64,000 bases of DNA from Leisingera sp. NJS204 (lineage in GTDB: Bacteria > Pseudomonadota > Alphaproteobacteria > Rhodobacterales > Rhodobacteraceae), in NCBI RefSeq assembly GCF_004123675.1, contig NZ_CP035417.1:3277501-3341500 (forward strand). Reading direction: 5' to 3'. The position numbers were made by a program, and so were the translations under genes. The first letter of the stretch is position 1. Each line of letters opens with the position of its first letter. The notes below the pieces were generated by a model. The model worked only from the letters and a program-made list of their open reading frames with translations. It was not told the origin of the DNA and ran no database searches. Shown here piece after piece: positions 1 to 64,000 of this stretch.

Positions 1-561
1 AAATCCGCACTGGATGTAAAGACCGCCGCCGCGCGCGATATCCTGACCTACTGGCTGGCGCTGCTGCTGGCAGTGGTAGTGATCGCGGCGATCTACGCGC
101 TTTTGCGCTCGCGCCGCGGACTGGCGCTGTCGGCCGTGCGCGACAACCCGGAAGCCGCGAAATCCGTCGGCGTCGATGCTGGCCGGATCAAATGGCTGGT
201 GTTCCTGGCGGCCAGCTTTGGCACCGGGCTGGCCGGGGCGCTGATCTATGTGCAGAAAGCCCGCATCAGCCCCGATGCCGCCTTCAGCGTCACCGATTGG
301 ACGGCTTACGTGATTTTCATTGTGGTGATCGGCGGCATCGGCACAATCGAGGGCCCGATCCTGGGCGTGCTCATCTTCTTCGCATTGCAATCGCTGCTGG
401 CCGACTTTGGCAGCTGGTATCTGTTCACGCTTGGTCTTATCGGAATCGCGGTCATGCTCCTGGCGCCGCGCGGCCTATGGGGGTTTTTCTCCGACCGGAC
501 CGGCATTCAGCTTTTTCCCGTTCAGCGGCGTCTGAACGGCGGCACACTCAAGGAGGAATAA
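1..561 (+). CDS. Branched-chain amino acid-type ABC transporter permease (LivM family), 3' part
   Basis: C-terminal part of an inner-membrane permease of the LivM family; the reading frame is open from base 1, so the gene begins upstream of the window. The visible 186 residues carry hydrophobic segments and the cytoplasmic loop SRRGLALSAVRDNPEAAKSVG, which is typical of LivM (ATPase-contact loop), followed by the usual GGIGTIEGPILG segment and an APRGLWG tail. It ends 2 bases before the start of the monooxygenase gene, whose ribosome binding site (AGGAGG) lies inside its last codons, so the two are surely cotranscribed. By context the transporter probably imports the aromatic substrate, or a precursor, of the enzymes downstream rather than an amino acid; that is inference. 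Confidence 0.88.
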   Translation, partial: KSALDVKTAAARDILTYWLALLLAVVVIAAIYALLRSRRGLALSAVRDNPEAAKSVGVDAGRIKWLVFLAASFGTGLAGALIYVQKARISPDAAFSVTDWTAYVIFIVVIGGIGTIEGPILGVLIFFALQSLLADFGSWYLFTLGLIGIAVMLLAPRGLWGFFSDRTGIQLFPVQRRLNGGTLKEE

Positions 562-563
562 CC

Positions 564-2348
564 ATGGCTGAGATCGAAACCGACGTGCTTATCATCGGCA
601 CCGGGCCTGCGGGCTCTGCAACGGCGGCGCTTCTGTCAAGTTACGGCATCGCGAATATGGCGATCAACCGCTACGGCTGGCTGGCCAGCACCCCGCGCGC
701 ACATATCACCAACCAGCGCACAATGGAGGTGCTGCGCGATCTGGGGCAGGATGTCGAAGCGGAGGCCTATATGCATGCGGCCCACCAGGACCTGATGGGC
801 GAGAATGTCTTTTGCGAAAGCCTTGCCGGCGAAGAGATCGGCCGTATGAAAAGCTGGGGCAACCATCCCCTGTCCAAGGCCGAGCATCTGCTGTCCAGCC
901 CGACGATGATGAACGACCTGCCGCAAACCTTCATGGAGCCGATCCTGTTTGCAACCGCCTGCAAACGCGGCACCCAGGCCCGGATGAGCACCGAATACCT
1001 GAGCCACACCCAGGACGCGGAGGGCGTGACCACCACCTGCCGCGACCGCCTGTCTGGCCGCGAATTCACGGTCCGGTCAAAGTACCTTGTCGGTGCTGAT
1101 GGCGGCAACTCGCTGGTGGCGCAGAACGAAAACCTTGCGATCGAAGGCAAGATGGGCGTGGGCGGGTCGATGAACATCCTGTTCCGCGCGGATCTGTCGA
1201 AATACGTCGCTCACCGGCCCAGCGTGCTGTACTGGGTGATGCGGCCCGGCGCCGACGTCGGCGGCATCGGCATGGGGCTGGTGCGCATGGTGCGGCCGTG
1301 GAACGAATGGCTGATCGTCTGGGGCTATGACATCAACGAACCCGCACCGGTTGTGGACGAAGCGATGGCAACACAGGTCGCGCGGCAGCTGGTCGGCGAC
1401 CCGGAGCTGGAAATCGAGCTGATCTCGGCCAATACATGGACCGTGAACAACGCCTATGCCCCCCGGATGCACAACGGCCGCGTCTTCATCATGGGCGATG
1501 CGGCACACCGGCACCCGCCCTCGAACGGGCTTGGCTCCAATACTTCGATCCAGGACAGTTTCAACCTCGCCTGGAAACTGGCCGCGGTGCTGAACGGCCA
1601 GGCCGCGCCTGCGCTGCTGGACAGTTACACCGCCGAGCGCGCACCGGTTGCCAAGCAGATCGTTACCCGCGCCAACCAGTCCATCAGCGAATTCGGCCCG
1701 ATCTTTGACTCCCTCGGCATGACCGGCGGCACCGGTCTTGAGGAGATCCGCTCGAGCGTGGCGGCCCGCTGTGAAACCACGCCGGAGGCGGAAAAGCAGC
1801 GCGCTGCAATCCGCGACGCAATCGCTTTCAAGAAATATGAGTTCGACGCCCATGGGGTGGAAATGAACCAGCGCTACAAATCCGATGCCGTGGTCACCGA
1901 CGGGCAGTTGGAACCGGCATTCGAGCTGGACGCGGAACTGCACTACCAGCCCACCACCTGGCCCGGCGCGCGGCTGCCGCATGTCTGGGTTTTCGACCCT
2001 GAAACCGGAGAAAAGCATTCAACTCTGGATCTGTGCGGCAAGGGGGCCTTTACCCTGCTGACCGGCATCGGCGGCGAGGCCTGGGAAGAGGCGGCAAAGG
2101 CCGTGGGGGCGGAGTTCGGTCTGCCGCTGACGGTGCGTCTGATCGGACCGCGGCGCAAATTCGCGGACCATACCGGCGATTGGGCGCGGGCTTCGGAAAT
2201 TGCTGATTCCGGCTGTATTCTGGTTCGTCCCGACCATCACGTCTGCTGGCGCGCCGACGAAATGGCCTCGGATCCCGAGGGCGAACTGCGCCGGGTGCTT
2301 TCCCATGTATTCGGCCGCGGCGCGGCGGCCTCCATGGCAGCGGAGTAA
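564..2348 (+). CDS. FAD-dependent phenol hydroxylase, TfdB/PheA family
   Basis: A 594-residue flavoprotein aromatic hydroxylase that uses NAD(P)H and O2 to add an ortho hydroxyl to a phenol. Start ATG 564 is chosen for the AGGAGG box just upstream, although the frame is open further 5'. Visible motifs are the FAD dinucleotide-binding GTGPAG at residues 10-15, the central GADGGNS, and the second FAD motif GRVFIMGDAAHRHPPSNG. From memory the sequence resembles 2,4-dichlorophenol 6-monooxygenase (TfdB) along its whole length, including a HYQPTT(W/R)PGARLPH block near the C-terminus. The next gene is a hydroxyquinol 1,2-dioxygenase, so the product is likely to be hydroxyquinol made from resorcinol, hydroquinone or a similar phenol. 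The exact substrate cannot be read from sequence. Confidence 0.9.
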   Translation: MAEIETDVLIIGTGPAGSATAALLSSYGIANMAINRYGWLASTPRAHITNQRTMEVLRDLGQDVEAEAYMHAAHQDLMGENVFCESLAGEEIGRMKSWGNHPLSKAEHLLSSPTMMNDLPQTFMEPILFATACKRGTQARMSTEYLSHTQDAEGVTTTCRDRLSGREFTVRSKYLVGADGGNSLVAQNENLAIEGKMGVGGSMNILFRADLSKYVAHRPSVLYWVMRPGADVGGIGMGLVRMVRPWNEWLIVWGYDINEPAPVVDEAMATQVARQLVGDPELEIELISANTWTVNNAYAPRMHNGRVFIMGDAAHRHPPSNGLGSNTSIQDSFNLAWKLAAVLNGQAAPALLDSYTAERAPVAKQIVTRANQSISEFGPIFDSLGMTGGTGLEEIRSSVAARCETTPEAEKQRAAIRDAIAFKKYEFDAHGVEMNQRYKSDAVVTDGQLEPAFELDAELHYQPTTWPGARLPHVWVFDPETGEKHSTLDLCGKGAFTLLTGIGGEAWEEAAKAVGAEFGLPLTVRLIGPRRKFADHTGDWARASEIADSGCILVRPDHHVCWRADEMASDPEGELRRVLSHVFGRGAAASMAAE

Positions 2349-2352
2349 CAAT

Positions 2353-3234
2353 ATGCTTGATGAACACGAAAAGGGTTATTTCACCGAAGAAACCAGCGCC
2401 GAGGTTGTTGCCGCCCGCAACGCCAAGGCCGAAAACGAGCGGCTGCGCGACTGCGTCAATATCCTGGTGAAACACATCCACGCCGCGATTAAGGAAATGG
2501 AACCCAGCCAGGAAGAGTGGTTCAAGACCATCATGTTCCTGACGGAAACCGGCCATACCTGCGATGACTGGCGGCAGGAGTTCATCCTGCTGTCGGACAT
2601 CATGGGCGTTTCCATGCTGGTGGACGCGATCAACAACCGCAAACCCTCCGGCGCCTCCGAAAGCACGGTGCTTGGCCCCTTCCACGTGGCCGAGGCGCCG
2701 GAACTGCCGATGGGTTCGAACATCTGCCTTGATGGCAAAGGCGAGCCGATGCTGGTCAGGGGCCGGATCCTCGACACGGATGGCAACGCGGTCGCGGGAG
2801 CCAAGATCGACGTCTGGCAGGCCAATGACGAGGGGTTTTACGATGTGCAGCAAAAGGGCATCCAGCCCGATTTCAACCTGCGCGGCGTGTTTCGCACCGG
2901 TGCCGATGGCACCTATAGCTTTCGCGCCGTTAAGCCGAAATTCTACCCGATCCCGGACGATGGCCCGGTGGGCAAGCTGCTGCGCGACCTTGGCCGCCAC
3001 CCGTACCGGCCTGCGCATTTCCACTACATCCTTGAGGCCGCCGGGTTTGAAAGCCTGACCACCCACATCTTCGACCCGGATGACCCCTACATCAACTCCG
3101 ACGCGGTCTTTGGTGTGAAGGAAAGCCTGATGGCCAAATTCGACCTGATCGAGGATCCGGCAGCGCTGCAGGAGGCCGGATTCGATGAGGCCTTCTATCT
3201 GGTAGAGCACGACTTTGTTCTGGCCAAGGGCTGA
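2353..3234 (+). CDS. Hydroxyquinol/catechol 1,2-dioxygenase (intradiol ring cleavage)
   Basis: A 293-residue non-heme Fe(III) intradiol dioxygenase. The length and the long helical N-terminus fit hydroxyquinol 1,2-dioxygenases, which convert 1,2,4-trihydroxybenzene to maleylacetate. The four iron ligands can be placed: Tyr163 (EGFYD), Tyr198 (KFYPIPDDGPVG), His222 and His224 (HPYRPAHFHY). ATG 2353 lies 4 bases after the stop of the hydroxylase gene, and BKACE follows after 4 bases, so the three form a tight operon. There is no maleylacetate reductase gene in the visible part. The choice between hydroxyquinol and catechol as substrate is from family resemblance and context. Confidence 0.9.
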   Translation: MLDEHEKGYFTEETSAEVVAARNAKAENERLRDCVNILVKHIHAAIKEMEPSQEEWFKTIMFLTETGHTCDDWRQEFILLSDIMGVSMLVDAINNRKPSGASESTVLGPFHVAEAPELPMGSNICLDGKGEPMLVRGRILDTDGNAVAGAKIDVWQANDEGFYDVQQKGIQPDFNLRGVFRTGADGTYSFRAVKPKFYPIPDDGPVGKLLRDLGRHPYRPAHFHYILEAAGFESLTTHIFDPDDPYINSDAVFGVKESLMAKFDLIEDPAALQEAGFDEAFYLVEHDFVLAKG

Positions 3235-3238
3235 CGGC

Positions 3239-4063
3239 ATGAGCAAACCCTGCATCATCTGCGTCGCGATCACCGGCTCCCTGCCGCGCAAGGCGCACAA
3301 CCCGGCAGTGCCGGTCACGGTCGAAGAACAGATCGAAAGCACCCATGCGGCGTTTGAGGCCGGGGCCAGCATCTGCCACGCGCATGTGCGCAATGAAGAC
3401 GAGTCCCCCTCATCGGATCCGGAGAGGTTCGCGCGTCTCAAGGAAGGGCTGGAAAAGCACTGCCCCGGAATGGTGGTCCAGTTCTCCACCGGCGGGCGAT
3501 CGGGTGCGGGCAAGGAACGGGGCGGCATGCTGCATCTTCGGCCGGACATGGCATCGCTTTCGGTGGGGTCGAACAACTTCCCCGCCCGCGTCTACCAGAA
3601 TCCGCCGGATCTGGTGGACTGGCTGGCGGCTGAGATGATCACCCACGGTGTGAAACCCGAGATCGAGGCCTTTGACCTCAGCCACATTCACCAGGCTGCA
3701 CGGATGCAGGCGGACGGGCGTTTGAAGGGGCCATTGTACATTCAATTCGTGATGGGGGTGAAAAACGCCATGCCCGCCGACCGCGATGTCTTTGACTACT
3801 ACGTGAAGACCGTAAACCGCCTGTTGCCCGGTGCAGAATGGTGCGCTGCGGGGATCGGCCGGGACCAGCTGACCCTGAACGAATGGTGCGTCGCCAATGG
3901 CGGCCACGCGCGGACAGGACTGGAGGACAACATCCGTCTTGGCAAAGACCGGCTCGCTTCGTCCAACGCCGAACTGGTGGCAAGGGTGACAGAGATCTGC
4001 CACCGGCACGGCCGCCCGGTCGCCACACCGGCCCAGGCGCGGCAAATTCTCGGCTTGGCGTGA
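3239..4063 (+). CDS. BKACE-family beta-keto acid cleavage enzyme (DUF849)
   Basis: A 274-residue TIM-barrel Zn enzyme of the 3-keto-5-aminohexanoate cleavage (Kce/BKACE) family, which condenses a beta-keto acid with acetyl-CoA and splits it into acetoacetate and a new acyl-CoA. Zinc ligands are visible: His47 and His49 in ICHAHVR, and Glu229 in the GGHARTGLEDNI motif, with Arg225 next to it. ATG 3239 begins 4 bases after the dioxygenase stop. In this operon the natural candidate substrate is maleylacetate, the ring-cleavage product, which is itself a beta-keto acid; this is inference. About 130 bases with no recognisable gene separate it from the convergent RTX gene. Confidence 0.88.
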   Translation: MSKPCIICVAITGSLPRKAHNPAVPVTVEEQIESTHAAFEAGASICHAHVRNEDESPSSDPERFARLKEGLEKHCPGMVVQFSTGGRSGAGKERGGMLHLRPDMASLSVGSNNFPARVYQNPPDLVDWLAAEMITHGVKPEIEAFDLSHIHQAARMQADGRLKGPLYIQFVMGVKNAMPADRDVFDYYVKTVNRLLPGAEWCAAGIGRDQLTLNEWCVANGGHARTGLEDNIRLGKDRLASSNAELVARVTEICHRHGRPVATPAQARQILGLA

Positions 4064-4193
4064 CACTGGAATTCGGCATGGACCTGCGGCGGATCAATAT
4101 TGAAGCAGCGAAATCAACTGAGCAGACCCGATAGCGGAAATGCAGGTTCCTAGCATGCCACGCGGGGCACTTCACGGCTAGGCCCGGATGCTG

Positions 4194-7073
4194 TCAGGCG
4201 GCGTGAAAATGTTGCAGATTGCGCCGCTTGAGCGCCTGGCGGGCCAGGCCGCCGTAAGCCCTGCGGACCAGCCCGCGCCCGTGTTCGCCAACCAAGCAAT
4301 GAACCGCAGCCAGTTCAGGGAAGAGACCGAAAAGTTCCTGCCGGTCTGCAGCGCACAACCCGCGGATGGCTTCGGGACCGGGCCAGAATGTCTCCGTTGC
4401 GATACCTTCTGCGAAAATCACCTCATGCCGCTCGGTCATGAGGTGCACATAGGTGACCGGATTGGCTGCCCCGGCCTGTTGTGTGCAGTTTTCGTCAACT
4501 GCTGCCAGCAGTTTCGCCGAGAGAAAACTTTCGCCAAGCTGCGTGTCTTGTCCAAATGCTTTAGGGCCGGTTAACAGACGGTGCTGGGGGGACAGCAGCA
4601 TCGGGCGCTCCGGAGACAGCAGGCCGCCCGGTCGGACACAATATGGTCTTAGATGCGGGTGCTGCGCCAGCTCTGCCGGGCTCAGCGTGCGCTTGCCGAC
4701 CCAGATTACTGGCTGAAAACCGTTGTCGGCGGTTTGCAGCATGTCGCCCACCCGGATCCCGCCCGCAGGCACTGCACCGCGTCTGGTGGCAAGAAGCACA
4801 CCCGGCGTGAAACAGGGGATGCCTGCAGAAATGAGCTGGGCGGTGGTTGTGATCTGTGACGGGGCCACCCCCTGCAGAACAAGTTTTTCACCCCCCGGAA
4901 ACGTGAGCAGCGCATTACCGGATCCATCGTCTGTCACCGAGATATCGCTGGTGCGGACAGCCCCGTCGGGTCCGGTACCGCCGGTCAGATCGGAAACATC
5001 AATCTGGTCATTGAAGAAACCGTCGCTGTCATCGTCAGCAATGCTGAAATCGCTGACAGTGTCGATGCCGCCCGCCCCGGTCAGGATCAGTTCGTCATAG
5101 CCGGCCCCGGTTGTAATGGAATCATTGCCCGCGCCAAGCGTGATCGTGTCATCGCCTGCTCCAGCGTCGATCGACACCCCGGCGCTGTCAGCCGAAGCAT
5201 CCACCACATCCGCCTGATCCGTCAGCTTAAGCGCCTCGATCTCGGAAAAGGTGATTGTGTCAGTGCCGTCGGTGATCGTGCCGGCCTCATCGCCGGTATA
5301 AGTGACCGTGACCCCGGTGGTGACCGCCGAGACGTCGACCGTATCGTAGTCGTTTCCCGCCTCGCCGCCGGTCAGGGTGTCATTGCCGAACCCGTCGGAC
5401 ATCCGGAACGTATCCGCATCAGCCTCGCCGTGCATTTGATCGTCGCCGCTGCCGCCCACCAGCAAGTCATCGTCGTTGCCGCCGTACATGGTATCGGCGC
5501 CGTCGCCGCCTTCGAGAGTGTCATTGCCATCGGTTGCGACGATGCTGTCGTCACCGGTGCCGCCTACCAGGCTGTCATCACCGGCAGAGTTCCGCAGCGT
5601 GTCATTGCCCGCACCGCCGATCAGCGTGTCATTGCCAAGACCGGTGGTCAGGCTGTCGTTGCCGTCGCCGCCTTCGATGTAGTCGTCGCCATCGCCACCG
5701 GCGATCGTGTCGGCGCCGATACCCCCGATCAGGGTGTCGTTGCCGAGGCCGCCGTCCATCACATCATCGCCGCCGCCGCCCTCCAGGCTGTCATGGCCTG
5801 ACTCGCCGTACATCAGATCGTTATCGTTGCCGCCAACCAGCAGGTCGTCATCGTTGCCGCCGTACATGGTGTCGGCGCCATCACCCCCGATCAGCGTGTC
5901 GTTGCCGTCGGTTGCCACGATGCTGTCGTTGCCCACGCCGCCGACCAGGCTGTCATCACCGGCAGAGTTCATCAGCGTGTCATCGCCTTCGCCGCCGATC
6001 AGCGTGTCGTTGCCAAGGCCGGTGGTCAGGCTGTCGTTGCCTGCGCCCCCTTCGATGTAATCGTCGCCTTCGCCGCCAGAGAGCGTGTCGCCCCCGGCCC
6101 CGCCGATCAGAGTGTCCGCACCGGTGCCGCCATCCAGAACATCGTCGCCGTCGCCGCCATCCAAACTGTCATCGCCAGCCTCGCCGAACAGGGAGTCATC
6201 CCCCCCCTGGCCATAGACCACGTCGCTGCCGTCACCGGCCATAACAGTATCGGCCCCTTGTTCTAAGGCGGTGGTGACCGGGTCATCAATCGTGCTGCCC
6301 GAAAGGGTAAATCCCGCCCAGCCTTCGCGTGTTTGCAGCGTGAATTCGATCGACGATTTATCTTCGAAACCGGCAGAAAACCAGGCATCCTGATCGGTAT
6401 AATCGTTGTAGTCGGATCCGGTTGCGGTGACCAAGCTGCCGTCAACAGCCGTGCCCAGCGACGTGTCCGAAGACACCCCGAAAGAGGTGAAACTGTCGCC
6501 GTCGATTATGACAGCCTCGGCATCGCCATAGCCGCTGTTGTCATCCACGTCATTGAAGGTCGCCGTGGAATTCAAGTATACCGGCTCATTGGTATTCGGA
6601 TCAAAGAACTCAAGCCGGAAGGTCGCCTGGTCACCCGGATCGTCACCGCCCAGCAGAATTTCCGCGCCGGCTGTGTAGCCGAATTGAACTGACATGTCCG
6701 GGTTGGATTTCTCCACCAGCACCAGCCTGCCCCAGACTTTGGTCCCGTCCTCCAAGGTGGCGACGTCGCTGAAAACGGCATTATTGCCTGTGGATCCTGA
6801 CCAGCCGTCGTGGGAAATGCTCTGGATGTTGTTGATATCCAGCACCAGCGGCGTGGCGTCCACCCCCTGGTCGAACCCATCGCCCATGTCGCCATAAACG
6901 GTATCGTTGCCATCGCCGGCGTCAATCAGGTCGCTGCCTTCTTCACCGGCAACAGTATCCTCGCCTGCACCGGCTTCGATTGTGTCGTCGCCGGTGGTTC
7001 CATCCAATTTGTCGCTGGCATTCGTGCCGGTTTTGGAAGCTACAAGGTCAAGGACCCAGTCTGGTATCGGCAT
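4194..7073 (-). CDS. RTX calcium-binding repeat protein with C-terminal Hint domain
   Basis: A 959-residue, strongly acidic protein. Residues roughly 15-60 and 270-560 contain many RTX nonapeptides of the GGxGxDxLx type, which fold as a Ca2+-binding beta-roll. A beta-sandwich-like region of about 200 residues lies between the two RTX blocks. The C-terminus, from about residue 800, holds a Hint (Hedgehog/intein-like) domain: it starts IPCFTPGVLLAT, continues GIRVGDMLQTADNG and PVIWVGKR, and has LLSPQHRLL with the catalytic-type His. There is no N-terminal signal peptide, as expected for type I secretion. Proteins of this build are common in Rhodobacteraceae, are thought to be exported, and their Hint domain may self-process at the conserved Cys. 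The gene is transcribed against the upstream operon and has no secretion genes next to it. Confidence 0.9.
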   Translation of the reverse strand: MPIPDWVLDLVASKTGTNASDKLDGTTGDDTIEAGAGEDTVAGEEGSDLIDAGDGNDTVYGDMGDGFDQGVDATPLVLDINNIQSISHDGWSGSTGNNAVFSDVATLEDGTKVWGRLVLVEKSNPDMSVQFGYTAGAEILLGGDDPGDQATFRLEFFDPNTNEPVYLNSTATFNDVDDNSGYGDAEAVIIDGDSFTSFGVSSDTSLGTAVDGSLVTATGSDYNDYTDQDAWFSAGFEDKSSIEFTLQTREGWAGFTLSGSTIDDPVTTALEQGADTVMAGDGSDVVYGQGGDDSLFGEAGDDSLDGGDGDDVLDGGTGADTLIGGAGGDTLSGGEGDDYIEGGAGNDSLTTGLGNDTLIGGEGDDTLMNSAGDDSLVGGVGNDSIVATDGNDTLIGGDGADTMYGGNDDDLLVGGNDNDLMYGESGHDSLEGGGGDDVMDGGLGNDTLIGGIGADTIAGGDGDDYIEGGDGNDSLTTGLGNDTLIGGAGNDTLRNSAGDDSLVGGTGDDSIVATDGNDTLEGGDGADTMYGGNDDDLLVGGSGDDQMHGEADADTFRMSDGFGNDTLTGGEAGNDYDTVDVSAVTTGVTVTYTGDEAGTITDGTDTITFSEIEALKLTDQADVVDASADSAGVSIDAGAGDDTITLGAGNDSITTGAGYDELILTGAGGIDTVSDFSIADDDSDGFFNDQIDVSDLTGGTGPDGAVRTSDISVTDDGSGNALLTFPGGEKLVLQGVAPSQITTTAQLISAGIPCFTPGVLLATRRGAVPAGGIRVGDMLQTADNGFQPVIWVGKRTLSPAELAQHPHLRPYCVRPGGLLSPERPMLLSPQHRLLTGPKAFGQDTQLGESFLSAKLLAAVDENCTQQAGAANPVTYVHLMTERHEVIFAEGIATETFWPGPEAIRGLCAADRQELFGLFPELAAVHCLVGEHGRGLVRRAYGGLARQALKRRNLQHFHAA
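5410..6165 (-). repeat. Tandem duplication inside the RTX domain, 378 bp period
   Basis: Two adjacent copies of a unit of about 126 codons. Landmark strings recur exactly 378 bases apart, for example GCCGTACATG at 5481 and 5859, and CCTTCGATGTA at 5671 and 6049. The protein copies share long runs such as NDSLTTGLGNDTLIGG and DGADTMYGGNDDDLLVGG. The boundaries given are approximate. Confidence 0.85.
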
Positions 7074-7741
7074 AATCTTGTTCGGCTTTCAATTTTACTG
7101 TGAAGGAAGAGCAACCAAATTCCTCCGGATGCCGGCTGCCTTGCCGGTGGTTGCCGTTTGCGTCGCAAAGACCGATACGCGAGTGCAGGAAAACAAACCG
7201 TAAACTCACCGGAAATTACAAATGAACTGCCTTCTGGGAGGCTGGCCCAGCGATGCTGGCAATCCCAGCACGGCACATGAGCACACTGGAACAAGGCAGG
7301 CCTGGCTTTCAGCGGCCAAGAAAGCCAACGAACCACCCATAGATCGATACCCATAGTCACTGACGCAAATGCTTTCAGCTGGGTAGTGCGGCGCGATACC
7401 GGCGCTGTGTTCCTGCGTGCAGGTTCCAATGTCCCCGTGCTAGGGAAATCACGCGGGTCCGCAGCCGGTGTGATGCACGGTGACGGTGCTTTTGTTCCCG
7501 AAGCAGATGCTGCGCCGCAGCGCCGGCGTGAGACAGGCTTCAACCACCAGCAGAATCTCCCGGCTGCCCATCAGCGCGCTGCCATCTTCGCTTACCTGAC
7601 GACAAAAGCCCAGCCGGGCAATCACCCGCAACGGCTTGAATTTGCCCGCACCATTTGGAACCGATCAGGGCAGCGTTTTCCCCGTCCTCCAGCTCAACCG
7701 CATGCTTGCCCAAGGATTTGCGCCCCTGTGCGAGAGGGTGC
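7074..7741. other. Gene-poor stretch upstream of the RTX gene
   Basis: This interval of about 670 bases holds no convincing gene. The first part must contain the promoter of the RTX gene (minus strand), but no clear -35/-10 pair stands out. The part beyond about 7450 has only short frames with no recognisable family and looks like decayed sequence, possibly the wreck of the distal half of the adjacent insertion element or other transferred DNA. Confidence 0.5.
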
Positions 7742-8243
7742 GTTCCATTCGCCGTCCCCCTCAGATTTGAGGCCGGTGCTATCAATCAAGAGGTTCAGCG
7801 GGCCTGGGCTGCCACGAGACGGCTGGCTTACGTTCAGCGTTCTCTGGCGGCGGCATAGGGTGCTGAAACCCGGCACCGCCCGGTTCAACCCGGGCAACCG
7901 CAGCAAGCTCTCAACGAAACCCGCGGTCTGCCGGAGCGGCAAACCAAACAGAACCTTCAGGGTCAGGCAGGCCTGGATCGCTGTATCGCTGAAATCATGC
8001 TGACGCGCTCGCTTGCCCGTTGGCGGCGGCGTCCAGGTCATCTCCGGATCAAACCAAATCGACAGCGATCCGCGTTGCTTCAGCGCGCTCGCCAGCGTGC
8101 TCGAACCAGTGGCGTATCAATGGCTCGCTGTACGATGGCCAGTTCCTGGTCTTGTACTTCTTAGGGGGCAAAATGCTCAGGTTTATCAGCTATCATACTG
8201 GATTCATGCGGTGAATCCCTAGAGCGATTTGTGCAACAAAGCC
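7742..8243 (-). mobile_element. Decayed IS5-family insertion sequence (5' end and transposase N-terminus)
   Basis: On the minus strand a transposase begins near TTG 8171 (PPKKYKTRNWPSY), shifts frame near 8090-8100, and continues with SLSIWFDPEMTWTPPP, LTLKVLFGLPLRQTAGF, FSTLCRRQRTL and LNLLIDSTGLKSEGDGEWN, which I recognise as the N-terminal half of an IS5-family DDE transposase. Similarity stops after GEWN, so the catalytic second half is lost. The outer end is still visible: positions 8243-8222 on the minus strand read GGCTTTGTTGCACAAATCGC, the kind of terminal repeat seen in this IS group. It is certainly inactive. Confidence 0.85.
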
Positions 8244-8389
8244 GGTTGATCCATCCATCGCGAAAGTGACTTTCGTGTTCATTCAATGCTTTCGAACCGA
8301 ATTGGCTTCTGCTTCTTGCTTTGAAAGATCAACGTATGTTCCTTGACTCAGCCGACGGCAATGACATCAGCTTCTCATTTCAGCGCAAC

Positions 8390-9163
8390 TCAAAATGTGG
8401 GTTCTCGTCTTTCCATGAATGCGGTGAGTGCCTCTGTAAACTCTTCGGATTTGATGCCCGCACCGAATTGCACGATCTCTTCGCGAACCCGATCTTTCAG
8501 ATTTCCGGTCAGAGGTGCCCTCAGAAGGGCTTTTGAATTGATTACTGCGTTGGGCGGCTGTTTGACGAGAACCATGACAGCTGCTTCCGCTGCCCGTGCG
8601 ACCTCATCTGCAGGCAGAGCGTTGTTGACCAGGCCGAGAGTGACCGCCTCTTCGGCACCGAAACTACCGCCCAGCAATATCAACTCGGCCGCCTTTGCCT
8701 GCCCGATCAACCGTGGAAGCAGATAGGATGCACCGGCTTCAGGTACCAGGCCGAGATTTACAAACGGAAGTTGGAACCGCGTGTCCTTGGACGCGTAAAT
8801 CAGGTCGCAGTGCAGGAGCATGGTTGTTCCGATGCCGATCGCCAGACCTTCCACCTGTGCGACAATCGGTTTGGGAAACGTGACAAGCGCGTCGATAAAC
8901 CGGGCCGCCGGCCAATCGTCGCTGTCAACTTGTTTGCGAAAATCGTCTATGTCATTCCCGCTTGTAAACACGCCACCCGCACCTCGGATCCAAACGGCCC
9001 GGATCGAGGCATCCGCCGCAGCTTCATCAAGCGCCTCAACCATCTTAAGATACATGCCACTGCCTATCGCGTTCTTTTTTTGCGGCGCCGACATTGTCAG
9101 GCGCAGGGCGGCGTCCAAGCGCTCGACAACGACATCTGCAGTATCGGTATGTTCAGCGGTCAT
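8390..9163 (-). CDS. Enoyl-CoA hydratase/isomerase family protein
   Basis: A 257-residue crotonase-fold protein. ATG 9163 (MTAEHTDTADVVV) is preferred over the longer open frame because the fold begins there. The oxyanion-hole regions are recognisable: NAIGSGMY with GVFTSGNDIDDF, and GLAIGIGTTMLLHCDL. The catalytic Glu position is kept in LGLVPEAGASYLLP. The family hydrates or isomerises enoyl-CoA in beta-oxidation; the exact member is undetermined, and the GND motif and PEAG are also common in the isomerase-like branch. It is the last gene of a minus-strand operon running from 10978, separated from the hydrolase gene by about 185 bases that hold nothing recognisable. Confidence 0.9.
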   Translation of the reverse strand: MTAEHTDTADVVVERLDAALRLTMSAPQKKNAIGSGMYLKMVEALDEAAADASIRAVWIRGAGGVFTSGNDIDDFRKQVDSDDWPAARFIDALVTFPKPIVAQVEGLAIGIGTTMLLHCDLIYASKDTRFQLPFVNLGLVPEAGASYLLPRLIGQAKAAELILLGGSFGAEEAVTLGLVNNALPADEVARAAEAAVMVLVKQPPNAVINSKALLRAPLTGNLKDRVREEIVQFGAGIKSEEFTEALTAFMERREPTF

Positions 9164-9347
9164 GTTGCGGGGTCCTTGATCTAGGAGTGAAGTGGAAATG
9201 CTGCCCAACGTGCCAGCGAGGCGAGTTGAAGGTCTCTGCGGGCAGAATGTCTTGCAAGCCGGTCGATCCACACTCAGGAGCTGGCTTTTGACTACCGCAC
9301 ATCACGGCCAGAACGGTAGCGATGTGCGGCAGATCGGAGCTGGCGGA

Positions 9348-10325
9348 TCAGACCGCCTGCCGGTCTTCCTGGCTTTCTGTTTCCGCGACCGCCTTCAAAA
9401 ACTTGTCAATGGCGTCGTGCATCTGCCGCAGGCCTTCTTCTTCCAGCGGATAGTGTCCGGCGCCTTTCAGCATCACCAGGTGCTTCTCACACGCCAGTTT
9501 GTCGAAGAACTTCGCCGAGGCCGTCAAGGGCGTCCAATGGTCCTCATCAGGCTGTGTCAGAAGTACCGGGCAGCTTGTGAATTTCTCCGGCGGCACCGCC
9601 GCCTTGTACCCCATGGTGCTGGTCAGGAAGGCCAGCGGCACCGAGGATCCGCCCGATGTCTTGTCTTTGATGAGTATGGCCTGCGCTTCCGGCGGATTGG
9701 TCAGGGCGCTCATCTTGACCAGGTACCGGAGCGGGAGATACATGCGTTTGAGCGGTGTCTTGGACAACAGGCCCAGAACGAACCCGCCGACCGCCTCGCT
9801 GATTGCGGGCAGCGGAAACTTGGAAATGATCTGGTCGACCTCAGAATCCCGCAAGTCAAGGAAGCACATCCCGATGATGCCCCTGACCCGTGGTTCCAGA
9901 GCTGCCACATGATAGGTCAGCATGCCGCCGGCGCTTAGGCCATAGAGGACGATCGGCCGGGGGTCCCGCTGGTATTCCGCGTCAATGAATTTCAGGGAGA
10001 TGTCGATCCAGTCTTCATAAGTGACCAGCCGTTCGTTGTTTTCCGTCATGCCGTATAAGGGCATGTCGATCGCCGTCACTTCAAATCCCCTACGGGCAAG
10101 GGCGGCCCCGGCAATCATTGACAGCAACCGTCCGTTTGTACCGACGCCGTGATGCAACAACAGACGCACCGGCGATTCCGGGTTCGCAAACCGTTCCAGA
10201 TGGATGGAACTCTTGCGCCAGGGAAATTCCGATTCTGCCGGTTTCACGTCTGCGGTTATCCCGATATCTTCCGGCAGGAATCTGTTTATCTGCTTCCAAG
10301 TCCCTGAAGTTTCATACGTTTTCAT
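9348..10325 (-). CDS. Alpha/beta hydrolase
   Basis: A 325-residue cytoplasmic alpha/beta hydrolase with no signal peptide. The triad can be placed: nucleophile Ser131 in YGLSAGGM, an acid in LTQPDEDHWTP, and His in GAGHYPLEEEG. The oxyanion strand LLLHHGVGTNG is also clear. The substrate is unknown; an ester, lipid or acyl-CoA-related role is suggested by neighbours, with enoyl-CoA hydratase downstream and a lipid/PHA gene island further on. It follows the 182-residue membrane protein gene with a 9-base gap, so the genes are cotranscribed. Confidence 0.85.
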   Translation of the reverse strand: MKTYETSGTWKQINRFLPEDIGITADVKPAESEFPWRKSSIHLERFANPESPVRLLLHHGVGTNGRLLSMIAGAALARRGFEVTAIDMPLYGMTENNERLVTYEDWIDISLKFIDAEYQRDPRPIVLYGLSAGGMLTYHVAALEPRVRGIIGMCFLDLRDSEVDQIISKFPLPAISEAVGGFVLGLLSKTPLKRMYLPLRYLVKMSALTNPPEAQAILIKDKTSGGSSVPLAFLTSTMGYKAAVPPEKFTSCPVLLTQPDEDHWTPLTASAKFFDKLACEKHLVMLKGAGHYPLEEEGLRQMHDAIDKFLKAVAETESQEDRQAV

Positions 10326-10334
10326 TTTCTCATC

Positions 10335-10883
10335 CTAGCGCAAAACCAACGGGAGAAGCAGGAAAGGGGTTGCTCCCATGAGCAGGAACAGGGTCCACTT
10401 TCCCGACGACGACACCTTGTAGCGGTGCAGAAACCAGGCGACGCAAGCCACCCCCAATCCGGCCTCCGCGATGGTTCCGGCCACAGGTGCGACCACCCAA
10501 AGCTGTAATCCGAACTCCGCCGTGTCCGGCCCGTGAAAATTGTGGGGATAACCCGTTACAAGATCACAAAGCTCATGGAGGATGACCAAACCAAAGCACC
10601 AGGCTGTCACCACCCAGTTTCTGAAGAAGATGTAAACCAGAAATCCCGCTGCCAACGCCCAGCCGAGCACGGGCAGCAAATCGTGACTGTACCGCATATC
10701 TATGGTCGCACTGCCGATAGCCGGCAAGATTGAGTCTCCAAGCTCTACCTGTTCTGCACCTGTGAAGACGAATATCAACATCAAGTAGTCGATGCCCTGC
10801 GCTACAAGGAGATAAAGCCAGATCGGTCCTTTCGGAGCCTCAGCCTTTGCCACCAGTGCGGTTGCGTAATGGCCGGAGATCAT
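10335..10883 (-). CDS. Multi-spanning membrane protein of unknown function
   Basis: A 182-residue inner-membrane protein with about five hydrophobic segments. Its conserved-looking polar residues sit near the membrane: GHYATAL at the N-terminus, GIDYL, RYSHDLLP, and ILHELCDLVTGYPH. The arrangement of His/Asp recalls the YdjM/DUF457-type membrane-bound metal-dependent hydrolase group, but I do not claim the family. Its start codon overlaps the stop codon of the 32-residue peptide gene (ATGA), which implies translational coupling, and it is followed closely by the alpha/beta hydrolase. Confidence 0.75.
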   Translation of the reverse strand: MISGHYATALVAKAEAPKGPIWLYLLVAQGIDYLMLIFVFTGAEQVELGDSILPAIGSATIDMRYSHDLLPVLGWALAAGFLVYIFFRNWVVTAWCFGLVILHELCDLVTGYPHNFHGPDTAEFGLQLWVVAPVAGTIAEAGLGVACVAWFLHRYKVSSSGKWTLFLLMGATPFLLLPLVLR

Positions 10884-10978
10884 TTGCGTTCCCCTTTGTT
10901 CACAACGGATACGGTTGCAACAAAGAGAATGATGTACAGAACGATTACTCCCGCTAACTGGATGTAAAGTATATTCAT
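10880..10978 (-). CDS. Small single-span membrane protein, 32 aa
   Basis: A very short gene. ATG 10978 is preceded by a purine-rich ribosome binding site (GGAAAGAGG, a few bases upstream). The product begins MNILYIQLAG, has one hydrophobic span of about 20 residues, and ends VVNKGERK with positive charges that suggest a cytoplasmic C-terminus. The stop overlaps the ATG of the next membrane protein gene (ATGA). No family recognised; by position it may be a small partner subunit of the 182-residue membrane protein. It is the first gene of the operon that runs to the enoyl-CoA hydratase. Confidence 0.75.
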   Translation of the reverse strand: MNILYIQLAGVIVLYIILFVATVSVVNKGERK

Positions 10979-11040
10979 GGATTACCTCTTTCCTGAACTA
11001 AATTTCCCCACTTCTAAATATCGCTATCTGGCGTTGATGT

Positions 11041-11060
11041 TGCCCCCCTAACGGGTGGTG
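11041..11060. promoter_or_regulatory. Poly-C/poly-G palindrome, candidate LAL-regulator operator (site A)
   Basis: TGCCCCCCTAACGGGTGG, 63 bases upstream of the 32-residue peptide gene. It is the weakest of six or so similar sites in the island and fits a C-tract, 4-7 base spacer, G-tract pattern. Confidence 0.5.
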
Positions 11061-11146
11061 GATCTGTGCCGGCCGCAATCGGACGAGGCTTTTTTTGTTA
11101 GGGTCTCAGGATCAAGATTCGCGAATGAGCAGTGACGGTGTTTGAT

Positions 11147-11425
11147 TCTAGGCCGTGTTAACAAAAGGGTTTCACAATGTGGGCTGAACGTGATTCAGGC
11201 GGGTATCTGCGACGGAGACCAGCTTGGCACGAGACCTGATGCCGGACGAGGATTGGGCGTTCTTTGAGCGGTTCATCCTGACAGCCCGCGCCCAGAACGG
11301 ATGCAAACCCACCGGCCACCGCCTTGTTCTTGATGAGTTTTTCTAGATTGCCCGCACCGGGCCACCGTGGCGCGAGTTTCCTGCAGACTTCGGAAAATGG
11401 TCATCCGCTCCATCTAACCGAATGG
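11147..11425 (+). mobile_element. Remnant of a second IS5-family element (transposase 5' end)
   Basis: From TTG 11224 the plus strand reads LARDLMPDEDWAFFERF, then NGCKPTGHRLVLDEFF, an in-frame TAG at 11344 where the family normally has Trp, and IARTGPPWREFP with FGKWSSAP. This is the N-terminal region of an IS5-family (IS427-like) transposase. Similarity ends near 11425, so only a 5' fragment survives. The bases upstream from about 11147 look like the matching IS end. It is not closely related to the other IS5 remnant in this window. Confidence 0.8.
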
Positions 11426-11663
11426 GTTCGCGAAGTGAAACCTGCATGGGCAGAGGTCTGCAACAACGCCCATCGGGTGCCTCACTCGTGATCACGTGTC
11501 CCTAACCTGACGAACATCGTCGAATGTAATGCCCCGAAAGTAGGCGCTGTCGGTTTGACGCCGAGCAAAGCGTGAGATCGCCAAAGCAACTTTCCGAAAA
11601 TACCTCGATAGATATTTTCGGAAAAATCAACGTGATCAATTCACCGCCAGACAGGGTATGGCG

Positions 11664-11909
11664 TCACTTCTTGGTGGGTTCCGTTACGTCGATCACGCCA
11701 CCGAACATGGACCTAAGCCATTCGGGGTTTACACTTGCTGAATTCATCCACTTTTCCATAAGCGCTGCTGGCGACATTTTCTTAATTTCGACTTCCATCT
11801 TCTTGTTCATGTCCTCAAGCCAAGCATCCTGCATTGGTTTGATTTCCGGCATCCCGAGAAATTCCCGCAATTCAGCTGGCGAGCAATCGGCTTCGACAGA
11901 TAGTTTCAT
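11664..11909 (-). CDS. DUF6489-like small protein
   Basis: An 81-residue soluble protein, MKLSVEADCSPAELREFLG at the N-terminus, followed by a helix with LEDMNKKMEVEIKKMSP and a C-terminal PEWLRSMFGG. From memory this layout (a DCTPEEAR-like start, then a Met-rich helix) matches the DUF6489 family, whose function is unknown. It stands alone between an IS remnant and the FadL gene, with a plausible AAGAAAG box upstream of the ATG. The lower GC content than the surrounding core genes fits an accessory origin. Confidence 0.7.
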   Translation of the reverse strand: MKLSVEADCSPAELREFLGMPEIKPMQDAWLEDMNKKMEVEIKKMSPAALMEKWMNSASVNPEWLRSMFGGVIDVTEPTKK

Positions 11910-12209
11910 AGTCTTTCTTAACGCTCCTCTGTTTAAGTTAGATTCAGGACAGTTGGTTGTCCGGAATTCTGACCCCGGTACCCGTCAGATTACATTACCC
12001 ATCATAAGACGGTGCGGGATCGGTGGCAATTTACGGCAATTGCCGTTTGCTTCCCGATAGCCAAACAAACCTCGGTGGATCCGCACCGTAGGACCGTGCG
12101 ATCGGTGTTAGGTCAACTGCAACGACGAGTAGCGCTTTCTCAGGTGGCATTATTTTCCCTCTATTTCTGAGAATCGAAGATACCTTGTTTATGGCATTAA
12201 AAAGAGTAG
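11910..12209. other. Intergenic region without recognised genes
   Basis: Some 300 bases between the DUF6489-like gene and the end of the FadL gene, both minus strand. A perfect 12-base palindrome CGGCAATTGCCG lies at 12035-12046 inside a slightly larger inverted repeat (12026-12045). It could be an operator for the DUF6489-like gene, about 120 bases upstream of its start. Nothing else recognised. Confidence 0.4.
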
Positions 12210-13400
12210 TCAGAATTTGATATCCAGCCCCAGTTTGGCGACGAAGATGGCGTCATTACCAATGGAATAGCGGATCTCGGGTGGAGTAGACCGGGCCGTT
12301 CCGGAGCTTTGGAAGTTTACCGCACCGCCAAATGTCACAGCAGCATTCTCCGCGATCTGGTACCGCGCGCCTCCGCCGACCGTCCAGCTCTCCTTGGTCG
12401 GGGTCCAACCAGTGGAGGTGGACGAATCCCACTTGACGAAGGCGCTGAGGCCTAACTTGTCGTTGACCCGGCGAGCGACACCTACTCTCGCGCTCCAGCC
12501 ATCCTTAAGGCGGGGGCTGTATTCGGCGATCTGGGTGCCTGCACCGCTCAGAAAGATCGGAAAATCACCCCAGGCACTCCATTCCTGCCATTTCAAATCA
12601 GCCTGCACCAGCCAGCCAGGGGCAACCCCGGATTGCAGCTTCAGCTCAAGGCTCTGCGGGACCGGGAGATTGACATGGATCGCCCGCCGGCTCAGTTCGG
12701 CCCCGCTCGACCCGATGACGAAATCTCCGCGAAGCCGAACATCAGACTCGCTGGTATACAGGAGCAGCACGCGAAAGGCTTTTTCGGGCAACTCGTAAGC
12801 CAGCCCGGCCTGCCAGCTCAGCGCGGTATTCGAACCGCCAAAATCTAGCGCCGAGAAGGTTTCGGCCGTGGTGCCCGGTACAACGCCGGCGGCCAGGTTC
12901 TGGGTCCTGATCGCATCGCCCTTCACCGCGCCGACACCGGCGATAAAGCGAAGCGCCCCCTTTGCTAGAGGATGGCGGTAGGAGCAGGCGGTGCGTATCT
13001 GCCGCATGTTGATTTCGAAGTCGATGACCTTGAAGCGGCCCTGCCAGCCCGGTGAGAAATGGGCGTTGACATTCAGCGGCTCGTTGTAGCCGAACAGGCA
13101 ACCGATCCGGTCGGTAAGGTCCATCTTCACGGAGCCCTCGAAGATAATCAGGTTTTCAGCGGGGTCGCTTGTCCGTGCGCCAGTGGTCACCGGTGCGCCG
13201 GTGCGATCGACAGCGCTTTGCACGGTGAACTTGCGTGTGGGCACGACGAATGTTGTCGAGAATCCCGCCGAGTTTCCCGGTGTGAACAGACGGTCAACCG
13301 ACGGCGACGTGCGCTCGAAGCCTGCGGCCCATGCTTGGGTGGCAGACAGTGCCCCCGCCAGAACGATAGCGGGCAGGCTAAGTATCCGGTTTTCGAGCAT
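12210..13400 (-). CDS. FadL/OmpP1/TodX-family outer membrane transporter
   Basis: A 396-residue outer-membrane beta-barrel protein of the FadL family, which moves long-chain fatty acids and other hydrophobic compounds across the outer membrane. ATG 13400 has an AGGAG box upstream and gives a clear signal peptide (LSLPAIVLAGALSATQAWA, cut before AGFERTSPS). The mature protein shows alternating amphipathic strands, WSARVGVARRVNDKLG and YQIAENAAVTFGGAVNF type blocks, and ends with a C-terminal Phe (AKLGLDIKF), the usual outer-membrane assembly signal. It lies 74 bases downstream of the acyl-CoA dehydrogenase on the same strand, probably the same transcript. Confidence 0.9.
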   Translation of the reverse strand: MLENRILSLPAIVLAGALSATQAWAAGFERTSPSVDRLFTPGNSAGFSTTFVVPTRKFTVQSAVDRTGAPVTTGARTSDPAENLIIFEGSVKMDLTDRIGCLFGYNEPLNVNAHFSPGWQGRFKVIDFEINMRQIRTACSYRHPLAKGALRFIAGVGAVKGDAIRTQNLAAGVVPGTTAETFSALDFGGSNTALSWQAGLAYELPEKAFRVLLLYTSESDVRLRGDFVIGSSGAELSRRAIHVNLPVPQSLELKLQSGVAPGWLVQADLKWQEWSAWGDFPIFLSGAGTQIAEYSPRLKDGWSARVGVARRVNDKLGLSAFVKWDSSTSTGWTPTKESWTVGGGARYQIAENAAVTFGGAVNFQSSGTARSTPPEIRYSIGNDAIFVAKLGLDIKF

Positions 13401-13474
13401 TTTCCAACTCCTGCGATGCCATATTCCAGTACAGGCGTCCGGGTGCATCGCGGCCCGCTGCCAGTCAATTTTGT

Positions 13475-14656
13475 TTAGACGAAAGCGCTGGTCCCGGTCA
13501 GGGCGCGGCCGACGATCAAGGTGTTGATCTCACGCGTGCCTTCGTAGGAATAGATCGCCTCGGCGTCGGCGACGAAGCGGCCGACCTGCTCTTCCAGCAG
13601 AATGCCGTTGCCGCCAAGAAGCTCTCGCGCCAGACCAACCGTCTCGCGCGCCGAACTTGTACAATAAGCTTTGGCAAGCGATGCCTGTTCCTCCGAGCAG
13701 CCGCCCTCGTCAATCAACGCCGACAGGCGATGGCAGAGGGTCATCGACGTGGTGATCCCGCTCAGCATCCGCACCAGCAGATCCTGGACCAGCTGAAAGC
13801 CACCGATCGGCCGTCCGAATTGCTCCCGGCGCTTGGCGTAGGCGAGGGCGTGTTCGAAGGCACCGAGCGCGCATCCTGTCGCCTGCCAGGCGACATAGGC
13901 GCGGGTCAGGCGCAGCACCTTGGCGGTGTCGGCGAAACTGTTGGCGTTCGTCAGCTTGTTCTCATCGGGTATGCGGCAGTCGTCGAGCGTGATCATCGCG
14001 TTCTGCACCACACGCAGCGCGATCTTGTCTTGCATCACTTCGGTGGAATAGCCGGGGGTTCTCTTCTCGACGACGAAGCCCTTGACCTGATTGTCCGTGA
14101 CGTCGCGCGCCCAGATAACGTTGACGTCGGCGAAACTTGCGTTTCCGATCCATCGCTTCCGGCCGTTCAGCACCCAATTGCCGCCGTCACGCCGCGCTGT
14201 CGTCTGCAAGCCCCCGGCCGCCGCCGAGCCGACCTCGGGCTCGGTCAGGCCGAACGATCCGATCTTCTCGAGCCTGGCCATGGCCGGAAGCCAGCGCTGG
14301 CGTTGTTCCTCCGAGCCACAAAGATAGATCGATGCCGCACAAAGCCCGCCATGGACCCCCAGGAAAGTCGCCATCGATGGATCGGTTCGGCCGACCTCAA
14401 GCGCGATAAAGCCCTCGAGCAGGGCGGATCGGCCACGAAACCCGTATCCCTTGTAGGAAACACCCACGATACCGAGCTTGGCAATCTCTGGAACCAGCTC
14501 GTGCGGGAAGCTCGCGCGGGTCCAATGGTCGTTGATGACCGGGGCGACCTGGTCGATCATCAGGGTGCGCAAATCTGCAAGCAGCGCCTGATCCTCTGTC
14601 GGCAGCGTGTAACGAAGCGCGTAGAAGTCTCCTGGCCAGGCGTCTGCGTTGGTCAT
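13475..14656 (-). CDS. Acyl-CoA dehydrogenase (glutaryl-CoA dehydrogenase-like branch)
   Basis: A 393-residue FAD enzyme that forms a 2,3-double bond in an acyl-CoA. ATG 14656 (MTNADAWPGDFYALRYTL) has a GGGGGA box upstream; the longer open frame would include the operator-rich intergenic DNA. Motifs visible: FGLTEPEVGSAAAG (FAD/substrate loop), WVLNGRKRWIGN, and the C-terminal EAIYSYEGTREINTLIVGRAL, where the Glu of YEGT corresponds to the catalytic base of glutaryl-CoA dehydrogenases. The ligand specificity cannot be settled by eye. It is divergent from the LAL regulator gene, with two G-tract sites between them. Confidence 0.9.
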   Translation of the reverse strand: MTNADAWPGDFYALRYTLPTEDQALLADLRTLMIDQVAPVINDHWTRASFPHELVPEIAKLGIVGVSYKGYGFRGRSALLEGFIALEVGRTDPSMATFLGVHGGLCAASIYLCGSEEQRQRWLPAMARLEKIGSFGLTEPEVGSAAAGGLQTTARRDGGNWVLNGRKRWIGNASFADVNVIWARDVTDNQVKGFVVEKRTPGYSTEVMQDKIALRVVQNAMITLDDCRIPDENKLTNANSFADTAKVLRLTRAYVAWQATGCALGAFEHALAYAKRREQFGRPIGGFQLVQDLLVRMLSGITTSMTLCHRLSALIDEGGCSEEQASLAKAYCTSSARETVGLARELLGGNGILLEEQVGRFVADAEAIYSYEGTREINTLIVGRALTGTSAFV

Positions 14657-14726
14657 GTGAATCCCCCTTGTAACGTCCAACCGGCTGATCGGTATTATGG
14701 TGCATTCTGATGATCCGCCGGTATGA

Positions 14727-14772
14727 TGCCCCCCACAAAGGGGGGGTCGCGATTTTACGGATGGGGGGTTAG
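14727..14772. promoter_or_regulatory. Poly-C/poly-G sites in the acyl-CoA dehydrogenase / LAL regulator divergent promoter (sites B1, B2)
   Basis: B1 is CCCCCCACAAAGGGGGGG at 14729-14746, a near-perfect palindrome about 75 bases from the dehydrogenase ATG. B2 is ATGGGGGGTTAG at 14761-14772, about 115 bases before the regulator start. MalT, the archetype of this regulator class, recognises GGGGA(T/G)GAGG boxes, so G-tracts are a plausible target of the regulator encoded next door. Confidence 0.6.
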
Positions 14773-14883
14773 CGGTGGCTAGGGCCGGCAAACATGCCTG
14801 AGATTTTCCGGACGCCTGCACGCCCGCCCGGAGTTTGACACAAGGCAAGTATCCAACCATCTTGATACCGAGGGAGTTCTCTA

Positions 14884-17412
14884 GTGCGAAATACGCAGAA
14901 GTTTTCTCCGCCGCGGGGGCGATCGGAATTCATCCTACGTGAGGCGGCATACTCCAGGCTGCTCGACTCCGACCTGTCGTTGCTGGTCGCACCGCCTGGC
15001 TACGGCAAGACGAGCCTGCTTTCACACCTATGGCGAAATGAGCGCGGGCGCGATGGTGCAACTGTCGCGTGGCTCACCGTCAATAAGACAGACGAAGCCC
15101 AGGGGATGTTCCTGCCATCGCTTGAAAATGCTGTCATGATGGCACTCACGGTCGCAGGGCGGCCCGGTCCTGGCAGGCTCGCCCGAGGCTGGAGCAACGC
15201 GCGAAACCTTGCTGACGCACTTACTGCCGAGGCCATCCGGGCCGATCGGGACGTGCGTTTGATCATCGATGACATCCATCTGCTACAAGACCCGGAATCG
15301 CTGGATGCAATTACACATATTGCCCGTCGTGGGGCGATCAGCCTGGCGCTGGCTGGCCGAATGCTTCCTGAGGCGCTTGAAATTCCGTGGGCGGGCGCCG
15401 CGTTGATGAGCGCCGAGGATCTGCGCCTTGATCTTGAGGAAACCCAGACCCTGTTTGAACGCTTGACCGGCGGCCAGGTTCCGCACGACCACGCGATATA
15501 CAGCATGACCGAGGGCTGGCCTGCCGGCGTCGCGTTAATCGCACTCGGTGTAAAGTGTTCGACCGTGGCCGCATCGGCCGGCCAAGATCCTGAGTCCGGC
15601 TATCTCAGCAGCCTGTGTGACAGCTTTTCACCGGATGAACTGGACCGCCTGTCGCGGCTGTCGATCTTCTCGAGCTTTACACCGGACATAGCGGCTTTGG
15701 TGATAACCGATACACCGATTGATCCTTTCTTCGAGGAAGTCGTCTTACGCTGTCCGCTGGTTGAGCGCTGGGGCGACGCCAGTGTCATGCGGTTTCACCC
15801 GATGCTGCAGGAGCATTTTGCGACACTCCTTGCACAAAAGGGCGAGCACGCGCTGACCGGGCTCCATGCGAAAGCCTCCGCGGGGCTGTTGCAGATGGGT
15901 AAGTGGCACGAAGCAGTGCACCATGCGTTTTGTGCGGGCCGTCCCGAGCGAGCCGGTGCGATCATTCTCGATCATGCCCGGGAATTGCTGAGTGACGGCA
16001 GTCTGCCGCTACTGCTGCAATTCCTGGAGCGCATCCCCGAAGGATACCGCGTGGACGATCCCCGCATGCAGCTGCTTGAGGCATGGGTATACTCGATGAC
16101 CCACAAAGCACCGAAAGCACTGCGTATTCTGGACCAGATCAAAGACCCTGAGGCGGTCGATCCGGTTTTCGCGACTGAGTTGCAGGTGGTGCGCGCTGTA
16201 GCGCTGATCGTGGTCGAGAAAATCGACGCCGCGAGAGAGACGGTCCGCCAGATCACGGACGATGCGGTCTGCACCGAACGTTGGGTTCGTGAGGTCCTGC
16301 GCAACATTGAAAGCTATCTGAACTTTAGATCTGGAGCTTTCGCCCAGGCGCGCACCGTACCCGATTGCACGCTGCCGATTAAGCGGACTTACCAGCTTGT
16401 GTTCTCTGCCATGTCCTGGGCCGAGCAGGGCCGTTTGAGCGCGGCGCATCGCCAGTTTGAGAGAGAGTTCAAGCAGGCTCGAATTTCCTTCCCCGACGAT
16501 TCGGCAATTGGCGCGGTGATCTACGCGTTCCATTCCGCCATCCTGTTTGCCCGGGGCGACCACGAGGCGATCGTCGAGCGCCATTTCCGCTATGAGGCCA
16601 TAATCCGCGAAGCCTGTCCGCTTGATGCCCTGCGATTGTCGACCATTGCACGGGCGCGGGTCGATGCCGCAGCCGGCTTCTTCGATATTGCGCAGGATCG
16701 GCTGGAAACTGTTGTTGCCTTGGCGCGAGAACGCAGCTGGCACCGGCTTGATGCCGCCTGCTGCGCCGAGCGGGCGCGGCTCTGGATGCAGCAGGGCGAT
16801 CTTGCCGCCGCGCAACGGCTTTTAAAGCGGCTAGAGCTCATAGCCGATCGGGACCGGATCGACGCCTCGGCGATGAAAGAAATTCGCGTATCTATCGATA
16901 CGACCCGGATCAGGCTCGATATCCTGTCCGGCCAAGCCGGGCAGGCCGCGATTGCCGCCGAGAAGATGCTCGACGATTTCATGGCCACCGGCTTTATCTT
17001 CCGCGCCACGCGTATGCGGCACCTGCTTGGCGTCGCCCTTCTGGCTGCAGATGAAAGGATTCGCGCGACACAGGTGCTTGGTTCGCTGCGCAGCTGGGCC
17101 AATGACGAGCAGGCGGAGGCTGTTCTAACGCTTGAACCGCCCTTCTCGGCAAGCCATTTTCACAAGCACGCGCCGTCCGCAGACAGCGGCAGGAATGAGC
17201 CGCATGACCAGCTAAATCCACGCGAGCACGACGTGATCAAGCTGGCTGCGACAGGCCGGACGAACAAAGAGATCGCACGCGGACTTGACGTCAGTCCCGA
17301 GACGGTCAAATGGCATCTGAAGAACATTTACAGCAAGCTTCACGTTAACAACCGCGTCGAAGCCATCGCCAAGCTTCACCGTATTGACGTAGGTGTCAGC
17401 AAGACTGGCTGA
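14884..17412 (+). CDS. LAL-type (MalT-like) ATP-binding LuxR-family transcriptional regulator
   Basis: An 842-residue large LuxR-type activator. The N-terminal ATPase has Walker A APPGYGKTS (36-44) and Walker B LIIDDIH (126-132), followed by a MalT-like winged-helix and a long TPR-like helical middle. The C-terminal LuxR HTH (about 778-838) reads LNPREHDVIKLAATGRTN, then KEIARGLDVSPETVKWHLKN. The start is GTG 14884, with GAGGGAG some 10 bases upstream. Such regulators are switched on by a ligand (maltotriose for MalT) plus ATP, then oligomerise on repeated sites. Its position amid FadL, acyl-CoA dehydrogenase and aldehyde dehydrogenase, and the G-tract palindromes at each island promoter, make it the likely activator of the island; the inducer is unknown. 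Confidence 0.92.
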   Translation: MRNTQKFSPPRGRSEFILREAAYSRLLDSDLSLLVAPPGYGKTSLLSHLWRNERGRDGATVAWLTVNKTDEAQGMFLPSLENAVMMALTVAGRPGPGRLARGWSNARNLADALTAEAIRADRDVRLIIDDIHLLQDPESLDAITHIARRGAISLALAGRMLPEALEIPWAGAALMSAEDLRLDLEETQTLFERLTGGQVPHDHAIYSMTEGWPAGVALIALGVKCSTVAASAGQDPESGYLSSLCDSFSPDELDRLSRLSIFSSFTPDIAALVITDTPIDPFFEEVVLRCPLVERWGDASVMRFHPMLQEHFATLLAQKGEHALTGLHAKASAGLLQMGKWHEAVHHAFCAGRPERAGAIILDHARELLSDGSLPLLLQFLERIPEGYRVDDPRMQLLEAWVYSMTHKAPKALRILDQIKDPEAVDPVFATELQVVRAVALIVVEKIDAARETVRQITDDAVCTERWVREVLRNIESYLNFRSGAFAQARTVPDCTLPIKRTYQLVFSAMSWAEQGRLSAAHRQFEREFKQARISFPDDSAIGAVIYAFHSAILFARGDHEAIVERHFRYEAIIREACPLDALRLSTIARARVDAAAGFFDIAQDRLETVVALARERSWHRLDAACCAERARLWMQQGDLAAAQRLLKRLELIADRDRIDASAMKEIRVSIDTTRIRLDILSGQAGQAAIAAEKMLDDFMATGFIFRATRMRHLLGVALLAADERIRATQVLGSLRSWANDEQAEAVLTLEPPFSASHFHKHAPSADSGRNEPHDQLNPREHDVIKLAATGRTNKEIARGLDVSPETVKWHLKNIYSKLHVNNRVEAIAKLHRIDVGVSKTG

Positions 17413-17413
17413 C

Positions 17414-17478
17414 TGCCCCCCCGTTCGTGGGGGTCCTGTTGTCCAGCAGACCTTTACCTCTAGGGGGGAACAAACCCC
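17414..17478. promoter_or_regulatory. Poly-C/poly-G sites before the aldehyde dehydrogenase (sites C1, C2)
   Basis: C1, CCCCCCCGTTCGTGGGGG at 17416-17433, starts 4 bases after the regulator stop codon. C2, GGGGGGAACAAACCCC at 17463-17478, has the tracts in reverse order. Both lie within 80 bases of the aldehyde dehydrogenase ATG. C1 could alternatively act as a hairpin, but it has no T-run behind it. Confidence 0.55.
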
Positions 17479-17492
17479 GCGAGGCGCGTGCA

Positions 17493-19406
17493 ATGAATGA
17501 TGAAGATGACAAAATCAGGCGGTTGAAAGAAGCATTCGCGACCTTGCAGCGCGGCTACGAGGTAGAGCGTTGCCCGACCGTGACTGTCCGCCGAGATCGG
17601 CTGTATCGACTGGCGGCGATGCTCAACAAATACGAGACCCGGCTGATCGAGGCGATGTCAGATGACTTCGGACACCGCTCGCATCACGAGTCTGCGATGT
17701 TCGACATCGTACTCTCGCTCAGCGAGATCGGGGACTGCCGGCGCCATGTGCGAAAGTGGATGCGTCCGCGGCGGGTCCCCACCCGGTTTCACCTGCGCCC
17801 GGCAAAAAGCCGGATCATCCCCCAACCGCTTGGTGTGGTCGGCGTCATGACACCGTGGAACTTCCCGGTCTATCTTGGCATCGGTGGCGTCGCAGATGCC
17901 ATTGCTGCGGGTAATCGCGTGCTGCTTAAGCCGAGTGAGCTGACACCGGCCACGAGCGAGGTGCAGGCGGAAGCCATCGCCGAGTTCTTCGCTCCCGACG
18001 AGTTCAATGTTGCGATAGGCGGTGTCGAAGTCGCCCAGGCGTTCAGCGATCTGCCTTTCGATCACATCCTTTTCACCGGATCTACGGCTGTGGGCCGCAA
18101 AGTGGCCGAGGCCGCGGGACGGAACCTGACTCCGGTCACGCTGGAGCTTGGCGGCAAGTCGCCTGCCCTTGTCACGCCCTCGGCAAGGCTCGGCAAGGCA
18201 GCCCGCTCGATCGCCCATGCAAAACTGGCCAATGCTGGGCAGATCTGCATTGCGGCGGATTACGTGCTGGTCCCCGAGGCGATGCGCAAGGATTTCGTGC
18301 ATGAGTTAGGCGCCTGCATGACCAAGCTTTACCCGACCTATTCGGACAATCCGGATTATACGGCGATCGTCAGCGATACCCATTTCGAGCGCCTTGGGCA
18401 GCTGGTCGATGATGCGGTCGCGGGTGGCGCCAATGTCATCAGGCCGCATCACGATGGGCCGGCTACGACGCGGAAGTTTCCGCCCACCATCCTCACCGAT
18501 CTTCCCGAGAATTGCAGGGTAATGCAGGAAGAAATTTTTGGCCCGGTCCTGCCGGTCATCGGCTATGACGGTCTCGACGATGCCATTGCCAGGATCAATG
18601 GACGTGATCGGCCACTGGCGCTTTATGTATTCTCAGAGTCCTCGTCGGACCGCGATCGTGTATTGGCAGAAACGGTCTCGGGCGGTGTCGTCATCAATGA
18701 TTGCCTCTGGCACGTTCCAAACGACAGTTTGCCCTTCGGCGGTGTGGGCGCCAGCGGTATGGGGGCCTATCACGGCCGCGCCGGATTCGATGCAATGTCC
18801 AAGCTCAAACCCGTGATGTACCAGTCGCGCCTCAGCGCAACGTCGTTGCTATATCCGCCCTTTCGGGCACCGGACCGAGAAGTTAGGGCGTTTGCTGCGC
18901 CGGATCATTTGATCGAAAAGGCTATGCTGCACTGCAGCAATTTACTGCTGCATTGCAGCATAGCTTTTGCTATAGTGCTATTAGCAAGTGGAAAACCCGT
19001 CGAAAAGGAACCTGATATGACAAAACATACTAGCAAGACATGTTCGACCAGCCTTACCACACTGGAAGAGTCCGTAGGACGTGATGCCGCGCAGGATTCC
19101 GTGAGCCGGACCCTCGGCGCAGTGACCGCCACTGGTCGCGCTCTGTTTGACGGCGTGATTGCGTTCGACCGGGCGCTGCTCGGTTCCACCAAGGTTGCCT
19201 TTACCGACACGATGAACCACGGTCGCGAGTCGCTGCGCGCCAAGAATGTTCACTGCCTGCTTGAGCTTCAGGCGCAATTCGTCAAACATCGCTACGAGAC
19301 GGTGAACCTCCAGGCCACGGAACTTTCCGAACTGACCCGGACGCAGCTTGCGACTGCATGGGAACAGCTTCGTGATATCGGCGGGACCAAAAACAAGCCG
19401 GCCTGA
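17493..19406 (+). CDS. Coniferyl-aldehyde-dehydrogenase-like ALDH running in frame into a phasin (fused ORF)
   Basis: The first 480 or so residues are an NAD(P)-dependent aldehyde dehydrogenase of the coniferyl aldehyde dehydrogenase branch: VMTPWNFPVYL, LLKPSELTP, FTGSTAVGRKV, the catalytic Glu in VTLELGGKSP, the catalytic Cys in NAGQICIAADY, EEIFGPVLPV, and the family ending LPFGGVGASGMGAYHGR with SLLYPPF. Family members stop shortly after this. Here no in-frame stop occurs: the frame passes through the phasin promoter, where it encodes a hydrophobic run of about 30 residues, and continues as the complete phasin to 19406, giving 637 residues from ATG 17493. Whether a fusion protein is really made is unknown; the phasin also has its own operator, ribosome binding site and ATG 19017. 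The ALDH would oxidise an aldehyde intermediate to the acid for CoA activation. Confidence 0.85.
   Translation: MNDEDDKIRRLKEAFATLQRGYEVERCPTVTVRRDRLYRLAAMLNKYETRLIEAMSDDFGHRSHHESAMFDIVLSLSEIGDCRRHVRKWMRPRRVPTRFHLRPAKSRIIPQPLGVVGVMTPWNFPVYLGIGGVADAIAAGNRVLLKPSELTPATSEVQAEAIAEFFAPDEFNVAIGGVEVAQAFSDLPFDHILFTGSTAVGRKVAEAAGRNLTPVTLELGGKSPALVTPSARLGKAARSIAHAKLANAGQICIAADYVLVPEAMRKDFVHELGACMTKLYPTYSDNPDYTAIVSDTHFERLGQLVDDAVAGGANVIRPHHDGPATTRKFPPTILTDLPENCRVMQEEIFGPVLPVIGYDGLDDAIARINGRDRPLALYVFSESSSDRDRVLAETVSGGVVINDCLWHVPNDSLPFGGVGASGMGAYHGRAGFDAMSKLKPVMYQSRLSATSLLYPPFRAPDREVRAFAAPDHLIEKAMLHCSNLLLHCSIAFAIVLLASGKPVEKEPDMTKHTSKTCSTSLTTLEESVGRDAAQDSVSRTLGAVTATGRALFDGVIAFDRALLGSTKVAFTDTMNHGRESLRAKNVHCLLELQAQFVKHRYETVNLQATELSELTRTQLATAWEQLRDIGGTKNKPA
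18927..18958. promoter_or_regulatory. Tandem PhaR-type operator and promoter of the phasin gene
   Basis: Two copies of CTGC-N3-GCAG: CTGCACTGCAG at 18927-18937 and CTGCATTGCAG at 18948-18958. Centres are 21 bases apart, two turns of the helix on one face. TGC-rich palindromes of this type are the known targets of the PHB-sensing repressor PhaR in Rhodobacter and Paracoccus. A likely -10 element, TATAGT, follows near 18971, and the phasin ATG is at 19017. The block lies inside the open frame of the aldehyde dehydrogenase tail. Confidence 0.75.
19017..19406 (+). CDS. phaP: Phasin (PHA granule-associated protein)
   Basis: A 129-residue helical protein starting MTKHTSKTCSTS at ATG 19017, with AAAAGGA about eight bases upstream. 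The body has phasin-family features: amphipathic helices with TLGAVTATGRALFDGVIAFD, SLRAKNVHCLLELQAQFVKH and ELTRTQLATAWEQL. Phasins coat PHA granules, control their size and displace PhaR from DNA. The PhaR-type operator just upstream and the convergent phaC/phaZ operon support the call. The same frame also continues upstream into the aldehyde dehydrogenase. The gene ends at a strong bidirectional terminator. Confidence 0.85.
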   Translation: MTKHTSKTCSTSLTTLEESVGRDAAQDSVSRTLGAVTATGRALFDGVIAFDRALLGSTKVAFTDTMNHGRESLRAKNVHCLLELQAQFVKHRYETVNLQATELSELTRTQLATAWEQLRDIGGTKNKPA

Positions 19407-19432
19407 ACCGGCCGGTCGCACAGGAACTGAAG

Positions 19433-19462
19433 AAAGGGAGCGGCGCATCGCTCCCTTTTCTG
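19433..19462. terminator. Bidirectional terminator between phasin and the phaC operon
   Basis: Perfect 10-base stem AAAGGGAGCG / CGCTCCCTTT with a 6-base loop (19433-19458), followed by TTCTG. The A-run at the other side lets it also end the minus-strand operon, whose last gene (DUF445) stops at 19464. A second GC stem, CCGGCC-TGAACC-GGCCGG, lies just before it at about 19398-19415. Confidence 0.85.
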
Positions 19463-19463
19463 T

Positions 19464-20717
19464 TCAGCCAGCGGCTCCTGCAAGTAATCCCTCGACACCG
19501 TGAAGAAGGCCGCCGAGGCAGGCACCGAGCGCGGCACCGTTGAGCCGGATGAATTGCAGATCGCGTCCGACCTCGGCCTCGAAGCGCGAGATCAGCAGTT
19601 CGCTATCCCATTCCGCGATGGTCTGCTCGACATAACGGCCGATCACAGGGCGCAACTCCAGGACGATGCTTTCTGCCGCGCCTATGGCGGACGCCTCAAG
19701 GCGTTCTATCGCTTCAGGATCGCTGCGCATCTCGCCTGCGGTTCGCAGAAAGGCCCGCTCAAGCCGCTTCTCCAGCGTGCCATCATGCGCGGCCAAAACC
19801 GTCTTTCGTTCGATCTGCCGCAGCAGCCCCCGGATCCGTTCGCCAAAGCTGTTCGTCCCGGACAATTCGGCAAGGGCGTCGTGCAGCGCGTTTTCCAACC
19901 TGCCCGACTCCGAAAGACGGGCGACGACATCGTTTACCGCGTCCTCAAAGCCAAGACGAAGCTGCGAATTCGGCTCGGACATCTCGTCTATCACCGACAA
20001 CACCCCGTCGACAACGGTGTTAGCCGCTATCCGGTCGACCTGCGACGAAATCCACCAGCGGCTTCTATCCTGAACGATCTGGAGAGCAACCTCGCGATTC
20101 TCGTCGATCGACTCGCGCACCAGGGCCAGCGTGGCATCGAGGATCCCGCCTTTGGCGCCTGCCTTGATCAGGGTGCTTGCGACGTCGGCCAGCGCCCGTG
20201 CTGATGCGGGATCCGACACGGTGTTCCGGACCAGATCAATCACGGCATTCTCGAACGGGCGCAGCAACGGCTTCGGCGCGTCCGAGCCGAGCAGCCGCGC
20301 GACCCGGCGCGCAATCATGCGGGCACCGCCTTCATTCTCGATCCACACGAGTCCCCGTTTGACCAGATCGGCTGCCGTCATCTTTTCGACCAATCGCCGC
20401 GGTTCCAGGAAATGCTCTTCGATAAAACGGCCAACCGAAGTGGCGACCCGCGCTTGGTTCCGCGGCAAGAGCGCCGTATGGGGGATTGGCAGCCCGAGCG
20501 GCCGTCGGAACAGCGCCTCGACAGCGAACCAATCAGCGAGCCCGCCTATTATGCCTGCCTCGGACATCGCCCGGACGGTCATGACCCATCCCGCCGGTGT
20601 GCCGCCGAAAAAGGTAGCCGAGTAGGTCAAGGCAAGAACGGCGAGCGTACCGGTGGCGAACCGGCGCAGGCGGGTTAACCCGGCTCGGCGGAGGGCTTCG
20701 TCGGGTTTGGGTCGCAT
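19464..20717 (-). CDS. DUF445 family membrane protein (YjiN-like)
   Basis: A 417-residue protein from ATG 20717 (MRPKPDEALRRAGLTRLRRF). The N-terminus has a hydrophobic span with LAVLALTYSATFF, and the DUF445 hallmark follows: SEAGIIGGLADWFAVEALFRRPLG, LPIPHTALLPRNQARV and GRFIEEHFLEP (each a separate block of the same region). A long helical middle and a last hydrophobic segment (LGACLGGLLHGVEGLLAGAAG) complete it. The function of the family is unknown; it is thought to be an inner-membrane or membrane-tethered protein. Its start overlaps the end of phaZ by about 40 bases, so it is the last gene of the phaC operon. A role in PHA is not established. Confidence 0.85.
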   Translation of the reverse strand: MRPKPDEALRRAGLTRLRRFATGTLAVLALTYSATFFGGTPAGWVMTVRAMSEAGIIGGLADWFAVEALFRRPLGLPIPHTALLPRNQARVATSVGRFIEEHFLEPRRLVEKMTAADLVKRGLVWIENEGGARMIARRVARLLGSDAPKPLLRPFENAVIDLVRNTVSDPASARALADVASTLIKAGAKGGILDATLALVRESIDENREVALQIVQDRSRWWISSQVDRIAANTVVDGVLSVIDEMSEPNSQLRLGFEDAVNDVVARLSESGRLENALHDALAELSGTNSFGERIRGLLRQIERKTVLAAHDGTLEKRLERAFLRTAGEMRSDPEAIERLEASAIGAAESIVLELRPVIGRYVEQTIAEWDSELLISRFEAEVGRDLQFIRLNGAALGACLGGLLHGVEGLLAGAAG

Positions 20718-21559
20718 GAGGAATTCTCGGCTGGTTTCTGCCGGATATCGTTGAAGAAGCTCATCATCAGGGCGGCCACGTCTTCCCGCAGTGTCATCAT
20801 GAAGAGGTGTCCGCAACCGATGATTTCAAGCCTGGCGTCGCGTAGCCGGCTGGTCAGGATCCTGCCGTTGACCGGGGGCAGGATGGGATCGTCAGCCCCC
20901 ATCATCACCAGAGCCGGCGCCTCGATCCGCGGCAGCCAGTGCCAACTTGTCCAGCCACTGGCTGCCATGAGCTGATACAGATAGCCCCGTGCATTTGCAC
21001 CCGAGAGCGAATCGACATGCTGCCGTAAAAAGGGCGTGCTCTCTTGCACCAGGCCACCATAAAGTTTCGGACCGACCTTCATCATGTGTTCAGGGTCCGA
21101 ATAGCGCCGCGGGCGGGCCAGTTCGAGCAAGACGCGCGGATCGCCAGGAACGGCAACGATACCGGTTGAGGTTGCGGCCAGAACCAGCGACCGGGTGCGC
21201 GCCTTGTGGCGGTAGGCAAAGGTCTGCGCCAGACCGCCTCCCCAAGAGACGCCGAAAACATGGGCGCGCTTGATGTCCAACTCGTTAAGAAGATGTGCGC
21301 TCAAATCGGCCAGAGTCGAAAACCGGTAAGGCAGCAAAGGGGCTGGCGAACTGCCGACGCCCGGCGCATCAAAAGTGATCGTCCTGATTGACGGGAAGGC
21401 CTGCATGAAGCTGGCAGCGGCCTCGATCGGAGCGCCGATGCCGTTGAACAAGAGCAGTGTCTCGTCGGCATCAACCGGCCCGGCTTCGGCGACGCGAAGA
21501 ACCTGACTGCCAAGGCGGAGCGTGCGCAAACGGAGCGCTTTTATGCCGGAGTTATTCAC
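20675..21559 (-). CDS. phaZ: Intracellular medium-chain-length PHA depolymerase PhaZ
   Basis: A 294-residue alpha/beta hydrolase that I recognise as close to the Pseudomonas intracellular mcl-PHA depolymerase: LLLFNGIGAPIE, TFDAPGVGSSPAPLLPYRF, the nucleophile Ser105 in GVSWGGGLAQ, VPGDPRVLLELARPRRY, SGWTSWHWLP, Asp in GADDPILP (223/224) and His251 in GCGHLFM. It cuts stored polyester to 3-hydroxy acids in the cytoplasm on the granule surface. Its ATG overlaps the phaC stop (ATGA), the same phaC-phaZ order as in pseudomonads, where they also sit together. High confidence because both the family and the partner agree. Confidence 0.9.
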   Translation of the reverse strand: MNNSGIKALRLRTLRLGSQVLRVAEAGPVDADETLLLFNGIGAPIEAAASFMQAFPSIRTITFDAPGVGSSPAPLLPYRFSTLADLSAHLLNELDIKRAHVFGVSWGGGLAQTFAYRHKARTRSLVLAATSTGIVAVPGDPRVLLELARPRRYSDPEHMMKVGPKLYGGLVQESTPFLRQHVDSLSGANARGYLYQLMAASGWTSWHWLPRIEAPALVMMGADDPILPPVNGRILTSRLRDARLEIIGCGHLFMMTLREDVAALMMSFFNDIRQKPAENSSCDPNPTKPSAEPG

Positions 21560-23199
21560 GCTTCGATCCGCACATAGGTTCCGGGCGCCTCATCCAACGG
21601 CGGATATTCCTTTGAGCCGGGTTGTTTTGGCGCCTCTGTCTTCTTGCCGGAACGCTTTTCAAGCCACTTAACCCAGTATGGCCACCAGCTCCCTTCATTT
21701 TGTTTGGCACTTTCCTTGAACGTCTCCGGGGAGTCGCCCGTCGCACCGGTGTAGAAGGCCGTCTTCTTATTGCCGGGCGGGCTCACGATCGACTGGACAT
21801 GCCCGCTGTTGGTGAGCACAAAATCGGTTTTTCCGCCAAGCAATCCAGTGGTGCGATAGCACCCTTCCCAAGGCGTGATGTGGTCGGTCTCGCCGCCGAG
21901 TACAAAGGCATCGCAGGTGACCCGCGACAGGTCAATCGAGCGGCCGCCGATCTCGACCGTGCCCGGCCGCGCCAGCCCGTTCGATTCGAGAATTCCGACG
22001 AAATCGCCATGCAGGCCTGAGGTCATCCGCGTGACGTCAGTGTTCCAGTAGAGCAGGTCGAAGGCGGGCGGTGACTCGCCCATCAGATAGTTGTTGACCC
22101 AGTAGCTCCAGATCAGTTCGTTTGGCCTGAGCCACGCAAAAACCTTGGCAAGATCGCGCCCTTCCAGAACCCCCTGGGATCCCGAGGCGGCTTTGGCGAG
22201 CTCCAGCGTGTCGAGATTGGCGAAAAGACCCATCGACGTGTCGGCGATCTCGTCTGTATCGAGGATCGTAACCATCAAGGTCAAACTGCGCACACGATCG
22301 ACACTGTCGGCCGCGTAGGCGCCGAGCAGCGCCGCCGTGGTGATACCGCCCGAACAGGCCGCCGCAAGATGAACCTGCTCAGACCCGCTGATCGCGCTGA
22401 CAGTATCAACCGCCCGTTCAAGTGCCGCCACGTAACCGTCCAGGCCCCACTCAGCCTGTTTGGCGTCCGGGTTGAACCAGCTGACGATGAACACCTGGAA
22501 GCCGCTGCTGACAAGGAACTCGATAATGCTGCGCTTGGGAGCGAGATCCCAGACATAATATTTGTTGATCTGCGGCGGAACGACCAGTATCGGCGTGCCG
22601 TGAACTTTCTCGGTCTGCGCGGCGTACTGGATCAGTTCGTACTCGGGATCGCGCCGTACGACATTGCCCGGGGTCAGCGCGAGATTCTTGCCGACGGTGA
22701 ACTTGGACTTATCAACCATTGACGGCATGCCGCCGTTTTCCTGCAAATCCTCAAGCATTTGGCGGGCGCCCGTCACCAGATTCTCGCCTCCGGTCTCGAT
22801 GGTGCGCTTCAGCGCCGCCGGGTTGCCGAGCAGTGTGTTGGTCGGCGCGACCGCGTCAAGGATCGAAGAGGTTGCAGTGCTGGCGCGCCCCTCGTCCTTC
22901 GGTGAAAGGTCAAGCGCATTTATCCAACCTTCGATGCCGGCACGCATGGCCAGGTGCCCCTGCATCGCCGTGCGGTAGAACGGATTGCTCTCCCACGCCG
23001 AATCCTGAAAGCGGCGGTCGCCCTTCTCCGGCTGGACGCCGGACTTGCCGGAAAGACTCTTGCCGATTTCGCGGGCGATCTGGCTGATCGCGTCGGTCGC
23101 GGCCCCCGGATTGCTCAATGCCGCGCCGTAGAACCTGAAAAGCGAACGGGTCAGTTCGCCGTGCGGCGCACCGTCATCGTCTTTGTTCCGGATTTTCAT
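21556..23199 (-). CDS. phaC: Class II-like poly(3-hydroxyalkanoate) synthase PhaC
   Basis: A 547-residue PHA synthase that polymerises (R)-3-hydroxyacyl-CoA with release of CoA. Catalytic residues: Cys282 in LAAACSGGITTAALLG, Asp439 in GGETDHITPW and His467 in NSGHVQSIVSPPGN. The box reads A-x-C-x-G-G where pseudomonad enzymes have G-x-C-x-G-G, a conservative change. Other blocks (VVPPQINKYYVWDLAP, FIVSWFNPD, LLYWNTDVTRM) fit the class II (medium chain length) branch from memory rather than the class I PhaC usual in Rhodobacteraceae. ATG 23199 has a TAGGAGGT box. Upstream are the hydratase and ligase genes, downstream phaZ. Confidence 0.92.
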   Translation of the reverse strand: MKIRNKDDDGAPHGELTRSLFRFYGAALSNPGAATDAISQIAREIGKSLSGKSGVQPEKGDRRFQDSAWESNPFYRTAMQGHLAMRAGIEGWINALDLSPKDEGRASTATSSILDAVAPTNTLLGNPAALKRTIETGGENLVTGARQMLEDLQENGGMPSMVDKSKFTVGKNLALTPGNVVRRDPEYELIQYAAQTEKVHGTPILVVPPQINKYYVWDLAPKRSIIEFLVSSGFQVFIVSWFNPDAKQAEWGLDGYVAALERAVDTVSAISGSEQVHLAAACSGGITTAALLGAYAADSVDRVRSLTLMVTILDTDEIADTSMGLFANLDTLELAKAASGSQGVLEGRDLAKVFAWLRPNELIWSYWVNNYLMGESPPAFDLLYWNTDVTRMTSGLHGDFVGILESNGLARPGTVEIGGRSIDLSRVTCDAFVLGGETDHITPWEGCYRTTGLLGGKTDFVLTNSGHVQSIVSPPGNKKTAFYTGATGDSPETFKESAKQNEGSWWPYWVKWLEKRSGKKTEAPKQPGSKEYPPLDEAPGTYVRIEA

Positions 23200-23232
23200 G
23201 AGACCTCCTAGCTGCCGGTAAGGCAGGATCGT

Positions 23233-23700
23233 TTATACGAAGACAAGAGCGAGCGCTTCGGCGAAGACAGCAGGCGCCTCGGCGCCTTCCGCGGCGACGG
23301 TACATGAGGTGCGGACCAGCAAACGGTCGTCGCCTTTCGGTTCAACGCCGGTCAGCGTGACGCTGACCCGGACTGTGGCACCGGCCGGGACGGCGCCGGT
23401 AAAACGAACCTTGTCCAGCCCGTAATTCATCACCCCCGAGGCGTCGCCGGGAAAAACACCGATCTCCTGCAAAGCTGACGCGATCAGCGACAGGCAGAGA
23501 AACCCGTGAGCAATCGGGCCACCGAACGGGCTTTCACGCTCTGCCCGCTCGACGTCGACGTGGATCCACTGCTGGTCTTCAGTACAATTTGCAAAAGCAT
23601 TGATACGGGCCTGGTCGATCACGATCGGCGCGCTCGCGCCAAACTCGTGTCCGACGTGTCCGGCCATCGTAGCAAGTGAATATCCTTCTGGAATCGCCAT
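23233..23700 (-). CDS. MaoC-like (R)-specific enoyl-CoA hydratase
   Basis: A 155-residue hot-dog-fold hydratase from ATG 23700 with GAGGAG upstream. The hydratase 2 motif is visible: NCTEDQQWIHVDVERAERES, then PFGGPIAHGFLCLSL, with Asp and His of the catalytic pair in EDQQWIH. Such enzymes convert trans-2-enoyl-CoA to (R)-3-hydroxyacyl-CoA, the substrate of PhaC, so it would serve as a PhaJ equivalent that links beta-oxidation to polymer. It lies between the acyl-CoA ligase (12-base gap) and phaC (33-base gap). NodN-type dehydratases share the motif, so the physiological substrate is inferred from context. Confidence 0.87.
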   Translation of the reverse strand: MAIPEGYSLATMAGHVGHEFGASAPIVIDQARINAFANCTEDQQWIHVDVERAERESPFGGPIAHGFLCLSLIASALQEIGVFPGDASGVMNYGLDKVRFTGAVPAGATVRVSVTLTGVEPKGDDRLLVRTSCTVAAEGAEAPAVFAEALALVFV

Positions 23701-23711
23701 GATGCCGCTCC

Positions 23712-25346
23712 TCAATCGAGCTTCTGCAGTTCGCGCCGCAGAATCTTGCCAACCGTGGATTTCGGCAATTCGTCAACAAAGCGCACCTGACGCGGAACTT
23801 TGTAGCCCGCCAACGCATCGCGGCATTGTTCGATCACGCTGTCTTCGGTGAGATCGGCGCCGTCTTCCTTGACGATGTAGAGCCGGACCAATTCGCCGGT
23901 CTTCTCGTCCGGCACGCCGACAGCGGCACATTCGAAAACACCCGGAAAGCCTGCAACGGCCGCCTCGATCTCGTTGGGGTAAACGTTGAAGCCCGAGACG
24001 AGGATCATGTCCTTCTTGCGATCGACAATCGAAAGATACCCCTCGTCGTCGAACACGCCGATGTCACCGGTGCGGAAGAAGCCGTCAGCCGTGAACGACT
24101 CGGCGTTGGCATCGTCACGGTTCCAGTAGCCGCTCATCACCTGTGGCCCGCGGGCGCAGACCTCACCCGGCTCGCCGCGCGGCGCTTCGGTTCCGTCATC
24201 GCGCAAGAGCTTGATTTCGGTCTCTGGCAGCGGCATGCCCACCTTGCCCGAAAATCCCTGCTTGCCCATCGGGTTCAACGTCAGGATCGGCGAAGTCTCG
24301 GACAGGCCATAGCCCTCGAGGATATCGGCACCGGTGATTTTGCGCCATTTCTCCGATGTCGAGGACAACACCGGCGCACCGCCGCCGATCGCAACCCGGT
24401 AGTTCGAGAAATCCAGCTTGCCGAATTCGGGATGCTGCAACATGCCGCCGAACAGCGTGTTCACACCGGTGATGACGCTGAAGGGATGCTTCTTCATGGT
24501 TTCCATGAACTCGCCCATGTCACGCGGATTGGCGATAAGCACGTTCTTGGCGCCGACCGAGAAGTAGCTGAGCAGATTCAAGGTCAGGGCAAAGATGTGA
24601 TAAAGCGGCAGAGCCGTAATGACGGTTTCCTTGCCCGGGCGCAGCGCGTCCGCCGCGAACGCCTTGAATTGTTCGGAATTGGCGATGAGGTTCCTATGGC
24701 GCAGTACAGCACCCTTGGCGAACCCGGTGGTGCCGGCAGTGTATTGCAGATAGATCATGTCGTCGCGGCTCAATTCGACATGTGTGAAGGTGCTTTGTGC
24801 GCCTTCGGCCAGCGCATCCATGAAACGGATGGGGTTCGGAATGCCGGGATCAACCTCCGGGCTCTTGATATCCTCGCCGGTGCAATCGCCCATGTCGACG
24901 GTAATCACAGATTTGACAGACGTGTCGCCTAGAGCCTTTACCAGCGTGGCGGTCGAGCCACCGTAAATAACAATGGCCTCCACACCCGCATCGTTCAGTT
25001 GATGCGTCAATTCCGTCGCTGTGTAGAGCGGGTTGATGTTCACCTGTACACCACCGGCTCGCATTACCCCCATCATCGCAACCGGGAAGGCAAGCAGGTT
25101 TGGCGTCATCATAGCCACCCGGTCACCCTTCTTCAGGTTCAGCTTTGTCTGCAGGAAGGCAGCGAAGTCCCTGGAAAGTTTGTCGACCTCACCAAAAGTG
25201 AGCGAACTTGACAGGCTGTGGAACGCGGTTTTGTCCTTGTAGCGCTCCATCGCCGTCTCGATCATATCAACGACCGTTTCGTAGGCTTCGGTATTGATTT
25301 TAGTCGGCACATTCTCTGGATAGAATTGCTCCCAGAAACGAGGCAT
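23712..25346 (-). CDS. Long-/medium-chain acyl-CoA ligase (FadD-like, AMP-forming)
   Basis: A 544-residue adenylate-forming enzyme that activates a carboxylic acid to its CoA thioester at the cost of ATP to AMP. Start ATG 25346 (MPRFWEQFYPENVP). Motifs: P-loop YTAGTTGFAKGAV, with Ala in place of the usual Pro; YGLSETSP; the hinge FRTGDIGVFDDEGYLSIVDR; and the C-terminal catalytic Lys in PKSTVGKILRREL. It is the first gene of the operon ligase-MaoC-phaC-phaZ-DUF445, divergent from the DUF3604 operon, with two G-tract sites between. It probably supplies acyl-CoA from the imported substrate. Confidence 0.9.
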   Translation of the reverse strand: MPRFWEQFYPENVPTKINTEAYETVVDMIETAMERYKDKTAFHSLSSSLTFGEVDKLSRDFAAFLQTKLNLKKGDRVAMMTPNLLAFPVAMMGVMRAGGVQVNINPLYTATELTHQLNDAGVEAIVIYGGSTATLVKALGDTSVKSVITVDMGDCTGEDIKSPEVDPGIPNPIRFMDALAEGAQSTFTHVELSRDDMIYLQYTAGTTGFAKGAVLRHRNLIANSEQFKAFAADALRPGKETVITALPLYHIFALTLNLLSYFSVGAKNVLIANPRDMGEFMETMKKHPFSVITGVNTLFGGMLQHPEFGKLDFSNYRVAIGGGAPVLSSTSEKWRKITGADILEGYGLSETSPILTLNPMGKQGFSGKVGMPLPETEIKLLRDDGTEAPRGEPGEVCARGPQVMSGYWNRDDANAESFTADGFFRTGDIGVFDDEGYLSIVDRKKDMILVSGFNVYPNEIEAAVAGFPGVFECAAVGVPDEKTGELVRLYIVKEDGADLTEDSVIEQCRDALAGYKVPRQVRFVDELPKSTVGKILRRELQKLD

Positions 25347-25452
25347 AGCGATCTCCCTATTTTGGTCTCCTGTGCATCGGGCGGATGCCCAAGCGACTTT
25401 AGAGGCTACGGTTTTTCTACAAGGCCAAGCTATGCGACGGATCAGTAGAGCA

Positions 25453-25554
25453 GGCACCCCACATATGGGGGGGTAGCCGGCCAGCTGCGGCGGCGCGTCT
25501 GGAAACGAGCAAGCAATCACTGCTGTTGCGGATGCCACCCTTACGGGGGGTGTG
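25453..25554. promoter_or_regulatory. Poly-C/poly-G sites in the ligase / DUF3604 divergent promoter (sites D1, D2)
   Basis: D1 is CACCCCACATATGGGGGGG at 25455-25473, about 110 bases upstream of the ligase ATG. D2 is CCACCCTTACGGGGGGTG at 25535-25552, about 147 bases upstream of the DUF3604 ATG. Each therefore faces one of the two divergent operons. The pattern matches sites A-C. Confidence 0.6.
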
Positions 25555-25698
25555 CAGGCCGCTCGGCCCTGAAAGGATCACACGGATCGTCGAACGGTAT
25601 GCGCAGCAAAGTGTACGGGCGGCTTCGTAAACAATGGCTGCTAGCGCCAGCAGTAACCAATTGATAAAACGACCCGGTGGACCGGGAAGGAGGAAACC

Positions 25699-27537
25699 AT
25701 GCGAACCATTCTTACGGTCGGCACCTGCGTCCTGGCGCTGTCAACGCCTGTCTTCGGTCAAGACACACATCTCTATTGGGGAGACACGCATCTCCACACC
25801 AACTACTCGCTCGACGCCTATGCCCTGCAAAACGAGACGGTGGACCCGGAGACCGCCTACCGCTTCGCGAAGGGCTTGCCGGTGATCGCGGGTCTGACAG
25901 GCCAGCGCGCGCAGCTAGAAACACCGCTCGATTTCCTCGTGGTCAGCGATCATGCGGAATTTCTGGGCGTGATCCGCGCGATCGGGCTTGGCGATCCCAA
26001 AATGATGGCGATCGAGGGCGGGCGGCGGTGGAACAAAATGCTGAATGAAGGCAAGGGCAAGCAGGTGTTCTTCGAGATCATCCAGACAGCCAATAAAGAC
26101 GTGAACGCATTAATCGCTCTGAATTCAAAGGAAGTCCGCGCCACGGCCTGGGAAGCGATCGTGAACGCCGCGGAACGGCACAACGACCCGGGGCGCTTTA
26201 CCACCTTCATCGGATGGGAATGGAGCTCGCAACCCGGCGGGCGCAATCTTCACCGTGTGGTATTCACGCCGGACGGCAAGGACAAGGCCATGGGATATTT
26301 GCCCTATGGCATGATCGACTCAGCCAAGCCACGTGATCTGTGGAACTGGCTGGCAGAAACCGCCGAACGCGAAGACACCGATTTCATTTCTATCCCCCAT
26401 AACATGAACCTGTCACAGGGGACGATGTTTCCGCTCACTGATGAAAGCGGCAACCCGATTGACGAGGACTATGCAGAACAACGAGAACGATGGGAGACGG
26501 TTGCCGAGGTCACCCAGGTGAAAGGCGATTCAGAAACACACCCTGATCTGTCGCCGGACGACCCGTTTGCATATTTCGAGATCTACGACCGATCAATCAC
26601 CGTCGAAGGCGGTTCGGCCAAGATCGAAGCCGGAAGCTACGCCCGTTCCGCGCTGATGCGCGGCCTGACGCTTGAGAATGCTATCGGCAAGAACCCCTAC
26701 AAGTTCGGCATGATCGGTTCCACCGACGCGCACACAGGTCTGTCCACACCGGACGAGGGCAATTTCCTCGGAAAGTTCACGGCCGACAGCATTCCCGGCA
26801 CCAAAATGAAGGAAACACTGCCCAATACGGTTGGTTGGGAGATGGCCGCGCAGGGACTGGCGGGTGTCTGGGCAACCGAGAACACCCGGGCAGCGATCGC
26901 CGCAGCCTTCCGGCGCAAGGAGGTCTACGCGACGACCGGCCCACGCATCGCGTTGCGCGTATTCGGCGGTTACAAGTTCCCCGCCGATGCTACCGAAGCG
27001 GTCGATCTGGCCGCGGTCGGCTACGCCCACGGCATTCCGATGGGAGGCGATCTGGCCCGGCCTGAAGGAGACAGCGCGCCAAGCCTTCTGATCCACGCGG
27101 TAAAAGACCCGCTGGGCGCCAATCTCGACAGGGTGCAGGTTGTCAAGGGTTGGCTGGGAACGGATGGGAAAACCCATGAGACGATCTATGATGTCGTGCT
27201 GTCGGATGGACGGACAGACGGATCCGTCGATGTCGGTGACACGATCGATCCCGAGACCGGCAGCTATACCAACGACATCGGCGCCCCCGAGTTTGTCACA
27301 CTCTGGACCGATCCTGATTTCGCTCCCGGCCTGCGTGCCTTCTACTATGTTCGTGTCCTGCAGATACCAACGCCGCGCCACTCACTCTACAACGCGATTG
27401 CACTTCAGATTGACCCCGCCGAGACCGGACGGCCGCCAGTGATCCGCGAACGCGCCTACTCTTCGCCGATCTGGTACAGCCCGGGCGATGATCTTCGCAC
27501 CGAGGTACCGGTGCTGGTGCCCGCAGGATCCGATTGA
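25699..27537 (+). CDS. Exported DUF3604 protein (PHP-like metal-dependent fold)
   Basis: A 612-residue protein with a signal peptide (VGTCVLALSTPVFG, cut near GQD) and so probably periplasmic. It starts at ATG 25699 behind AAGGAGG. The mature N-terminus reads LYWGDTHLHTNYSLDAY: the HxH followed by N is the metal-binding start of PHP-like phosphoesterase folds. Further likely metal sites are VVSDHAEF, SIPHNMNLSQG and IGSTDAHTGL. DUF3604 proteins are widespread in marine bacteria; their substrate is not known. It heads a three-gene operon with a PpiC-type isomerase and a HupE/UreJ-like membrane protein, a combination I remember from marine gammaproteobacteria. Confidence 0.87.
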   Translation: MRTILTVGTCVLALSTPVFGQDTHLYWGDTHLHTNYSLDAYALQNETVDPETAYRFAKGLPVIAGLTGQRAQLETPLDFLVVSDHAEFLGVIRAIGLGDPKMMAIEGGRRWNKMLNEGKGKQVFFEIIQTANKDVNALIALNSKEVRATAWEAIVNAAERHNDPGRFTTFIGWEWSSQPGGRNLHRVVFTPDGKDKAMGYLPYGMIDSAKPRDLWNWLAETAEREDTDFISIPHNMNLSQGTMFPLTDESGNPIDEDYAEQRERWETVAEVTQVKGDSETHPDLSPDDPFAYFEIYDRSITVEGGSAKIEAGSYARSALMRGLTLENAIGKNPYKFGMIGSTDAHTGLSTPDEGNFLGKFTADSIPGTKMKETLPNTVGWEMAAQGLAGVWATENTRAAIAAAFRRKEVYATTGPRIALRVFGGYKFPADATEAVDLAAVGYAHGIPMGGDLARPEGDSAPSLLIHAVKDPLGANLDRVQVVKGWLGTDGKTHETIYDVVLSDGRTDGSVDVGDTIDPETGSYTNDIGAPEFVTLWTDPDFAPGLRAFYYVRVLQIPTPRHSLYNAIALQIDPAETGRPPVIRERAYSSPIWYSPGDDLRTEVPVLVPAGSD

Positions 27538-27557
27538 GACCAGAAGGGGAGCTGGAG

Positions 27558-28451
27558 ATGGTGAGGGCCATGCTGAAAGAACCGTTGCTGCACTTCCTCG
27601 TGCTCGCCATCGGACTGTTTGCGCTCCATGCAGCCGTCTCCAAGGACGAGGAGCGGGACGCAAGGACCATCGTCGTGGATCGCGTGGCACTACTGGAATT
27701 CATCCAGTATCGTACCAAGCAGTTCGACTCCGAAACCGCGGCCACGAAACTGGATAGCCTGTCCTCCGACGCGCTCGACCGGATTGTGCAGAGCTTTGTC
27801 CGAGAGGAGGCATTGGCACGCGAGGCGAGGGCACTGGAACTTGACCGCACCGACTATGTGATCAAGCGCCGGCTGGTTCAAAAGCTCGACTATATGGCGC
27901 AAGGTTTCACTGACGCGGGGGCGGACGTCACCGAAGCGGAGGCACGGGCCTATTTCAGGGAAAATGCGGCAGATTTCTACGTTTATCCGCGGATCACCTT
28001 CACCCATGTCTTCTTCGCCGCAAATGGCCGGGGCATGACCGGCGCGCTTCGCCAGGCCGAAGAGACGCTGGCTGAACTCAGGAACAGTGATACCCGCTTC
28101 GAGGATGCGCCGGGCTTCGGTGAGCGGTTCATGTTCGGCACCAATCATATCGACAGGACTTTGGAGGACGTCCGGAGCCGTTTCGGTGATGAGATGACAG
28201 CTGCGCTCTTCGAAGACATGCTGGCCAGCGGTGTCTGGTCCGGTCCGCTCCGATCCGAACACGGGGCGCATCTGGTCCTGGTGACCGACCGGCGGCCGGG
28301 ACGGCAGCCCACGTTCCAAGAGGTGGCCGAGCGCGTCACGCGCGAGGCACAGCGTAGTGTCAACGCCGAGCGCGCCCGCCAGGCGACGCAGCGGATCGTA
28401 GACACTTACAGGATCGATCTACGTCATGCACACGAAACGGAAACCAAATGA
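27558..28451 (+). CDS. PpiC-type (parvulin) peptidyl-prolyl isomerase, membrane-anchored
   Basis: A 297-residue protein from ATG 27558 (MVRAMLKEPLLHFLVLAIG), which has GGGGAG upstream; TTG 27534 is a less likely start. One N-terminal membrane span (LLHFLVLAIGLFALHAAV) anchors it facing the periplasm. A SurA-like helical region (FVREEALAREARALELDRTD) is followed by the isomerase domain with YVYPRITFTHVFF in the visible pieces and a C-terminal GPLRSEHGAHLVLVTDR. It probably assists folding of the co-encoded exported proteins. The stop overlaps the start of the HupE/UreJ gene (ATGA). Confidence 0.85.
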   Translation: MVRAMLKEPLLHFLVLAIGLFALHAAVSKDEERDARTIVVDRVALLEFIQYRTKQFDSETAATKLDSLSSDALDRIVQSFVREEALAREARALELDRTDYVIKRRLVQKLDYMAQGFTDAGADVTEAEARAYFRENAADFYVYPRITFTHVFFAANGRGMTGALRQAEETLAELRNSDTRFEDAPGFGERFMFGTNHIDRTLEDVRSRFGDEMTAALFEDMLASGVWSGPLRSEHGAHLVLVTDRRPGRQPTFQEVAERVTREAQRSVNAERARQATQRIVDTYRIDLRHAHETETK

Positions 28452-29464
28452 GCGCGGCGTTTGCACGCGTTGCCGTCTGCGTTCTGGCGGCGCTTGTCCT
28501 GACGCTGGTGCGGACCCCGCCGGCCGCGGCGCATGAGGCGCGGCCGGTCTATGTCGAGATCGCCGAAATATCGCCTGGTCATTTCTCGGCGTCCTGGAAG
28601 GCGCCCGTCACCGTGGATCTTGACAACATCCCGCAGGTCGTCTTGCCAGCGCCTTGCCGGCTTCTGGAACCCACGTCGGGTCCGGGCGCACAGCGACATC
28701 GCATGTATGCCTGCGCGCCGGACCTGTCCGGCCTGACCGTCCGGGTCGACTATCCGCGGCACAATCCGGCGATCGCAAGCCTGATCCGCTTCACACGGCT
28801 GTCCGGCGAGACATACCTCGGGGTGCTGGACCCGGGCAAGACCGGCTGGACAATCCCCGCACGCGAACGTCCGTGGCAGGTTGCCGGTCAATATGCCGGG
28901 CTCGGGGTCGACCATATCCTGCAAGGCTGGGATCATCTTCTTTTCGTCGCCTGCCTGATTTTCCTTACCGGAACTCCCCGGCGCATGGCCCTTGCGGTGA
29001 CCGGATTCACTGCGGCGCATTCGCTGACGCTGGCGTTTGCCGCCTTTGGTATCCTAAGGGCCAGTGTGGCCCCGGTCGAGGCGGTGATCGCGCTTTCCGT
29101 TGCCTTTTTGGCAAGCGAATTGGCTCGGAACAAGCGTGGCACACTAAGCTGGCGCTATCCGATCTTCATCGCTGCACTCTTCGGTCTGTTGCATGGTTTC
29201 GGCTTCGCTACGGTGCTGCGTGAAACCGGTCTGCCGCAAACCGAGGCGTTGACGGCGCTGCTGTTTTTCAACCTGGGCGTCGAGATCGGCCAGATCCTCT
29301 TCCTCACTGTGACCTTGGCCGCTTGCCAGATGGTGCGGGTGGTTTTTTGCCGGGGTGAGGACCTTGCTGCACTGCTCCAGAAGGTTCAACGGCCTGCGAG
29401 CTATCCGATCGGTGTGCTTGCGGTCTACTGGACGCTCAACCGGACAGCGCAATTCTGGGGTTGA
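28448..29464 (+). CDS. HupE/UreJ-like membrane protein
   Basis: A 338-residue protein with a signal peptide ending AAAHEARPVY, a periplasmic N-terminal domain of about 140 residues, and a C-terminal bundle of about six membrane spans. The bundle carries the His/Asp motifs of the HupE/UreJ_2 family: GVDHILQGWDHLLFVAC, GFTAAHSLTLAFAAFG, FGLLHGFGFATVL and FFNLGVEIGQILFL. Relatives were named after nickel/hydrogenase and urease accessory genes, but this branch lies far from either and its role is unknown; metal transport is possible. Last gene of the DUF3604 operon and the right end of the island. Confidence 0.85.
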   Translation: MSAAFARVAVCVLAALVLTLVRTPPAAAHEARPVYVEIAEISPGHFSASWKAPVTVDLDNIPQVVLPAPCRLLEPTSGPGAQRHRMYACAPDLSGLTVRVDYPRHNPAIASLIRFTRLSGETYLGVLDPGKTGWTIPARERPWQVAGQYAGLGVDHILQGWDHLLFVACLIFLTGTPRRMALAVTGFTAAHSLTLAFAAFGILRASVAPVEAVIALSVAFLASELARNKRGTLSWRYPIFIAALFGLLHGFGFATVLRETGLPQTEALTALLFFNLGVEIGQILFLTVTLAACQMVRVVFCRGEDLAALLQKVQRPASYPIGVLAVYWTLNRTAQFWG

Positions 29465-29771
29465 GCGGACACAAATCCAGACAAGCGTCTGTCGGAACGG
29501 CGGGGTGCGGCGAGTGGCTGACCTGTCCCCCGCGGCAGCCAAGCGGAAGCGGTTAATCCGAACCGAAGAGAGTCTCGCATTCGTTCCAAAGGCAAACGGC
29601 ATCTGGATTTTGCGCGATCGAAGCCGGCCCTGTTTGACCCGACCCTTTTAAAAAAAGGAGAGATAATAGGTTGCTTTAACCCGGTCAGCCCCGGCTGATG
29701 GATCTGTTCTCTCGACAAACCCTTGGAAAGCGACAATAGTCCGTTCCCGCCCCCACCGAAAAGCGGCAGGT
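29465..29771. other. Intergenic region at the right end of the island
   Basis: Some 307 bases without a convincing gene. The string CCTTTTAAAAAAAGG at 29644-29658 is a weak hairpin that could end the HupE transcript, with GGAGAG just behind it. The promoter of the two-component operon must lie here, but I cannot define it. Confidence 0.4.
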
Positions 29772-31130
29772 ATGACAGTTAAAGATTTGGCAGCGCTGAC
29801 CGACCCGCTTGAACTGGCAAGCATACTCATTGTGGACGATGAGCCGGGCATGCGTAATTTCCTGGTGAAAACCCTGCGTCCATTGTGCCGGCTGGTGGAC
29901 GAAGCCGAAAACACCGAAGCTGCCGCCGCCCTGCTCAACACCGGGCAATATGACGTGATGATTCTCGACAACATCATGCCTGGCCAGAAAGGCCTCGAAT
30001 GGCTGGCGGAGCAACGCCGTGACGGCGGCTTTACCGACACCATACTGATCACTGCCTATGCCGATCTGCAAACCGCGATCGACGCCCTGCGCGCCGGTGC
30101 GTCGGACTTTATCCTTAAGCCGTTCCGCTCGAACCAGATCCTCAATGCCCTGCGCCGCTGTCTGGAAACCGCCCGCCTTAAGCGGGAAAACATGCTGCTG
30201 CGCCGCGAGCTGGAAACTACCGGCGCCGGCCGCCGCCGCCGCCGCGAACTGGTCGGAACCTCCCCCGCAATTGCCCGGGTCTGCGGCACCCTGGACCGGG
30301 TCGCACAGGTTTCAACGCCGGTGCTGATCACCGGCGCCTCCGGCACCGGCAAGGAGGTCGCCGCCCGCCACCTGCATATGCGCTCAAATCGCGCCGGGGC
30401 GCCCTTTGTGCCAGTGCAATGCGGCGCCATCCCGGCTGATGTGATCGAGTACGAACTGTTCGGCCATGCCCCCGGCGCCTTTCCCGGTGCCCCGGCAGGC
30501 CGCGAAGGGCTGCTGGCCTCGGCGCAGGGCGGCACTGTGTTCTTTGACGAAATCGGCGAGCTTAGCCCTTCGGCGCAAAGCACGCTGCTGCGGGTGCTGG
30601 AAGACGGGCGCATCCGCCCGATCGGCACCGAACGCACGGTGCAGCTTGATCTGCGCTTTGTGATGAGCTCCAGCCGCGCGCTGGCCGAAGCCGTGAACGC
30701 CGGAAGTTTCCGCGCCGATCTGCTGTTCCGCATCAATGTGATCGACATTGCGATGCCGCCCTTGCGCGAACGCGGCTCCGACATAATTGACCTTGCCGAA
30801 CTGTTCCTGACTGAAATCGCCGCCCAGCTGCAGCTGCCGCCGCTGGTGCTGCCCGCCGGCGTCAAGTCGGCTTTGCTGCGGCATGACTGGCCCGGCAATA
30901 TCCGCGAGCTCAGGAATTTCATTGAACGCTCCCTGATCTTCGGCGGCTTCTCTCTGGACACGCTGGCGCCCGCCCGGCCTGCGGCCAGTATCCTGCCGCT
31001 GGAGGAGGTCGAACGCCGCGAGATCCTGCAAGCGCTGGAGGCCGTTGGCGGCAACCGCAGCGAAGCGGCGCGGCAGCTGGGTGTCTCGCGCAAGACAATC
31101 GACCGCAAATGCGCGGCCTGGGGACTGTAA
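29772..31130 (+). CDS. NtrC-family response regulator with altered GAFTGA motif
   Basis: A 452-residue response regulator: receiver domain (phosphorylation Asp66 in ILDNIMP, acidic pair Asp22/Asp23, Lys116 in LKPF), AAA+ domain (Walker A GASGTGKE 188-195, Walker B FFDEIGEL near 258-265), and a C-terminal Fis-type HTH (NRSEAARQLGVSRKTIDRK). The sigma-54 contact loop reads GAFPGA (235-240) instead of GAFTGA, and its surroundings are unusually Ala/Pro-rich (GHAPGAFPGAPAG). The Thr in this loop is normally essential for sigma-54 remodelling. The sensor kinase gene follows after 4 bases, and an OFA-family transporter comes next, the probable target. Confidence 0.92.
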   Translation: MTVKDLAALTDPLELASILIVDDEPGMRNFLVKTLRPLCRLVDEAENTEAAAALLNTGQYDVMILDNIMPGQKGLEWLAEQRRDGGFTDTILITAYADLQTAIDALRAGASDFILKPFRSNQILNALRRCLETARLKRENMLLRRELETTGAGRRRRRELVGTSPAIARVCGTLDRVAQVSTPVLITGASGTGKEVAARHLHMRSNRAGAPFVPVQCGAIPADVIEYELFGHAPGAFPGAPAGREGLLASAQGGTVFFDEIGELSPSAQSTLLRVLEDGRIRPIGTERTVQLDLRFVMSSSRALAEAVNAGSFRADLLFRINVIDIAMPPLRERGSDIIDLAELFLTEIAAQLQLPPLVLPAGVKSALLRHDWPGNIRELRNFIERSLIFGGFSLDTLAPARPAASILPLEEVERREILQALEAVGGNRSEAARQLGVSRKTIDRKCAAWGL

Positions 31131-31134
31131 GCCC

Positions 31135-33099
31135 ATGAACCGCCTGCGCCCGCTGCTGCAATCGGTCCGGGTCCGGCTGCTGGTGATTGCCCTGATGCCG
31201 ATGCTGGTGCTGATGCCGCTGCTGCTGGGTTTCACCACCTGGCGCTGGTCGGACAAAATCGACGGGTTGCTGATCAGCAAGGTGACCGGCGATCTCACCA
31301 TTGCCGACCAGTATCTGGCGCGGCTGACCGCCACCTCGGGCGAACAGCTGGACGCAGTGGCGCAATCGGTCCGCCTCCGCAGCGCGCTGACGGCGGGCAG
31401 CACGGCGGATTTCCTGGCGCAGGAAAAGGCCCGGCTCGGCCTTGATTTCCTGTATCTTACAGGCCCCGGCGGCCAGCCCGGGTTTACCCCCACCGACTGG
31501 CCGGTTCTGAGCGGTGCCTTGGCCGGGCGATGGCAAAGCGCCGTCGACATTCTGAACGCCGCCCAGCTTGATACGCTGGTCCCCGGCCTTGCCGCCCGCG
31601 CCGCCATCCCGCTGGTCGCAACCGAAGCTGCGGTGCCCACCAGCCGCAGCGCCGAAACCCGCGGCATGATCATTCACTCGGCCGCTCCGGTCACCCTGCC
31701 GGATGGCCGTCCTGCGCTTTTGGCCGGAGGGCGGCTGCTGAACCGCAATCTCGGTTTCATCGACACCATCAACGCGCTGGTCTACCGCGAGCAAAGCCTG
31801 CCGGAGGGCAGCCAGGGCACCGCCACGCTGTTTCTCGAGGACGTGCGGATCTCCACCAATGTGCGGCTGTTCGAAAACGTGCGCGCCCTCGGCACCCGGG
31901 TCTCGGCCGAGGTGCGTGGTCAGGTGCTGGGGCGTGGTGAAATCTGGCTCGACCGCGCCTTTGTGGTGAATGACTGGTACATCTCCGCCTATGAACCGAT
32001 CCTCGACAGCCGCGGCAGGCGGGCCGGGATGCTTTATGTCGGCTTTCTGGAAACCCCGTTCCGCCAGGCCAAGCGCAGCTCGGTGCTGGCGCTGGGGGGC
32101 GCTTTCCTGCTGATCGCTGCCTTGTCGGTGCCGATCTTCCTGCGATGGGCCGGGCGCATCTTCCGCCCCCTTGAGGGCATGAACCAGACCATCGCCCGTG
32201 TCGAACAGGGCGACTTCACCGCGCGCAACCGCCCGCAGGCTGCCAGCGGTGAGATTGCCCGCGTGGCCGCCCATTTCGACAGCCTGCTGGACCAGGTTCA
32301 GGAGCGCGACCGCCAATTGCGGCACTGGGGCGAAAGCCTTGAAGCCAAGGTCGGAGAACGCACGGCCGACCTGCGCGAGGCAAACCGGCGGCTGGAACAG
32401 ACCACCGAACGTTTGATTGTCTCTGAAAAGCTTGCCGCGGTTGGTGAAATCACTGCCTCCGTCGCGCATGAGATCAACAACCCGGTGGCGGTGATCCAGG
32501 GCAATCTCGACCTCGCCCGCTCGGTGCTGGGCGGCCACGCCGCCCCGGTCGAGGAGGAATTCCGCCTCATCGACGATCAGGTCTACCGGATCGGCGTGAT
32601 CGTCTCGAAATTGCTGCAATTCGCCCGCCCGGAAGAATACTCCGGCGCCTCCGGGCTGATCTCTCCGGCCGAGGTGCTGTCGGACTGCCTGGTGCTGACC
32701 CGCCATCAGCTCGACGCCTGTTCGGTCGAGGCAGAGACCCGTCTGACCAGCACCCGCGAGGTGCGGATGTCGCGCACAGAACTGCAGCAGGTGCTGGTCA
32801 ATCTGATCCTCAACGCAGTGCAAGCCATGCCCGCCGGCGGCCGCCTGACTCTGACCGCTGAAGATGCCCCGGAGGGCGTGCTGCTGACCGCCACAGACAC
32901 CGGCACCGGCATTCCGCCCGAGCTGCAGAACCGCATCTTTGATCCGTTCTTTACCACCAAACAGGCGCAGGGCACCGGGCTGGGCCTGTCGATCAGCCAC
33001 CAGCTGGTGAGTCGCGCAGGCGGGCGGATCACTGTCCAGTCGGAGCCCGGACAAGGCAGCCGCTTCGAGATTTTTCTGCCCTGCCCGGCTGTTGCCTGA
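31135..33099 (+). CDS. Sensor histidine kinase with periplasmic sensor and HAMP domain
   Basis: A 654-residue membrane kinase. Two N-terminal membrane spans (about 13-33 and 315-340) flank a periplasmic domain of about 280 residues, probably of the double-Cache type. A HAMP domain (RIFRPLEGMNQTIARVEQ), a coiled coil and the kinase core follow: H-box VAHEINNPVAVIQGN with His445, N-box LVNLILNAVQAMPAG, and G-boxes DTGTGIPPELQ and GTGLGLSISHQLV. The layout resembles DctB-type sensors of small carboxylates. Its partner is the regulator immediately upstream; the transporter downstream suggests the ligand is the transported substrate, which is unknown. Confidence 0.9.
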   Translation: MNRLRPLLQSVRVRLLVIALMPMLVLMPLLLGFTTWRWSDKIDGLLISKVTGDLTIADQYLARLTATSGEQLDAVAQSVRLRSALTAGSTADFLAQEKARLGLDFLYLTGPGGQPGFTPTDWPVLSGALAGRWQSAVDILNAAQLDTLVPGLAARAAIPLVATEAAVPTSRSAETRGMIIHSAAPVTLPDGRPALLAGGRLLNRNLGFIDTINALVYREQSLPEGSQGTATLFLEDVRISTNVRLFENVRALGTRVSAEVRGQVLGRGEIWLDRAFVVNDWYISAYEPILDSRGRRAGMLYVGFLETPFRQAKRSSVLALGGAFLLIAALSVPIFLRWAGRIFRPLEGMNQTIARVEQGDFTARNRPQAASGEIARVAAHFDSLLDQVQERDRQLRHWGESLEAKVGERTADLREANRRLEQTTERLIVSEKLAAVGEITASVAHEINNPVAVIQGNLDLARSVLGGHAAPVEEEFRLIDDQVYRIGVIVSKLLQFARPEEYSGASGLISPAEVLSDCLVLTRHQLDACSVEAETRLTSTREVRMSRTELQQVLVNLILNAVQAMPAGGRLTLTAEDAPEGVLLTATDTGTGIPPELQNRIFDPFFTTKQAQGTGLGLSISHQLVSRAGGRITVQSEPGQGSRFEIFLPCPAVA

Positions 33100-33146
33100 T
33101 CCGGACAATTTGGCGCAAATTTCGGCGCAGCCGCTGTACAGGTGCG

Positions 33147-33199
33147 GACAAAATGTCCCGGCACCGCCCCGCGGCCCTGACCCCGGCAGACAAAGTGTC
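33147..33199. promoter_or_regulatory. Pair of GACAAARTGTC inverted repeats upstream of the MFS gene
   Basis: GACAAAATGTC at 33147-33157 and GACAAAGTGTC at 33189-33199. Centres are 42 bases apart, four helical turns. They lie 150-200 bases before the transporter ATG, a usual position for the upstream sites of NtrC-type regulators. No sigma-54 promoter with correct GG-N10-GC spacing was found below them. Confidence 0.5.
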
Positions 33200-33348
33200 A
33201 CGATAAGCCGTTGTTATTGCTAAATTATTTAATTGACAGCTGTGGCAATCCTCCGCCTTTGTCAAGCCACGGCACATTGCCGAACGCCATTCCGGACCGC
33301 CGCAATAGGAGGTTGCAGCAGCCGGAACAGCACAAGGGAGGACAACAC

Positions 33349-35070
33349 ATGAGCAACCGATCACCCGGCGGGCTGGGGATCCTGCACAAGGCCCATATCA
33401 CTGCCGGACCCGGCTTTAACCGCTGGCGCGTGCCGCCGGCATCCATCGCCATCCACCTCTGCATCGGCTCGGTCTATGCCTGGTCGGTCTTCAATCCGCC
33501 GCTGACCCGCGAACTGGGGGTGATCGCCTCCAGCGCCGACGACTGGAGCCTGGCTTCGGTGGTCTGGATCTTCTCGGTGGCCATCGTCTGCCTTGGCCTG
33601 GCCGCAGCTTTTGCCGGCAAATGGCTGGAAGAGGTCGGCCCCCGCATGGTCGGCGTGGTGGCCGCGCTGCTCTGGGGCGGCGGCTTCATTGTCGGCTCTT
33701 TCGGCATATCCAGCCACCAGCTGTGGCTGGTCTATCTCGGCTACGGCGTGCTCGGCGGCTGCGGGCTTGGTCTGGGCTATGTCTCGCCGGTCTCGACGCT
33801 GATCCGCTGGTTCCCTGACCGCCGCGGCATGGCCACCGGCATGGCCATCATGGGCTTTGGCGGCGGCGCGATGATCGCCGCACCGGTTAAAGGCTGGCTA
33901 CTGAGCCTGTACCAGACCGCGCCCACCTACCTTGGCACCCAGGACACACTGCAGACGGTGGTCGAGAACGGCCGGGTGTTTGCCCAGACAGCCCAGGGAC
34001 AGGTCGAAGTGGTGCTTGCCAGCGCCACCCAGGCAGCTGCCTTTGGCGGCGAAGCCGGCGCCTATGCGGTAGGCACCGGCAGCACCGGCGCTGCGCAGAC
34101 CTTCATGACGCTTGGCATCGTCTATTTCGTGGTGATGATCCTGGCCGCCTTCCAGTACCGGGTGCCAGCCAAGGATTGGACGCCGGAAGGCTGGACACCG
34201 AAACCCGCCGCCTCGGGGCTGGTGACACAGAACGACGTGCATATCGACCAGGCGCTGAAGACACCGCAATTCTGGCAGCTGTGGGTAATGCTGTGCTTCA
34301 ACGTGACCGCCGGCATCGGCGTGATCGGCGTCGCCAAGACCATGATGTCTGAGATCTTCGGCTCGGTGATGCCGCTGGTGGCGACTGCCGCCTTTGCATC
34401 AACCTACGTGCTGATGATTTCCGTGTTCAACATGGTCGGGCGGTTCTTCTGGGCCTCTGCGTCAGACTATATCGGACGCAAAGCCACCTACATGTGCTTT
34501 TTCATTCTGGGCACCGCGCTGTATCTGTCGATCCCTTATTTCGCCTCTGCCGCTGCAGCCAATCCGTCGCTGATCTATCTGGCGGGATTCTACCTGGCGA
34601 CAATGCTGATCTTCTCGATGTATGGCGGCGGTTTTGCCACCATCCCGGCCTATCTGGCCGACATGTTCGGCACCATGCATGTGGGCGGCATCCACGGCCG
34701 GCTGCTGACAGCCTGGTCGACCGCAGGGGTTCTTGGACCGCTGGCCATCACCTCGCTGCGGCAGATGTCGGTGACCAGCGCGGTTCAGGATCTGGCAGCC
34801 AAAGTCGACCCGGCTGCCTTTGCGGCCAAGTTCGGCGCCCCCGTGGCGCAGCTGGATCAGCTGGTTGCGGCCAAAACCGTGACCATCGCCAAACTGATGG
34901 AGATCGCCCCGGCCGGCACTCTGGATCCGACCCCCGGCCTCTACAATACCACCATGTATTGCATGGCGGCGCTGCTGGCGGTGGCCTTCTTTGCCAACCT
35001 GCTGATGCGCCCGGTCAAAGAGCATCACCACCATGATGAGCCGGAGCTTCAGGCCGTTCCCGGCGAATAA
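33349..35070 (+). CDS. OFA-family MFS transporter (oxalate/formate antiporter-like)
   Basis: A 573-residue transporter starting at ATG 33349 behind AAGGGAGGA. Twelve or so membrane spans, with OFA-type signatures near the N-terminus (ASIAIHLCIGSVYAWSVF) and the loop WFPDRRGMATGMAIMGFG between spans 4 and 5. It is longer than the family's usual 400-450 residues because of an extra soluble region of about 70 residues after span 6 (TYLGTQDTLQTVVENGRVF) and another before the last span. The C-terminus is His-rich (EHHHHDEPE). Substrate unknown; a small carboxylate is the family expectation. Controlled, by inference, by the adjacent two-component pair. Confidence 0.88.
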   Translation: MSNRSPGGLGILHKAHITAGPGFNRWRVPPASIAIHLCIGSVYAWSVFNPPLTRELGVIASSADDWSLASVVWIFSVAIVCLGLAAAFAGKWLEEVGPRMVGVVAALLWGGGFIVGSFGISSHQLWLVYLGYGVLGGCGLGLGYVSPVSTLIRWFPDRRGMATGMAIMGFGGGAMIAAPVKGWLLSLYQTAPTYLGTQDTLQTVVENGRVFAQTAQGQVEVVLASATQAAAFGGEAGAYAVGTGSTGAAQTFMTLGIVYFVVMILAAFQYRVPAKDWTPEGWTPKPAASGLVTQNDVHIDQALKTPQFWQLWVMLCFNVTAGIGVIGVAKTMMSEIFGSVMPLVATAAFASTYVLMISVFNMVGRFFWASASDYIGRKATYMCFFILGTALYLSIPYFASAAAANPSLIYLAGFYLATMLIFSMYGGGFATIPAYLADMFGTMHVGGIHGRLLTAWSTAGVLGPLAITSLRQMSVTSAVQDLAAKVDPAAFAAKFGAPVAQLDQLVAAKTVTIAKLMEIAPAGTLDPTPGLYNTTMYCMAALLAVAFFANLLMRPVKEHHHHDEPELQAVPGE

Positions 35071-35077
35071 ATCCGCA

Positions 35078-35102
35078 GCCGAGGCGCCCATTGCGCCCCG
35101 GC
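35078..35102. terminator. Possible hairpin after the MFS gene
   Basis: GCCGAGGCGC-CCATT-GCGCCCCGGC, a 10-base stem with one mismatch, 8 bases after the transporter stop. No T-run follows, so intrinsic termination is doubtful. Confidence 0.45.
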
Positions 35103-35219
35103 TATATGATCCCGCAGTTTGATGGTGTGATCCTTGCGTAGGAGTGGACGGAAACACTATGGGACAGACGTCGTGATGGCAGCGCCGCACCCTGTCACCC
35201 GGCGGGGTGTTGCACAGCA

Positions 35220-35425
35220 ATGTCCCGGGATACGCAGGCTTCGATCGCAGAGCTGAGCCGGGAGCTTGGCATTACCCCGAAGACGGTTGCGAAGTGGCTG
35301 AAAGCTCCATCTCTTTGCAGCCCTTGACCGTACCAGCAAGGTCGCGACGGCACAGCCGGTGGATAAAGCCGATGGCAAAATGGTGTTGGCATTCCTCGAA
35401 CACCAGCTTGAAACCGTGCCCTGCC
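35220..35425 (+). mobile_element. IS481-family transposase remnant
   Basis: ATG 35220 opens a 35-codon frame with the N-terminal HTH of IS481-type transposases (IAELSRELGITPKTVAKW) and stops at 35327. In another frame, from 35305, the core resumes as LFAALDRTSKVATAQ with VDKADGKMVLAFLEHQLETVP. The DNA-binding middle and the catalytic end are deleted, so the element is dead. It adjoins the wrecked siderophore transporter and may have caused its loss. Confidence 0.75.
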
Positions 35426-35683
35426 TGCTGGCATGCGAAACATTCTTGACAAAACCACTAGGATTTCTTACGGATTCCCGCGCGCCAAACGGGCGCGAAT
35501 TCAGCAAGACGTGGGCGGATTTTTTTCCGCCGTCAGTCCAGCCACCCCCAAAGAACATGGCCTTCGGAACCTCCTGAGGCAGCCGGCTGGAGAGATGTTG
35601 TGACGCTGAGGCTGTGGCTGAAACCTCCGGGTGCCAATCCCGCGCAGCCGATCTGCTGTGGCCTGCTGCGCCGGGCAACTGGA

Positions 35684-36331
35684 ATGACGGTACAGGCGGC
35701 GGCCATGCTGCTGGTCACCGCTCTGCCCGCCGCAACGGATACGTTTCCGGTAGAAATACAACACCTGTCCGGCTTGGCCGCCGTGCCTGCCAAACCCGAG
35801 CGCATCGTCTCTGTCAGCTTTTTCGGGCATAGTTTTCTGCTGGCCCCGGGCCAGACGCCAATCAATTTGCTCAATTGGTATGGCAACGAGTGCTCCGCCG
35901 TGTGGCCTTGGGGCCATGATGCAATGCGAGACGCCCCACGGGCTGAGTTCGGCTCCTATGGCACGCCCTGGCAGGAGATGCTGCACACGCATGGCGCCGC
36001 CACAGGAACTTCCGGACGCACCGAGACCGTCATCACCCGGACCGGGAGCCGGGTATCCGCCACCTGCGGGGAGCACCCCGAATTGGAAGGCGCCAGCGCC
36101 CCCCTGGCCTGGGCGGGCGGAATTGCCATTATGCTGCTGTGCGGCGCCAGTGTTGCGGTGGCGGGTCCAATTGCCTTTGCCGGGCTGATCGTGCCGCATT
36201 TGGCCCGCTGGGCCGCAGGCGCCGGTATGCGCCGGGTGATGCTGTTGCCTGCCGTGATCGGCGCCCAGCTGCTGACCGCCGCCGATCTCTTGCGCCGCTT
36301 GCCGCTGTTTCGAGGCAACATGCAGGCCGGT
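35684..36331 (+). pseudogene. Siderophore ABC transporter relic: binding-protein N-terminus joined to FecCD permease C-terminus
   Basis: From ATG 35684 one open frame encodes a signal-peptide-like start (AAAMLLVTALPAATDTF), then VPAKPERIVSVSF, GQTPINLLNWYG and WPWGHDAM, the N-terminal part of an iron-siderophore binding protein. After about residue 100 it turns into nonsense, and from about 36085 to 36320 it becomes the end of a FecCD-type permease (AGPIAFAGLIVPHLARW, VIGAQLLTAADLL), broken at the last span. The frame then runs meaninglessly to 36526. Deletions must have removed most of both genes and all of the ATPase. The neighbouring exbB-exbD-exbD-tonB genes, which would have energised the outer-membrane receptor, are intact. 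Confidence 0.8.
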
Positions 36332-36522
36332 GTGATGACGGCATCAAATTCACGTGGCTCAGCCGGGATGTCAGCGGAATGCTGGCGGAGCGGGGGCAAT
36401 ACTCTGGGTACTCCCTTTTTGTTTGCCTGTGACAAGGCCGAAACCCAGCACCCGCGCGCAGCGCTCAAGCCAGAACGGGCAGATCCTAAAACCAATTACA
36501 CCGCAGCAAATTGGAGCCAGAC

Positions 36523-37428
36523 ATGACCATTCGTATCCCTGCAGCGCTGGCAGCATTTTTGATGCTGACCGCAGCCTGGGCGGCAGCCCAGGAAACCCCT
36601 GCCGCGCCGGTGCCGGAGATTGCATTGGACGCACCCGTGGCCTCTGTGCCTCAACTTCCAGCCAGCGCGCCGGGGCCTGAAGTGCCCGAGGGAAGCGGGA
36701 ACCCGGTGACAGCACACAAGGCCGGCCCGATGCCCCCATCAGTCCCGCCCGCCAGTCAGGATGAATTGACACAGGCGGCACGTGACGCTTCATCCAAGGC
36801 CTTGAAATTCCTGCGCGATGGCGGCCCTTCAATCTGGGCGATCGCCGTCTTGTCGGTGATCACAATGGCCCTGATTCTGTGGAAGATCTGGCGCCTGGCG
36901 CTGATCGGCGCCTGGTCGCGCGGCAAGGCAGGACAGGCCGTTCAAGCCTTTGAACGCGGCGACCGCACCGCGGCCCGATCCATCGTCAATAACCGGAGCG
37001 GAGTGCGGTCCAAAGTCGTCAGCGCCGCGCTGACCGCCGCCGCTGCCCTGCCCGAGGACCGCGCCCGCGAGGAAACCGCCAGGGTGGCCAAACTGCACCT
37101 TGCCAGCGCGGCCACCGGTCTTGGCGCGCTGGAGCTGATTGCCACCATCGCCCCGCTTCTAGGCCTGCTGGGCACCGTTCTGGGTATGATTGCAGCCTTT
37201 CAGGCGTTGCAAGCGGCCGGCTCCAAGGCTGACCCTGCGCTGCTGGCGGGCGGCATCTGGGAGGCGTTGCTGACCACTGCTGCAGGTATGGCAGTGGCGA
37301 TCCCCGCCTCTGCCGCGCTGACCTGGTTTGAAGCGGTGATCACCCGCATCCGCCGCGACCTTGAGGACAGTGCCGCCCGTATCTTTATCGCCCATGACCC
37401 GCAGCCGATGAAACTGGCGGCCGAGTAG
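36523..37428 (+). CDS. exbB: ExbB/TolQ-family proton channel subunit
   Basis: A 301-residue inner-membrane protein. It begins with a signal peptide (PAALAAFLMLTAAWAAAQ) and a Pro/Ala-rich periplasmic stretch, an extension seen in many proteobacterial ExbB proteins. A first membrane span (IWAIAVLSVITMALILWKIW) and two closely spaced C-terminal spans follow, with the MotA/TolQ/ExbB core LELIATIAPLLGLLGTVLGM and LTTAAGMAVAIPASAAL. With ExbD it forms the proton-driven motor that powers TonB. Start ATG 36523 with GGAG upstream; four bases separate it from the first exbD. Confidence 0.9.
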   Translation: MTIRIPAALAAFLMLTAAWAAAQETPAAPVPEIALDAPVASVPQLPASAPGPEVPEGSGNPVTAHKAGPMPPSVPPASQDELTQAARDASSKALKFLRDGGPSIWAIAVLSVITMALILWKIWRLALIGAWSRGKAGQAVQAFERGDRTAARSIVNNRSGVRSKVVSAALTAAAALPEDRAREETARVAKLHLASAATGLGALELIATIAPLLGLLGTVLGMIAAFQALQAAGSKADPALLAGGIWEALLTTAAGMAVAIPASAALTWFEAVITRIRRDLEDSAARIFIAHDPQPMKLAAE

Positions 37429-37432
37429 AGCC

Positions 37433-37810
37433 ATGGAGTTCACCGAAACCCTGAAACCGCGGCGCAAGCCAAGCCTGACGCCCATGATCGACGTGGTGTT
37501 TCTGCTTCTGGTGTTCTTCATGCTGGCGTCGCGCTTTGGCACCGATGCGGTGCTGCAGCTGCCACTGGCGGCCCAGGGCGGCAGCTACTCGGGGCCGCCG
37601 CGGCTGGTCGGAATCGGTGCGGGAAATCTGGATGTAAATGGCGTGCCGGTGGCAGACAGCAACCTGACCCAGGCACTGGCACCGCTGATGGGAAAACCCA
37701 CCGATATGCTGATCCTGCGCGGCCGCGACGGCGCCGACTTGCAGCGTATCACCGATGTGACCGGGCTGCTGCGGCAGGCGGGCTACAGTAACTTTGTGCT
37801 GGTGGAATAA
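37433..37810 (+). CDS. exbD: ExbD-type biopolymer transport protein (first copy)
   Basis: A 125-residue protein with one N-terminal membrane span. The ExbD/TolR hallmark is there: PSLTPMIDVVFLLLVFFML, with the protonatable Asp of MIDVVF, and a periplasmic domain ending LLRQAGYSNFVLVE. It follows exbB by 4 bases and is followed by a second, distinct exbD after 10 bases. Confidence 0.92.
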   Translation: MEFTETLKPRRKPSLTPMIDVVFLLLVFFMLASRFGTDAVLQLPLAAQGGSYSGPPRLVGIGAGNLDVNGVPVADSNLTQALAPLMGKPTDMLILRGRDGADLQRITDVTGLLRQAGYSNFVLVE

Positions 37811-37820
37811 GGAACCGCGC

Positions 37821-38204
37821 ATGGACCTGACAGAGGCGCCCCGCCGTCCGCGGACTGAATCCATCGTACCGATGATCAATGTGGTGTTCCTGCTGCTGAT
37901 CTTTTTCCTGATGACCTCGCGCCTGGCGCAGCCTGATCCGTTTGAGGTAACCCCGCCGGACGCAGCAATCGAGGCAGACCCCGGAGCCGGGCCTGTGCTG
38001 TACATCAATGCCGAAGGCAGGATGCATTTCGATGGGGCCGAAGGCGGCGAAGCCCTCGCACGGCTGGCGGCAGTCAGCGGCGGCACCCCGGTTCTGCAAT
38101 TGCGCGCCGACGCCCGGCTGGAGGCAACAGCCCTGGCCCGCCTCCTGCGCCAACTGGCGGCAGCAGGCTTCAGCCAGGCTGAACTGGTGGTCCGCCAGCC
38201 ATGA
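37821..38204 (+). CDS. exbD: ExbD-type biopolymer transport protein (second copy)
   Basis: A 127-residue ExbD paralogue from ATG 37821. Its membrane span reads ESIVPMINVVFLLLIFFLM: the position of the proton-carrying Asp is Asn here (MINVVF against MIDVVF in the first copy). The rest of the periplasmic domain (LARLLRQLAAAGFSQAELV) is normal. If the Asn is real, this copy cannot carry protons in the usual way and the first copy must do so. The stop overlaps the tonB start (ATGA). Confidence 0.9.
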   Translation: MDLTEAPRRPRTESIVPMINVVFLLLIFFLMTSRLAQPDPFEVTPPDAAIEADPGAGPVLYINAEGRMHFDGAEGGEALARLAAVSGGTPVLQLRADARLEATALARLLRQLAAAGFSQAELVVRQP

Positions 38205-39031
38205 AACGTGCCGCTGAATTCACCGTTTTTGCCGGCATTGCCGTATTGATCCATGTGTCGCTGTTTGCTCGCGTGCCCGGTTCCGGCGCGCAATCCAGCG
38301 GCGCGGGCGGCACGGCGATGGTGTCAATCCAGGCGGCGCCTGAAGCTGTAGCGGAAATGGCCGAGGCCTGGGAGAAGCCGCCGCAGACTTCACCGCAGAT
38401 CGCAGCCCAAAGCGTTGAACCGTTGCCGCCGGCCAACGTCCCTTCCCTGCCGCAACTGGCACTTGACCTGGCACCGCGGGCTGCAGCACAGATTGCAATA
38501 CCCGCGCCTGCAAGAACGGACAATCTGCAAATCGACACTGCGCCGCCGTCACCTCCAAAGCCACAGAAACCAGAGCCAAAGCCGGATCCGCAGCCTAAAC
38601 CCGCGCCTGAACCGCAACCGCAGCAGGACCGTACATCAGAACAGGCCTCGGCCGGCCGGGCCGAACAGCGGGCCGCCGGATCGGGCGGCGGCGCTCAGGC
38701 CGGGCAATCCGGCGGAGCACAGGCGGCAACGGCAGAGTCCGGCCGCCGGGCCAAGCTGCGCAGTATCTGGGGCGCCAAGATCCGCGCCCGTGTGGAACGG
38801 CGCAAACGCTACCCCGCCGGAACCAGCGGCAAAGGCCAGGTTGTGGTGCGTCTTACCGTCTCCCGGTCAGGCCAGCTGCTGAGCCACCGGATTGCCAGAT
38901 CCTCAGGTGTCGCAGCCTTTGATCAGGCAGCCCTGCAAGCCGTCGCCCGGGCCGGCAAGTTCCCATCAGCGCCGAAAAAGCTGCAGATCAATCAAATCAG
39001 CCTTAACCTGCCTATGAGTTTCTCGAAATAA
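38201..39031 (+). CDS. tonB: TonB-family energy transducer
   Basis: A 276-residue periplasm-spanning protein. One N-terminal anchor (FTVFAGIAVLIHVSLFA) is followed by a long Pro/Gln/Lys-rich linker (PKPQKPEPKPDPQPKPAPEP) that spans the periplasm, and a C-terminal TonB domain with the conserved YP pair (RVERRKRYPAGTSGKG), then VVVRLTVSRSGQLLSHRI. It transmits the motion of ExbB/ExbD to TonB-dependent receptors at the outer membrane. Last gene of the operon; no receptor gene is visible in the window. Confidence 0.9.
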   Translation: MKRAAEFTVFAGIAVLIHVSLFARVPGSGAQSSGAGGTAMVSIQAAPEAVAEMAEAWEKPPQTSPQIAAQSVEPLPPANVPSLPQLALDLAPRAAAQIAIPAPARTDNLQIDTAPPSPPKPQKPEPKPDPQPKPAPEPQPQQDRTSEQASAGRAEQRAAGSGGGAQAGQSGGAQAATAESGRRAKLRSIWGAKIRARVERRKRYPAGTSGKGQVVVRLTVSRSGQLLSHRIARSSGVAAFDQAALQAVARAGKFPSAPKKLQINQISLNLPMSFSK

Positions 39032-39569
39032 GCCCCGGAAGGCTGCCGCTCCAGCCAGCCCCGCCGGAGGGCCGGATCCCGAGGCTCAAGGTCAATCCGC
39101 AAGTTCCGGCGCAGGCTGGCATAGGCCGCAACCGGTGCACATGGCGTCTTCGGTGTCTCTGATCAATCGCTGCCGGTGTTATTGGCAGACCCCGGGATCG
39201 GCTCCCGAACGCTGTCTTGGATCAGCCACAGATGCGTTTTCTGCCGAGGTGTGGCCGCATTGCTGGGCCTGCAACCGCCAGCCGTCGCTTGTCATTCAGC
39301 AAATTGCTGCCCTTTGCAGCGCACAGCTGACACCAATTGAAGGCAGCAATTCCGTCCAAAACCGGCGGTGACCGCAGTATAGAATTTCCGTTTCCACACA
39401 CAATGCAGCTTTTAATTGCTGTCTGCGGGCTTCGTCTCCGAACAGGCCGGGTGCAACTTTGCTGCTTGGCCGCTCACGTAATGCTCACGCAATGTGACCC
39501 CGCAAAGGCTTGCCTCGCCTCTCCCGGACCTTAAGGTGGATCCCGTACGCAGCATACTGAGGCCAACGC
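39032..39569. other. Intergenic region of 538 bases without recognised genes
   Basis: No frame here resembles a known protein. A small inverted repeat, CAGCAAATTGCTG at 39297-39309, is the only structure noticed. The downstream part should hold the promoter of the radical SAM gene. Shorter decayed fragments, as in the region left of exbB, cannot be excluded. Confidence 0.4.
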
Positions 39570-40610
39570 ATGAAAGATCTAGCCCCCGTTCCGGACCTGA
39601 AACCGGAAACAGCGCAGCCGGACCTGCCCGCCAAACCGCCGGCACTGCATGAACGGGCACTGCATGTGCTGGCCCGGCTGCTGCCGCTGGCGTACTTCCG
39701 CCGCCCTCCAAAGATCATCATCATCGACGCCACCAACAGCTGCAACCTGCGTTGCCCGGTGTGCCCGGTCACCTTTGCCATGCAGCGCAAACGCGGCATG
39801 ATGAAACCGAACGTGTTCCGCAGGATCATCGACGATTTCAAGGACCAGCGGGAAAAGCCCGCGATCTATTTCAGCTTCTCGGGTGAGCCGACCCTGCACA
39901 AAGACCTGCCCGATTTCATCGCCTACGCCCATGAAAACGGCCATGACACCTATCTGTCGACCAATGCCACCCGCCTCACTCCGGATATGAGCGAACGGCT
40001 GATCCGCTCGGGACTTGCCCGCGTAAATCTGTGCATGGACGGTTTTTCAAAGGAGGCTCAGGAAACTTACCGGGTCAATTCCGACTTCGATAAGGTCAAG
40101 GCCAGCATTGAAGAGTTTCTGAACATCAAAAAGGACCTGGGCTTCAAAACCCCGGTCACGGTGCTGCAGACACTGCTGACCAGCTATTCCGAACCGCAGA
40201 TGGACGAAATGGAGACCTGGGCGCGCAACGCAGGTTTTGACCGGGTGCGGTTCAAGACATTCTCGATCGGCTCCTATACCTCCGCCGACCAGAAACGCGA
40301 GTTTGCGCATTTCCTGCCGCGTCAGAAAGAGCTGCGCCGCCACCCGCGCCACACCAGCCATGCGATGTGCACGGTGCCGCTGTTTCAGTCGGTGGTGTTC
40401 TGGAACGGCGATCTGGGCCTGTGCTGTATCGACTATGACCAGGTGATCCAGCTGCCCAATGTCGAGCAGGACGGCTTCCTCGCCGCCTACCGTTCGGACG
40501 AGGCCGCCCGCGCCCGCAAGCGCGGCTTTCTCAAACAGTTCGGCATCTGCAAAACCTGTTCGTTTTCCAACGCCGAAAACATGGGCATCCGCCGTGATCT
40601 GAAAAAATAA
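39570..40610 (+). CDS. Radical SAM / SPASM-domain enzyme
   Basis: A 346-residue enzyme. The SAM-cluster motif is C-x3-C-x2-C at Cys58, Cys62 and Cys65 (NSCNLRCPVCP), and the FSGEPTLHKDLP strand matches the GGEP motif. A C-terminal SPASM-type region contains MCTVPLFQSVVFWNGDLG followed by CC, then CKTC near the end, for one or two auxiliary Fe-S clusters. Such proteins modify peptides, sugars or lipids by radical chemistry. No precursor peptide or transporter gene is next to it, so the substrate is unknown. Transcribed alone, ending at a hairpin-rich region. Confidence 0.88.
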   Translation: MKDLAPVPDLKPETAQPDLPAKPPALHERALHVLARLLPLAYFRRPPKIIIIDATNSCNLRCPVCPVTFAMQRKRGMMKPNVFRRIIDDFKDQREKPAIYFSFSGEPTLHKDLPDFIAYAHENGHDTYLSTNATRLTPDMSERLIRSGLARVNLCMDGFSKEAQETYRVNSDFDKVKASIEEFLNIKKDLGFKTPVTVLQTLLTSYSEPQMDEMETWARNAGFDRVRFKTFSIGSYTSADQKREFAHFLPRQKELRRHPRHTSHAMCTVPLFQSVVFWNGDLGLCCIDYDQVIQLPNVEQDGFLAAYRSDEAARARKRGFLKQFGICKTCSFSNAENMGIRRDLKK

Positions 40611-40637
40611 CCGTGCGGCCAAGGCTGCCCGCTTCTG

Positions 40638-40702
40638 CTTCTTTCTGGTCAAAAATACCCTGGGGGTGAAGGCCCTCAGGCCTGAGGGGGCAAGGCCCCC
40701 TC
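40638..40702 (-). repeat. 3' intergenic hairpin element (copy 1)
   Basis: On the minus strand a GC hairpin (GAGGGGGC / GCCCCCTC, 40684-40702) is followed by CACCCCCAGGGTATTTTTG and a purine tail. CCCTCAGGCCTGAGGG at 40673-40688 is a perfect palindrome. A related element lies at 62323-62370. Both sit at gene ends and probably act in transcription termination or RNA stability. Confidence 0.55.
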
Positions 40703-40707
40703 CCCTG

Positions 40708-41505
40708 TTACCGCTGCAGCAGGACCGGAAACCAATCCTCGCGCAGTCGCTGGCCGGGCTGCATTTCATGCCCCGGGAAGGGCGGCGATGTGGGGCCGGG
40801 ACGCTCAACATAGCGTGCATCATCGCCCACCAGCCGCAGCGAAAACGCACGGCGGCGCGCAGTTGAGGTGTTGCCGCGGGATCCGTGCAGCGTCTTGTAG
40901 TTAAAGGCGATCGCATCACCCGGTTGCATCGGGTATTCCACCACGGTCATGCCTTCGGCGTCAGGATCAGGAACAGCCATATACTGCCCTTCGTCCGCAA
41001 AGAAATCCTCCTCGGAGACCCAGCGGGTCGGCAGCACTTCCTTTTCCCATTTGTGGGAGCCTGCGACGCAGCGCAATGCGGCGTCCTTCACCTCATCCAG
41101 CGGCGACCAGAAGCTGATGGTCTGCTGCCCCTCGACGAAATAATATGGCCCGTCCTGATGCCACGGGGTCGGCATTGATGTGCCCGGTTCCTTGACCAGA
41201 ACATGATCGTGGAACATTTGCACAGACTGGGATTGCATCAGGTCAGCGGCAACTTCGGCCGCTGGCGATTGTTCGATCGCCTGCTGGAACTCGGGGATGC
41301 GGGTCCAGTTGCAGTAGTCGTCAAAGAAGCGCCCGGTCTGGCCGGCCTTTTCGTTATTGGACGCATATGGCCCAGGGTTTTCCATATTGGCGGCCACCCC
41401 GGCGCGCAGCAGCTCAACCTGTTCGGCAAACAACCCGCGGATAAGGACAACGCCGTCGCGCTGAAACTGTTCGATGTGTTCAGGGGTGATAAGGGGGTGG
41501 ACCAT
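40708..41505 (-). CDS. Phytanoyl-CoA dioxygenase family (Fe(II)/2-oxoglutarate) protein
   Basis: A 265-residue double-stranded beta-helix oxygenase from ATG 41505. Iron ligands are visible: His116 and Asp118 in TPWHQDGPYYF, and His207 in KTLHGSRGNTS. The 2-oxoglutarate-binding Arg is likely in RRRAFSLRLVG. Family members hydroxylate CoA thioesters, amino acids, ectoine or small halogenated and phosphorus compounds; which one is not decidable here. A LysR regulator is encoded divergently 99 bases away, which suggests substrate-induced expression. Confidence 0.9.
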   Translation of the reverse strand: MVHPLITPEHIEQFQRDGVVLIRGLFAEQVELLRAGVAANMENPGPYASNNEKAGQTGRFFDDYCNWTRIPEFQQAIEQSPAAEVAADLMQSQSVQMFHDHVLVKEPGTSMPTPWHQDGPYYFVEGQQTISFWSPLDEVKDAALRCVAGSHKWEKEVLPTRWVSEEDFFADEGQYMAVPDPDAEGMTVVEYPMQPGDAIAFNYKTLHGSRGNTSTARRRAFSLRLVGDDARYVERPGPTSPPFPGHEMQPGQRLREDWFPVLLQR

Positions 41506-41604
41506 GGCGGCCTCCGCTGCTGAATGATGCAATTCTGATGCGTCATTCCTGCCGGTCAACGGACATAGTTTCAAATCATATCTTTCTATTATAGACTTAA
41601 CCTC

Positions 41605-42537
41605 ATGTTATACCTTACGTTACGCCATTACGAATATATCTGCGCCGTAGTGCAGCATGGCAGCCTGTCCGCAGCGGCCGAGGCGGTGCATGTAAGCCAG
41701 CCTGCCCTGTCTGCAGCCCTCAGCCGGATCGAAGACCACCTTGGTTATTCATTGTTCCTGCGCCGCCGCGGAACGGCGCTGACATTGACACCGCAGGGCC
41801 GGGACTTCGCGGCACAGGCGCAGGAACTGCTGGATCAAGCCCGGCGGCTGGAAGACCCGAAAGGGTCCGGTGCCGGGCAAAGAGGGCTAATGCTGGCCTG
41901 TTTCTCGGACCTTGCGCCGTTCCTGCTGGCACCGGCGCTGAAGGCCCTGCGCCAAGCGCTGCCAGAGGTGGGGGTCCGCCACCGTGCCTGCGGGTTCGAC
42001 CCATTGAACAATGCGCTGACCGAAGGCGAGGCGGATCTGGCCATCACCTTTGACCTGGGTTTGGATGCCGGGTTCAGCCGGGCGGAACTGGACCGGTTTT
42101 CACCCCACGCGCTGGTGCCGCCTGAACATCCGCTGGCAACGCGCAGCGGCCTTACCCTGGCAGAGGTGGTGCTGCATCCGCTGGTACTGTCACAGGAAGG
42201 CTTATCTGTGCAGCACATGCTGGGACTGTTCAAGGCGCAGGGGCTGGTGCCGCGGATTGCCCACCGGGCGGGTTCGCTGGAATTGCTGCGCAGCCTGGCC
42301 GCCAATGGCGAGGGTGTCGGCATCAGCTACAGCCTGCCGCCTGGCGGGATGAGTTATGATGGCAAGCCATTGTGCGCTGTTCGGATCACGGACCAGGCCG
42401 CAGAAGAGCCGGTAATTCTGGCGGCGCATACGCAATTGCCGGATGCTTCGCCGGCCTTTAAGGCGCGTGACATTCTGCGCACAGTGCTAAGTGCCGGCAG
42501 GTCAGACCTTGCGCAGGCGGATCACCACATCGACTGA
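41605..42537 (+). CDS. LysR-family transcriptional regulator
   Basis: A 310-residue regulator: N-terminal winged HTH (AVVQHGSLSAAAEAVHVSQP, then ALSAALSRIEDHLG) and a C-terminal two-lobed effector domain. Divergent from the phytanoyl-CoA dioxygenase-like gene, which it probably controls through the 99-base AT-rich region between them. Its last 12 codons overlap the end of the convergent irr gene. Confidence 0.9.
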   Translation: MLYLTLRHYEYICAVVQHGSLSAAAEAVHVSQPALSAALSRIEDHLGYSLFLRRRGTALTLTPQGRDFAAQAQELLDQARRLEDPKGSGAGQRGLMLACFSDLAPFLLAPALKALRQALPEVGVRHRACGFDPLNNALTEGEADLAITFDLGLDAGFSRAELDRFSPHALVPPEHPLATRSGLTLAEVVLHPLVLSQEGLSVQHMLGLFKAQGLVPRIAHRAGSLELLRSLAANGEGVGISYSLPPGGMSYDGKPLCAVRITDQAAEEPVILAAHTQLPDASPAFKARDILRTVLSAGRSDLAQADHHID

Positions 42538-42918
42538 GGCGATCTCCATCCCGTCGGGGGCTTCCGGCAGTTTGTGAATCACCAGTTCCTGTGCGGGCGC
42601 GTCGCTGACGCGGCCTTCATCCTCCCAGAAGAAATGCGGATGATCATGGGTGTTGGTGTCAAAATAGCTTTTGGAGCCGTCCAGCGGGATCTCTTGCAAC
42701 ACGCCGGCGTCGCAAAAGGCGCGCAGAGTATTATAGACGGTGGCCAGCGATACGGCGGCGCCTTTCTTCTTGGCCGACTCGAACAGGCTTTCGGCGGTGA
42801 TATGGCGGTGTTTGCCGTCGCCGACCAGCAATTCGGCAAGCGCCACCCGCTGCCGGGTGGGTCTTAGCCCGGCCTCTGTCAGCCAGCGTGTGGCCGTGTC
42901 TTCGCTGTTTGGCGTCAT
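42502..42918 (-). CDS. irr: Iron-responsive regulator Irr (Fur family)
   Basis: A 138-residue Fur-family protein. ATG 42918 (MTPNSEDTATRW) has CAGGA a few bases upstream; ATG 42933 would add five residues but lacks a ribosome site. The DNA-binding region reads GLRPTRQRVALAELLVGDGK, then SLATVYNTLRAF, and the dimer region has THDHPHFFWEDEGRV with the HxH of the Irr branch. Irr senses haem/iron status in Alphaproteobacteria and represses or activates haem synthesis, storage and Fe-S genes. The location directly upstream of, and divergent from, fabA-fabB-fabI is the arrangement I remember from Rhodobacteraceae. Confidence 0.85.
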   Translation of the reverse strand: MTPNSEDTATRWLTEAGLRPTRQRVALAELLVGDGKHRHITAESLFESAKKKGAAVSLATVYNTLRAFCDAGVLQEIPLDGSKSYFDTNTHDHPHFFWEDEGRVSDAPAQELVIHKLPEAPDGMEIASVDVVIRLRKV

Positions 42919-43136
42919 GAGCAGATCCTGCATCGCGTTGCTGACCGTATATATAGGTGCAACACCCAGGGTTTTTCAAATGAAATTCATTCGCAGCTAG
43001 GCAGGTGTTTCTTGTGTGCGTGTGGCACATTCAGCGCAGGAAGTGACGCGGGGTCCCCTTGCAGGACCCTTTGGCCGGGTGTTACAGGAAACCAGATATA
43101 CTTATAGACCAGACCCCAGGCAGGAGATGCGCCCGA

Positions 43137-43646
43137 ATGGCCGATTACCCGAGCAGCTTTGACAAGGACGAATTGCTGAAATGCGCGCGGGGCGAGCTGT
43201 TTGGGCCGGGCAACGCCCAGCTGCCGGCACCGCCGATGCTGATGATGGATCGCATTACAGACATCAGTGCGGATGGCGGCGAGTTCGGCAAAGGCCATGT
43301 TGTTGCGGAATTCGACATCACCCCGGACCTGTGGTTCTTCGACTGCCATTTTCCTGGCAACCCGATCATGCCCGGCTGCCTGGGCCTGGACGGGCTGTGG
43401 CAGCTGACCGGCTTTAATCTGGGCTGGCGCGGCATGACCGGCAAGGGCATGGCCATGGGCGTTGGCGAGGTCAAGCTGAAAGGCATGGTCAAACCCGACC
43501 GCAAAATGCTCACCTATTTCGTGGATTTCACCCGTGTCATCGACCGCAAGCTCAAGCTTGGCGTTGCCAATGGCCGTGTGCTGGCGGATGGTGAAGAAAT
43601 CTATCAAGTCAAGGACATGAAGGTCGGGCTGGCAGACGAAAGCTGA
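43137..43646 (+). CDS. fabA: 3-hydroxydecanoyl-ACP dehydratase/isomerase FabA
   Basis: A 169-residue bifunctional enzyme of unsaturated fatty acid synthesis. The catalytic His71 and Asp85 are in [20 protein letters not shown]. It dehydrates 3-hydroxydecanoyl-ACP and isomerises the product to the cis-3 form, which FabB then elongates. ATG 43137 follows the promoter region shared with irr; fabB starts 36 bases after the stop. Confidence 0.96.
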
Positions 43647-43682
43647 CCTCTATCCGTTTGATCGAATCCAAGGAGTACGCCT

Positions 43683-44912
43683 ATGCGTCGCGTCGTCGTC
43701 ACCGGTTTGGGGATTGTCTCCTCCATCGGGAACAATGCTGAAGAGGTCACCGCCGCGCTGAAAGCCGGTAAGTCCGGCATCGAAGCCAGCCCCGAGATGG
43801 CTGAGCACGGCTTTCGCAGCCAGGTGGCCGGCACGCTGAAAATCGACACTGCCCAGCATGTGGACAAGCGCACCCTGCGGTTCATGGGGCCAGGTGCGGC
43901 ATACGCCCATATCGCGATGAGCCAGGCAATTGCCGATGCAGGTCTCTCGGAAGATCAGGTGGTTAACGAGCGTACAGGTCTGGTGGCAGGCTCCGGCGGC
44001 CCGTCGACCTCGGCCATGCTGGCAGCGCATCAGGTGGTCGCCAAAACAGGCGCCACCAAACGCATCGGCCCCTTTGCCGTGCCAAAATGCATGTCCTCGA
44101 CCATTTCCGCCAACCTGGCAACGGCGTTCAAGATCAAGGGCGTCAACTATTCGATCACCTCGGCCTGCTCGACCTCGCTGCATTGCATCGGCAATGCGTC
44201 CGAGCAGATCATGATGGGCAAACAGGACGTGATGTTTGCCGGCGGCGGCGAGGAGTTGGACTGGACCCTTAGCTGCTTGTTCGACGCTATGGGCGCAATG
44301 TCTTCGAAGAAGAACGACGACCCCACCGCGGCCAGCCGGGCTTTTGACCAGGACCGCGACGGGTTCGTGATCTCCGGCGGCGGCGGCATTGTGGTGCTGG
44401 AAGACCTCGACCACGCGCTGGCCCGCGGTGCAAAAATTTACGCCGAAGTGACCGGCTTTGCCGCCACTTCTGACGGCCACGACATGGTGGCCCCCTCCGG
44501 TGAAGGCGGCGAGCGGGCGATGCGGCTAGCGCTGTCGACCCTGCCTGAAGGCCGTAAGGTGGACTATATCAATGCGCATGGCACCTCGACCCCGGTCGGC
44601 GACGTCGGCGAAGTCGAGGCCGCGCGCCGAGTGTTCGGCGAAGGCCAGGTACCGCCGATTTCCTCGACCAAGTCGATGACCGGCCACGCCCAGGGCGCTG
44701 CCGGCGCGCTAGAGGCGATCTTCTGCCTGTTGATGCTGGACAATGATTTCATCACGCCGTCGATCAATGTTGATACCCTCGCCGAAGGCATTCAGCCGGG
44801 CGAGATTGCCACCGCACTGGTGGAAAACGCAGGCCTCGATTCGGTGATGACCAACAGCTTCGGCTTTGGCGGCACCAATGGCTCGATGGTTCTGAGCAAA
44901 TACAAGGAATAA
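43683..44912 (+). CDS. fabB: 3-oxoacyl-ACP synthase I FabB
   Basis: A 409-residue ketoacyl synthase. The Cys-His-His triad is visible: Cys162 in ITSACSTSLHCIG, His in NAHGTSTPVGD, and His in KSMTGHAQGAAG. It elongates the cis-3-decenoyl-ACP made by FabA, so the pair commits carbon to unsaturated acyl chains. RBS AAGGAG ahead of ATG 43683. The fabI gene follows after 6 bases. Confidence 0.96.
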   Translation: MRRVVVTGLGIVSSIGNNAEEVTAALKAGKSGIEASPEMAEHGFRSQVAGTLKIDTAQHVDKRTLRFMGPGAAYAHIAMSQAIADAGLSEDQVVNERTGLVAGSGGPSTSAMLAAHQVVAKTGATKRIGPFAVPKCMSSTISANLATAFKIKGVNYSITSACSTSLHCIGNASEQIMMGKQDVMFAGGGEELDWTLSCLFDAMGAMSSKKNDDPTAASRAFDQDRDGFVISGGGGIVVLEDLDHALARGAKIYAEVTGFAATSDGHDMVAPSGEGGERAMRLALSTLPEGRKVDYINAHGTSTPVGDVGEVEAARRVFGEGQVPPISSTKSMTGHAQGAAGALEAIFCLLMLDNDFITPSINVDTLAEGIQPGEIATALVENAGLDSVMTNSFGFGGTNGSMVLSKYKE

Positions 44913-44918
44913 GTGACG

Positions 44919-45710
44919 ATGGCGGGACTGCTGACCGGCAAACGCGGCCTGATTATGGGCGTTGCCAATGACCGCTCCATCGCCTGGGGCATTGCCAAGG
45001 CCATGGCCGAAGCCGGTGCCGAGCTGGCCTTTACCTATCAGGGCGAAGCCTTTGGCAAGCGGCTGGAGCCGCTGGCACAGAGCGTCGGCTCGGACTTTAT
45101 GGTCGACGTGGATGTGACCGACGACGCCTCGCTTGATACGGCGTTCGAACAGCTTGGCAGCCGCTGGCCGTCGATCGATTTCGTGGTCCATGCGATTGCC
45201 TATTCGGACAAATCCGAACTGACCGGGCGGTTCTTGGACACCAGCCGGGCAAACTTTAAGAACTCGCTGGATATCTCGGCCTATTCCTTCATCGAAGTGG
45301 CGCGCCGGGCACATCCGCTGATGAAGGAAAACGGCGGCACCCTGCTGACGCTGACCTATCAGGGATCAAACCAGGTGGTGCCGAACTACAATGTGATGGG
45401 CGTGGCCAAGGCAGCGCTGGAATCGGCGACCCGCTACCTGGCCAATGACCTGGGCCCCGAGGGCATCCGGGTGAATGCAATTTCGCCCGGTCCGATGAAG
45501 ACACTCGCCGGTGCTGCCATCGGCGGCGCGCGCAAGACCTTCAAGCACACAGCCCAGAATGCGCCAATGCGTGACAACGCCACGCTGGAGGCGGTAGGCG
45601 GAACCGCAGTATACCTTGCGTCTGATGCAGGCTCTTGCACGACCGGTGAAGTCATCCGGGTCGATGGCGGCTTCCACGTGCTGGGAATGCCGCAGCAGGA
45701 TTATCTGTAA
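44919..45710 (+). CDS. fabI: Enoyl-ACP reductase FabI
   Basis: A 263-residue NADH-dependent short-chain reductase that completes each elongation cycle. N-terminal GVANDRSIAWGIA nucleotide motif (GxxxxxSxAxG) and active-site region NQVVPNYNVMGVAKAALES with the Tyr and Lys of the Y-x6-K signature. Start ATG 44919 chosen over GTG 44913. Followed by a clear terminator, so it ends the fabA-fabB-fabI operon. Confidence 0.96.
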   Translation: MAGLLTGKRGLIMGVANDRSIAWGIAKAMAEAGAELAFTYQGEAFGKRLEPLAQSVGSDFMVDVDVTDDASLDTAFEQLGSRWPSIDFVVHAIAYSDKSELTGRFLDTSRANFKNSLDISAYSFIEVARRAHPLMKENGGTLLTLTYQGSNQVVPNYNVMGVAKAALESATRYLANDLGPEGIRVNAISPGPMKTLAGAAIGGARKTFKHTAQNAPMRDNATLEAVGGTAVYLASDAGSCTTGEVIRVDGGFHVLGMPQQDYL

Positions 45711-45735
45711 GCAGCCAGAAGCCGCTGACATCTGG

Positions 45736-45763
45736 AAAGGCGCCCCTGGAGGCGCCTTTTTTC
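45736..45763 (+). terminator. Rho-independent terminator after fabI
   Basis: Stem AAAGGCGCC / GGCGCCTTT with a short CCTGGA loop, followed by a run of T (TTTTTTCTT). It lies 26 bases after the fabI stop. Confidence 0.9.
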
Positions 45764-45907
45764 TTATTCACCCGTGGTTTCAGGACGCCGGGGCTTTGCA
45801 ATGCGTCCGCCTGCCTTTGACCCGGCGCACTCCCGCCCGTCGCCGGGCTTTTGGCAAAGCCGGAAGACCTGCGGGCGCGGGAGTGCCGCCTGCCCGCAGG
45901 CCGGACA

Positions 45908-46336
45908 TCAGGATACCGAGACCAGCGCGATATCGAAAATCAGATCTTTACCCGCCAGGAAATGGTTGGCATCCAGAGTGACTGTCTCGTCGCCGACCTC
46001 GACCACGGTCACCGGCAGCACTTGGCCGTCCGGGCTTTGCATCTGCAGCTGAGTACCCAGTTCCAGCGGGATATCCTCGGGGATGCCTTCGCGGGGGATC
46101 TCCTGGCGTGCGGCGGGGTTGATCGGGCCGTATCCTTCGGCGCAGGGGATTTCCAGCGTCTTGCTCTCCCCCACGGACATGCCTTCAAGCCCTGCATCCA
46201 TGCCCGCGATCACATGCCCCGCACCGACGGTGAATTCCAGCGGATCACGGCCCTCGGAACTGTCGAAAACGGTGCCATCCGTCAGCTTGCCTGTGTAGTG
46301 GATGCGCACGGTGTCGCCGTTCTTTACCCCGGTCAT
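45908..46336 (-). CDS. FKBP-type peptidyl-prolyl isomerase (SlyD-like)
   Basis: A 142-residue cytoplasmic isomerase: N-terminal FKBP half (NGDTVRIHYTGKLTDGTVFD), then an IF-type insert, and PLELGTQLQMQSPDGQVLPV with the DANHFLAGKDLIFDIALV end that closes the fold, as in SlyD. It lacks the His-rich metal-binding tail of enterobacterial SlyD. Stands alone between the fabI terminator and the haloacid dehalogenase gene. Confidence 0.92.
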   Translation of the reverse strand: MTGVKNGDTVRIHYTGKLTDGTVFDSSEGRDPLEFTVGAGHVIAGMDAGLEGMSVGESKTLEIPCAEGYGPINPAARQEIPREGIPEDIPLELGTQLQMQSPDGQVLPVTVVEVGDETVTLDANHFLAGKDLIFDIALVSVS

Positions 46337-46472
46337 ATGACCTCCAATCGGTTGCGGGTTGATAAAGGAGCGCAGCCTAGCGTCCGCGAATGTGATGTAA
46401 ACCCGTATGGATACAATTTCACGCTTTGCCCGCCCGGGGCTTCGTGCAACGCTTCAGCAAAGGGAGCGCCCC

Positions 46473-47159
46473 ATGCCAATTACAACTTGTATCTTTGACG
46501 CCTACGGGACCTTGTTCGATGTGACCGCTGCGGCGCGGCAGGCCGCCAGCGAGCCGGAATTTCCGCATCTGCAGGACAGTTGGGCGGAGCTGGCCAACAA
46601 CTGGCGGCTGAAGCAGTTGCAATACACCTGGCTGCGGGCGATCACCAATGCCCATGCCGATTTCTGGGATGTGACGCAGAACGGGCTTGATTGGGCGATG
46701 GAGGCGGCCGGGCTGGCAGCAGATGCCGCCTTGCGCCAGCGGCTGCTTGATCTTTACTGGCAGCTGCAGGCCTATCCGGAAGTGCCCGCAATGCTGAACA
46801 CGCTGAAGTCCGCCGGCATGAACACCGCAATCCTGTCCAATGGATCCCCTGCCATGCTGGATGGTGCAGTACAATCAGCCGGGCTCGGCGATGTGCTGGA
46901 CGGCGTGCTGTCGGTGGAGAGCGCCGGCATCTTCAAGCCCGACGCCCGCGTCTACGATATGGTTGGCGCCCGGTTCAATTGCGCCCGCGAGGAGGTGCTG
47001 TTTGTCTCCTCCAACGGCTGGGACGCGGCGGGGGCATCCGGCTACGGGTTTGTCACCGCCTGGGTCAACCGGGCGGGCGAGCCTGTTGACAGGCTGCCCT
47101 GGAAACCGGCGCATATCCTGCCGGACCTCACCACAATTCCCGATCTGGCCAAGGGATAA
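46473..47159 (+). CDS. L-2-haloacid dehalogenase type II (HAD superfamily)
   Basis: A 228-residue HAD hydrolase from ATG 46473 with AAGGGAG upstream. The type II dehalogenase motifs are visible: nucleophile Asp in CIFDAYGTLFDVTAA, motif II SNGSPAML, Lys in GIFKPDARVYD, and SSNGWDAAGA with the second acid. Family members hydrolyse (S)-2-haloalkanoic acids to (R)-2-hydroxy acids. The next gene starts 10 bases on, so it is cotranscribed with the hydrolase and the dehydratase. Confidence 0.9.
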   Translation: MPITTCIFDAYGTLFDVTAAARQAASEPEFPHLQDSWAELANNWRLKQLQYTWLRAITNAHADFWDVTQNGLDWAMEAAGLAADAALRQRLLDLYWQLQAYPEVPAMLNTLKSAGMNTAILSNGSPAMLDGAVQSAGLGDVLDGVLSVESAGIFKPDARVYDMVGARFNCAREEVLFVSSNGWDAAGASGYGFVTAWVNRAGEPVDRLPWKPAHILPDLTTIPDLAKG

Positions 47160-47169
47160 ACCTTCACAC

Positions 47170-48000
47170 ATGCCGTTTTATGAAACCTCAGACGGGTTGC
47201 AGCTGCATTACTCCGCTGCCGGGGAGGGTGTACCGCTGCTGTGCTTGGCGGGCCTGACCCGGGACAGCCGCGATTTCCGCTATTTCGCGCCGCATGCCGC
47301 AGGCTGCCGGATGATCACCCTGGACGCCCGCGGAAGAGGACAGTCGGATCATGATCCGGACTTCATGACCTACAATGTTTTGCGCGAGGCGCAGGATGTG
47401 CTGGAGCTGCTGGATCATTTGGAATTGAACCGCGCTGCCATTCTGGGCACCTCGCGCGGCGGCCTGGTGGCGATGACATTGGCCGCCATCGCCAAAGACC
47501 GGCTCGCAGCGGTAATCCTGAATGATGTCGGCCCCGAGATCCCCGCAGATGGCATTTCCCGGATCATGGACTACGTTGGCAGGCGCCCGGCTGCAAAGAC
47601 ACATGCACAGGCTGCAGAAGCACTTTCTGCCCTGATGGCGCCGGCCTTTCCCGGTGTTCCGGCTGAACGCTGGCGCGAGGAGGCCGAGGCATTCTATGAC
47701 GAAGATGCCGGCGGGCTCAGCCTGCGCTATGATCCGCGTCTGCGGGACGCGCTGCTGGCACAAGCGGAGGCTGGCCCTCCCCCGGATCTCTGGCCTCTCT
47801 TAATGACCCTGGACGGGCTGCCCTGCGGGATCATCCGCGGCGCAAATTCGGACATTTTGAGCGCCGGAACCTATGTGGAAATGCAGCGCCGCCTGCCTGC
47901 CCTGCAAGCCGTGGAAGTTCCGAACCGCGGCCATGTGCCCTTTCTGGACGAGCCAGAGGCGCTTGCCCTCATCCATGCTGTACTGGACCAAATCAAATGA
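47170..48000 (+). CDS. Alpha/beta hydrolase
   Basis: A 276-residue cytoplasmic hydrolase. Nucleophile Ser in LGTSRGGLVAM, oxyanion strand LLCLAGLTRDSRD, and His in NRGHVPFLDEP. No membrane or export signal. It sits in the operon dehalogenase-hydrolase-dehydratase, its stop overlapping the dehydratase ATG. Substrate unknown. Confidence 0.85.
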   Translation: MPFYETSDGLQLHYSAAGEGVPLLCLAGLTRDSRDFRYFAPHAAGCRMITLDARGRGQSDHDPDFMTYNVLREAQDVLELLDHLELNRAAILGTSRGGLVAMTLAAIAKDRLAAVILNDVGPEIPADGISRIMDYVGRRPAAKTHAQAAEALSALMAPAFPGVPAERWREEAEAFYDEDAGGLSLRYDPRLRDALLAQAEAGPPPDLWPLLMTLDGLPCGIIRGANSDILSAGTYVEMQRRLPALQAVEVPNRGHVPFLDEPEALALIHAVLDQIK

Positions 48001-48974
48001 CCTCAATCGCCATGATCGAAGCTGCGGCAGCGCGGCTGAAAGGCCATGCCCGCGTCACGCCGCTGCTGTCTTCGCCGTTTCTGGACGAAATCGCCGGACG
48101 GCGTCTGTTTGTGAAGGCGGAATGCCTGCAGCACACCGGATCCTTCAAGTTCCGCGGCGGCTGGTCGGCGGTCTCGGCGCTGCCGGAAGAGGCCCTCGCG
48201 CGGGGTGTGCTTGCCTATTCCAGCGGCAACCATGCGCAAGGCGTGGCCGCAGCAGCCAAAGCGCACAAAACGCCTGCTGTGATCGTGATGCCCGCTGATG
48301 CGCCGCAGCTGAAGATCCGGAACACCCGTGATCTGGGCGCTGAGGTTGTGCTGTACGACCGCGCCGGCGGGGAAAGCCGCGAAACCGTTGGCGCCCGGCA
48401 GGCCGGAGAACGCGGGCTGGCTCTGATCAAACCCTATGACGAACCGCTGGTGATTGCCGGTCAGGGCACCTGCGGGTTGGAGATTGCGGAACAGGCCGCT
48501 GACGAAGGCGTCACCAGAGCAGAGGTTCTGGTCAACTGCGGCGGCGGCGGATTGTCGTCGGGGATCGCTTTGGCGCTGGAGGCATACGCGCCAGGCCTGC
48601 GGGTGCGGCCGGTGGAGCCGGAAGGGTTCGACGACGTGACCCGCTCGCTGGCCGCTGGTGAAATCCGGCAGAACCCCAGCCAATCGGGCTCCATCTGCGA
48701 CGCGATCCTGACACCGCAGCCGGGAGAGATCACCTTTCCTATCCTCAGCCGCCTGTGCGGGCCGGGCCTGGTCATCACCGAAGAAGAGGCGCAGCGGGCG
48801 ATGGCGATGGCCTTTTTGCGGCTGAAGATCGTTCTGGAACCCGGTGGGGCTGCGTCGCTGGCGGCGGCCCTGTTCCACCCTGGCAAGATCGGCGGCGAGG
48901 CCGTGATTGCAGTCGCCACTGGCGGCAATGTGGATGCAGCGCTGTTCCAGGAGGCACTGGCGCGTTATGCTTGA
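47997..48974 (+). CDS. Threonine/serine dehydratase family (PLP-dependent)
   Basis: A 325-residue fold type II PLP enzyme. The Schiff-base Lys is in HTGSFKFRGG, the substrate loop is SSGNHAQGVAAAA, and the phosphate-binding Gly loop is NCGGGGLSSGIAL. The length, with no C-terminal ACT domain, fits catabolic serine/threonine dehydratases or serine racemase-like enzymes, and the hydroxyaspartate dehydratase branch cannot be excluded. Overlaps the hydrolase gene by 4 bases. Confidence 0.88.
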   Translation: MTSIAMIEAAAARLKGHARVTPLLSSPFLDEIAGRRLFVKAECLQHTGSFKFRGGWSAVSALPEEALARGVLAYSSGNHAQGVAAAAKAHKTPAVIVMPADAPQLKIRNTRDLGAEVVLYDRAGGESRETVGARQAGERGLALIKPYDEPLVIAGQGTCGLEIAEQAADEGVTRAEVLVNCGGGGLSSGIALALEAYAPGLRVRPVEPEGFDDVTRSLAAGEIRQNPSQSGSICDAILTPQPGEITFPILSRLCGPGLVITEEEAQRAMAMAFLRLKIVLEPGGAASLAAALFHPGKIGGEAVIAVATGGNVDAALFQEALARYA

Positions 48975-49019
48975 ACTCTGACCGCACGGCAATCCGTCCG
49001 GCAGCCAAGGGGGCCGTTC

Positions 49020-50216
49020 ATGACACGTTTCACCATCGCCTCGTTCAACGTCAAAAATCTGATCGGACCCGAGCGGGAATACTACCGTTTCCAAAGCTAC
49101 ACGCCCGAGGAATATGCGTGGAAAGCAGATTGGATGGCCGACCAGCTGCTGACGCTGAATGCCGATATCGTTGGGTTTCAAGAGATCTTTGAAGAGGCTC
49201 CGCTGCGCCAGGTGATTGCCGAAGCGGACCGGCGCGGGGCTGAGGCGAATGCAGCCAGCATCCCCGACCCCTCCAAGCGCTATCACCGCAAGGCGATTTT
49301 TCAGAAGCTGGCCTATGGGTCTTATGCTGAGGCTGCGCTGGCATTCGCTCCGAATGTCAATGACACGGGCGAGCCTGGAAAGCGGCGCCCGGGTCTTGCG
49401 GTGCTGTCGCGGTTCGGCTTCGAAGGCGAAGCAGAGGTGATCCAGGAGCTGGCTCAGCCGCTGGATATTCCGATGGCTTGCCTGGGCGAAGATGACGACG
49501 CTGGGTTCTATACCCTGCGCCGCCTGTCGCGCCCGGTTCTGAAAGTGCGCGTGCCGGTTGGCGATCAGGTTATCACCGTCTTCAACTGCCATTTGAAATC
49601 GAAGCTGGGTGAATACATCACGCCGCAAGGGGCGGAGTACGCCCCGGAATCTGTGCTGACAGCTTATGACGCCGCGGGCCGTGCCCTGGGGGCCTTGCGC
49701 GCAGCGTTGCGGCGGATGGGAGAAGCCTGGGTGCTGCGCCGTGCGGTGCTGGACGAGCTGGAACAAGGCCGCCCGGTCATGGTGCTGGGGGATTTCAATG
49801 ACGGCGAACACGCGGTCAGCAGCGAAATCATCTCGGGCGAAGCACCATTCAGGAACTACGCCTGGATGCTGCGCCATGACGCCCGGCACGGCGGCGACCG
49901 CTATAGCGAGGAAGAAGACAGGCAGATCCGCGAAGCCATCGACCGGGTGCGGCTGCGCTCGGCCGAGAAGATGTTTCTGAAGAAGAGCTTGCGTGATGTG
50001 GTCTACACCACCGCCTTTGGCGGCGTGCATGAAAGCATCGACCAGATCTACATGTCGCGCCATTTCGACCCTGCCTGGAACGGCGCGCTGGGGGAGATGC
50101 AGTACTACAGTGTCTTCAACGATCATCTGACCGACGGCAGCCATCCGGAGGCGCCTTACAACAAACTCGCTTCCGATCACGGGCAGATCATGGCCCATAT
50201 GGAGCTGCGCAGCTGA
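49020..50216 (+). CDS. Endonuclease/exonuclease/phosphatase family protein
   Basis: A 398-residue DNase I-like fold protein. Metal and catalytic motifs in order: TIASFNVKNLIG, GFQEIFEEAP (the metal-binding Glu), NCHLKSKLGEY, GDFNDGEHA (Asp/Asn pair) and the terminal SDHGQIMAH. No signal peptide. Could be a nuclease, a phosphatase or a phosphodiesterase; the sequence does not decide. It is followed by two stacked hairpins. Confidence 0.88.
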   Translation: MTRFTIASFNVKNLIGPEREYYRFQSYTPEEYAWKADWMADQLLTLNADIVGFQEIFEEAPLRQVIAEADRRGAEANAASIPDPSKRYHRKAIFQKLAYGSYAEAALAFAPNVNDTGEPGKRRPGLAVLSRFGFEGEAEVIQELAQPLDIPMACLGEDDDAGFYTLRRLSRPVLKVRVPVGDQVITVFNCHLKSKLGEYITPQGAEYAPESVLTAYDAAGRALGALRAALRRMGEAWVLRRAVLDELEQGRPVMVLGDFNDGEHAVSSEIISGEAPFRNYAWMLRHDARHGGDRYSEEEDRQIREAIDRVRLRSAEKMFLKKSLRDVVYTTAFGGVHESIDQIYMSRHFDPAWNGALGEMQYYSVFNDHLTDGSHPEAPYNKLASDHGQIMAHMELRS

Positions 50217-50220
50217 GGGG

Positions 50221-50269
50221 GGCCGGAAAAATCCGATTTTCCCGGCCAATTTTCTTCCTCAAGAAAATT
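50221..50269 (+). terminator. Two stacked hairpins between the EEP gene and pcaD
   Basis: First hairpin GGCCGGAAAAATC / CGATTTTCCCGGCC (50221-50247, one bulge). Second AATTTTCTT-CCTC-AAGAAAATT (50248-50269, perfect nine-base stem). Both start within 5 bases of the preceding stop. Probably a terminator, although the second hairpin lacks a T-run. Confidence 0.65.
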
Positions 50270-50349
50270 CCACCGCCTGCGGCCAGCGGTTGGTTTACCT
50301 CGCCGCCAAGGCGCAGGTAGACTGCGGCGGAACAGAAATGAGGCATTTC

Positions 50350-51141
50350 ATGCAGATCGCAGACCTGGGCGATGTCCAGCTTCACTACCGCATTGACGGA
50401 GATGCGGACGGCGCCCCCATCGTTTTTGCCAATTCGCTGGGCACGGACCTGAGGGTCTGGGATGCGGTGGTAGAGCGGCTGCCCGCGGGCCTGCGCGTTA
50501 TCCGTTATGACAAGCGCGGCCATGGGCTGTCGTCCTGCCCGCCTGCCCCCTATTCGATGGGCGCGCTGGTGCGCGATGCGGAAAGGTTGCTGGATCTTCT
50601 AGAGGTACGCGATTGTGTTTTCGTAGGGCTGTCAATCGGCGGCATGATTGCACAAGGGCTGGCAGTGAAGCGGCTGGACCAGATCCGGGCGCTGGTGCTG
50701 TCGAACACTGCGGCCAAGATCGGCACCGCCGAGATGTGGAAGGACCGTGTGCAGATGGTGCAAACGCAGGGTATCGGGGCACTGGCCGATGCCGTGATGA
50801 AGCGCTGGTTTTCCCGCGGCTATCGCGCGTCGCCTCAACTGCAGCTTTGGCACAACATGCTGGTTCAACAGTCCCGCGATGGCTATGCCGGCTGCTGCGC
50901 GGCAATTGCGGGCACTGATTTCTATACACCCACCAGCGGTCTGCGGCTTCCCTGCCTGGGCATCGCGGGATCGGAGGACGGAGCCACCCCGCCCGATCTG
51001 GTGCGCGAGACGGTCGATCTTATCCCCGGCAGCCGATTCCACCTGATCCGCCGCGCAGGTCATATCCCTTGCGTTGAGCAACCTGAAGAATACGCAGCGC
51101 GCCTGACCGCTTTTCTGCAGGAGACCGGGCACATTGGCTGA
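50350..51141 (+). CDS. pcaD: 3-oxoadipate enol-lactonase
   Basis: A 263-residue alpha/beta hydrolase of the PcaD family, which opens 3-oxoadipate enol-lactone in the protocatechuate branch. ATG 50350 has GAGG six bases upstream; ATG 50338 is a possible alternative start. Motifs: VFANSLGTDLRVWD, RYDKRGHGLSSCP, Ser in GLSIGGMIAQG, Asp in GSEDGATPP, and His in RRAGHIPCVEQPE. pcaB is two genes downstream, but pcaC, pcaH and pcaG are missing from the visible neighbourhood, unlike the compact pca operons of many roseobacters. Confidence 0.82.
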   Translation: MQIADLGDVQLHYRIDGDADGAPIVFANSLGTDLRVWDAVVERLPAGLRVIRYDKRGHGLSSCPPAPYSMGALVRDAERLLDLLEVRDCVFVGLSIGGMIAQGLAVKRLDQIRALVLSNTAAKIGTAEMWKDRVQMVQTQGIGALADAVMKRWFSRGYRASPQLQLWHNMLVQQSRDGYAGCCAAIAGTDFYTPTSGLRLPCLGIAGSEDGATPPDLVRETVDLIPGSRFHLIRRAGHIPCVEQPEEYAARLTAFLQETGHIG

Positions 51142-51844
51142 GGTTCTTCTGATCCATGGTTCCTGCCATGGCGCCTGGTGCTGGCGCGATGTGATCCCGG
51201 GACTGGAAGCCAGCGGCCACAGCGCCCGTGCAATCACCCTGCCCGGCCATGGCGACGGCCGGGATCCGGCAGATGTCACGCTGGCAGAAACGGCTGAGGT
51301 CATCGCAGCAGCCTCCACTCCGGACACCCTCGTGCTGGGGCATTCCTGGGGCGGTTTTCCCATTTCCGCCGCGGCTGAGGCAGCACCTGAAAACCTGCGT
51401 GGATTGATCTATCTTTGCGCCTACATCCCTGTCAGCGGCATGTCCTTGATCGGTATGCGCAAGGCCGGGCCGCGGCAAACGCTGACGGGCACGACCGCCA
51501 AGAACCCGGCCGGCACAGGATACACATTCCTGCCCGAAACCGCGCCGGACTTATTTTATCACGATTGCCCGGCGGAGTCGGTGCGCTTTGCTCTGCAAAA
51601 CCTCTGCCTTCAGCCGATCCGGCCTCAGGACACAGCGATCCAGCTGTCTGAACGGTTCGAAAGCGTGCCCAAGGCCTATATCCGCTGCTCAGGCGATCGG
51701 GTGATCCCTCCGGAATACCAGGCGCAAATGGCGGCGCAGCTGCCGCCGCAGCGGGTCTATGACATAAAAACATCCCATTCGCCCTTCTTTGCGGACCCCG
51801 ACGGGCTCGCCGATCTGATCGGGCAAATCGCAAAGGACTTCTGA
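51134..51844 (+). CDS. Alpha/beta hydrolase (esterase-like), TTG start
   Basis: A 236-residue hydrolase that starts at TTG 51134, overlapping the end of pcaD by 8 bases. N-terminal LLIHGSCHGAWCW and Ser in LGHSWGGFPIS resemble the salicylate-esterase / EstC group of plant-like methyl esterases; the terminal His is in SHSPFFADP. The overlap with pcaD and the TGATG overlap with pcaB show one transcript. A role in hydrolysing an aromatic ester that feeds the pca route is a guess. Confidence 0.83.
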   Translation: MAEVLLIHGSCHGAWCWRDVIPGLEASGHSARAITLPGHGDGRDPADVTLAETAEVIAAASTPDTLVLGHSWGGFPISAAAEAAPENLRGLIYLCAYIPVSGMSLIGMRKAGPRQTLTGTTAKNPAGTGYTFLPETAPDLFYHDCPAESVRFALQNLCLQPIRPQDTAIQLSERFESVPKAYIRCSGDRVIPPEYQAQMAAQLPPQRVYDIKTSHSPFFADPDGLADLIGQIAKDF

Positions 51845-53181
51845 TGGCAGGTTCCGTCTTTGACAGCCAAGTCTACGGTGATCTCTTTGGCAGCGGCGAG
51901 GCCAGCCGCCTGTTCTCTGACAGCGCAGAGGTGCGTGCCATGCTGCTGGTGGAAGGCGCGCTGGCCAAGGCGCAGGGCGCGTCCGGAGTGATCCCGCAGG
52001 AGAGCGCCGCCGCAATCAGCCGGGCCGTGGTGGAAATCGCCATTGATCCCGGTGTTTTGAAGCGGCCCACAGGGCAGAACGGCGTGCCGGTGCCAGGGCT
52101 GGTCGCGGCGTTCCGGGAAGAAATGAAAGCGCCAGAGCACGCGCAGTATGTGCATTGGGGCGCCACCTCGCAAGACATCATGGACAGCGCGCTGATGCTG
52201 CGGCTGCGCCAGGTGCTGGCGCTGATAGAAACGGATTTGACCGCAGCAGTAAAAACGCTTGGCACATTGGCCAAAACACATGCAGAGTTGCCGATGGCCG
52301 CCCGCACCTATGGCCAGCACGCCACCCCGACCAGCTTCGGTGCGGTGGCGGCGGGCTGGGGTGCGCCGCTGCTGGGGTTGCTGGAGGAACTGCCCGGCTT
52401 GCGCCGCTCCTGCCTGCTGGTGTCCTTGTCAGGTGCTGCGGGAACCTCATCTGCATTGGGGCCGCAAGCAGCCGAGGTACGCGCGGCCATGGCCAATGGG
52501 CTGGGGCTGGGCGATCCCGGACACAGCTGGCACACCAACCGCACCCCGGTCCTGCGGATTGCGGACTGGCTGGTGCGCGTGACGCTCGCATTCGGCAAGC
52601 TGGGAGAGGACAGCACCGCGCTGGTGCAAAGCGGTATCGGGGAGATTTCGCTGGGTGGAGCCGGCGCGTCCTCAACCATGCCGCAGAAACAGAACCCGGT
52701 GGCGCCTTCGGTTCTGGCGGCGCTGGCGCGGCAGGGCAGTGGTCTGCTTTCCGTCCTGCAGAGCGCTTCAATCCAGCAGCATCAGCGTGACGGGGCGGCC
52801 TGGTTCACCGAATGGATGTGCCTGCCCCAAATCGTGCTGGGTGCAGCCAGTGCCGCAAAGACCGGACGGGCGCTCAGCGCGGGCCTCGCGCCGAATGCGG
52901 CGGCCATGGCATCCGCGTTGTCGGACGGGCTGGGTATGATTCACGCCGAGGCATTGAGTTTTGCCCTCGCCGCAAAGATGCAGCGGCCTGATGCGCAGGC
53001 GGCGGTCAAGTTGCTGTGCCAGGAAGCACAGTCCACACGAACCCCGCTGCAGGAGCTGGTAGCGCGGGCGTACCCGGAACTGGACGCGGCAGCCCTGTTT
53101 GATCCGGCACAGCAGATGGGCCGGGCCCCGTGGGAAGCCTTGCAATTTGCCAAGAAGACAGAAGAACCGGGCGGCGAATAG
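51844..53181 (+). CDS. pcaB: 3-carboxy-cis,cis-muconate cycloisomerase
   Basis: A 445-residue member of the fumarase/aspartase superfamily, of the length of PcaB. Its signature loop reads GGAGASSTMPQKQNPVAPS, and HWGATSQDIMDSALML and RTYGQHATPTSFG are the matching catalytic regions. It converts 3-carboxymuconate to 4-carboxymuconolactone. It overlaps the hydrolase gene (TGATG) and is followed by an MFS gene after 21 bases. Confidence 0.87.
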   Translation: MAGSVFDSQVYGDLFGSGEASRLFSDSAEVRAMLLVEGALAKAQGASGVIPQESAAAISRAVVEIAIDPGVLKRPTGQNGVPVPGLVAAFREEMKAPEHAQYVHWGATSQDIMDSALMLRLRQVLALIETDLTAAVKTLGTLAKTHAELPMAARTYGQHATPTSFGAVAAGWGAPLLGLLEELPGLRRSCLLVSLSGAAGTSSALGPQAAEVRAAMANGLGLGDPGHSWHTNRTPVLRIADWLVRVTLAFGKLGEDSTALVQSGIGEISLGGAGASSTMPQKQNPVAPSVLAALARQGSGLLSVLQSASIQQHQRDGAAWFTEWMCLPQIVLGAASAAKTGRALSAGLAPNAAAMASALSDGLGMIHAEALSFALAAKMQRPDAQAAVKLLCQEAQSTRTPLQELVARAYPELDAAALFDPAQQMGRAPWEALQFAKKTEEPGGE

Positions 53182-53202
53182 AACCCGCTAAGGAGAGCAG
53201 AA

Positions 53203-54453
53203 TTGCCTGTGCTACCGGCAAAATTCGACGAATGCGGCAGGGCTGAACGCCATAGCCGCCTGTCCCTCGTCTTTGTCCTGGCGACCGTGATGATCGATGC
53301 CATGGGCATTGGGCTGATCATGCCGGTGATGCCTGGCCTGATCACCGGGGTGCAGGGCGGTTCGCTGGCGCAGGCAGCAGTTTGGGGCGGTGTGCTCAGC
53401 ACTGTCTTTGCAGTGATGCAGTTCCTGTTCAGCCCGGTCCTCGGCAGTCTATCCGACGCAGTGGGGCGCAGGCCGGTGCTGCTGGTGTCGCTGTTTGTGA
53501 TGGCGCTGGACTATCTGATCATGGCCCTTGCCGGCACTATGTGGCTGCTGCTTCTGGGCCGCATTCTGGGCGGGATCACCGCCGCGACGCATTCGACAGC
53601 GGGCGCCTATATCGCCGACATTTCGCCGCCGGAGAAAAAGGCCGCCAATTTCGGCCTGCTGGGTGCGGCCTTTGGTGCCGGGTTTGTGCTGGGGCCGCTG
53701 ATGGGCGGGCTGCTGGGCGAGTTGGGCACGCGGGCGCCGTTTTATGCCGCCGCGGTTCTGGTGCTGGCAAATTTCACCATCGGATGGTTTGTGATGGGCG
53801 AAACGGTGCAGGACAAGAACCGCCGCCCCTTTGATTGGCGCCGCGCCAACCCGTTTGGTGCCTTCCGCGCAGTCGGGCGCATTCCGGGCATCAAACCGCT
53901 GCTGTGGGTCTATTTCCTCTATTCTGTTGCGATCTATGTCTACCCTGCGATCTGGGCCTATTTCACGCTGGAACGTTTCGGGTGGCAGCCGCAGGTGATC
54001 GGCCTGTCGCTGGCGGTCTACGGTATCTCGATGGCTTTGGTGCAGGGCTGGCTGCTGCGCTATACAGTGATCTGGTTCGGCGAGCGGCGGACGGTGATCT
54101 GGGGGCAGCTGTTTGAGTTTATTGCCCTCGGCATTCTTGCCTTTATTTCCAGCGGCCCCCTTGCATTGCTGCTGATCCCGGTCTCGGCCCTGGGGGCAGT
54201 TGTCCAGCCCGCGCTGCAAGGAATGATGGCACAGGCGGTTGAGGACAACCAGCAGGGTGAACTGCAAGGCGTAGTGACCGCCGTCAATGCGCTGGCGATG
54301 ATCCTGTCACCGCTGATGATGACGGCGGTGTTTGCCCGCTTCACCGGCGAAGGCGCCGGCCTCTACCTGCCTGGTGCGCCGTTCCTGCTGGCGCTGCTGA
54401 TGATGGCGATCGGCTGCGCAGTGTTCCTGCGCAGCAAAACTTCCGTAGCGTAA
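53203..54453 (+). CDS. MFS transporter, TetA/TCR-like
   Basis: A 416-residue MFS protein with 12 membrane spans. TTG 53203 is the likely start, with AAGGAGAG nine bases upstream. The first loop has GSLSDAVGRRPVLLVS, and the fourth and fifth spans have RILGGITAATHSTAGAYI as in tetracycline-resistance-type drug/H+ antiporters. In the cotranscribed position after pcaB it may export or import an aromatic compound; a drug role has no support beyond the family. Confidence 0.87.
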   Translation: MPVLPAKFDECGRAERHSRLSLVFVLATVMIDAMGIGLIMPVMPGLITGVQGGSLAQAAVWGGVLSTVFAVMQFLFSPVLGSLSDAVGRRPVLLVSLFVMALDYLIMALAGTMWLLLLGRILGGITAATHSTAGAYIADISPPEKKAANFGLLGAAFGAGFVLGPLMGGLLGELGTRAPFYAAAVLVLANFTIGWFVMGETVQDKNRRPFDWRRANPFGAFRAVGRIPGIKPLLWVYFLYSVAIYVYPAIWAYFTLERFGWQPQVIGLSLAVYGISMALVQGWLLRYTVIWFGERRTVIWGQLFEFIALGILAFISSGPLALLLIPVSALGAVVQPALQGMMAQAVEDNQQGELQGVVTAVNALAMILSPLMMTAVFARFTGEGAGLYLPGAPFLLALLMMAIGCAVFLRSKTSVA

Positions 54454-54542
54454 AAGCGCCGCTCTGCCGGGCTGCTGCCGCATTCCAGCTTGCTTGCCGG
54501 GTGCCCACCGCGCCACGCTGCCTGAAAACGGGGAGAAAGAAC

Positions 54543-55631
54543 ATGCAAACCATCAAAGCCGCCGTCTGCCATGAATTCGGCGCTCCGCTGGTGATCGAGG
54601 AGGTGCAGCTGGCGCCGCCTGGAATGGGCGAGGTCGAGGTCACGCTGGACGCGGTTGCCATCTGCCACAGCGACATTTCTTATGCCGAGGGCGCCTGGGG
54701 CGGGCATCTGCCCGCAGTTTACGGGCATGAGGCCGCAGGGGTGATCACCGCAGTCGGCACCGGTGTGCAGGGGTTTACCGGGGGCGACTCTGTTGTGGTG
54801 ACCCTGATCCGCAGCTGCGGCACCTGCCCCTCCTGCGCTGGCGGCAGGCCGGTGATCTGCGAAACGCCGCATGACACCCTGCGCGGCCCGCTGAAAACCG
54901 CGGACGGCAAGCCGCTGGATCAGGCCATGGCTTGCGGCGCCTTTGCCGAGAAGGTTGTGGTGGACCAGCGCCAGATCGTGAAAATCCCGGAAGACATGGG
55001 TAAGGACGCCGCGGCGCTGGTTTCCTGCGGGGTGATCACCGGCGTGGGCGCGGTGGTCAATGCGGCGCAACTGCGTGCGGGCCAGGATGTGGTGGTGATC
55101 GGTGCCGGCGGCGTCGGCCTCAACGCCATCCAGGGCGCCCGCATTGCCGGCGCCCGCCGCATCGTTGCAGTGGACATGAGCCCCGGGAAACTGGAGATCG
55201 CCAAGGAGTTCGGCGCCACCCACGGGGTGCTCGCCACCGAAGAAAAGCCATGGAAGGCCGCATACAAGGCGCTTGGCGGCCGCGGCGCTGACGCGGTGCT
55301 GATCACCGTTGGCGCCATCCCGGCCTATGACCAGGCCCCCCGCTACCTGGCGCGCGGCGGCAAGGCGGTGCTGATCGGGATGCCGCATTCAGGCGCCAAG
55401 GCTGCTTATGAACCGGTGGTTCTGGCAGCTGTTGGCCAGGGGCTGATCGGCTCCAAAATGGGCGATGTGGTGATCCAGCGCGATATCCCCTGGATGGTGG
55501 ACCTCTACCAGCAGGGCAGGTTGAAACTGGATGAGCTGATCTCGGGCCGCTGGCGTCTGGACCAGATAAACGAGGCGATTGCCGACACCAAGACTGGTTC
55601 AGCCAAACGCAATGTGATTGTCTTCGGCTGA
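54543..55631 (+). CDS. Zinc-dependent alcohol dehydrogenase
   Basis: A 362-residue medium-chain dehydrogenase from ATG 54543 with GGGGAGAAAG upstream. Catalytic zinc ligands are Cys in AICHSD and His/Glu in GHEAAGV. The structural-zinc lobe shows SCGTCPSCAGGRPVICE. The nucleotide motif is VIGAGGVGLNAIQG. Its branch resembles the class III/benzyl-alcohol-type enzymes. No particular substrate can be assigned. Confidence 0.9.
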   Translation: MQTIKAAVCHEFGAPLVIEEVQLAPPGMGEVEVTLDAVAICHSDISYAEGAWGGHLPAVYGHEAAGVITAVGTGVQGFTGGDSVVVTLIRSCGTCPSCAGGRPVICETPHDTLRGPLKTADGKPLDQAMACGAFAEKVVVDQRQIVKIPEDMGKDAAALVSCGVITGVGAVVNAAQLRAGQDVVVIGAGGVGLNAIQGARIAGARRIVAVDMSPGKLEIAKEFGATHGVLATEEKPWKAAYKALGGRGADAVLITVGAIPAYDQAPRYLARGGKAVLIGMPHSGAKAAYEPVVLAAVGQGLIGSKMGDVVIQRDIPWMVDLYQQGRLKLDELISGRWRLDQINEAIADTKTGSAKRNVIVFG

Positions 55632-55655
55632 CACTTTCAAGGCGGAGCGCAGGGC

Positions 55656-56024
55656 GTGCTGAAATTTTTGACCGATCTCTTCAAACCCGAGGCCCCCAAG
55701 GCGCCGCCGATCACCTCTGAGACATCGATGAATTTTGAAGCCGGCAGTGTCGGCCCTTTCCTGACCCGGCTGGCCAACAACCCCCGTTTCGGCCTGCCTG
55801 CGGATTTCACCACTTCCGTCACCGGCGCGATCCAGGACATGGCGTTGAACGAAGCCCGCCGCTGGCGGATTGACGGCGCATTTGACGGATCGCGGGTGCA
55901 GATCGAGATCGAGGTTTTCATGGACGATGCAGAGGCCCCTGACCTGGCCTTTTTCAGCACAGGGGCCGCAGTTGATGAGATCGGCAAGGAACTAGCCGCC
56001 TTTGCCGAGACTTCGGAGACCTGA
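55656..56024 (+). CDS. Conserved-looking hypothetical protein, 122 aa
   Basis: A 122-residue soluble protein with GTG 55656 as start and AAGGCGGAG upstream. It has no membrane or signal segment. The body has alternating charged and hydrophobic segments (NNPRFGLPADFTTSVTGAIQ, RRWRIDGAFDGSRVQIEIEV). I recognise no family. Sandwiched between the alcohol dehydrogenase and the enolase-superfamily gene with short gaps (24 and 3 bases), it is part of that operon. Confidence 0.7.
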   Translation: MLKFLTDLFKPEAPKAPPITSETSMNFEAGSVGPFLTRLANNPRFGLPADFTTSVTGAIQDMALNEARRWRIDGAFDGSRVQIEIEVFMDDAEAPDLAFFSTGAAVDEIGKELAAFAETSET

Positions 56025-56027
56025 ACC

Positions 56028-57260
56028 ATGAAACTGCAAGATCTGGATATCATCGTAACCGCCCCGCCCGCCCCTGGCTGGGGCGGACGCTATTGGATTC
56101 TGGTGAAAGTCACCACGGACACCGGCATCACCGGCTGGGGCGAATGCTACGCGTCGTCAGTGGGCCCCGATGCGATGACCCATGTGATCCGCGACGTATT
56201 CGCGCGCCACATGGCCGGGGAAAACCCGGAAAACATCGAACTGATGTTCCGCCGCGCCTATTCCTCGGGTTTCACCCAGCGTCCGGACCTCACGGTGATG
56301 GGGGCCTTCTCGGGCCTGGAAATCGCCTGCTGGGATATTCTGGGCAAGGACCGCGGCCGTCCCGTTCATGCGTTGATTGGCGGGCGGATGAATGACCGCA
56401 TCCGCGCCTATACCTATCTCTACCCGCTGCCGCATCAGAACATCACGGAGTTCTGGACTTCGCCTGACTTGGCTGCCGAGGCCGCAGCGCAAAAGGTAAG
56501 CGAAGGCTACACTGCGGTGAAATTCGACCCCGCAGGCCCGTATACGATGCGCGGCGGGCATATGCCTGCGATGTCGGACATCTCCATGTCGGTGGCGTTC
56601 TGCAAGGCGATCCGCGATGCCGTGGGTGACAAGGCGGACCTGCTGTTTGGCACCCATGGCCAGTTCAGCACCGCCGGTGCCATCCGCCTGGGCCAGGCAA
56701 TAGAACCCTATTCCCCGCTTTGGTTCGAAGAACCCACACCGCCTGACAATATCGAAGACATGGCCCGCGTTGCCCGCAACTTGCGCATTCCTGTGGCCAC
56801 CGGCGAACGCATGACCGCAAAGGCGGAATTCGCTGCAGTGCTGCGGGCTGGTGCCGCCGAGATTCTGCAGCCCGCCCTGGGCCGCGCCGGCGGGATCTGG
56901 GAAATGAAAAAGGTCGCGGCCATTGCCGAAGTGTTCAACGCGCAGATGGCGCCGCATCTTTATGCCGGACCGGTGGAATGGGCGGCCAACATCCACCTGG
57001 CAGCCTCAATCCCGAACATTCTGCTGCTGGAAACCATCGAAACCCCCTTTCACGATCAGCTGATCAAGGGATCTATCCGGGTAGAGAACGGGTTTGTCAC
57101 CCCGCCAGAGGCACCGGGGCTGGGCATTGAGGTGGACGAAGACCTTGCTCGCGCCCATCCGTTCACCGGAACTGACTTGCACCTCAATATGCAAGAAGCG
57201 CCTTGTGATTACGCCAATGGCAACGCCTTTGCCGGTGGCTCTCCGCCGATCGTGGACTGA
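56028..57260 (+). CDS. Mandelate racemase/muconate lactonizing enzyme-like (enolase superfamily)
   Basis: A 410-residue protein: capping domain (residues 1-125) and TIM barrel. Barrel motifs include YTAVKFDPAGPY (Lys165 on strand 2), the metal strand LLFGTHGQF (residues 206-213), WFEEPTPPDN (Glu234/235) and ATGERM (Glu260), and MAPHLYAGPVEWAAN near the end. The first metal ligand of the superfamily, usually Asp in a D-x-N/H arrangement, appears to be Gly208 here, with His210 kept. The family acts on sugar acids by abstracting a proton alpha to a carboxylate. The substrate is unknown. Confidence 0.87.
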   Translation: MKLQDLDIIVTAPPAPGWGGRYWILVKVTTDTGITGWGECYASSVGPDAMTHVIRDVFARHMAGENPENIELMFRRAYSSGFTQRPDLTVMGAFSGLEIACWDILGKDRGRPVHALIGGRMNDRIRAYTYLYPLPHQNITEFWTSPDLAAEAAAQKVSEGYTAVKFDPAGPYTMRGGHMPAMSDISMSVAFCKAIRDAVGDKADLLFGTHGQFSTAGAIRLGQAIEPYSPLWFEEPTPPDNIEDMARVARNLRIPVATGERMTAKAEFAAVLRAGAAEILQPALGRAGGIWEMKKVAAIAEVFNAQMAPHLYAGPVEWAANIHLAASIPNILLLETIETPFHDQLIKGSIRVENGFVTPPEAPGLGIEVDEDLARAHPFTGTDLHLNMQEAPCDYANGNAFAGGSPPIVD

Positions 57261-57298
57261 GGCCATAATTCCTGGGTGACTTGGTCCGGAAAATAGAG

Positions 57299-57339
57299 GC
57301 AATATGCGGCAGACGACCAGCCAGGATGCCGCATATTGC
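57299..57339. promoter_or_regulatory. 13-base perfect inverted repeat spanning the start codon of the ArsR gene
   Basis: GCAATATGCGGCA (57299-57311) and TGCCGCATATTGC (57327-57339) are exact reverse complements with a 15-base loop. The TTG start codon at 57336 lies within the right arm, and a possible AGGA ribosome site lies in the loop. Candidate operator of the ArsR protein itself, or an RNA hairpin that hides the start. Confidence 0.75.
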
Positions 57340-57668
57340 CTGCCCAGATCAACGACCTCATCGACCCGGAAACGCCAGTCGACATGCAGGAACGCGCCGC
57401 AGCAGCGGCTGCTTTCCTCAAAACGCTTGCCCATGAAGGGCGGCTGATGATCCTGTGCCATCTTGGCACCGGCGAGAAATCCGTGGGCGAGCTGGAAGCC
57501 CTGTTAAATATGCGCCAGGCCGCAGTCAGCCAAATGCTCGCCCGGCTGCGTGAAGATGATCTGGTTGCCACGCGGCGGGAAGGCAAGACGGTTTTCTATT
57601 CTCTGACCGACGGCAACACACAAGAATTGATAGCCTTGCTGTACAAGCAATTCTGCAGCGGCGCTTGA
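57336..57668 (+). CDS. ArsR-family regulator, SqrR/BigR-like (two conserved cysteines)
   Basis: A 110-residue winged-helix regulator. Core: FLKTLAHEGRLMILCHL, GELEALLNMRQAAVSQMLAR and TVFYSL. It starts at TTG 57336; ATG 57384 would give 94 residues. With the TTG start the cysteines fall at Cys41 (MILCHL) and Cys107 (YKQFC), exactly the positions of the two sensing thiols of SqrR of Rhodobacter capsulatus, a repressor that responds to sulfane sulfur. Genes for sulfide oxidation are not adjacent, so its regulon is unknown. The perfect inverted repeat over the start suggests autoregulation. Confidence 0.82.
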   Translation: MPAQINDLIDPETPVDMQERAAAAAAFLKTLAHEGRLMILCHLGTGEKSVGELEALLNMRQAAVSQMLARLREDDLVATRREGKTVFYSLTDGNTQELIALLYKQFCSGA

Positions 57669-57846
57669 ACGTTTGTTTCCGCGGGTGCTGGCGGCGGTCA
57701 ATCTGGCAGCCAGGCACGTTCCTTTCAGCCCGCTTCAGCGTTGCTGCACGCAGGCCCGCGCTGCGCATGGCGCAGCGCCGCGCCCAACCGGGGAGGCGCA
57801 TTCTGCGAATGCGCCGGAACGGGCGGGAGACCCCGCCAGCAGCTTG

Positions 57847-58695
57847 TCAACGATCAGAGCGCACCGTTTGGGTCTGCACTCCCAGTCCTTCGATCTCCAG
57901 CCGCATCACGTCGCCGGGCCGCAGATAGACCGGTTGCGGTTTGCACCCCATGCCGACGCCCGGCGGGGTGCCGGTGGCGATCACATCACCCGGATGCAAG
58001 GTCATCAGCTGGCTGAGATGCGAGATGATCTGTGCCACGGTGAACACCATCGTGGCCGTGGTTCCAGTCTGCCGCCGCGCGCCGTTCACATCACAGGTCA
58101 GCCACAGGTTCTGCGGGTCCGGCACCTCGTCCCGCGTCACCAGCCAGGGGCCGATCGGCCCGAAGGTGTCACAGCTCTTGCCCTTGGTCCATTGGCCGGT
58201 CAGCTTGGTCTGATAGTCGCGCTCGGACACATCGTTAACCACGCAATACCCCGCCACATGGTTCAATGCATCTGCTTCGGAGACATATTTGGCTGCGGTG
58301 CCGATCACCACGCCCAGCTCGACCTCCCAATCCGCCGCCACTGAGCCGCGCGGCAGGATCACGTCATCATCCGGTCCGCAAATCGACGAGGACGCCTTGA
58401 GGAACAGGATCGGATGCTCCGGCAGCGCCATGCCCATCTCCTCGGCGTGATCGGTGTAATTGAGGCCGATGCCAAGAAACTTCCCCGTCTGCCCGGCACA
58501 AGGCGCCAGCTCCTGATGTCCTTTCACCAGCGGCAGTTCTGCCGGGTCCAACGCTGCCAGCCGTCCCAAGGCTTCGTCCCCCAGCACCGCACCGGTGATA
58601 TCCGGCACATGCGCCGATAGATCCCGGACTGCGCCTGTACTGTCCAGAAGGCCAGGCCGTACTTGCCCGCCCGCGCGGTACCGCAGCAGTTTCAT
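57847..58695 (-). CDS. Fumarylacetoacetate hydrolase (FAH) family protein
   Basis: A 282-residue FAH-fold hydrolase from ATG 58695. Conserved pieces are FLGIGLNYTDHAEEMG, PILFLKAS, and the metal-binding DWEVELGVVIG, followed by NDVSERDYQ and GDVIATGTPPGVGMG. Family members hydrolyse or decarboxylate acyl-pyruvates and oxalo-acids in aromatic and sugar-acid degradation. About 175 bases without features separate it from the convergent ArsR gene; upstream on the same strand is the pseudo-ABC gene. Confidence 0.9.
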   Translation of the reverse strand: MKLLRYRAGGQVRPGLLDSTGAVRDLSAHVPDITGAVLGDEALGRLAALDPAELPLVKGHQELAPCAGQTGKFLGIGLNYTDHAEEMGMALPEHPILFLKASSSICGPDDDVILPRGSVAADWEVELGVVIGTAAKYVSEADALNHVAGYCVVNDVSERDYQTKLTGQWTKGKSCDTFGPIGPWLVTRDEVPDPQNLWLTCDVNGARRQTGTTATMVFTVAQIISHLSQLMTLHPGDVIATGTPPGVGMGCKPQPVYLRPGDVMRLEIEGLGVQTQTVRSDR

Positions 58696-58723
58696 GTTCT
58701 TGTTCCCTGTCTCAATTCCTGGA

Positions 58724-61700
58724 TCAATTGGAGACGTAGCCCGCCACCACCTGCAATAGCTTGAATGCCGTAGAAGCGTCATTTTCCACCACTGCCAGGA
58801 ATTCTTCTTCGCCGATCCGCAGGCAGCTGAGGTCCGTCGCCGCAATCATGCTCAGCGCCCGGGCTTCATGCCGGATCAGACCCAGTTCCCCCACCAGCCG
58901 CCCGGGGCCAACCGTGGTAATCAGCCGGTCCTCGCCGCCGGGCTGCGGCAAGAAAAGCTCTGCCTCGCCTTCAAGGATCATATACGCCCCGTCCGATGCT
59001 TCATCATCCTTCAGGAACACCACCTCGCCCGCCTTGGCATCATACCAGCGGGCGCCAAAGGCCAGAAGACGAAGCTGGCGGCGGTTCAAGCCGGAGAACA
59101 GTTCAGTCTGTTCCAGTGCCCTCAGCTTGCGGGCCAGGTCCTGGCTGGCCGCCCCGTCGCCCGCTGCCGCGGCCTGCGCCTCGTCGCTGACCAGACGGCC
59201 CTGGCGCAGTTCAAAGAAGACGTCAAAGACATCCGGACTTTGGAAGCTTGGGGCAAGATAGATCAGCGTGGTGCCGGGCAACAGCTTTCGCAGGTTCTTA
59301 TGCACCGCGACCCGGGTGTCCTGATCATAGCTTGCCATCGCGGAATCGAGGATCAGGATATCCGGTTTCTTGATTGTGGCCCGGCAAAAGGCCAGCGGCT
59401 CGGCAAAGCTGGCGGCCAGCCCCTGCCCGCCCACCGCAATCGGCATGTCAAAGATCAGCTCCACCACCTGGTCACGCAAGCCTTCGCGCACCATCAGTTC
59501 GGAAACCAGTTTGCGCACCTCATCGCCCTTGGCCCCGGCAGCGTCCGATATTTTGCCAAACAGAGCATTTTCCAGAACCGTCAGCGTGGGGGCGATGGCC
59601 TCTTCTGCAAACGGCACAAAGCCCGCGCCCAAAGCTTTTAGCAAGCTTTGCCCGTGGCTGCGGCGAAAGCCTAGGATCCGCTCTTTCATTTCCTCTTCAA
59701 AGGCCGGGCCGATCTGTTCCGCCGAGATGGTGAAAGGCACGATCAGCAGCTGCGCCAGCTCCTCACGGCTGAGCGCCGCCGCATTGACGGTACCGGGCCG
59801 GTCGACCAGCGACAGTGCCGTTTCATAGGCGCCCACATCCAATCCCAACTTGCGGAACAGCGGGTGGCCAGTGCCATCCATGCCGAAGATCTGCCGCAGC
59901 ATCTCCACCACATCACGGGTCAGCGCCACCAGCCCTTCGTCCAGCCCCAGCTGCTTGAGCTGGTCGAGAAATTCCGCATGACCATGCAAGACCTCGCCGG
60001 TCATGGCCTGCTGCGAGGCTGCAAACAGCAGGTTTTCCGCAACCGGCAGCGCCGGGTTGTATGCTTCTGGTTCCAGAAAATGCACGTGCACATCCAGACC
60101 GGCGTCCAGAATGGCCTTGCGCACCGACGCGCGCAATCCGACCAGCCGCTCCGCCAGATCCGGGTGGGCGGGTGCCTCGAAACACTGTTCGATACCCCGG
60201 CGGAACAGGGCGGTATCGGATCCGATCCCCTCAACCAGCTGCAGCCACCAGCTCCGCAGTTCCGCCTCGTTGGAAAAACCAGCCAGTTTGGGATCAAGCC
60301 AGGGCGCATCAAAGGGATCCGGGCTGTTGCCCGCGCGTTTGGCTATTTCCAGCTGTTGCAAGTTGTGGGCCGCGCCCAACGGGCGCAGCCGCATTGGCAT
60401 CATCACATTGTCGCCAAAAGATCCCTTAAACAGAACCGGCCGCGAGGTGGCATAGCCGATCCGCGCTGCCACCGTTGCCTGGTGCAGCCCGCTGAGGTTC
60501 TGATCGGCCACCGTCACCGTCCCTGTTGCGGGCAGGATTTCCCGCGTCAGCAGTTCCGCCAGGGCCCGGCGGTCTTCTTCGGAGGGGGCCGCAATACCGA
60601 TGACCTGCCCTGCGGGGAAGGTTGCGCTCAGCTCCTCCAGCACCGGATTACCATCCGTGTCACGCACATTGATCGCATCCAGGACCACATCTCCGCGCAG
60701 GCGCTCCAGCTCCTCCGGCTCGCCGACCAGCAGTTTTTCATCCACCATGCCCTGCGGTGCAAAGCGCTCCAGGATCACGTCCCAGCGCAACCCCATGTCC
60801 TGAGTCTGGTTGTAATAGGTCAGCAATTCTTTCCAGGGCGACGCCAGATCCTTGTAAGCGGCAAGCGCCGCCACCAATGCGCCCAATGAGACTTTGCCCT
60901 GCAGCACCAGAAAGCCGCCGACGGCATAAAAGAAAAACGGCGTCAGCTGGGTGATGAAGTTGTTGAGAAACTTCATGAAGAATTTTTTCTGGTAGATCTC
61001 GAAGCGGATGTCATACAGCCGCCCCAGCCGCGCCGTGATGATCGCCATCCGGTAGCGCCAGCCGCCATTGATCCGCAGCGTCGCAGCACCCGCGGCGCTT
61101 TCGCCGATCTCAGTCGCCAGCGCCCGCACCTGTTTGATGCGTTTCTTGTTCAGCAGGTTGATCTGCCGTTGCAGCATCGGGATCAGCCAGCCTTGCAAAG
61201 GAATGAGCGCGATGGCTGCCATTCCGAACCAGAAATTCTGCAGGAAAAGGAAAAACAGGATGGTCAGCATCTGCCCGGCTTGCAGCACCGGCTGGCTGAC
61301 CGCATCCCCCATCAGCCCGCCCATCGGCTCGGATTCCGAAGTTACCATGGACACCAGCTCGCCCTGGCTGACCCGTTCAAAATATGGTTGCGGAAAGCGC
61401 AGCACCCGGGCAATCAGCTGATAACGGAAGCGGCGCAGCATCCGCTCGGCCAGCACCCCCTTCATGGTGTTGATGCGCATTTTCAGCAGGCCGTGGCACA
61501 GCACCGCCAACAAAAAGCCGCCGCACAGAATCCACAGGAAGGTCAGCTGATCAAAGCTTTGCCCCATCAGGGTTATAGTGGAGGTCTCAGCGCCGATTGC
61601 ATCATTGATGATCCGTTTCGGCAGCTCCAGCGTCAGGTAAAGAAGCGGGAACAGGCAGGCCGTGACCAGCAGCAGCACCAGCTGGTCGCGTTTCGAGTAC

Positions 61701-61900
61701 TTCCAAATGAAACGGAACAAAGAGCGTTCGATGGGGAAAGCTCCATAATTGGCGGCTTCGGATGTGGTCTGCCTTATGGGTAGCGCGGTTTGGCAGGAAC
61801 AGGCAATGGGCAGAAGACCGCCTTGTCCCGTTGCGGCACCCTGCCGGCGCGGCATTTGCCAGACGGCGAAAAATCCGTAAGGTTCCAGCGAGGTATCCAT
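58724..61900 (-). CDS. ABC transporter-like protein with degenerate ATPase motifs and C-terminal cyclic-nucleotide-binding domain
   Basis: A 1058-residue protein from ATG 61900 (MDTSLEPYGFF; the exact start is uncertain). Domains in order: an N-terminal region of about 60 residues without similarity; an exporter-type six-span membrane domain (RFIWKYSKRDQLVLLLV to GLRWDVILERFAPQG); an ABC-like fold from about residue 410; and a C-terminal domain of about 120 residues like the Crp/cNMP-binding fold (ELFSGLNRRQLRLLAFGARW and GPGRLVGELGLIRHEARAL). The nucleotide motifs are broken: Walker A is GIAAPSEEDRRAL, with no Lys-Ser/Thr; the signature is VGGQGLAASFAEPLAF; Walker B ends LILDSAMASYD, with Ser in place of Glu; the switch His is lost (YLAPSFQS). 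A 300-residue insert separates the A-loop half from the signature. It probably does not hydrolyse ATP as ordinary exporters do. Confidence 0.85.
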   Translation of the reverse strand: MDTSLEPYGFFAVWQMPRRQGAATGQGGLLPIACSCQTALPIRQTTSEAANYGAFPIERSLFRFIWKYSKRDQLVLLLVTACLFPLLYLTLELPKRIINDAIGAETSTITLMGQSFDQLTFLWILCGGFLLAVLCHGLLKMRINTMKGVLAERMLRRFRYQLIARVLRFPQPYFERVSQGELVSMVTSESEPMGGLMGDAVSQPVLQAGQMLTILFFLFLQNFWFGMAAIALIPLQGWLIPMLQRQINLLNKKRIKQVRALATEIGESAAGAATLRINGGWRYRMAIITARLGRLYDIRFEIYQKKFFMKFLNNFITQLTPFFFYAVGGFLVLQGKVSLGALVAALAAYKDLASPWKELLTYYNQTQDMGLRWDVILERFAPQGMVDEKLLVGEPEELERLRGDVVLDAINVRDTDGNPVLEELSATFPAGQVIGIAAPSEEDRRALAELLTREILPATGTVTVADQNLSGLHQATVAARIGYATSRPVLFKGSFGDNVMMPMRLRPLGAAHNLQQLEIAKRAGNSPDPFDAPWLDPKLAGFSNEAELRSWWLQLVEGIGSDTALFRRGIEQCFEAPAHPDLAERLVGLRASVRKAILDAGLDVHVHFLEPEAYNPALPVAENLLFAASQQAMTGEVLHGHAEFLDQLKQLGLDEGLVALTRDVVEMLRQIFGMDGTGHPLFRKLGLDVGAYETALSLVDRPGTVNAAALSREELAQLLIVPFTISAEQIGPAFEEEMKERILGFRRSHGQSLLKALGAGFVPFAEEAIAPTLTVLENALFGKISDAAGAKGDEVRKLVSELMVREGLRDQVVELIFDMPIAVGGQGLAASFAEPLAFCRATIKKPDILILDSAMASYDQDTRVAVHKNLRKLLPGTTLIYLAPSFQSPDVFDVFFELRQGRLVSDEAQAAAAGDGAASQDLARKLRALEQTELFSGLNRRQLRLLAFGARWYDAKAGEVVFLKDDEASDGAYMILEGEAELFLPQPGGEDRLITTVGPGRLVGELGLIRHEARALSMIAATDLSCLRIGEEEFLAVVENDASTAFKLLQVVAGYVSN

Positions 61901-61917
61901 GCTGGAGGTCAATAGGT

Positions 61918-62310
61918 TTGCCGGAATATGTCGGATCCGTTCTGCTGCTGCTCTGCGCGTTGCAGGTCAAACACCTGTTTGCCGACTTCTTTCTGCAAAC
62001 CCCCAAGATGCTGTCCGGCCGCTGCGCCTATGTCCATATGGGCCGTGCCCAGCATGCGGGTGTCCACGTGATCGGCTCAGCCATTGTCTACGCGTTGTTC
62101 AGCGCACCCGTGCCGTTCATCCTGGTGCTGGCGGCGCTGGAATGGGTCGTGCATTTTCACATCGACTTCGGCAAGGCCCGGTTTTCCGAGCGTAAAAAGC
62201 TGAACCCGCAGCAAGCGATGTTCTGGCAGGCCATGGGATCAGATCAGGCACTGCACCAGCTGACCTATATCGCCATGGCCTGGGCCTGGGTGAAATACGC
62301 GGCGATGTGA
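61918..62310 (+). CDS. DUF3307 family membrane protein
   Basis: A 130-residue inner-membrane protein. TTG 61918 is the start, with GGAGGT ten bases upstream; the frame open further upstream has no ribosome site. The DUF3307 hallmark is at the N-terminus: ALQVKHLFADFFLQTP. Three or four spans follow with ALEWVVHFHIDFGKAR and the terminal DQALHQLTYIAMAWAWVKY; the His residues are characteristic. The family's function is unknown. Divergent from the pseudo-ABC gene, sharing its short promoter region. Confidence 0.85.
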   Translation: MPEYVGSVLLLLCALQVKHLFADFFLQTPKMLSGRCAYVHMGRAQHAGVHVIGSAIVYALFSAPVPFILVLAALEWVVHFHIDFGKARFSERKKLNPQQAMFWQAMGSDQALHQLTYIAMAWAWVKYAAM

Positions 62311-62322
62311 AAAAACCGCGCG

Positions 62323-62370
62323 CTGGGGGCCAGCCCCCAGACCCCCGGAGTATTTTTGCAAAGATGAAAT
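62323..62370 (+). repeat. 3' intergenic hairpin element (copy 2)
   Basis: Hairpin CTGGGGGC-CA-GCCCCCAG (62323-62340) followed by ACCCCCGGAGTATTTTTG and a purine-rich tail. It follows the DUF3307 stop by 12 bases. Similar in layout and core to the element at 40638-40702. Confidence 0.6.
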
Positions 62371-62443
62371 TAAAGGGTGGTCCTCGTTCCCGCCAGTCTT
62401 GCGGGTCTTCCTTGCAGCAATGCTCCCGCCGCAGGCGGACTTT

Positions 62444-62902
62444 CTAAGGCACAACAGGCCTGTCCCGTTTGATCGTGCGCAACACCACATTGGTCTGGGC
62501 GCTGGCTACCGCTGGCAGGCGGAACAGGAAACCCTCCAGAAACCGGTTATAAGCATCCAGATCCGGCGCCAGAACCCGCAGGTGATAGTCGGACTGCCCC
62601 GTCGTTGCGTAACATTCCTGAACCAGCGGACTGCTCTCAACCGCGCGAATGAACTCCACCAGTTTGTCCGGATCGTGGCGGGTTAAATGCACATGCACGA
62701 TAGCCTGGAACCCCAGCCCCATTGCCGGTGCGTTCACCACCGCACCGTAACGTTCAATAATGCCCGCCTCCTCCAACGCCCGCACCCGGCGCCACAGGGC
62801 CGACGGCGACATGCCCACGGCCTCTGCCAGATCAGCGTTGGAAATGCGGGAGTCTTCCTGCAGCAAGGTGAGGATACGGGAATCGCGGTCGTCAAGCTTC
62901 AT
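62444..62902 (-). CDS. Lrp/AsnC-family transcriptional regulator
   Basis: A 152-residue regulator: N-terminal HTH (DSRISNADLAEAVGMSPSAL, then WRRVRALEEAGII) and the C-terminal RAM ligand-binding domain (IVHVHLTRHDPDKLVEFIRA, then TGQSDYHLRVLAPDLDAYN). The TGxxDYxL motif of RAM is present. Divergent from the indolepyruvate oxidoreductase gene, 145 bases away, which it probably controls in response to an amino acid; such pairs are common in Alphaproteobacteria. Confidence 0.92.
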   Translation of the reverse strand: MKLDDRDSRILTLLQEDSRISNADLAEAVGMSPSALWRRVRALEEAGIIERYGAVVNAPAMGLGFQAIVHVHLTRHDPDKLVEFIRAVESSPLVQECYATTGQSDYHLRVLAPDLDAYNRFLEGFLFRLPAVASAQTNVVLRTIKRDRPVVP

Positions 62903-63047
62903 GTTCCGGTCACTTTCTTCACCAGATAACTGTCATTCGGAAATTCTAACCATAAATTCCCACAAAAACAGTAACTCGGGCAAATCTTTTCAAACATTGT
63001 GGATTACTTTTCCGGAAAGCACATTTTCCGCGCAAGGACTCCCCGAG

Positions 63048-64000
63048 ATGACCAAGCTGAGCCACGATTTCCGCAGCTACAAGCTGGACGACCGGTACGA
63101 AATGACCCAGGGCCGGGTTTTCCTGACCGGCACTCAGGCTTTGGCCCGGATTATGCTTGATCAGGCGCGCCGCGATCAGGAAGCCGGCTTGAATACCGCG
63201 GGCTTTGTCTCAGGTTACCGCGGCTCGCCTTTGGGGGCAGTCGACCTGGAATTCTGGCGCGCCAAGGACCGGATGCAGGCAAACCGGATCAAGTTCATGC
63301 CAGCGGTGAACGAGGACCTTGGCGCCACAGCTGTCCTGGGTGCGCAGCAGGCCGTGCTGGACCCGCATTGCGAGGTCGAGGGTGTGTTTTCCATGTGGTA
63401 CGGCAAGGGGCCGGGCGTCGACCGCTCCGGCGATGCGCTGAAGCATGGAAACGCCTATGGCTCCTCCGCAAAAGGCGGTGTGCTGGTGGTGGCTGGTGAC
63501 GACCACGGCTGTGTCAGCTCCTCGATGCCGCATCAGTCGGATGTGGCATTCATGTCCTGGTTCATGCCGGTGCTGAACCCAGCAGATGTGTCGGAGTATC
63601 TGGCTTTTGGCGAATACGGCTTTGCCCTGTCGCGCTACTCCGGCACTTGGGTCGGCTTCAAGGCGGTGTCGGAAACCGTTGAGAGCGCGCGCTCGGTGGA
63701 CCTGCAGCCGGACCGTGAATTCATCTGCCCGGAGCTGGCGGATTACCCAGGCGGGCTGCATATCCGCCGCTCCGACCTGCCCTCTCCCGAGATTGAGACC
63801 CGCATTCACGCCAAGCTGGATGCCGTTCGCGCCTTTGCCGAGGCCAACCCGATCGACAAGCGGATTTACGACATCAAGGACGCGCGTTTTGGTTTTGTTT
63901 CCACCGGAAAGGGTCATCTTGATCTCATGGAAGCGCTGCGCCTTCTTGGGCTGGATGAGGCCGCCTGCCGCCGCCTGAAGATCGACATTTACAAAGTCGG
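63048..64000 (+). CDS. Indolepyruvate ferredoxin oxidoreductase, N-terminal part
   Basis: Gene runs off the window at base 64000. The visible 317 residues from ATG 63048 match the N-terminus of the large fused 2-oxoacid:ferredoxin oxidoreductase (usually about 1,140 residues) that converts aryl- or branched-chain 2-oxoacids to acyl-CoA with a thiamine-diphosphate and Fe-S cofactor set. Blocks: YEMTQGRVFLTGTQALARI, FVSGYRGSPLGAVDLEF, MWYGKGPGVDRSGDALKHGN and VVAGDDHGCVSSSMPHQSD. Probably induced or repressed by the divergent Lrp regulator. Confidence 0.93.
   Translation, partial: MTKLSHDFRSYKLDDRYEMTQGRVFLTGTQALARIMLDQARRDQEAGLNTAGFVSGYRGSPLGAVDLEFWRAKDRMQANRIKFMPAVNEDLGATAVLGAQQAVLDPHCEVEGVFSMWYGKGPGVDRSGDALKHGNAYGSSAKGGVLVVAGDDHGCVSSSMPHQSDVAFMSWFMPVLNPADVSEYLAFGEYGFALSRYSGTWVGFKAVSETVESARSVDLQPDREFICPELADYPGGLHIRRSDLPSPEIETRIHAKLDAVRAFAEANPIDKRIYDIKDARFGFVSTGKGHLDLMEALRLLGLDEAACRRLKIDIYKV

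Follow-up and report, generated by a model that had tools for sequence, protein, structure and literature searches.

Poly-C/poly-G palindromes as predicted operators of a LAL regulator in a fatty-acid/polyhydroxyalkanoate island of Leisingera sp. NJS204

Introduction

Within the 64,000-nucleotide stretch of Leisingera sp. NJS204 DNA analysed here (hereafter the window), a 14.7-kb island carries palindromes of C and G runs in front of several genes, and a LAL regulator is encoded between them. An earlier note on this DNA had read the palindromes as a single ligand-controlled circuit of that regulator. Are the sites anything other than runs expected in a 61% GC genome, which regulator is likely to use them, and what do the genes behind them do?

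Results

The regulator (842 aa; 14884..17412, forward strand) has an N-terminal P-loop/AAA domain, a putative MalT-like TPR region and a C-terminal LuxR-type HTH. The HTH (GerE, PF00196) scores 63.8 bits over residues 776-829, and its helix reads ETVKWHLKNIYSKL. The P-loop is detected as AAA_22 (27.6 bits, cut-off 27), with Walker A/B sequences visible as APPGYGKTSLL and LIIDDIH, and TPR_MalT reaches 43.4 bits against a cut-off of 45. The regulator is unlikely to be MalT itself: its recognition helix reads ETVKWHLKN, compared with TTIKTHIRN in eight LALs that we classed as MalT type by reading the helix, and no maltose gene was present among the 20 proteins scanned near it. Searches for the LAL recovered it in 1 of 198 genomes of the family and in 12 of 385 genomes of the class at 1e-20, the 11 besides its own genome showing 23-28% identity. 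A profile search of genome contigs with the LAL returned no relative. Within the genus it was found in 1 of 21 genomes, and close footprinting is therefore not possible.

The LAL gene is divergent from an acyl-CoA dehydrogenase gene (13475..14656, reverse strand), which is followed by a FadL/TodX-type outer-membrane protein (12210..13448, reverse). On its other side lies an aldehyde dehydrogenase with an in-frame C-terminal phasin-like domain (17493..19406, forward), for which an internal start at 19017 is possible. An operon on the reverse strand is headed by a FadD-type acyl-CoA ligase (23712..25346) and continues with a MaoC/PhaJ-type enoyl-CoA hydratase (23233..23715), a polyhydroxyalkanoate (PHA) synthase (21556..23199), a PhaZ-type PHA depolymerase (20675..21559; at 250.4 bits just short of the TIGR02240 cut-off of 250.6) and, last, a DUF445 protein (19464..20816). 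The synthase is closest to class II, since TIGR01839 scores best of the three classes listed, yet its 644 bits lie below the curated class II cut-off of 855; its translation contains AACSGG, with the active-site Cys in a lipase-like box. The clustered phaJ-phaC-phaZ genes have the same order in three other loci (L184, L185 and L186), and DUF445 genes also come after PhaZ in Paraburkholderia L185 and Pukyongiella L184. The genes predicted to encode FadL, FadD, acyl-CoA dehydrogenase, PhaJ, PhaC, PhaZ and phasin are a fatty-acid/PHA module of a known kind, and the earlier claim that the circuit is not tied to a known catabolic pathway was wrong. Two further operons flank this module. A 32-aa hydrophobic membrane peptide (10880..10978, reverse) is the first gene of a likely operon (10978-8390) that goes on with a 182-aa protein lacking a Pfam match, an alpha/beta hydrolase and an enoyl-CoA hydratase, and a DUF3604 - PPIase - HupE/UreJ operon occupies 25699..29464 (forward).

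We defined palindromes in the window as a C run and a G run of at least 3 each, with a sum of at least 9 and a spacer of 3-7. A C6-ACAAA-G7 palindrome (6-5-7; 14729..14746) lies between the dehydrogenase and LAL genes, and a single second G6 run (14763..14768, forward) follows 16 nt after it. In L021 and L154, palindromes sit between the same gene pair, an acyl-CoA dehydrogenase and a LAL-type gene, which flank them on either side. The second run also has counterparts: G5 runs lie 16 nt past the palindrome in L037 and 18 nt past it in L156. The LALs of these two loci are 80% identical to each other. Immediately after the LAL stop codon, with ~69 bp left to the start of the aldehyde dehydrogenase, lies C7-GTTCGT-G5 (7-6-5; 17416..17433); a reversed-order site in front of the same gene (G6-N6-C4; 17463..17478) may be an extra G6 half-site. 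The ligase start is preceded at ~119 bp by C4-ACATAT-G7 (4-6-7; 25457..25473). Two sites are imperfect: C6-N4-G3 (6-4-3; 11043..11055), ~71 bp upstream of the membrane peptide gene, has no support from relatives, and C3-TTAC-G6 (3-4-6; 25538..25550), ~155 bp upstream of DUF3604, has no clear support from them. Three DUF3604 loci from elsewhere showed no LAL; two of them (L017, L018) have no comparable site, and the third (L019) has a 5-5-4 near the gene start, within an annotated reading frame. The described sequence was present at all seven places listed in the earlier note. Its statement that there were none elsewhere in the window was nearly right, the exceptions being 36099 (6-6-3, at the loose setting) and 56071 (4-5-4). 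Membership of the DUF3604 and small-peptide operons in the regulon is unproven.

Counted over the whole window, the sites are ordinary in number: the loose pattern gives 6, against a mean of 7.3 (sd 2.5) in 30 Markov simulations, and the reversed order, with 5, is similarly frequent. The signal is therefore in the placement. Five of the six palindromes fall inside 826 bp that make up four island promoter regions, picked after the fact; simulations of the same 826 bp gave a mean of 0.28 sites, and 0 of 2000 reached five. With overlapping registers included, C4-N3-7-G5 matches the 5.04-Mb genome 69 times in the forward and 61 times in the reverse direction, and the island has three distinct places where at most 0.38 are expected (P 0.007). 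The stricter C5-N4-6-G5 has 21 forward matches in the genome and occurs at two separate places in the island, compared with 0.06 expected (P 0.002). The density is thus not equal genome-wide, the island being ~8-fold (C4-G5) to 33-fold (C5-G5) denser. Among the matches listed, 11 other places in the genome comprise 6 inside reading frames, 3 intergenic and 2 without assignment, as judged with a crude gene caller. The sites described in the earlier note are thus confirmed as real. A motif-first search for CCCCCGAATGGGGG found 9 places in 299 genomes, about chance level; one of the 9 was beside a LAL, at a locus already known.

We compared the promoters of other LAL genes and found similar sites upstream of some. 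Strong palindromes (runs of at least 4, sum of at least 10) were searched within 450 bp upstream of 49 LAL genes, namely 52 entries minus the duplicates L125-L127 and L009, whose upstream was too short, plus the window. They were present upstream of 8 of the 49, compared with 1 of 49 for the reversed order and with a mean of 0.56 (maximum 3 in 200) for shuffled upstreams. Tiles elsewhere in the LAL loci had strong palindromes in 8 of 972 cases (Fisher P 1.5e-7). L003 (= L021) was scored as no match because one of its sites straddles the boundary of the region and the runs of the other add up to 9. Without the window and four other model-building loci, 5 of 44 LAL genes retained a site, compared with 0.44 on average and at most 2 in 200 simulated runs. 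By source, strong sites occurred in 5 of 10 plasmid records, in 2 of 27 from the phylum draw (0.27 on average in simulations, where 3 of 200 runs gave at least 2) and in 0 of 11 from the class draw; the signal owes much to the ten plasmid records, two of which were fetched for their dehydrogenase. Three strong sites occur in Burkholderia cenocepacia L121; the genes near them are an AMP-ligase, the LAL and a LysR gene. Several LALs have GAAT inside the palindrome spacer.

The strong site is absent upstream of 41 of the 49 sampled LALs, including all 8 of MalT type, and the site-bearing LALs are only 23-25% identical to the island LAL. A Glu before T-V/I-K in the recognition helix was present in 9 of 9 palindrome-bearing LALs (L003 included), compared with 10 of 40 others (P 4.5e-5; n=49, with L126, L127 and L015 dropped), a position spotted after the fact. 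Counted by unique helix, the figures are 9 of 9 and 9 of 24 (P 0.0014).

Close homologues of the dehydrogenase gave a further comparison. In 385 class genomes, all four acyl-CoA dehydrogenases with E<=1e-115 (the window and homologues in G344, G442 and G550) have an upstream palindrome, compared with 2 of 84 other dehydrogenase loci. Those 84 include L036 and L037, where a LAL is present and the site is at the LAL, with none at the dehydrogenase. A contig profile search with the dehydrogenase, based on an alignment whose L032 row was a wrong-direction translation, returned mostly Actinomycetota and Bacteroidota dehydrogenases among the best 80 of 587. One of those returned, L039 (80% identity, 4.3 kb), showed no palindrome at the loose setting.

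At PHA loci the recurrence is weaker. Paraburkholderia L185 and L119 each have a LAL gene adjoining a ligase-MaoC-PhaC-PhaZ-DUF445 operon, and a 4-6-4 palindrome, below the strong threshold, lies upstream of the ligase (~125 bp in L185, compared with ~119 bp in the island). The ligases are 26-27% identical to that of the island and are not orthologues, and these LALs have no strong site upstream of themselves. P. mandelii L187 has a 4-6-4 site upstream of PhaC with no LAL annotated, and Caballeronia L186, with a LAL beside its PHA genes, shows no more than a degenerate CCCTC/GAGGG repeat. Among 12 PhaC stretches of other genomes, each lacking a full LAL within the stretch, no loose site (runs of at least 3, sum of at least 8) was found within 1 kb upstream of PhaC or the ligase; a ligase was found in 3 of the 12, and one stretch (G120) is from the same family. 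At two further PHA loci, L188 and L189, there was neither a LAL match nor a site in front of PhaC; in L188 a 5-7-5 hairpin comes after PhaZ.

Discussion

From the sequence comparisons, we consider the poly-C/poly-G palindromes to be probable operators of the LAL regulator whose gene lies among them. The LAL is the likely partner because similar sites lie upstream of some other LALs and of close dehydrogenase homologues and, more weakly, at a LAL-linked PHA operon. Of the single LAL circuit proposed earlier, the marking of promoters and the likely partner stand, and the DUF3604 and small-peptide operons are its unproven members.

It is unlikely that another regulator (AraC, TetR, CsoR-like or unlinked) owns the palindromes and that these merely neighbour LAL genes. 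Such an owner would fit G442, a draft genome with the dehydrogenase site and no LAL recognisable at E<=1e-25, and L154, where an AraC gene lies between the dehydrogenase and the LAL-type gene. CsoR is known for G-tract pseudopalindromes resembling the island sites, but its family (PF02583, CsoR/RcnR-type) was not found in this genome (the control was detected in 6 of 14 genomes), and it was rejected as owner. Moreover, the ORFs scanned between the island sites include no other regulator, and PHA loci with AraC (L035) or TetR (L184) have no such site upstream of the ligase or PhaC.

It is less probable still that the runs are RNA hairpins, terminators or products of slippage. The C/G stems are perfect, one comes right after the LAL stop codon, and 3 of the 11 other genome places among the matches listed, all intergenic, extend as longer G/C hairpins. 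However, the sites lack a T tract and are missing from the terminator-like list, on which grounds the terminator reading was rejected; all lie upstream of genes, most within two regions between divergent genes, and matching places in other genomes carry similar sites although the surrounding sequence differs. Least probable is chance, that is, C/G runs chosen by eye. The Markov expectation for the window, the frequency of the reversed order, the motif-first search and the class draw of LALs all agree with it, whereas the placement simulations, the LAL upstream test without model members and the dehydrogenase test (4/4 against 2/84) argue against it.

If the palindromes are LAL operators, the regulator would multimerise after binding ATP and a ligand, for which a fatty acid, an acyl-CoA or a related aldehyde is most likely, and its LuxR-type HTH dimers would bind the inverted repeat formed by the C and G runs (4-7 each, with spacers of 5-6 in the strong island sites and of 3-7 in those of relatives). 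Its own gene and the acyl-CoA dehydrogenase-FadL operon may be activated through the divergent region that they share; the aldehyde dehydrogenase-phasin gene and the FadD-PhaJ-PhaC-PhaZ-DUF445 operon may be activated through the remaining sites. In this way the cell would coordinate how acyl units are taken up, activated, and stored or mobilised as PHA. What we infer here is that the regulator binds the sites, that it activates and does not repress, and which ligand it senses.

MalT likewise places several operons, transport included, under one regulator, and the island resembles its regulon in LAL architecture and G-rich half-sites; the pathway differs. The Escherichia coli MalT box is GGA[TG]GA (PMC9628970) and MalT sites are direct repeats (PMC6099782), unlike the inverted C-run/G-run repeats of the island. 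The likeness to MalT boxes raised in the earlier note is thus partial: the right half-site reads GGGGGGGTGAG in two relatives (L122, L123), but the arrangement differs. AlkS of Pseudomonas putida GPo1, as described in PMC8784404, is a LuxR/MalT-type activator with a 20-bp inverted repeat upstream of its own and a catabolic promoter and a hydrophobic substrate; operator letters aside, it is alike in type and repeat but serves an alkane monooxygenase, not a PHA module. The phaC2 cluster of Cupriavidus pinatubonensis JMP134 has fadE, phaJ, phaP and phaZ with phaC2 (PMC4636328), corresponding to the island's acyl-CoA dehydrogenase, MaoC/PhaJ, phasin, PhaZ and class-II-like PhaC. The class-II-like PhaC2 makes short-chain PHA (PMC4636328), and chain length is therefore not readable from class. 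The words LuxR and regulator had no match in the available text of that paper, nor had LuxR in that of a second PHA paper. Titles and abstract beginnings of open-licence literature contained no poly-C/poly-G LAL operator and no LAL control of phaC, and few LAL operators are defined in the literature so covered.

More tentatively, and with rather less confidence than for the island itself, a divergent part of the LAL family in Alpha-, Beta- and Gammaproteobacteria might share an inverted operator of about five C and five G around a short spacer, read by an E-T-V/I-K recognition helix and controlling acyl-CoA/PHA modules. If true, this would provide a large family of regulators, few of whose operators are described in the literature covered, with a binding code, and regulons could be read from sequence more readily with a C-run/G-run site tied to part of that family. 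Genes for PHA (bioplastic) and fatty-acid storage would then gain a dedicated ligand-controlled activator.

Gene content of the island and class of the regulator

The acyl-CoA/PHA island occupies 8.4 to 29.5 kb of the window, in a genome of 5.04 Mb. It begins with a group encoding an enoyl-CoA hydratase, a hydrolase and a small hydrophobic peptide, followed by FadL, the acyl-CoA dehydrogenase (13475..14656, minus strand) and the divergent LAL (large ATP-binding LuxR) regulator (14884..17412, plus strand). An aldehyde dehydrogenase with a phasin-like C-terminus (17493-19406), the operon FadD ligase-MaoC-PhaC-PhaZ-DUF445 (ligase at 23712..25346, minus strand) and the group DUF3604-PPIase-HupE complete the order. 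The aldehyde dehydrogenase shares one frame with the phasin-like domain, although phasin might also start separately at 19017, where an ATG follows AAAAGGA. An 81-aa protein (11664-11909, minus) is 36% identical to a DUF6489 protein adjoining the Pukyongiella PHA cluster, and 4194-7073 (minus) encodes a Hint domain C-terminal to RTX calcium-binding repeats.

We classified the regulator as a LAL by its HTH and P-loop, the TPR match falling just under the cut-off. Its architecture is like that of MalT and AlkS; identity with MalT was considered and rejected. The earlier note described the circuit as not tied to a known catabolic pathway. This does not hold for the module, which belongs to a known kind of fatty-acid/PHA cluster, with counterparts in C. 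pinatubonensis JMP134 (the phaC2 cluster; PMC4636328) and in Burkholderia sensu lato (the group C phaC clusters; PMC8231600). The JMP134 cluster is described as making short-chain PHA (PMC4636328), so the kind of module does not fix the chain length in the window.

C-run/G-run sites in the window

The sequences described in the earlier note were present at all seven places. We scored as strong palindromes those with a C run and a G run of ≥4 each and a summed length of ≥10. Three sites qualify (14729, 17416 and 25457), two palindromes are imperfect (11043 and 25538), 14763 is a lone G6 run and 17463 has the reversed order, with the G run leading. The C-G pattern as such is common in the window, with 6 occurrences against 7.3 expected and 5 in reversed order. 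What stands out is placement: five of the six sites fall within the 826 bp made up by four island promoter regions, which was reached in none of 2000 simulations, the four regions having been picked after the sites were seen. The pattern is also not equally dense across the genome, the island being ~8-fold (C4-G5) to 33-fold (C5-G5) denser. Of 11 other genomic places inspected, six lie within predicted reading frames, three lie between genes, where they continue as longer G/C hairpins, and two were left unassigned.

Clear support from other genomes was not found for the imperfect sites at 11043 and 25538. In three DUF3604 loci taken from other places no LAL was seen; one of them (L019) has a site of C-run, spacer and G-run lengths 5-5-4 near the gene start, within the annotated frame. 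Just past the 11043 site, a likely IS remnant (11149-11402) matches plasmid regions at 76-83% identity; two of these regions carry the annotation IS5-family transposase. The matching plasmids are from Tritonibacter, Sagittula, Rhodovulum, Gemmobacter and Leisingera, which weakly suggests that the host is a marine member of the Rhodobacterales.

Palindromes upstream of LAL genes

A strong palindrome lies ≤450 bp upstream of 8 of 49 LAL genes (reversed order, 1 of 49). Dinucleotide shuffles gave a mean of 0.56, never exceeding 3 in 200. Elsewhere in these loci, 8 of 972 tiles of 450 bp contained a strong palindrome, and these 8 include candidate sites from the remainder of the island and of the B. 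cenocepacia plasmid locus L121. When we set aside the window together with the other four loci from which the search model was made, the count became 5 of 44 genes (simulated mean 0.44, maximum 2). The full set of eight bearers comprises the window, Bradyrhizobium sp. 184 (L037), Burkholderia pyrrocinia (L036), B. cenocepacia (L121), Phytobacter (L122), Agrobacterium cucumeris (L123) and the loci L124 (genome G835) and L135 (G703). Plasmid records contributed 5 of 10, the phylum draw 2 of 27 and the class draw 0 of 11. Bearers make up 6 of 16 LALs scoring >600 bits and 2 of 33 below, an excess due in part to how the model was built. Most sampled LALs have no site, the eight MalT-type LALs among them, and those bearing palindromes are just 23-25% identical to the window LAL.

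Four bearers (L037, L121, L123 and L124) share CCCCC-GAAT-GGGGG or a longer-spaced form, TGAG follows the G run in L122 and L123, and a second G run lies 16-18 nt past the palindrome in the window and the related pair L037/L156. At L121, strong palindromes at 6882, 8703 and 13843 surround LAL, AMP-ligase and LysR genes, making this a candidate second regulon. A motif-first search with exact CCCCCGAATGGGGG in 299 genomes returned nine places, near chance level, of which one, a place already known, adjoins a LAL; the site alone thus does not pick out LAL targets.

The recognition helix starts with E-T-V/I-K in 9 of 9 palindrome-bearing LALs, counting that of genome G344, whose two sites both fall outside the strict setting, versus 10 of 40 others (P 4.5e-5; by unique helix, 9/9 versus 9/24, P 0.0014). 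Because the helix position was spotted after the fact and the compared sequences are related, we treat this possible association as a lead.

Conservation at dehydrogenase and PHA loci

The evidence is clearest for the dehydrogenase. Homologues at E≤1e-115 occur in four of 385 class genomes (the window's own, G344, G442 and G550), and all four have a strong palindrome ≤300 bp upstream, versus 2 of 84 other dehydrogenase loci, among which L036 and L037 have a LAL elsewhere in the stretch. G344 and G550 share the window's arrangement, with a LAL-type gene across the palindromes from the dehydrogenase; that of G550 is short (558 aa), has the HTH alone by Pfam and contains one stop within the aligned stretch. 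A search of the G442 draft genome at E≤1e-25 found no LAL. In the G550 locus (L154, 12594-17379), the short LAL-like protein, with only the HTH by Pfam, precedes a 1024-aa protein that carries an AAA domain as well as an OmpR-type HTH.

The ligase-MaoC-PhaC-PhaZ(-DUF445) arrangement is found again in other genomes, in Pukyongiella without the ligase directly in front. A LAL gene adjoins the PHA operon in Paraburkholderia (L185, L119) and Caballeronia grimmiae (L186); Bradyrhizobium CB82 (L035) has an AraC gene there and Pukyongiella (L184) a TetR gene. A CCCC-N6-GGGG palindrome lies ~125 bp upstream of the ligase in L185, with an identical site in L119 (window distance, 119 bp); it is under the strong threshold, and this ligase is only 26-27% identical to that of the island. 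In Caballeronia we found no more than a degenerate CCCTC/GAGGG repeat. Twelve further PhaC stretches from other genomes, none containing a full LAL, had no loose site (runs ≥3, sum ≥8) ≤1 kb upstream of PhaC or the ligase, which was located in three of them. One of the twelve, from genome G120 of the same family as the window, has ligase-MaoC-PhaC-PhaZ-DUF445 (ligase 53% identical) and a phasin-like stretch upstream of the ligase; a strong site is absent across 16 kb. P. mandelii (L187), without an annotated LAL, has a 4-6-4 palindrome upstream of PhaC, so the weak form is not decisive. The window shares the succession of PhaZ and DUF445 with Pukyongiella, Paraburkholderia and G120, which hints at a role of DUF445 in PHA metabolism.

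Proposed regulatory role

We infer that the LAL binds these sites, responds to a ligand and acts positively. It would be a ligand- and ATP-dependent activator that regulates its own gene and acts via inverted C/G-run candidate operators. Its putative targets would span uptake (FadL), activation (FadD) and oxidation (the acyl-CoA and aldehyde dehydrogenases), together with storage or mobilisation through PhaJ, PhaC, PhaZ and phasin.
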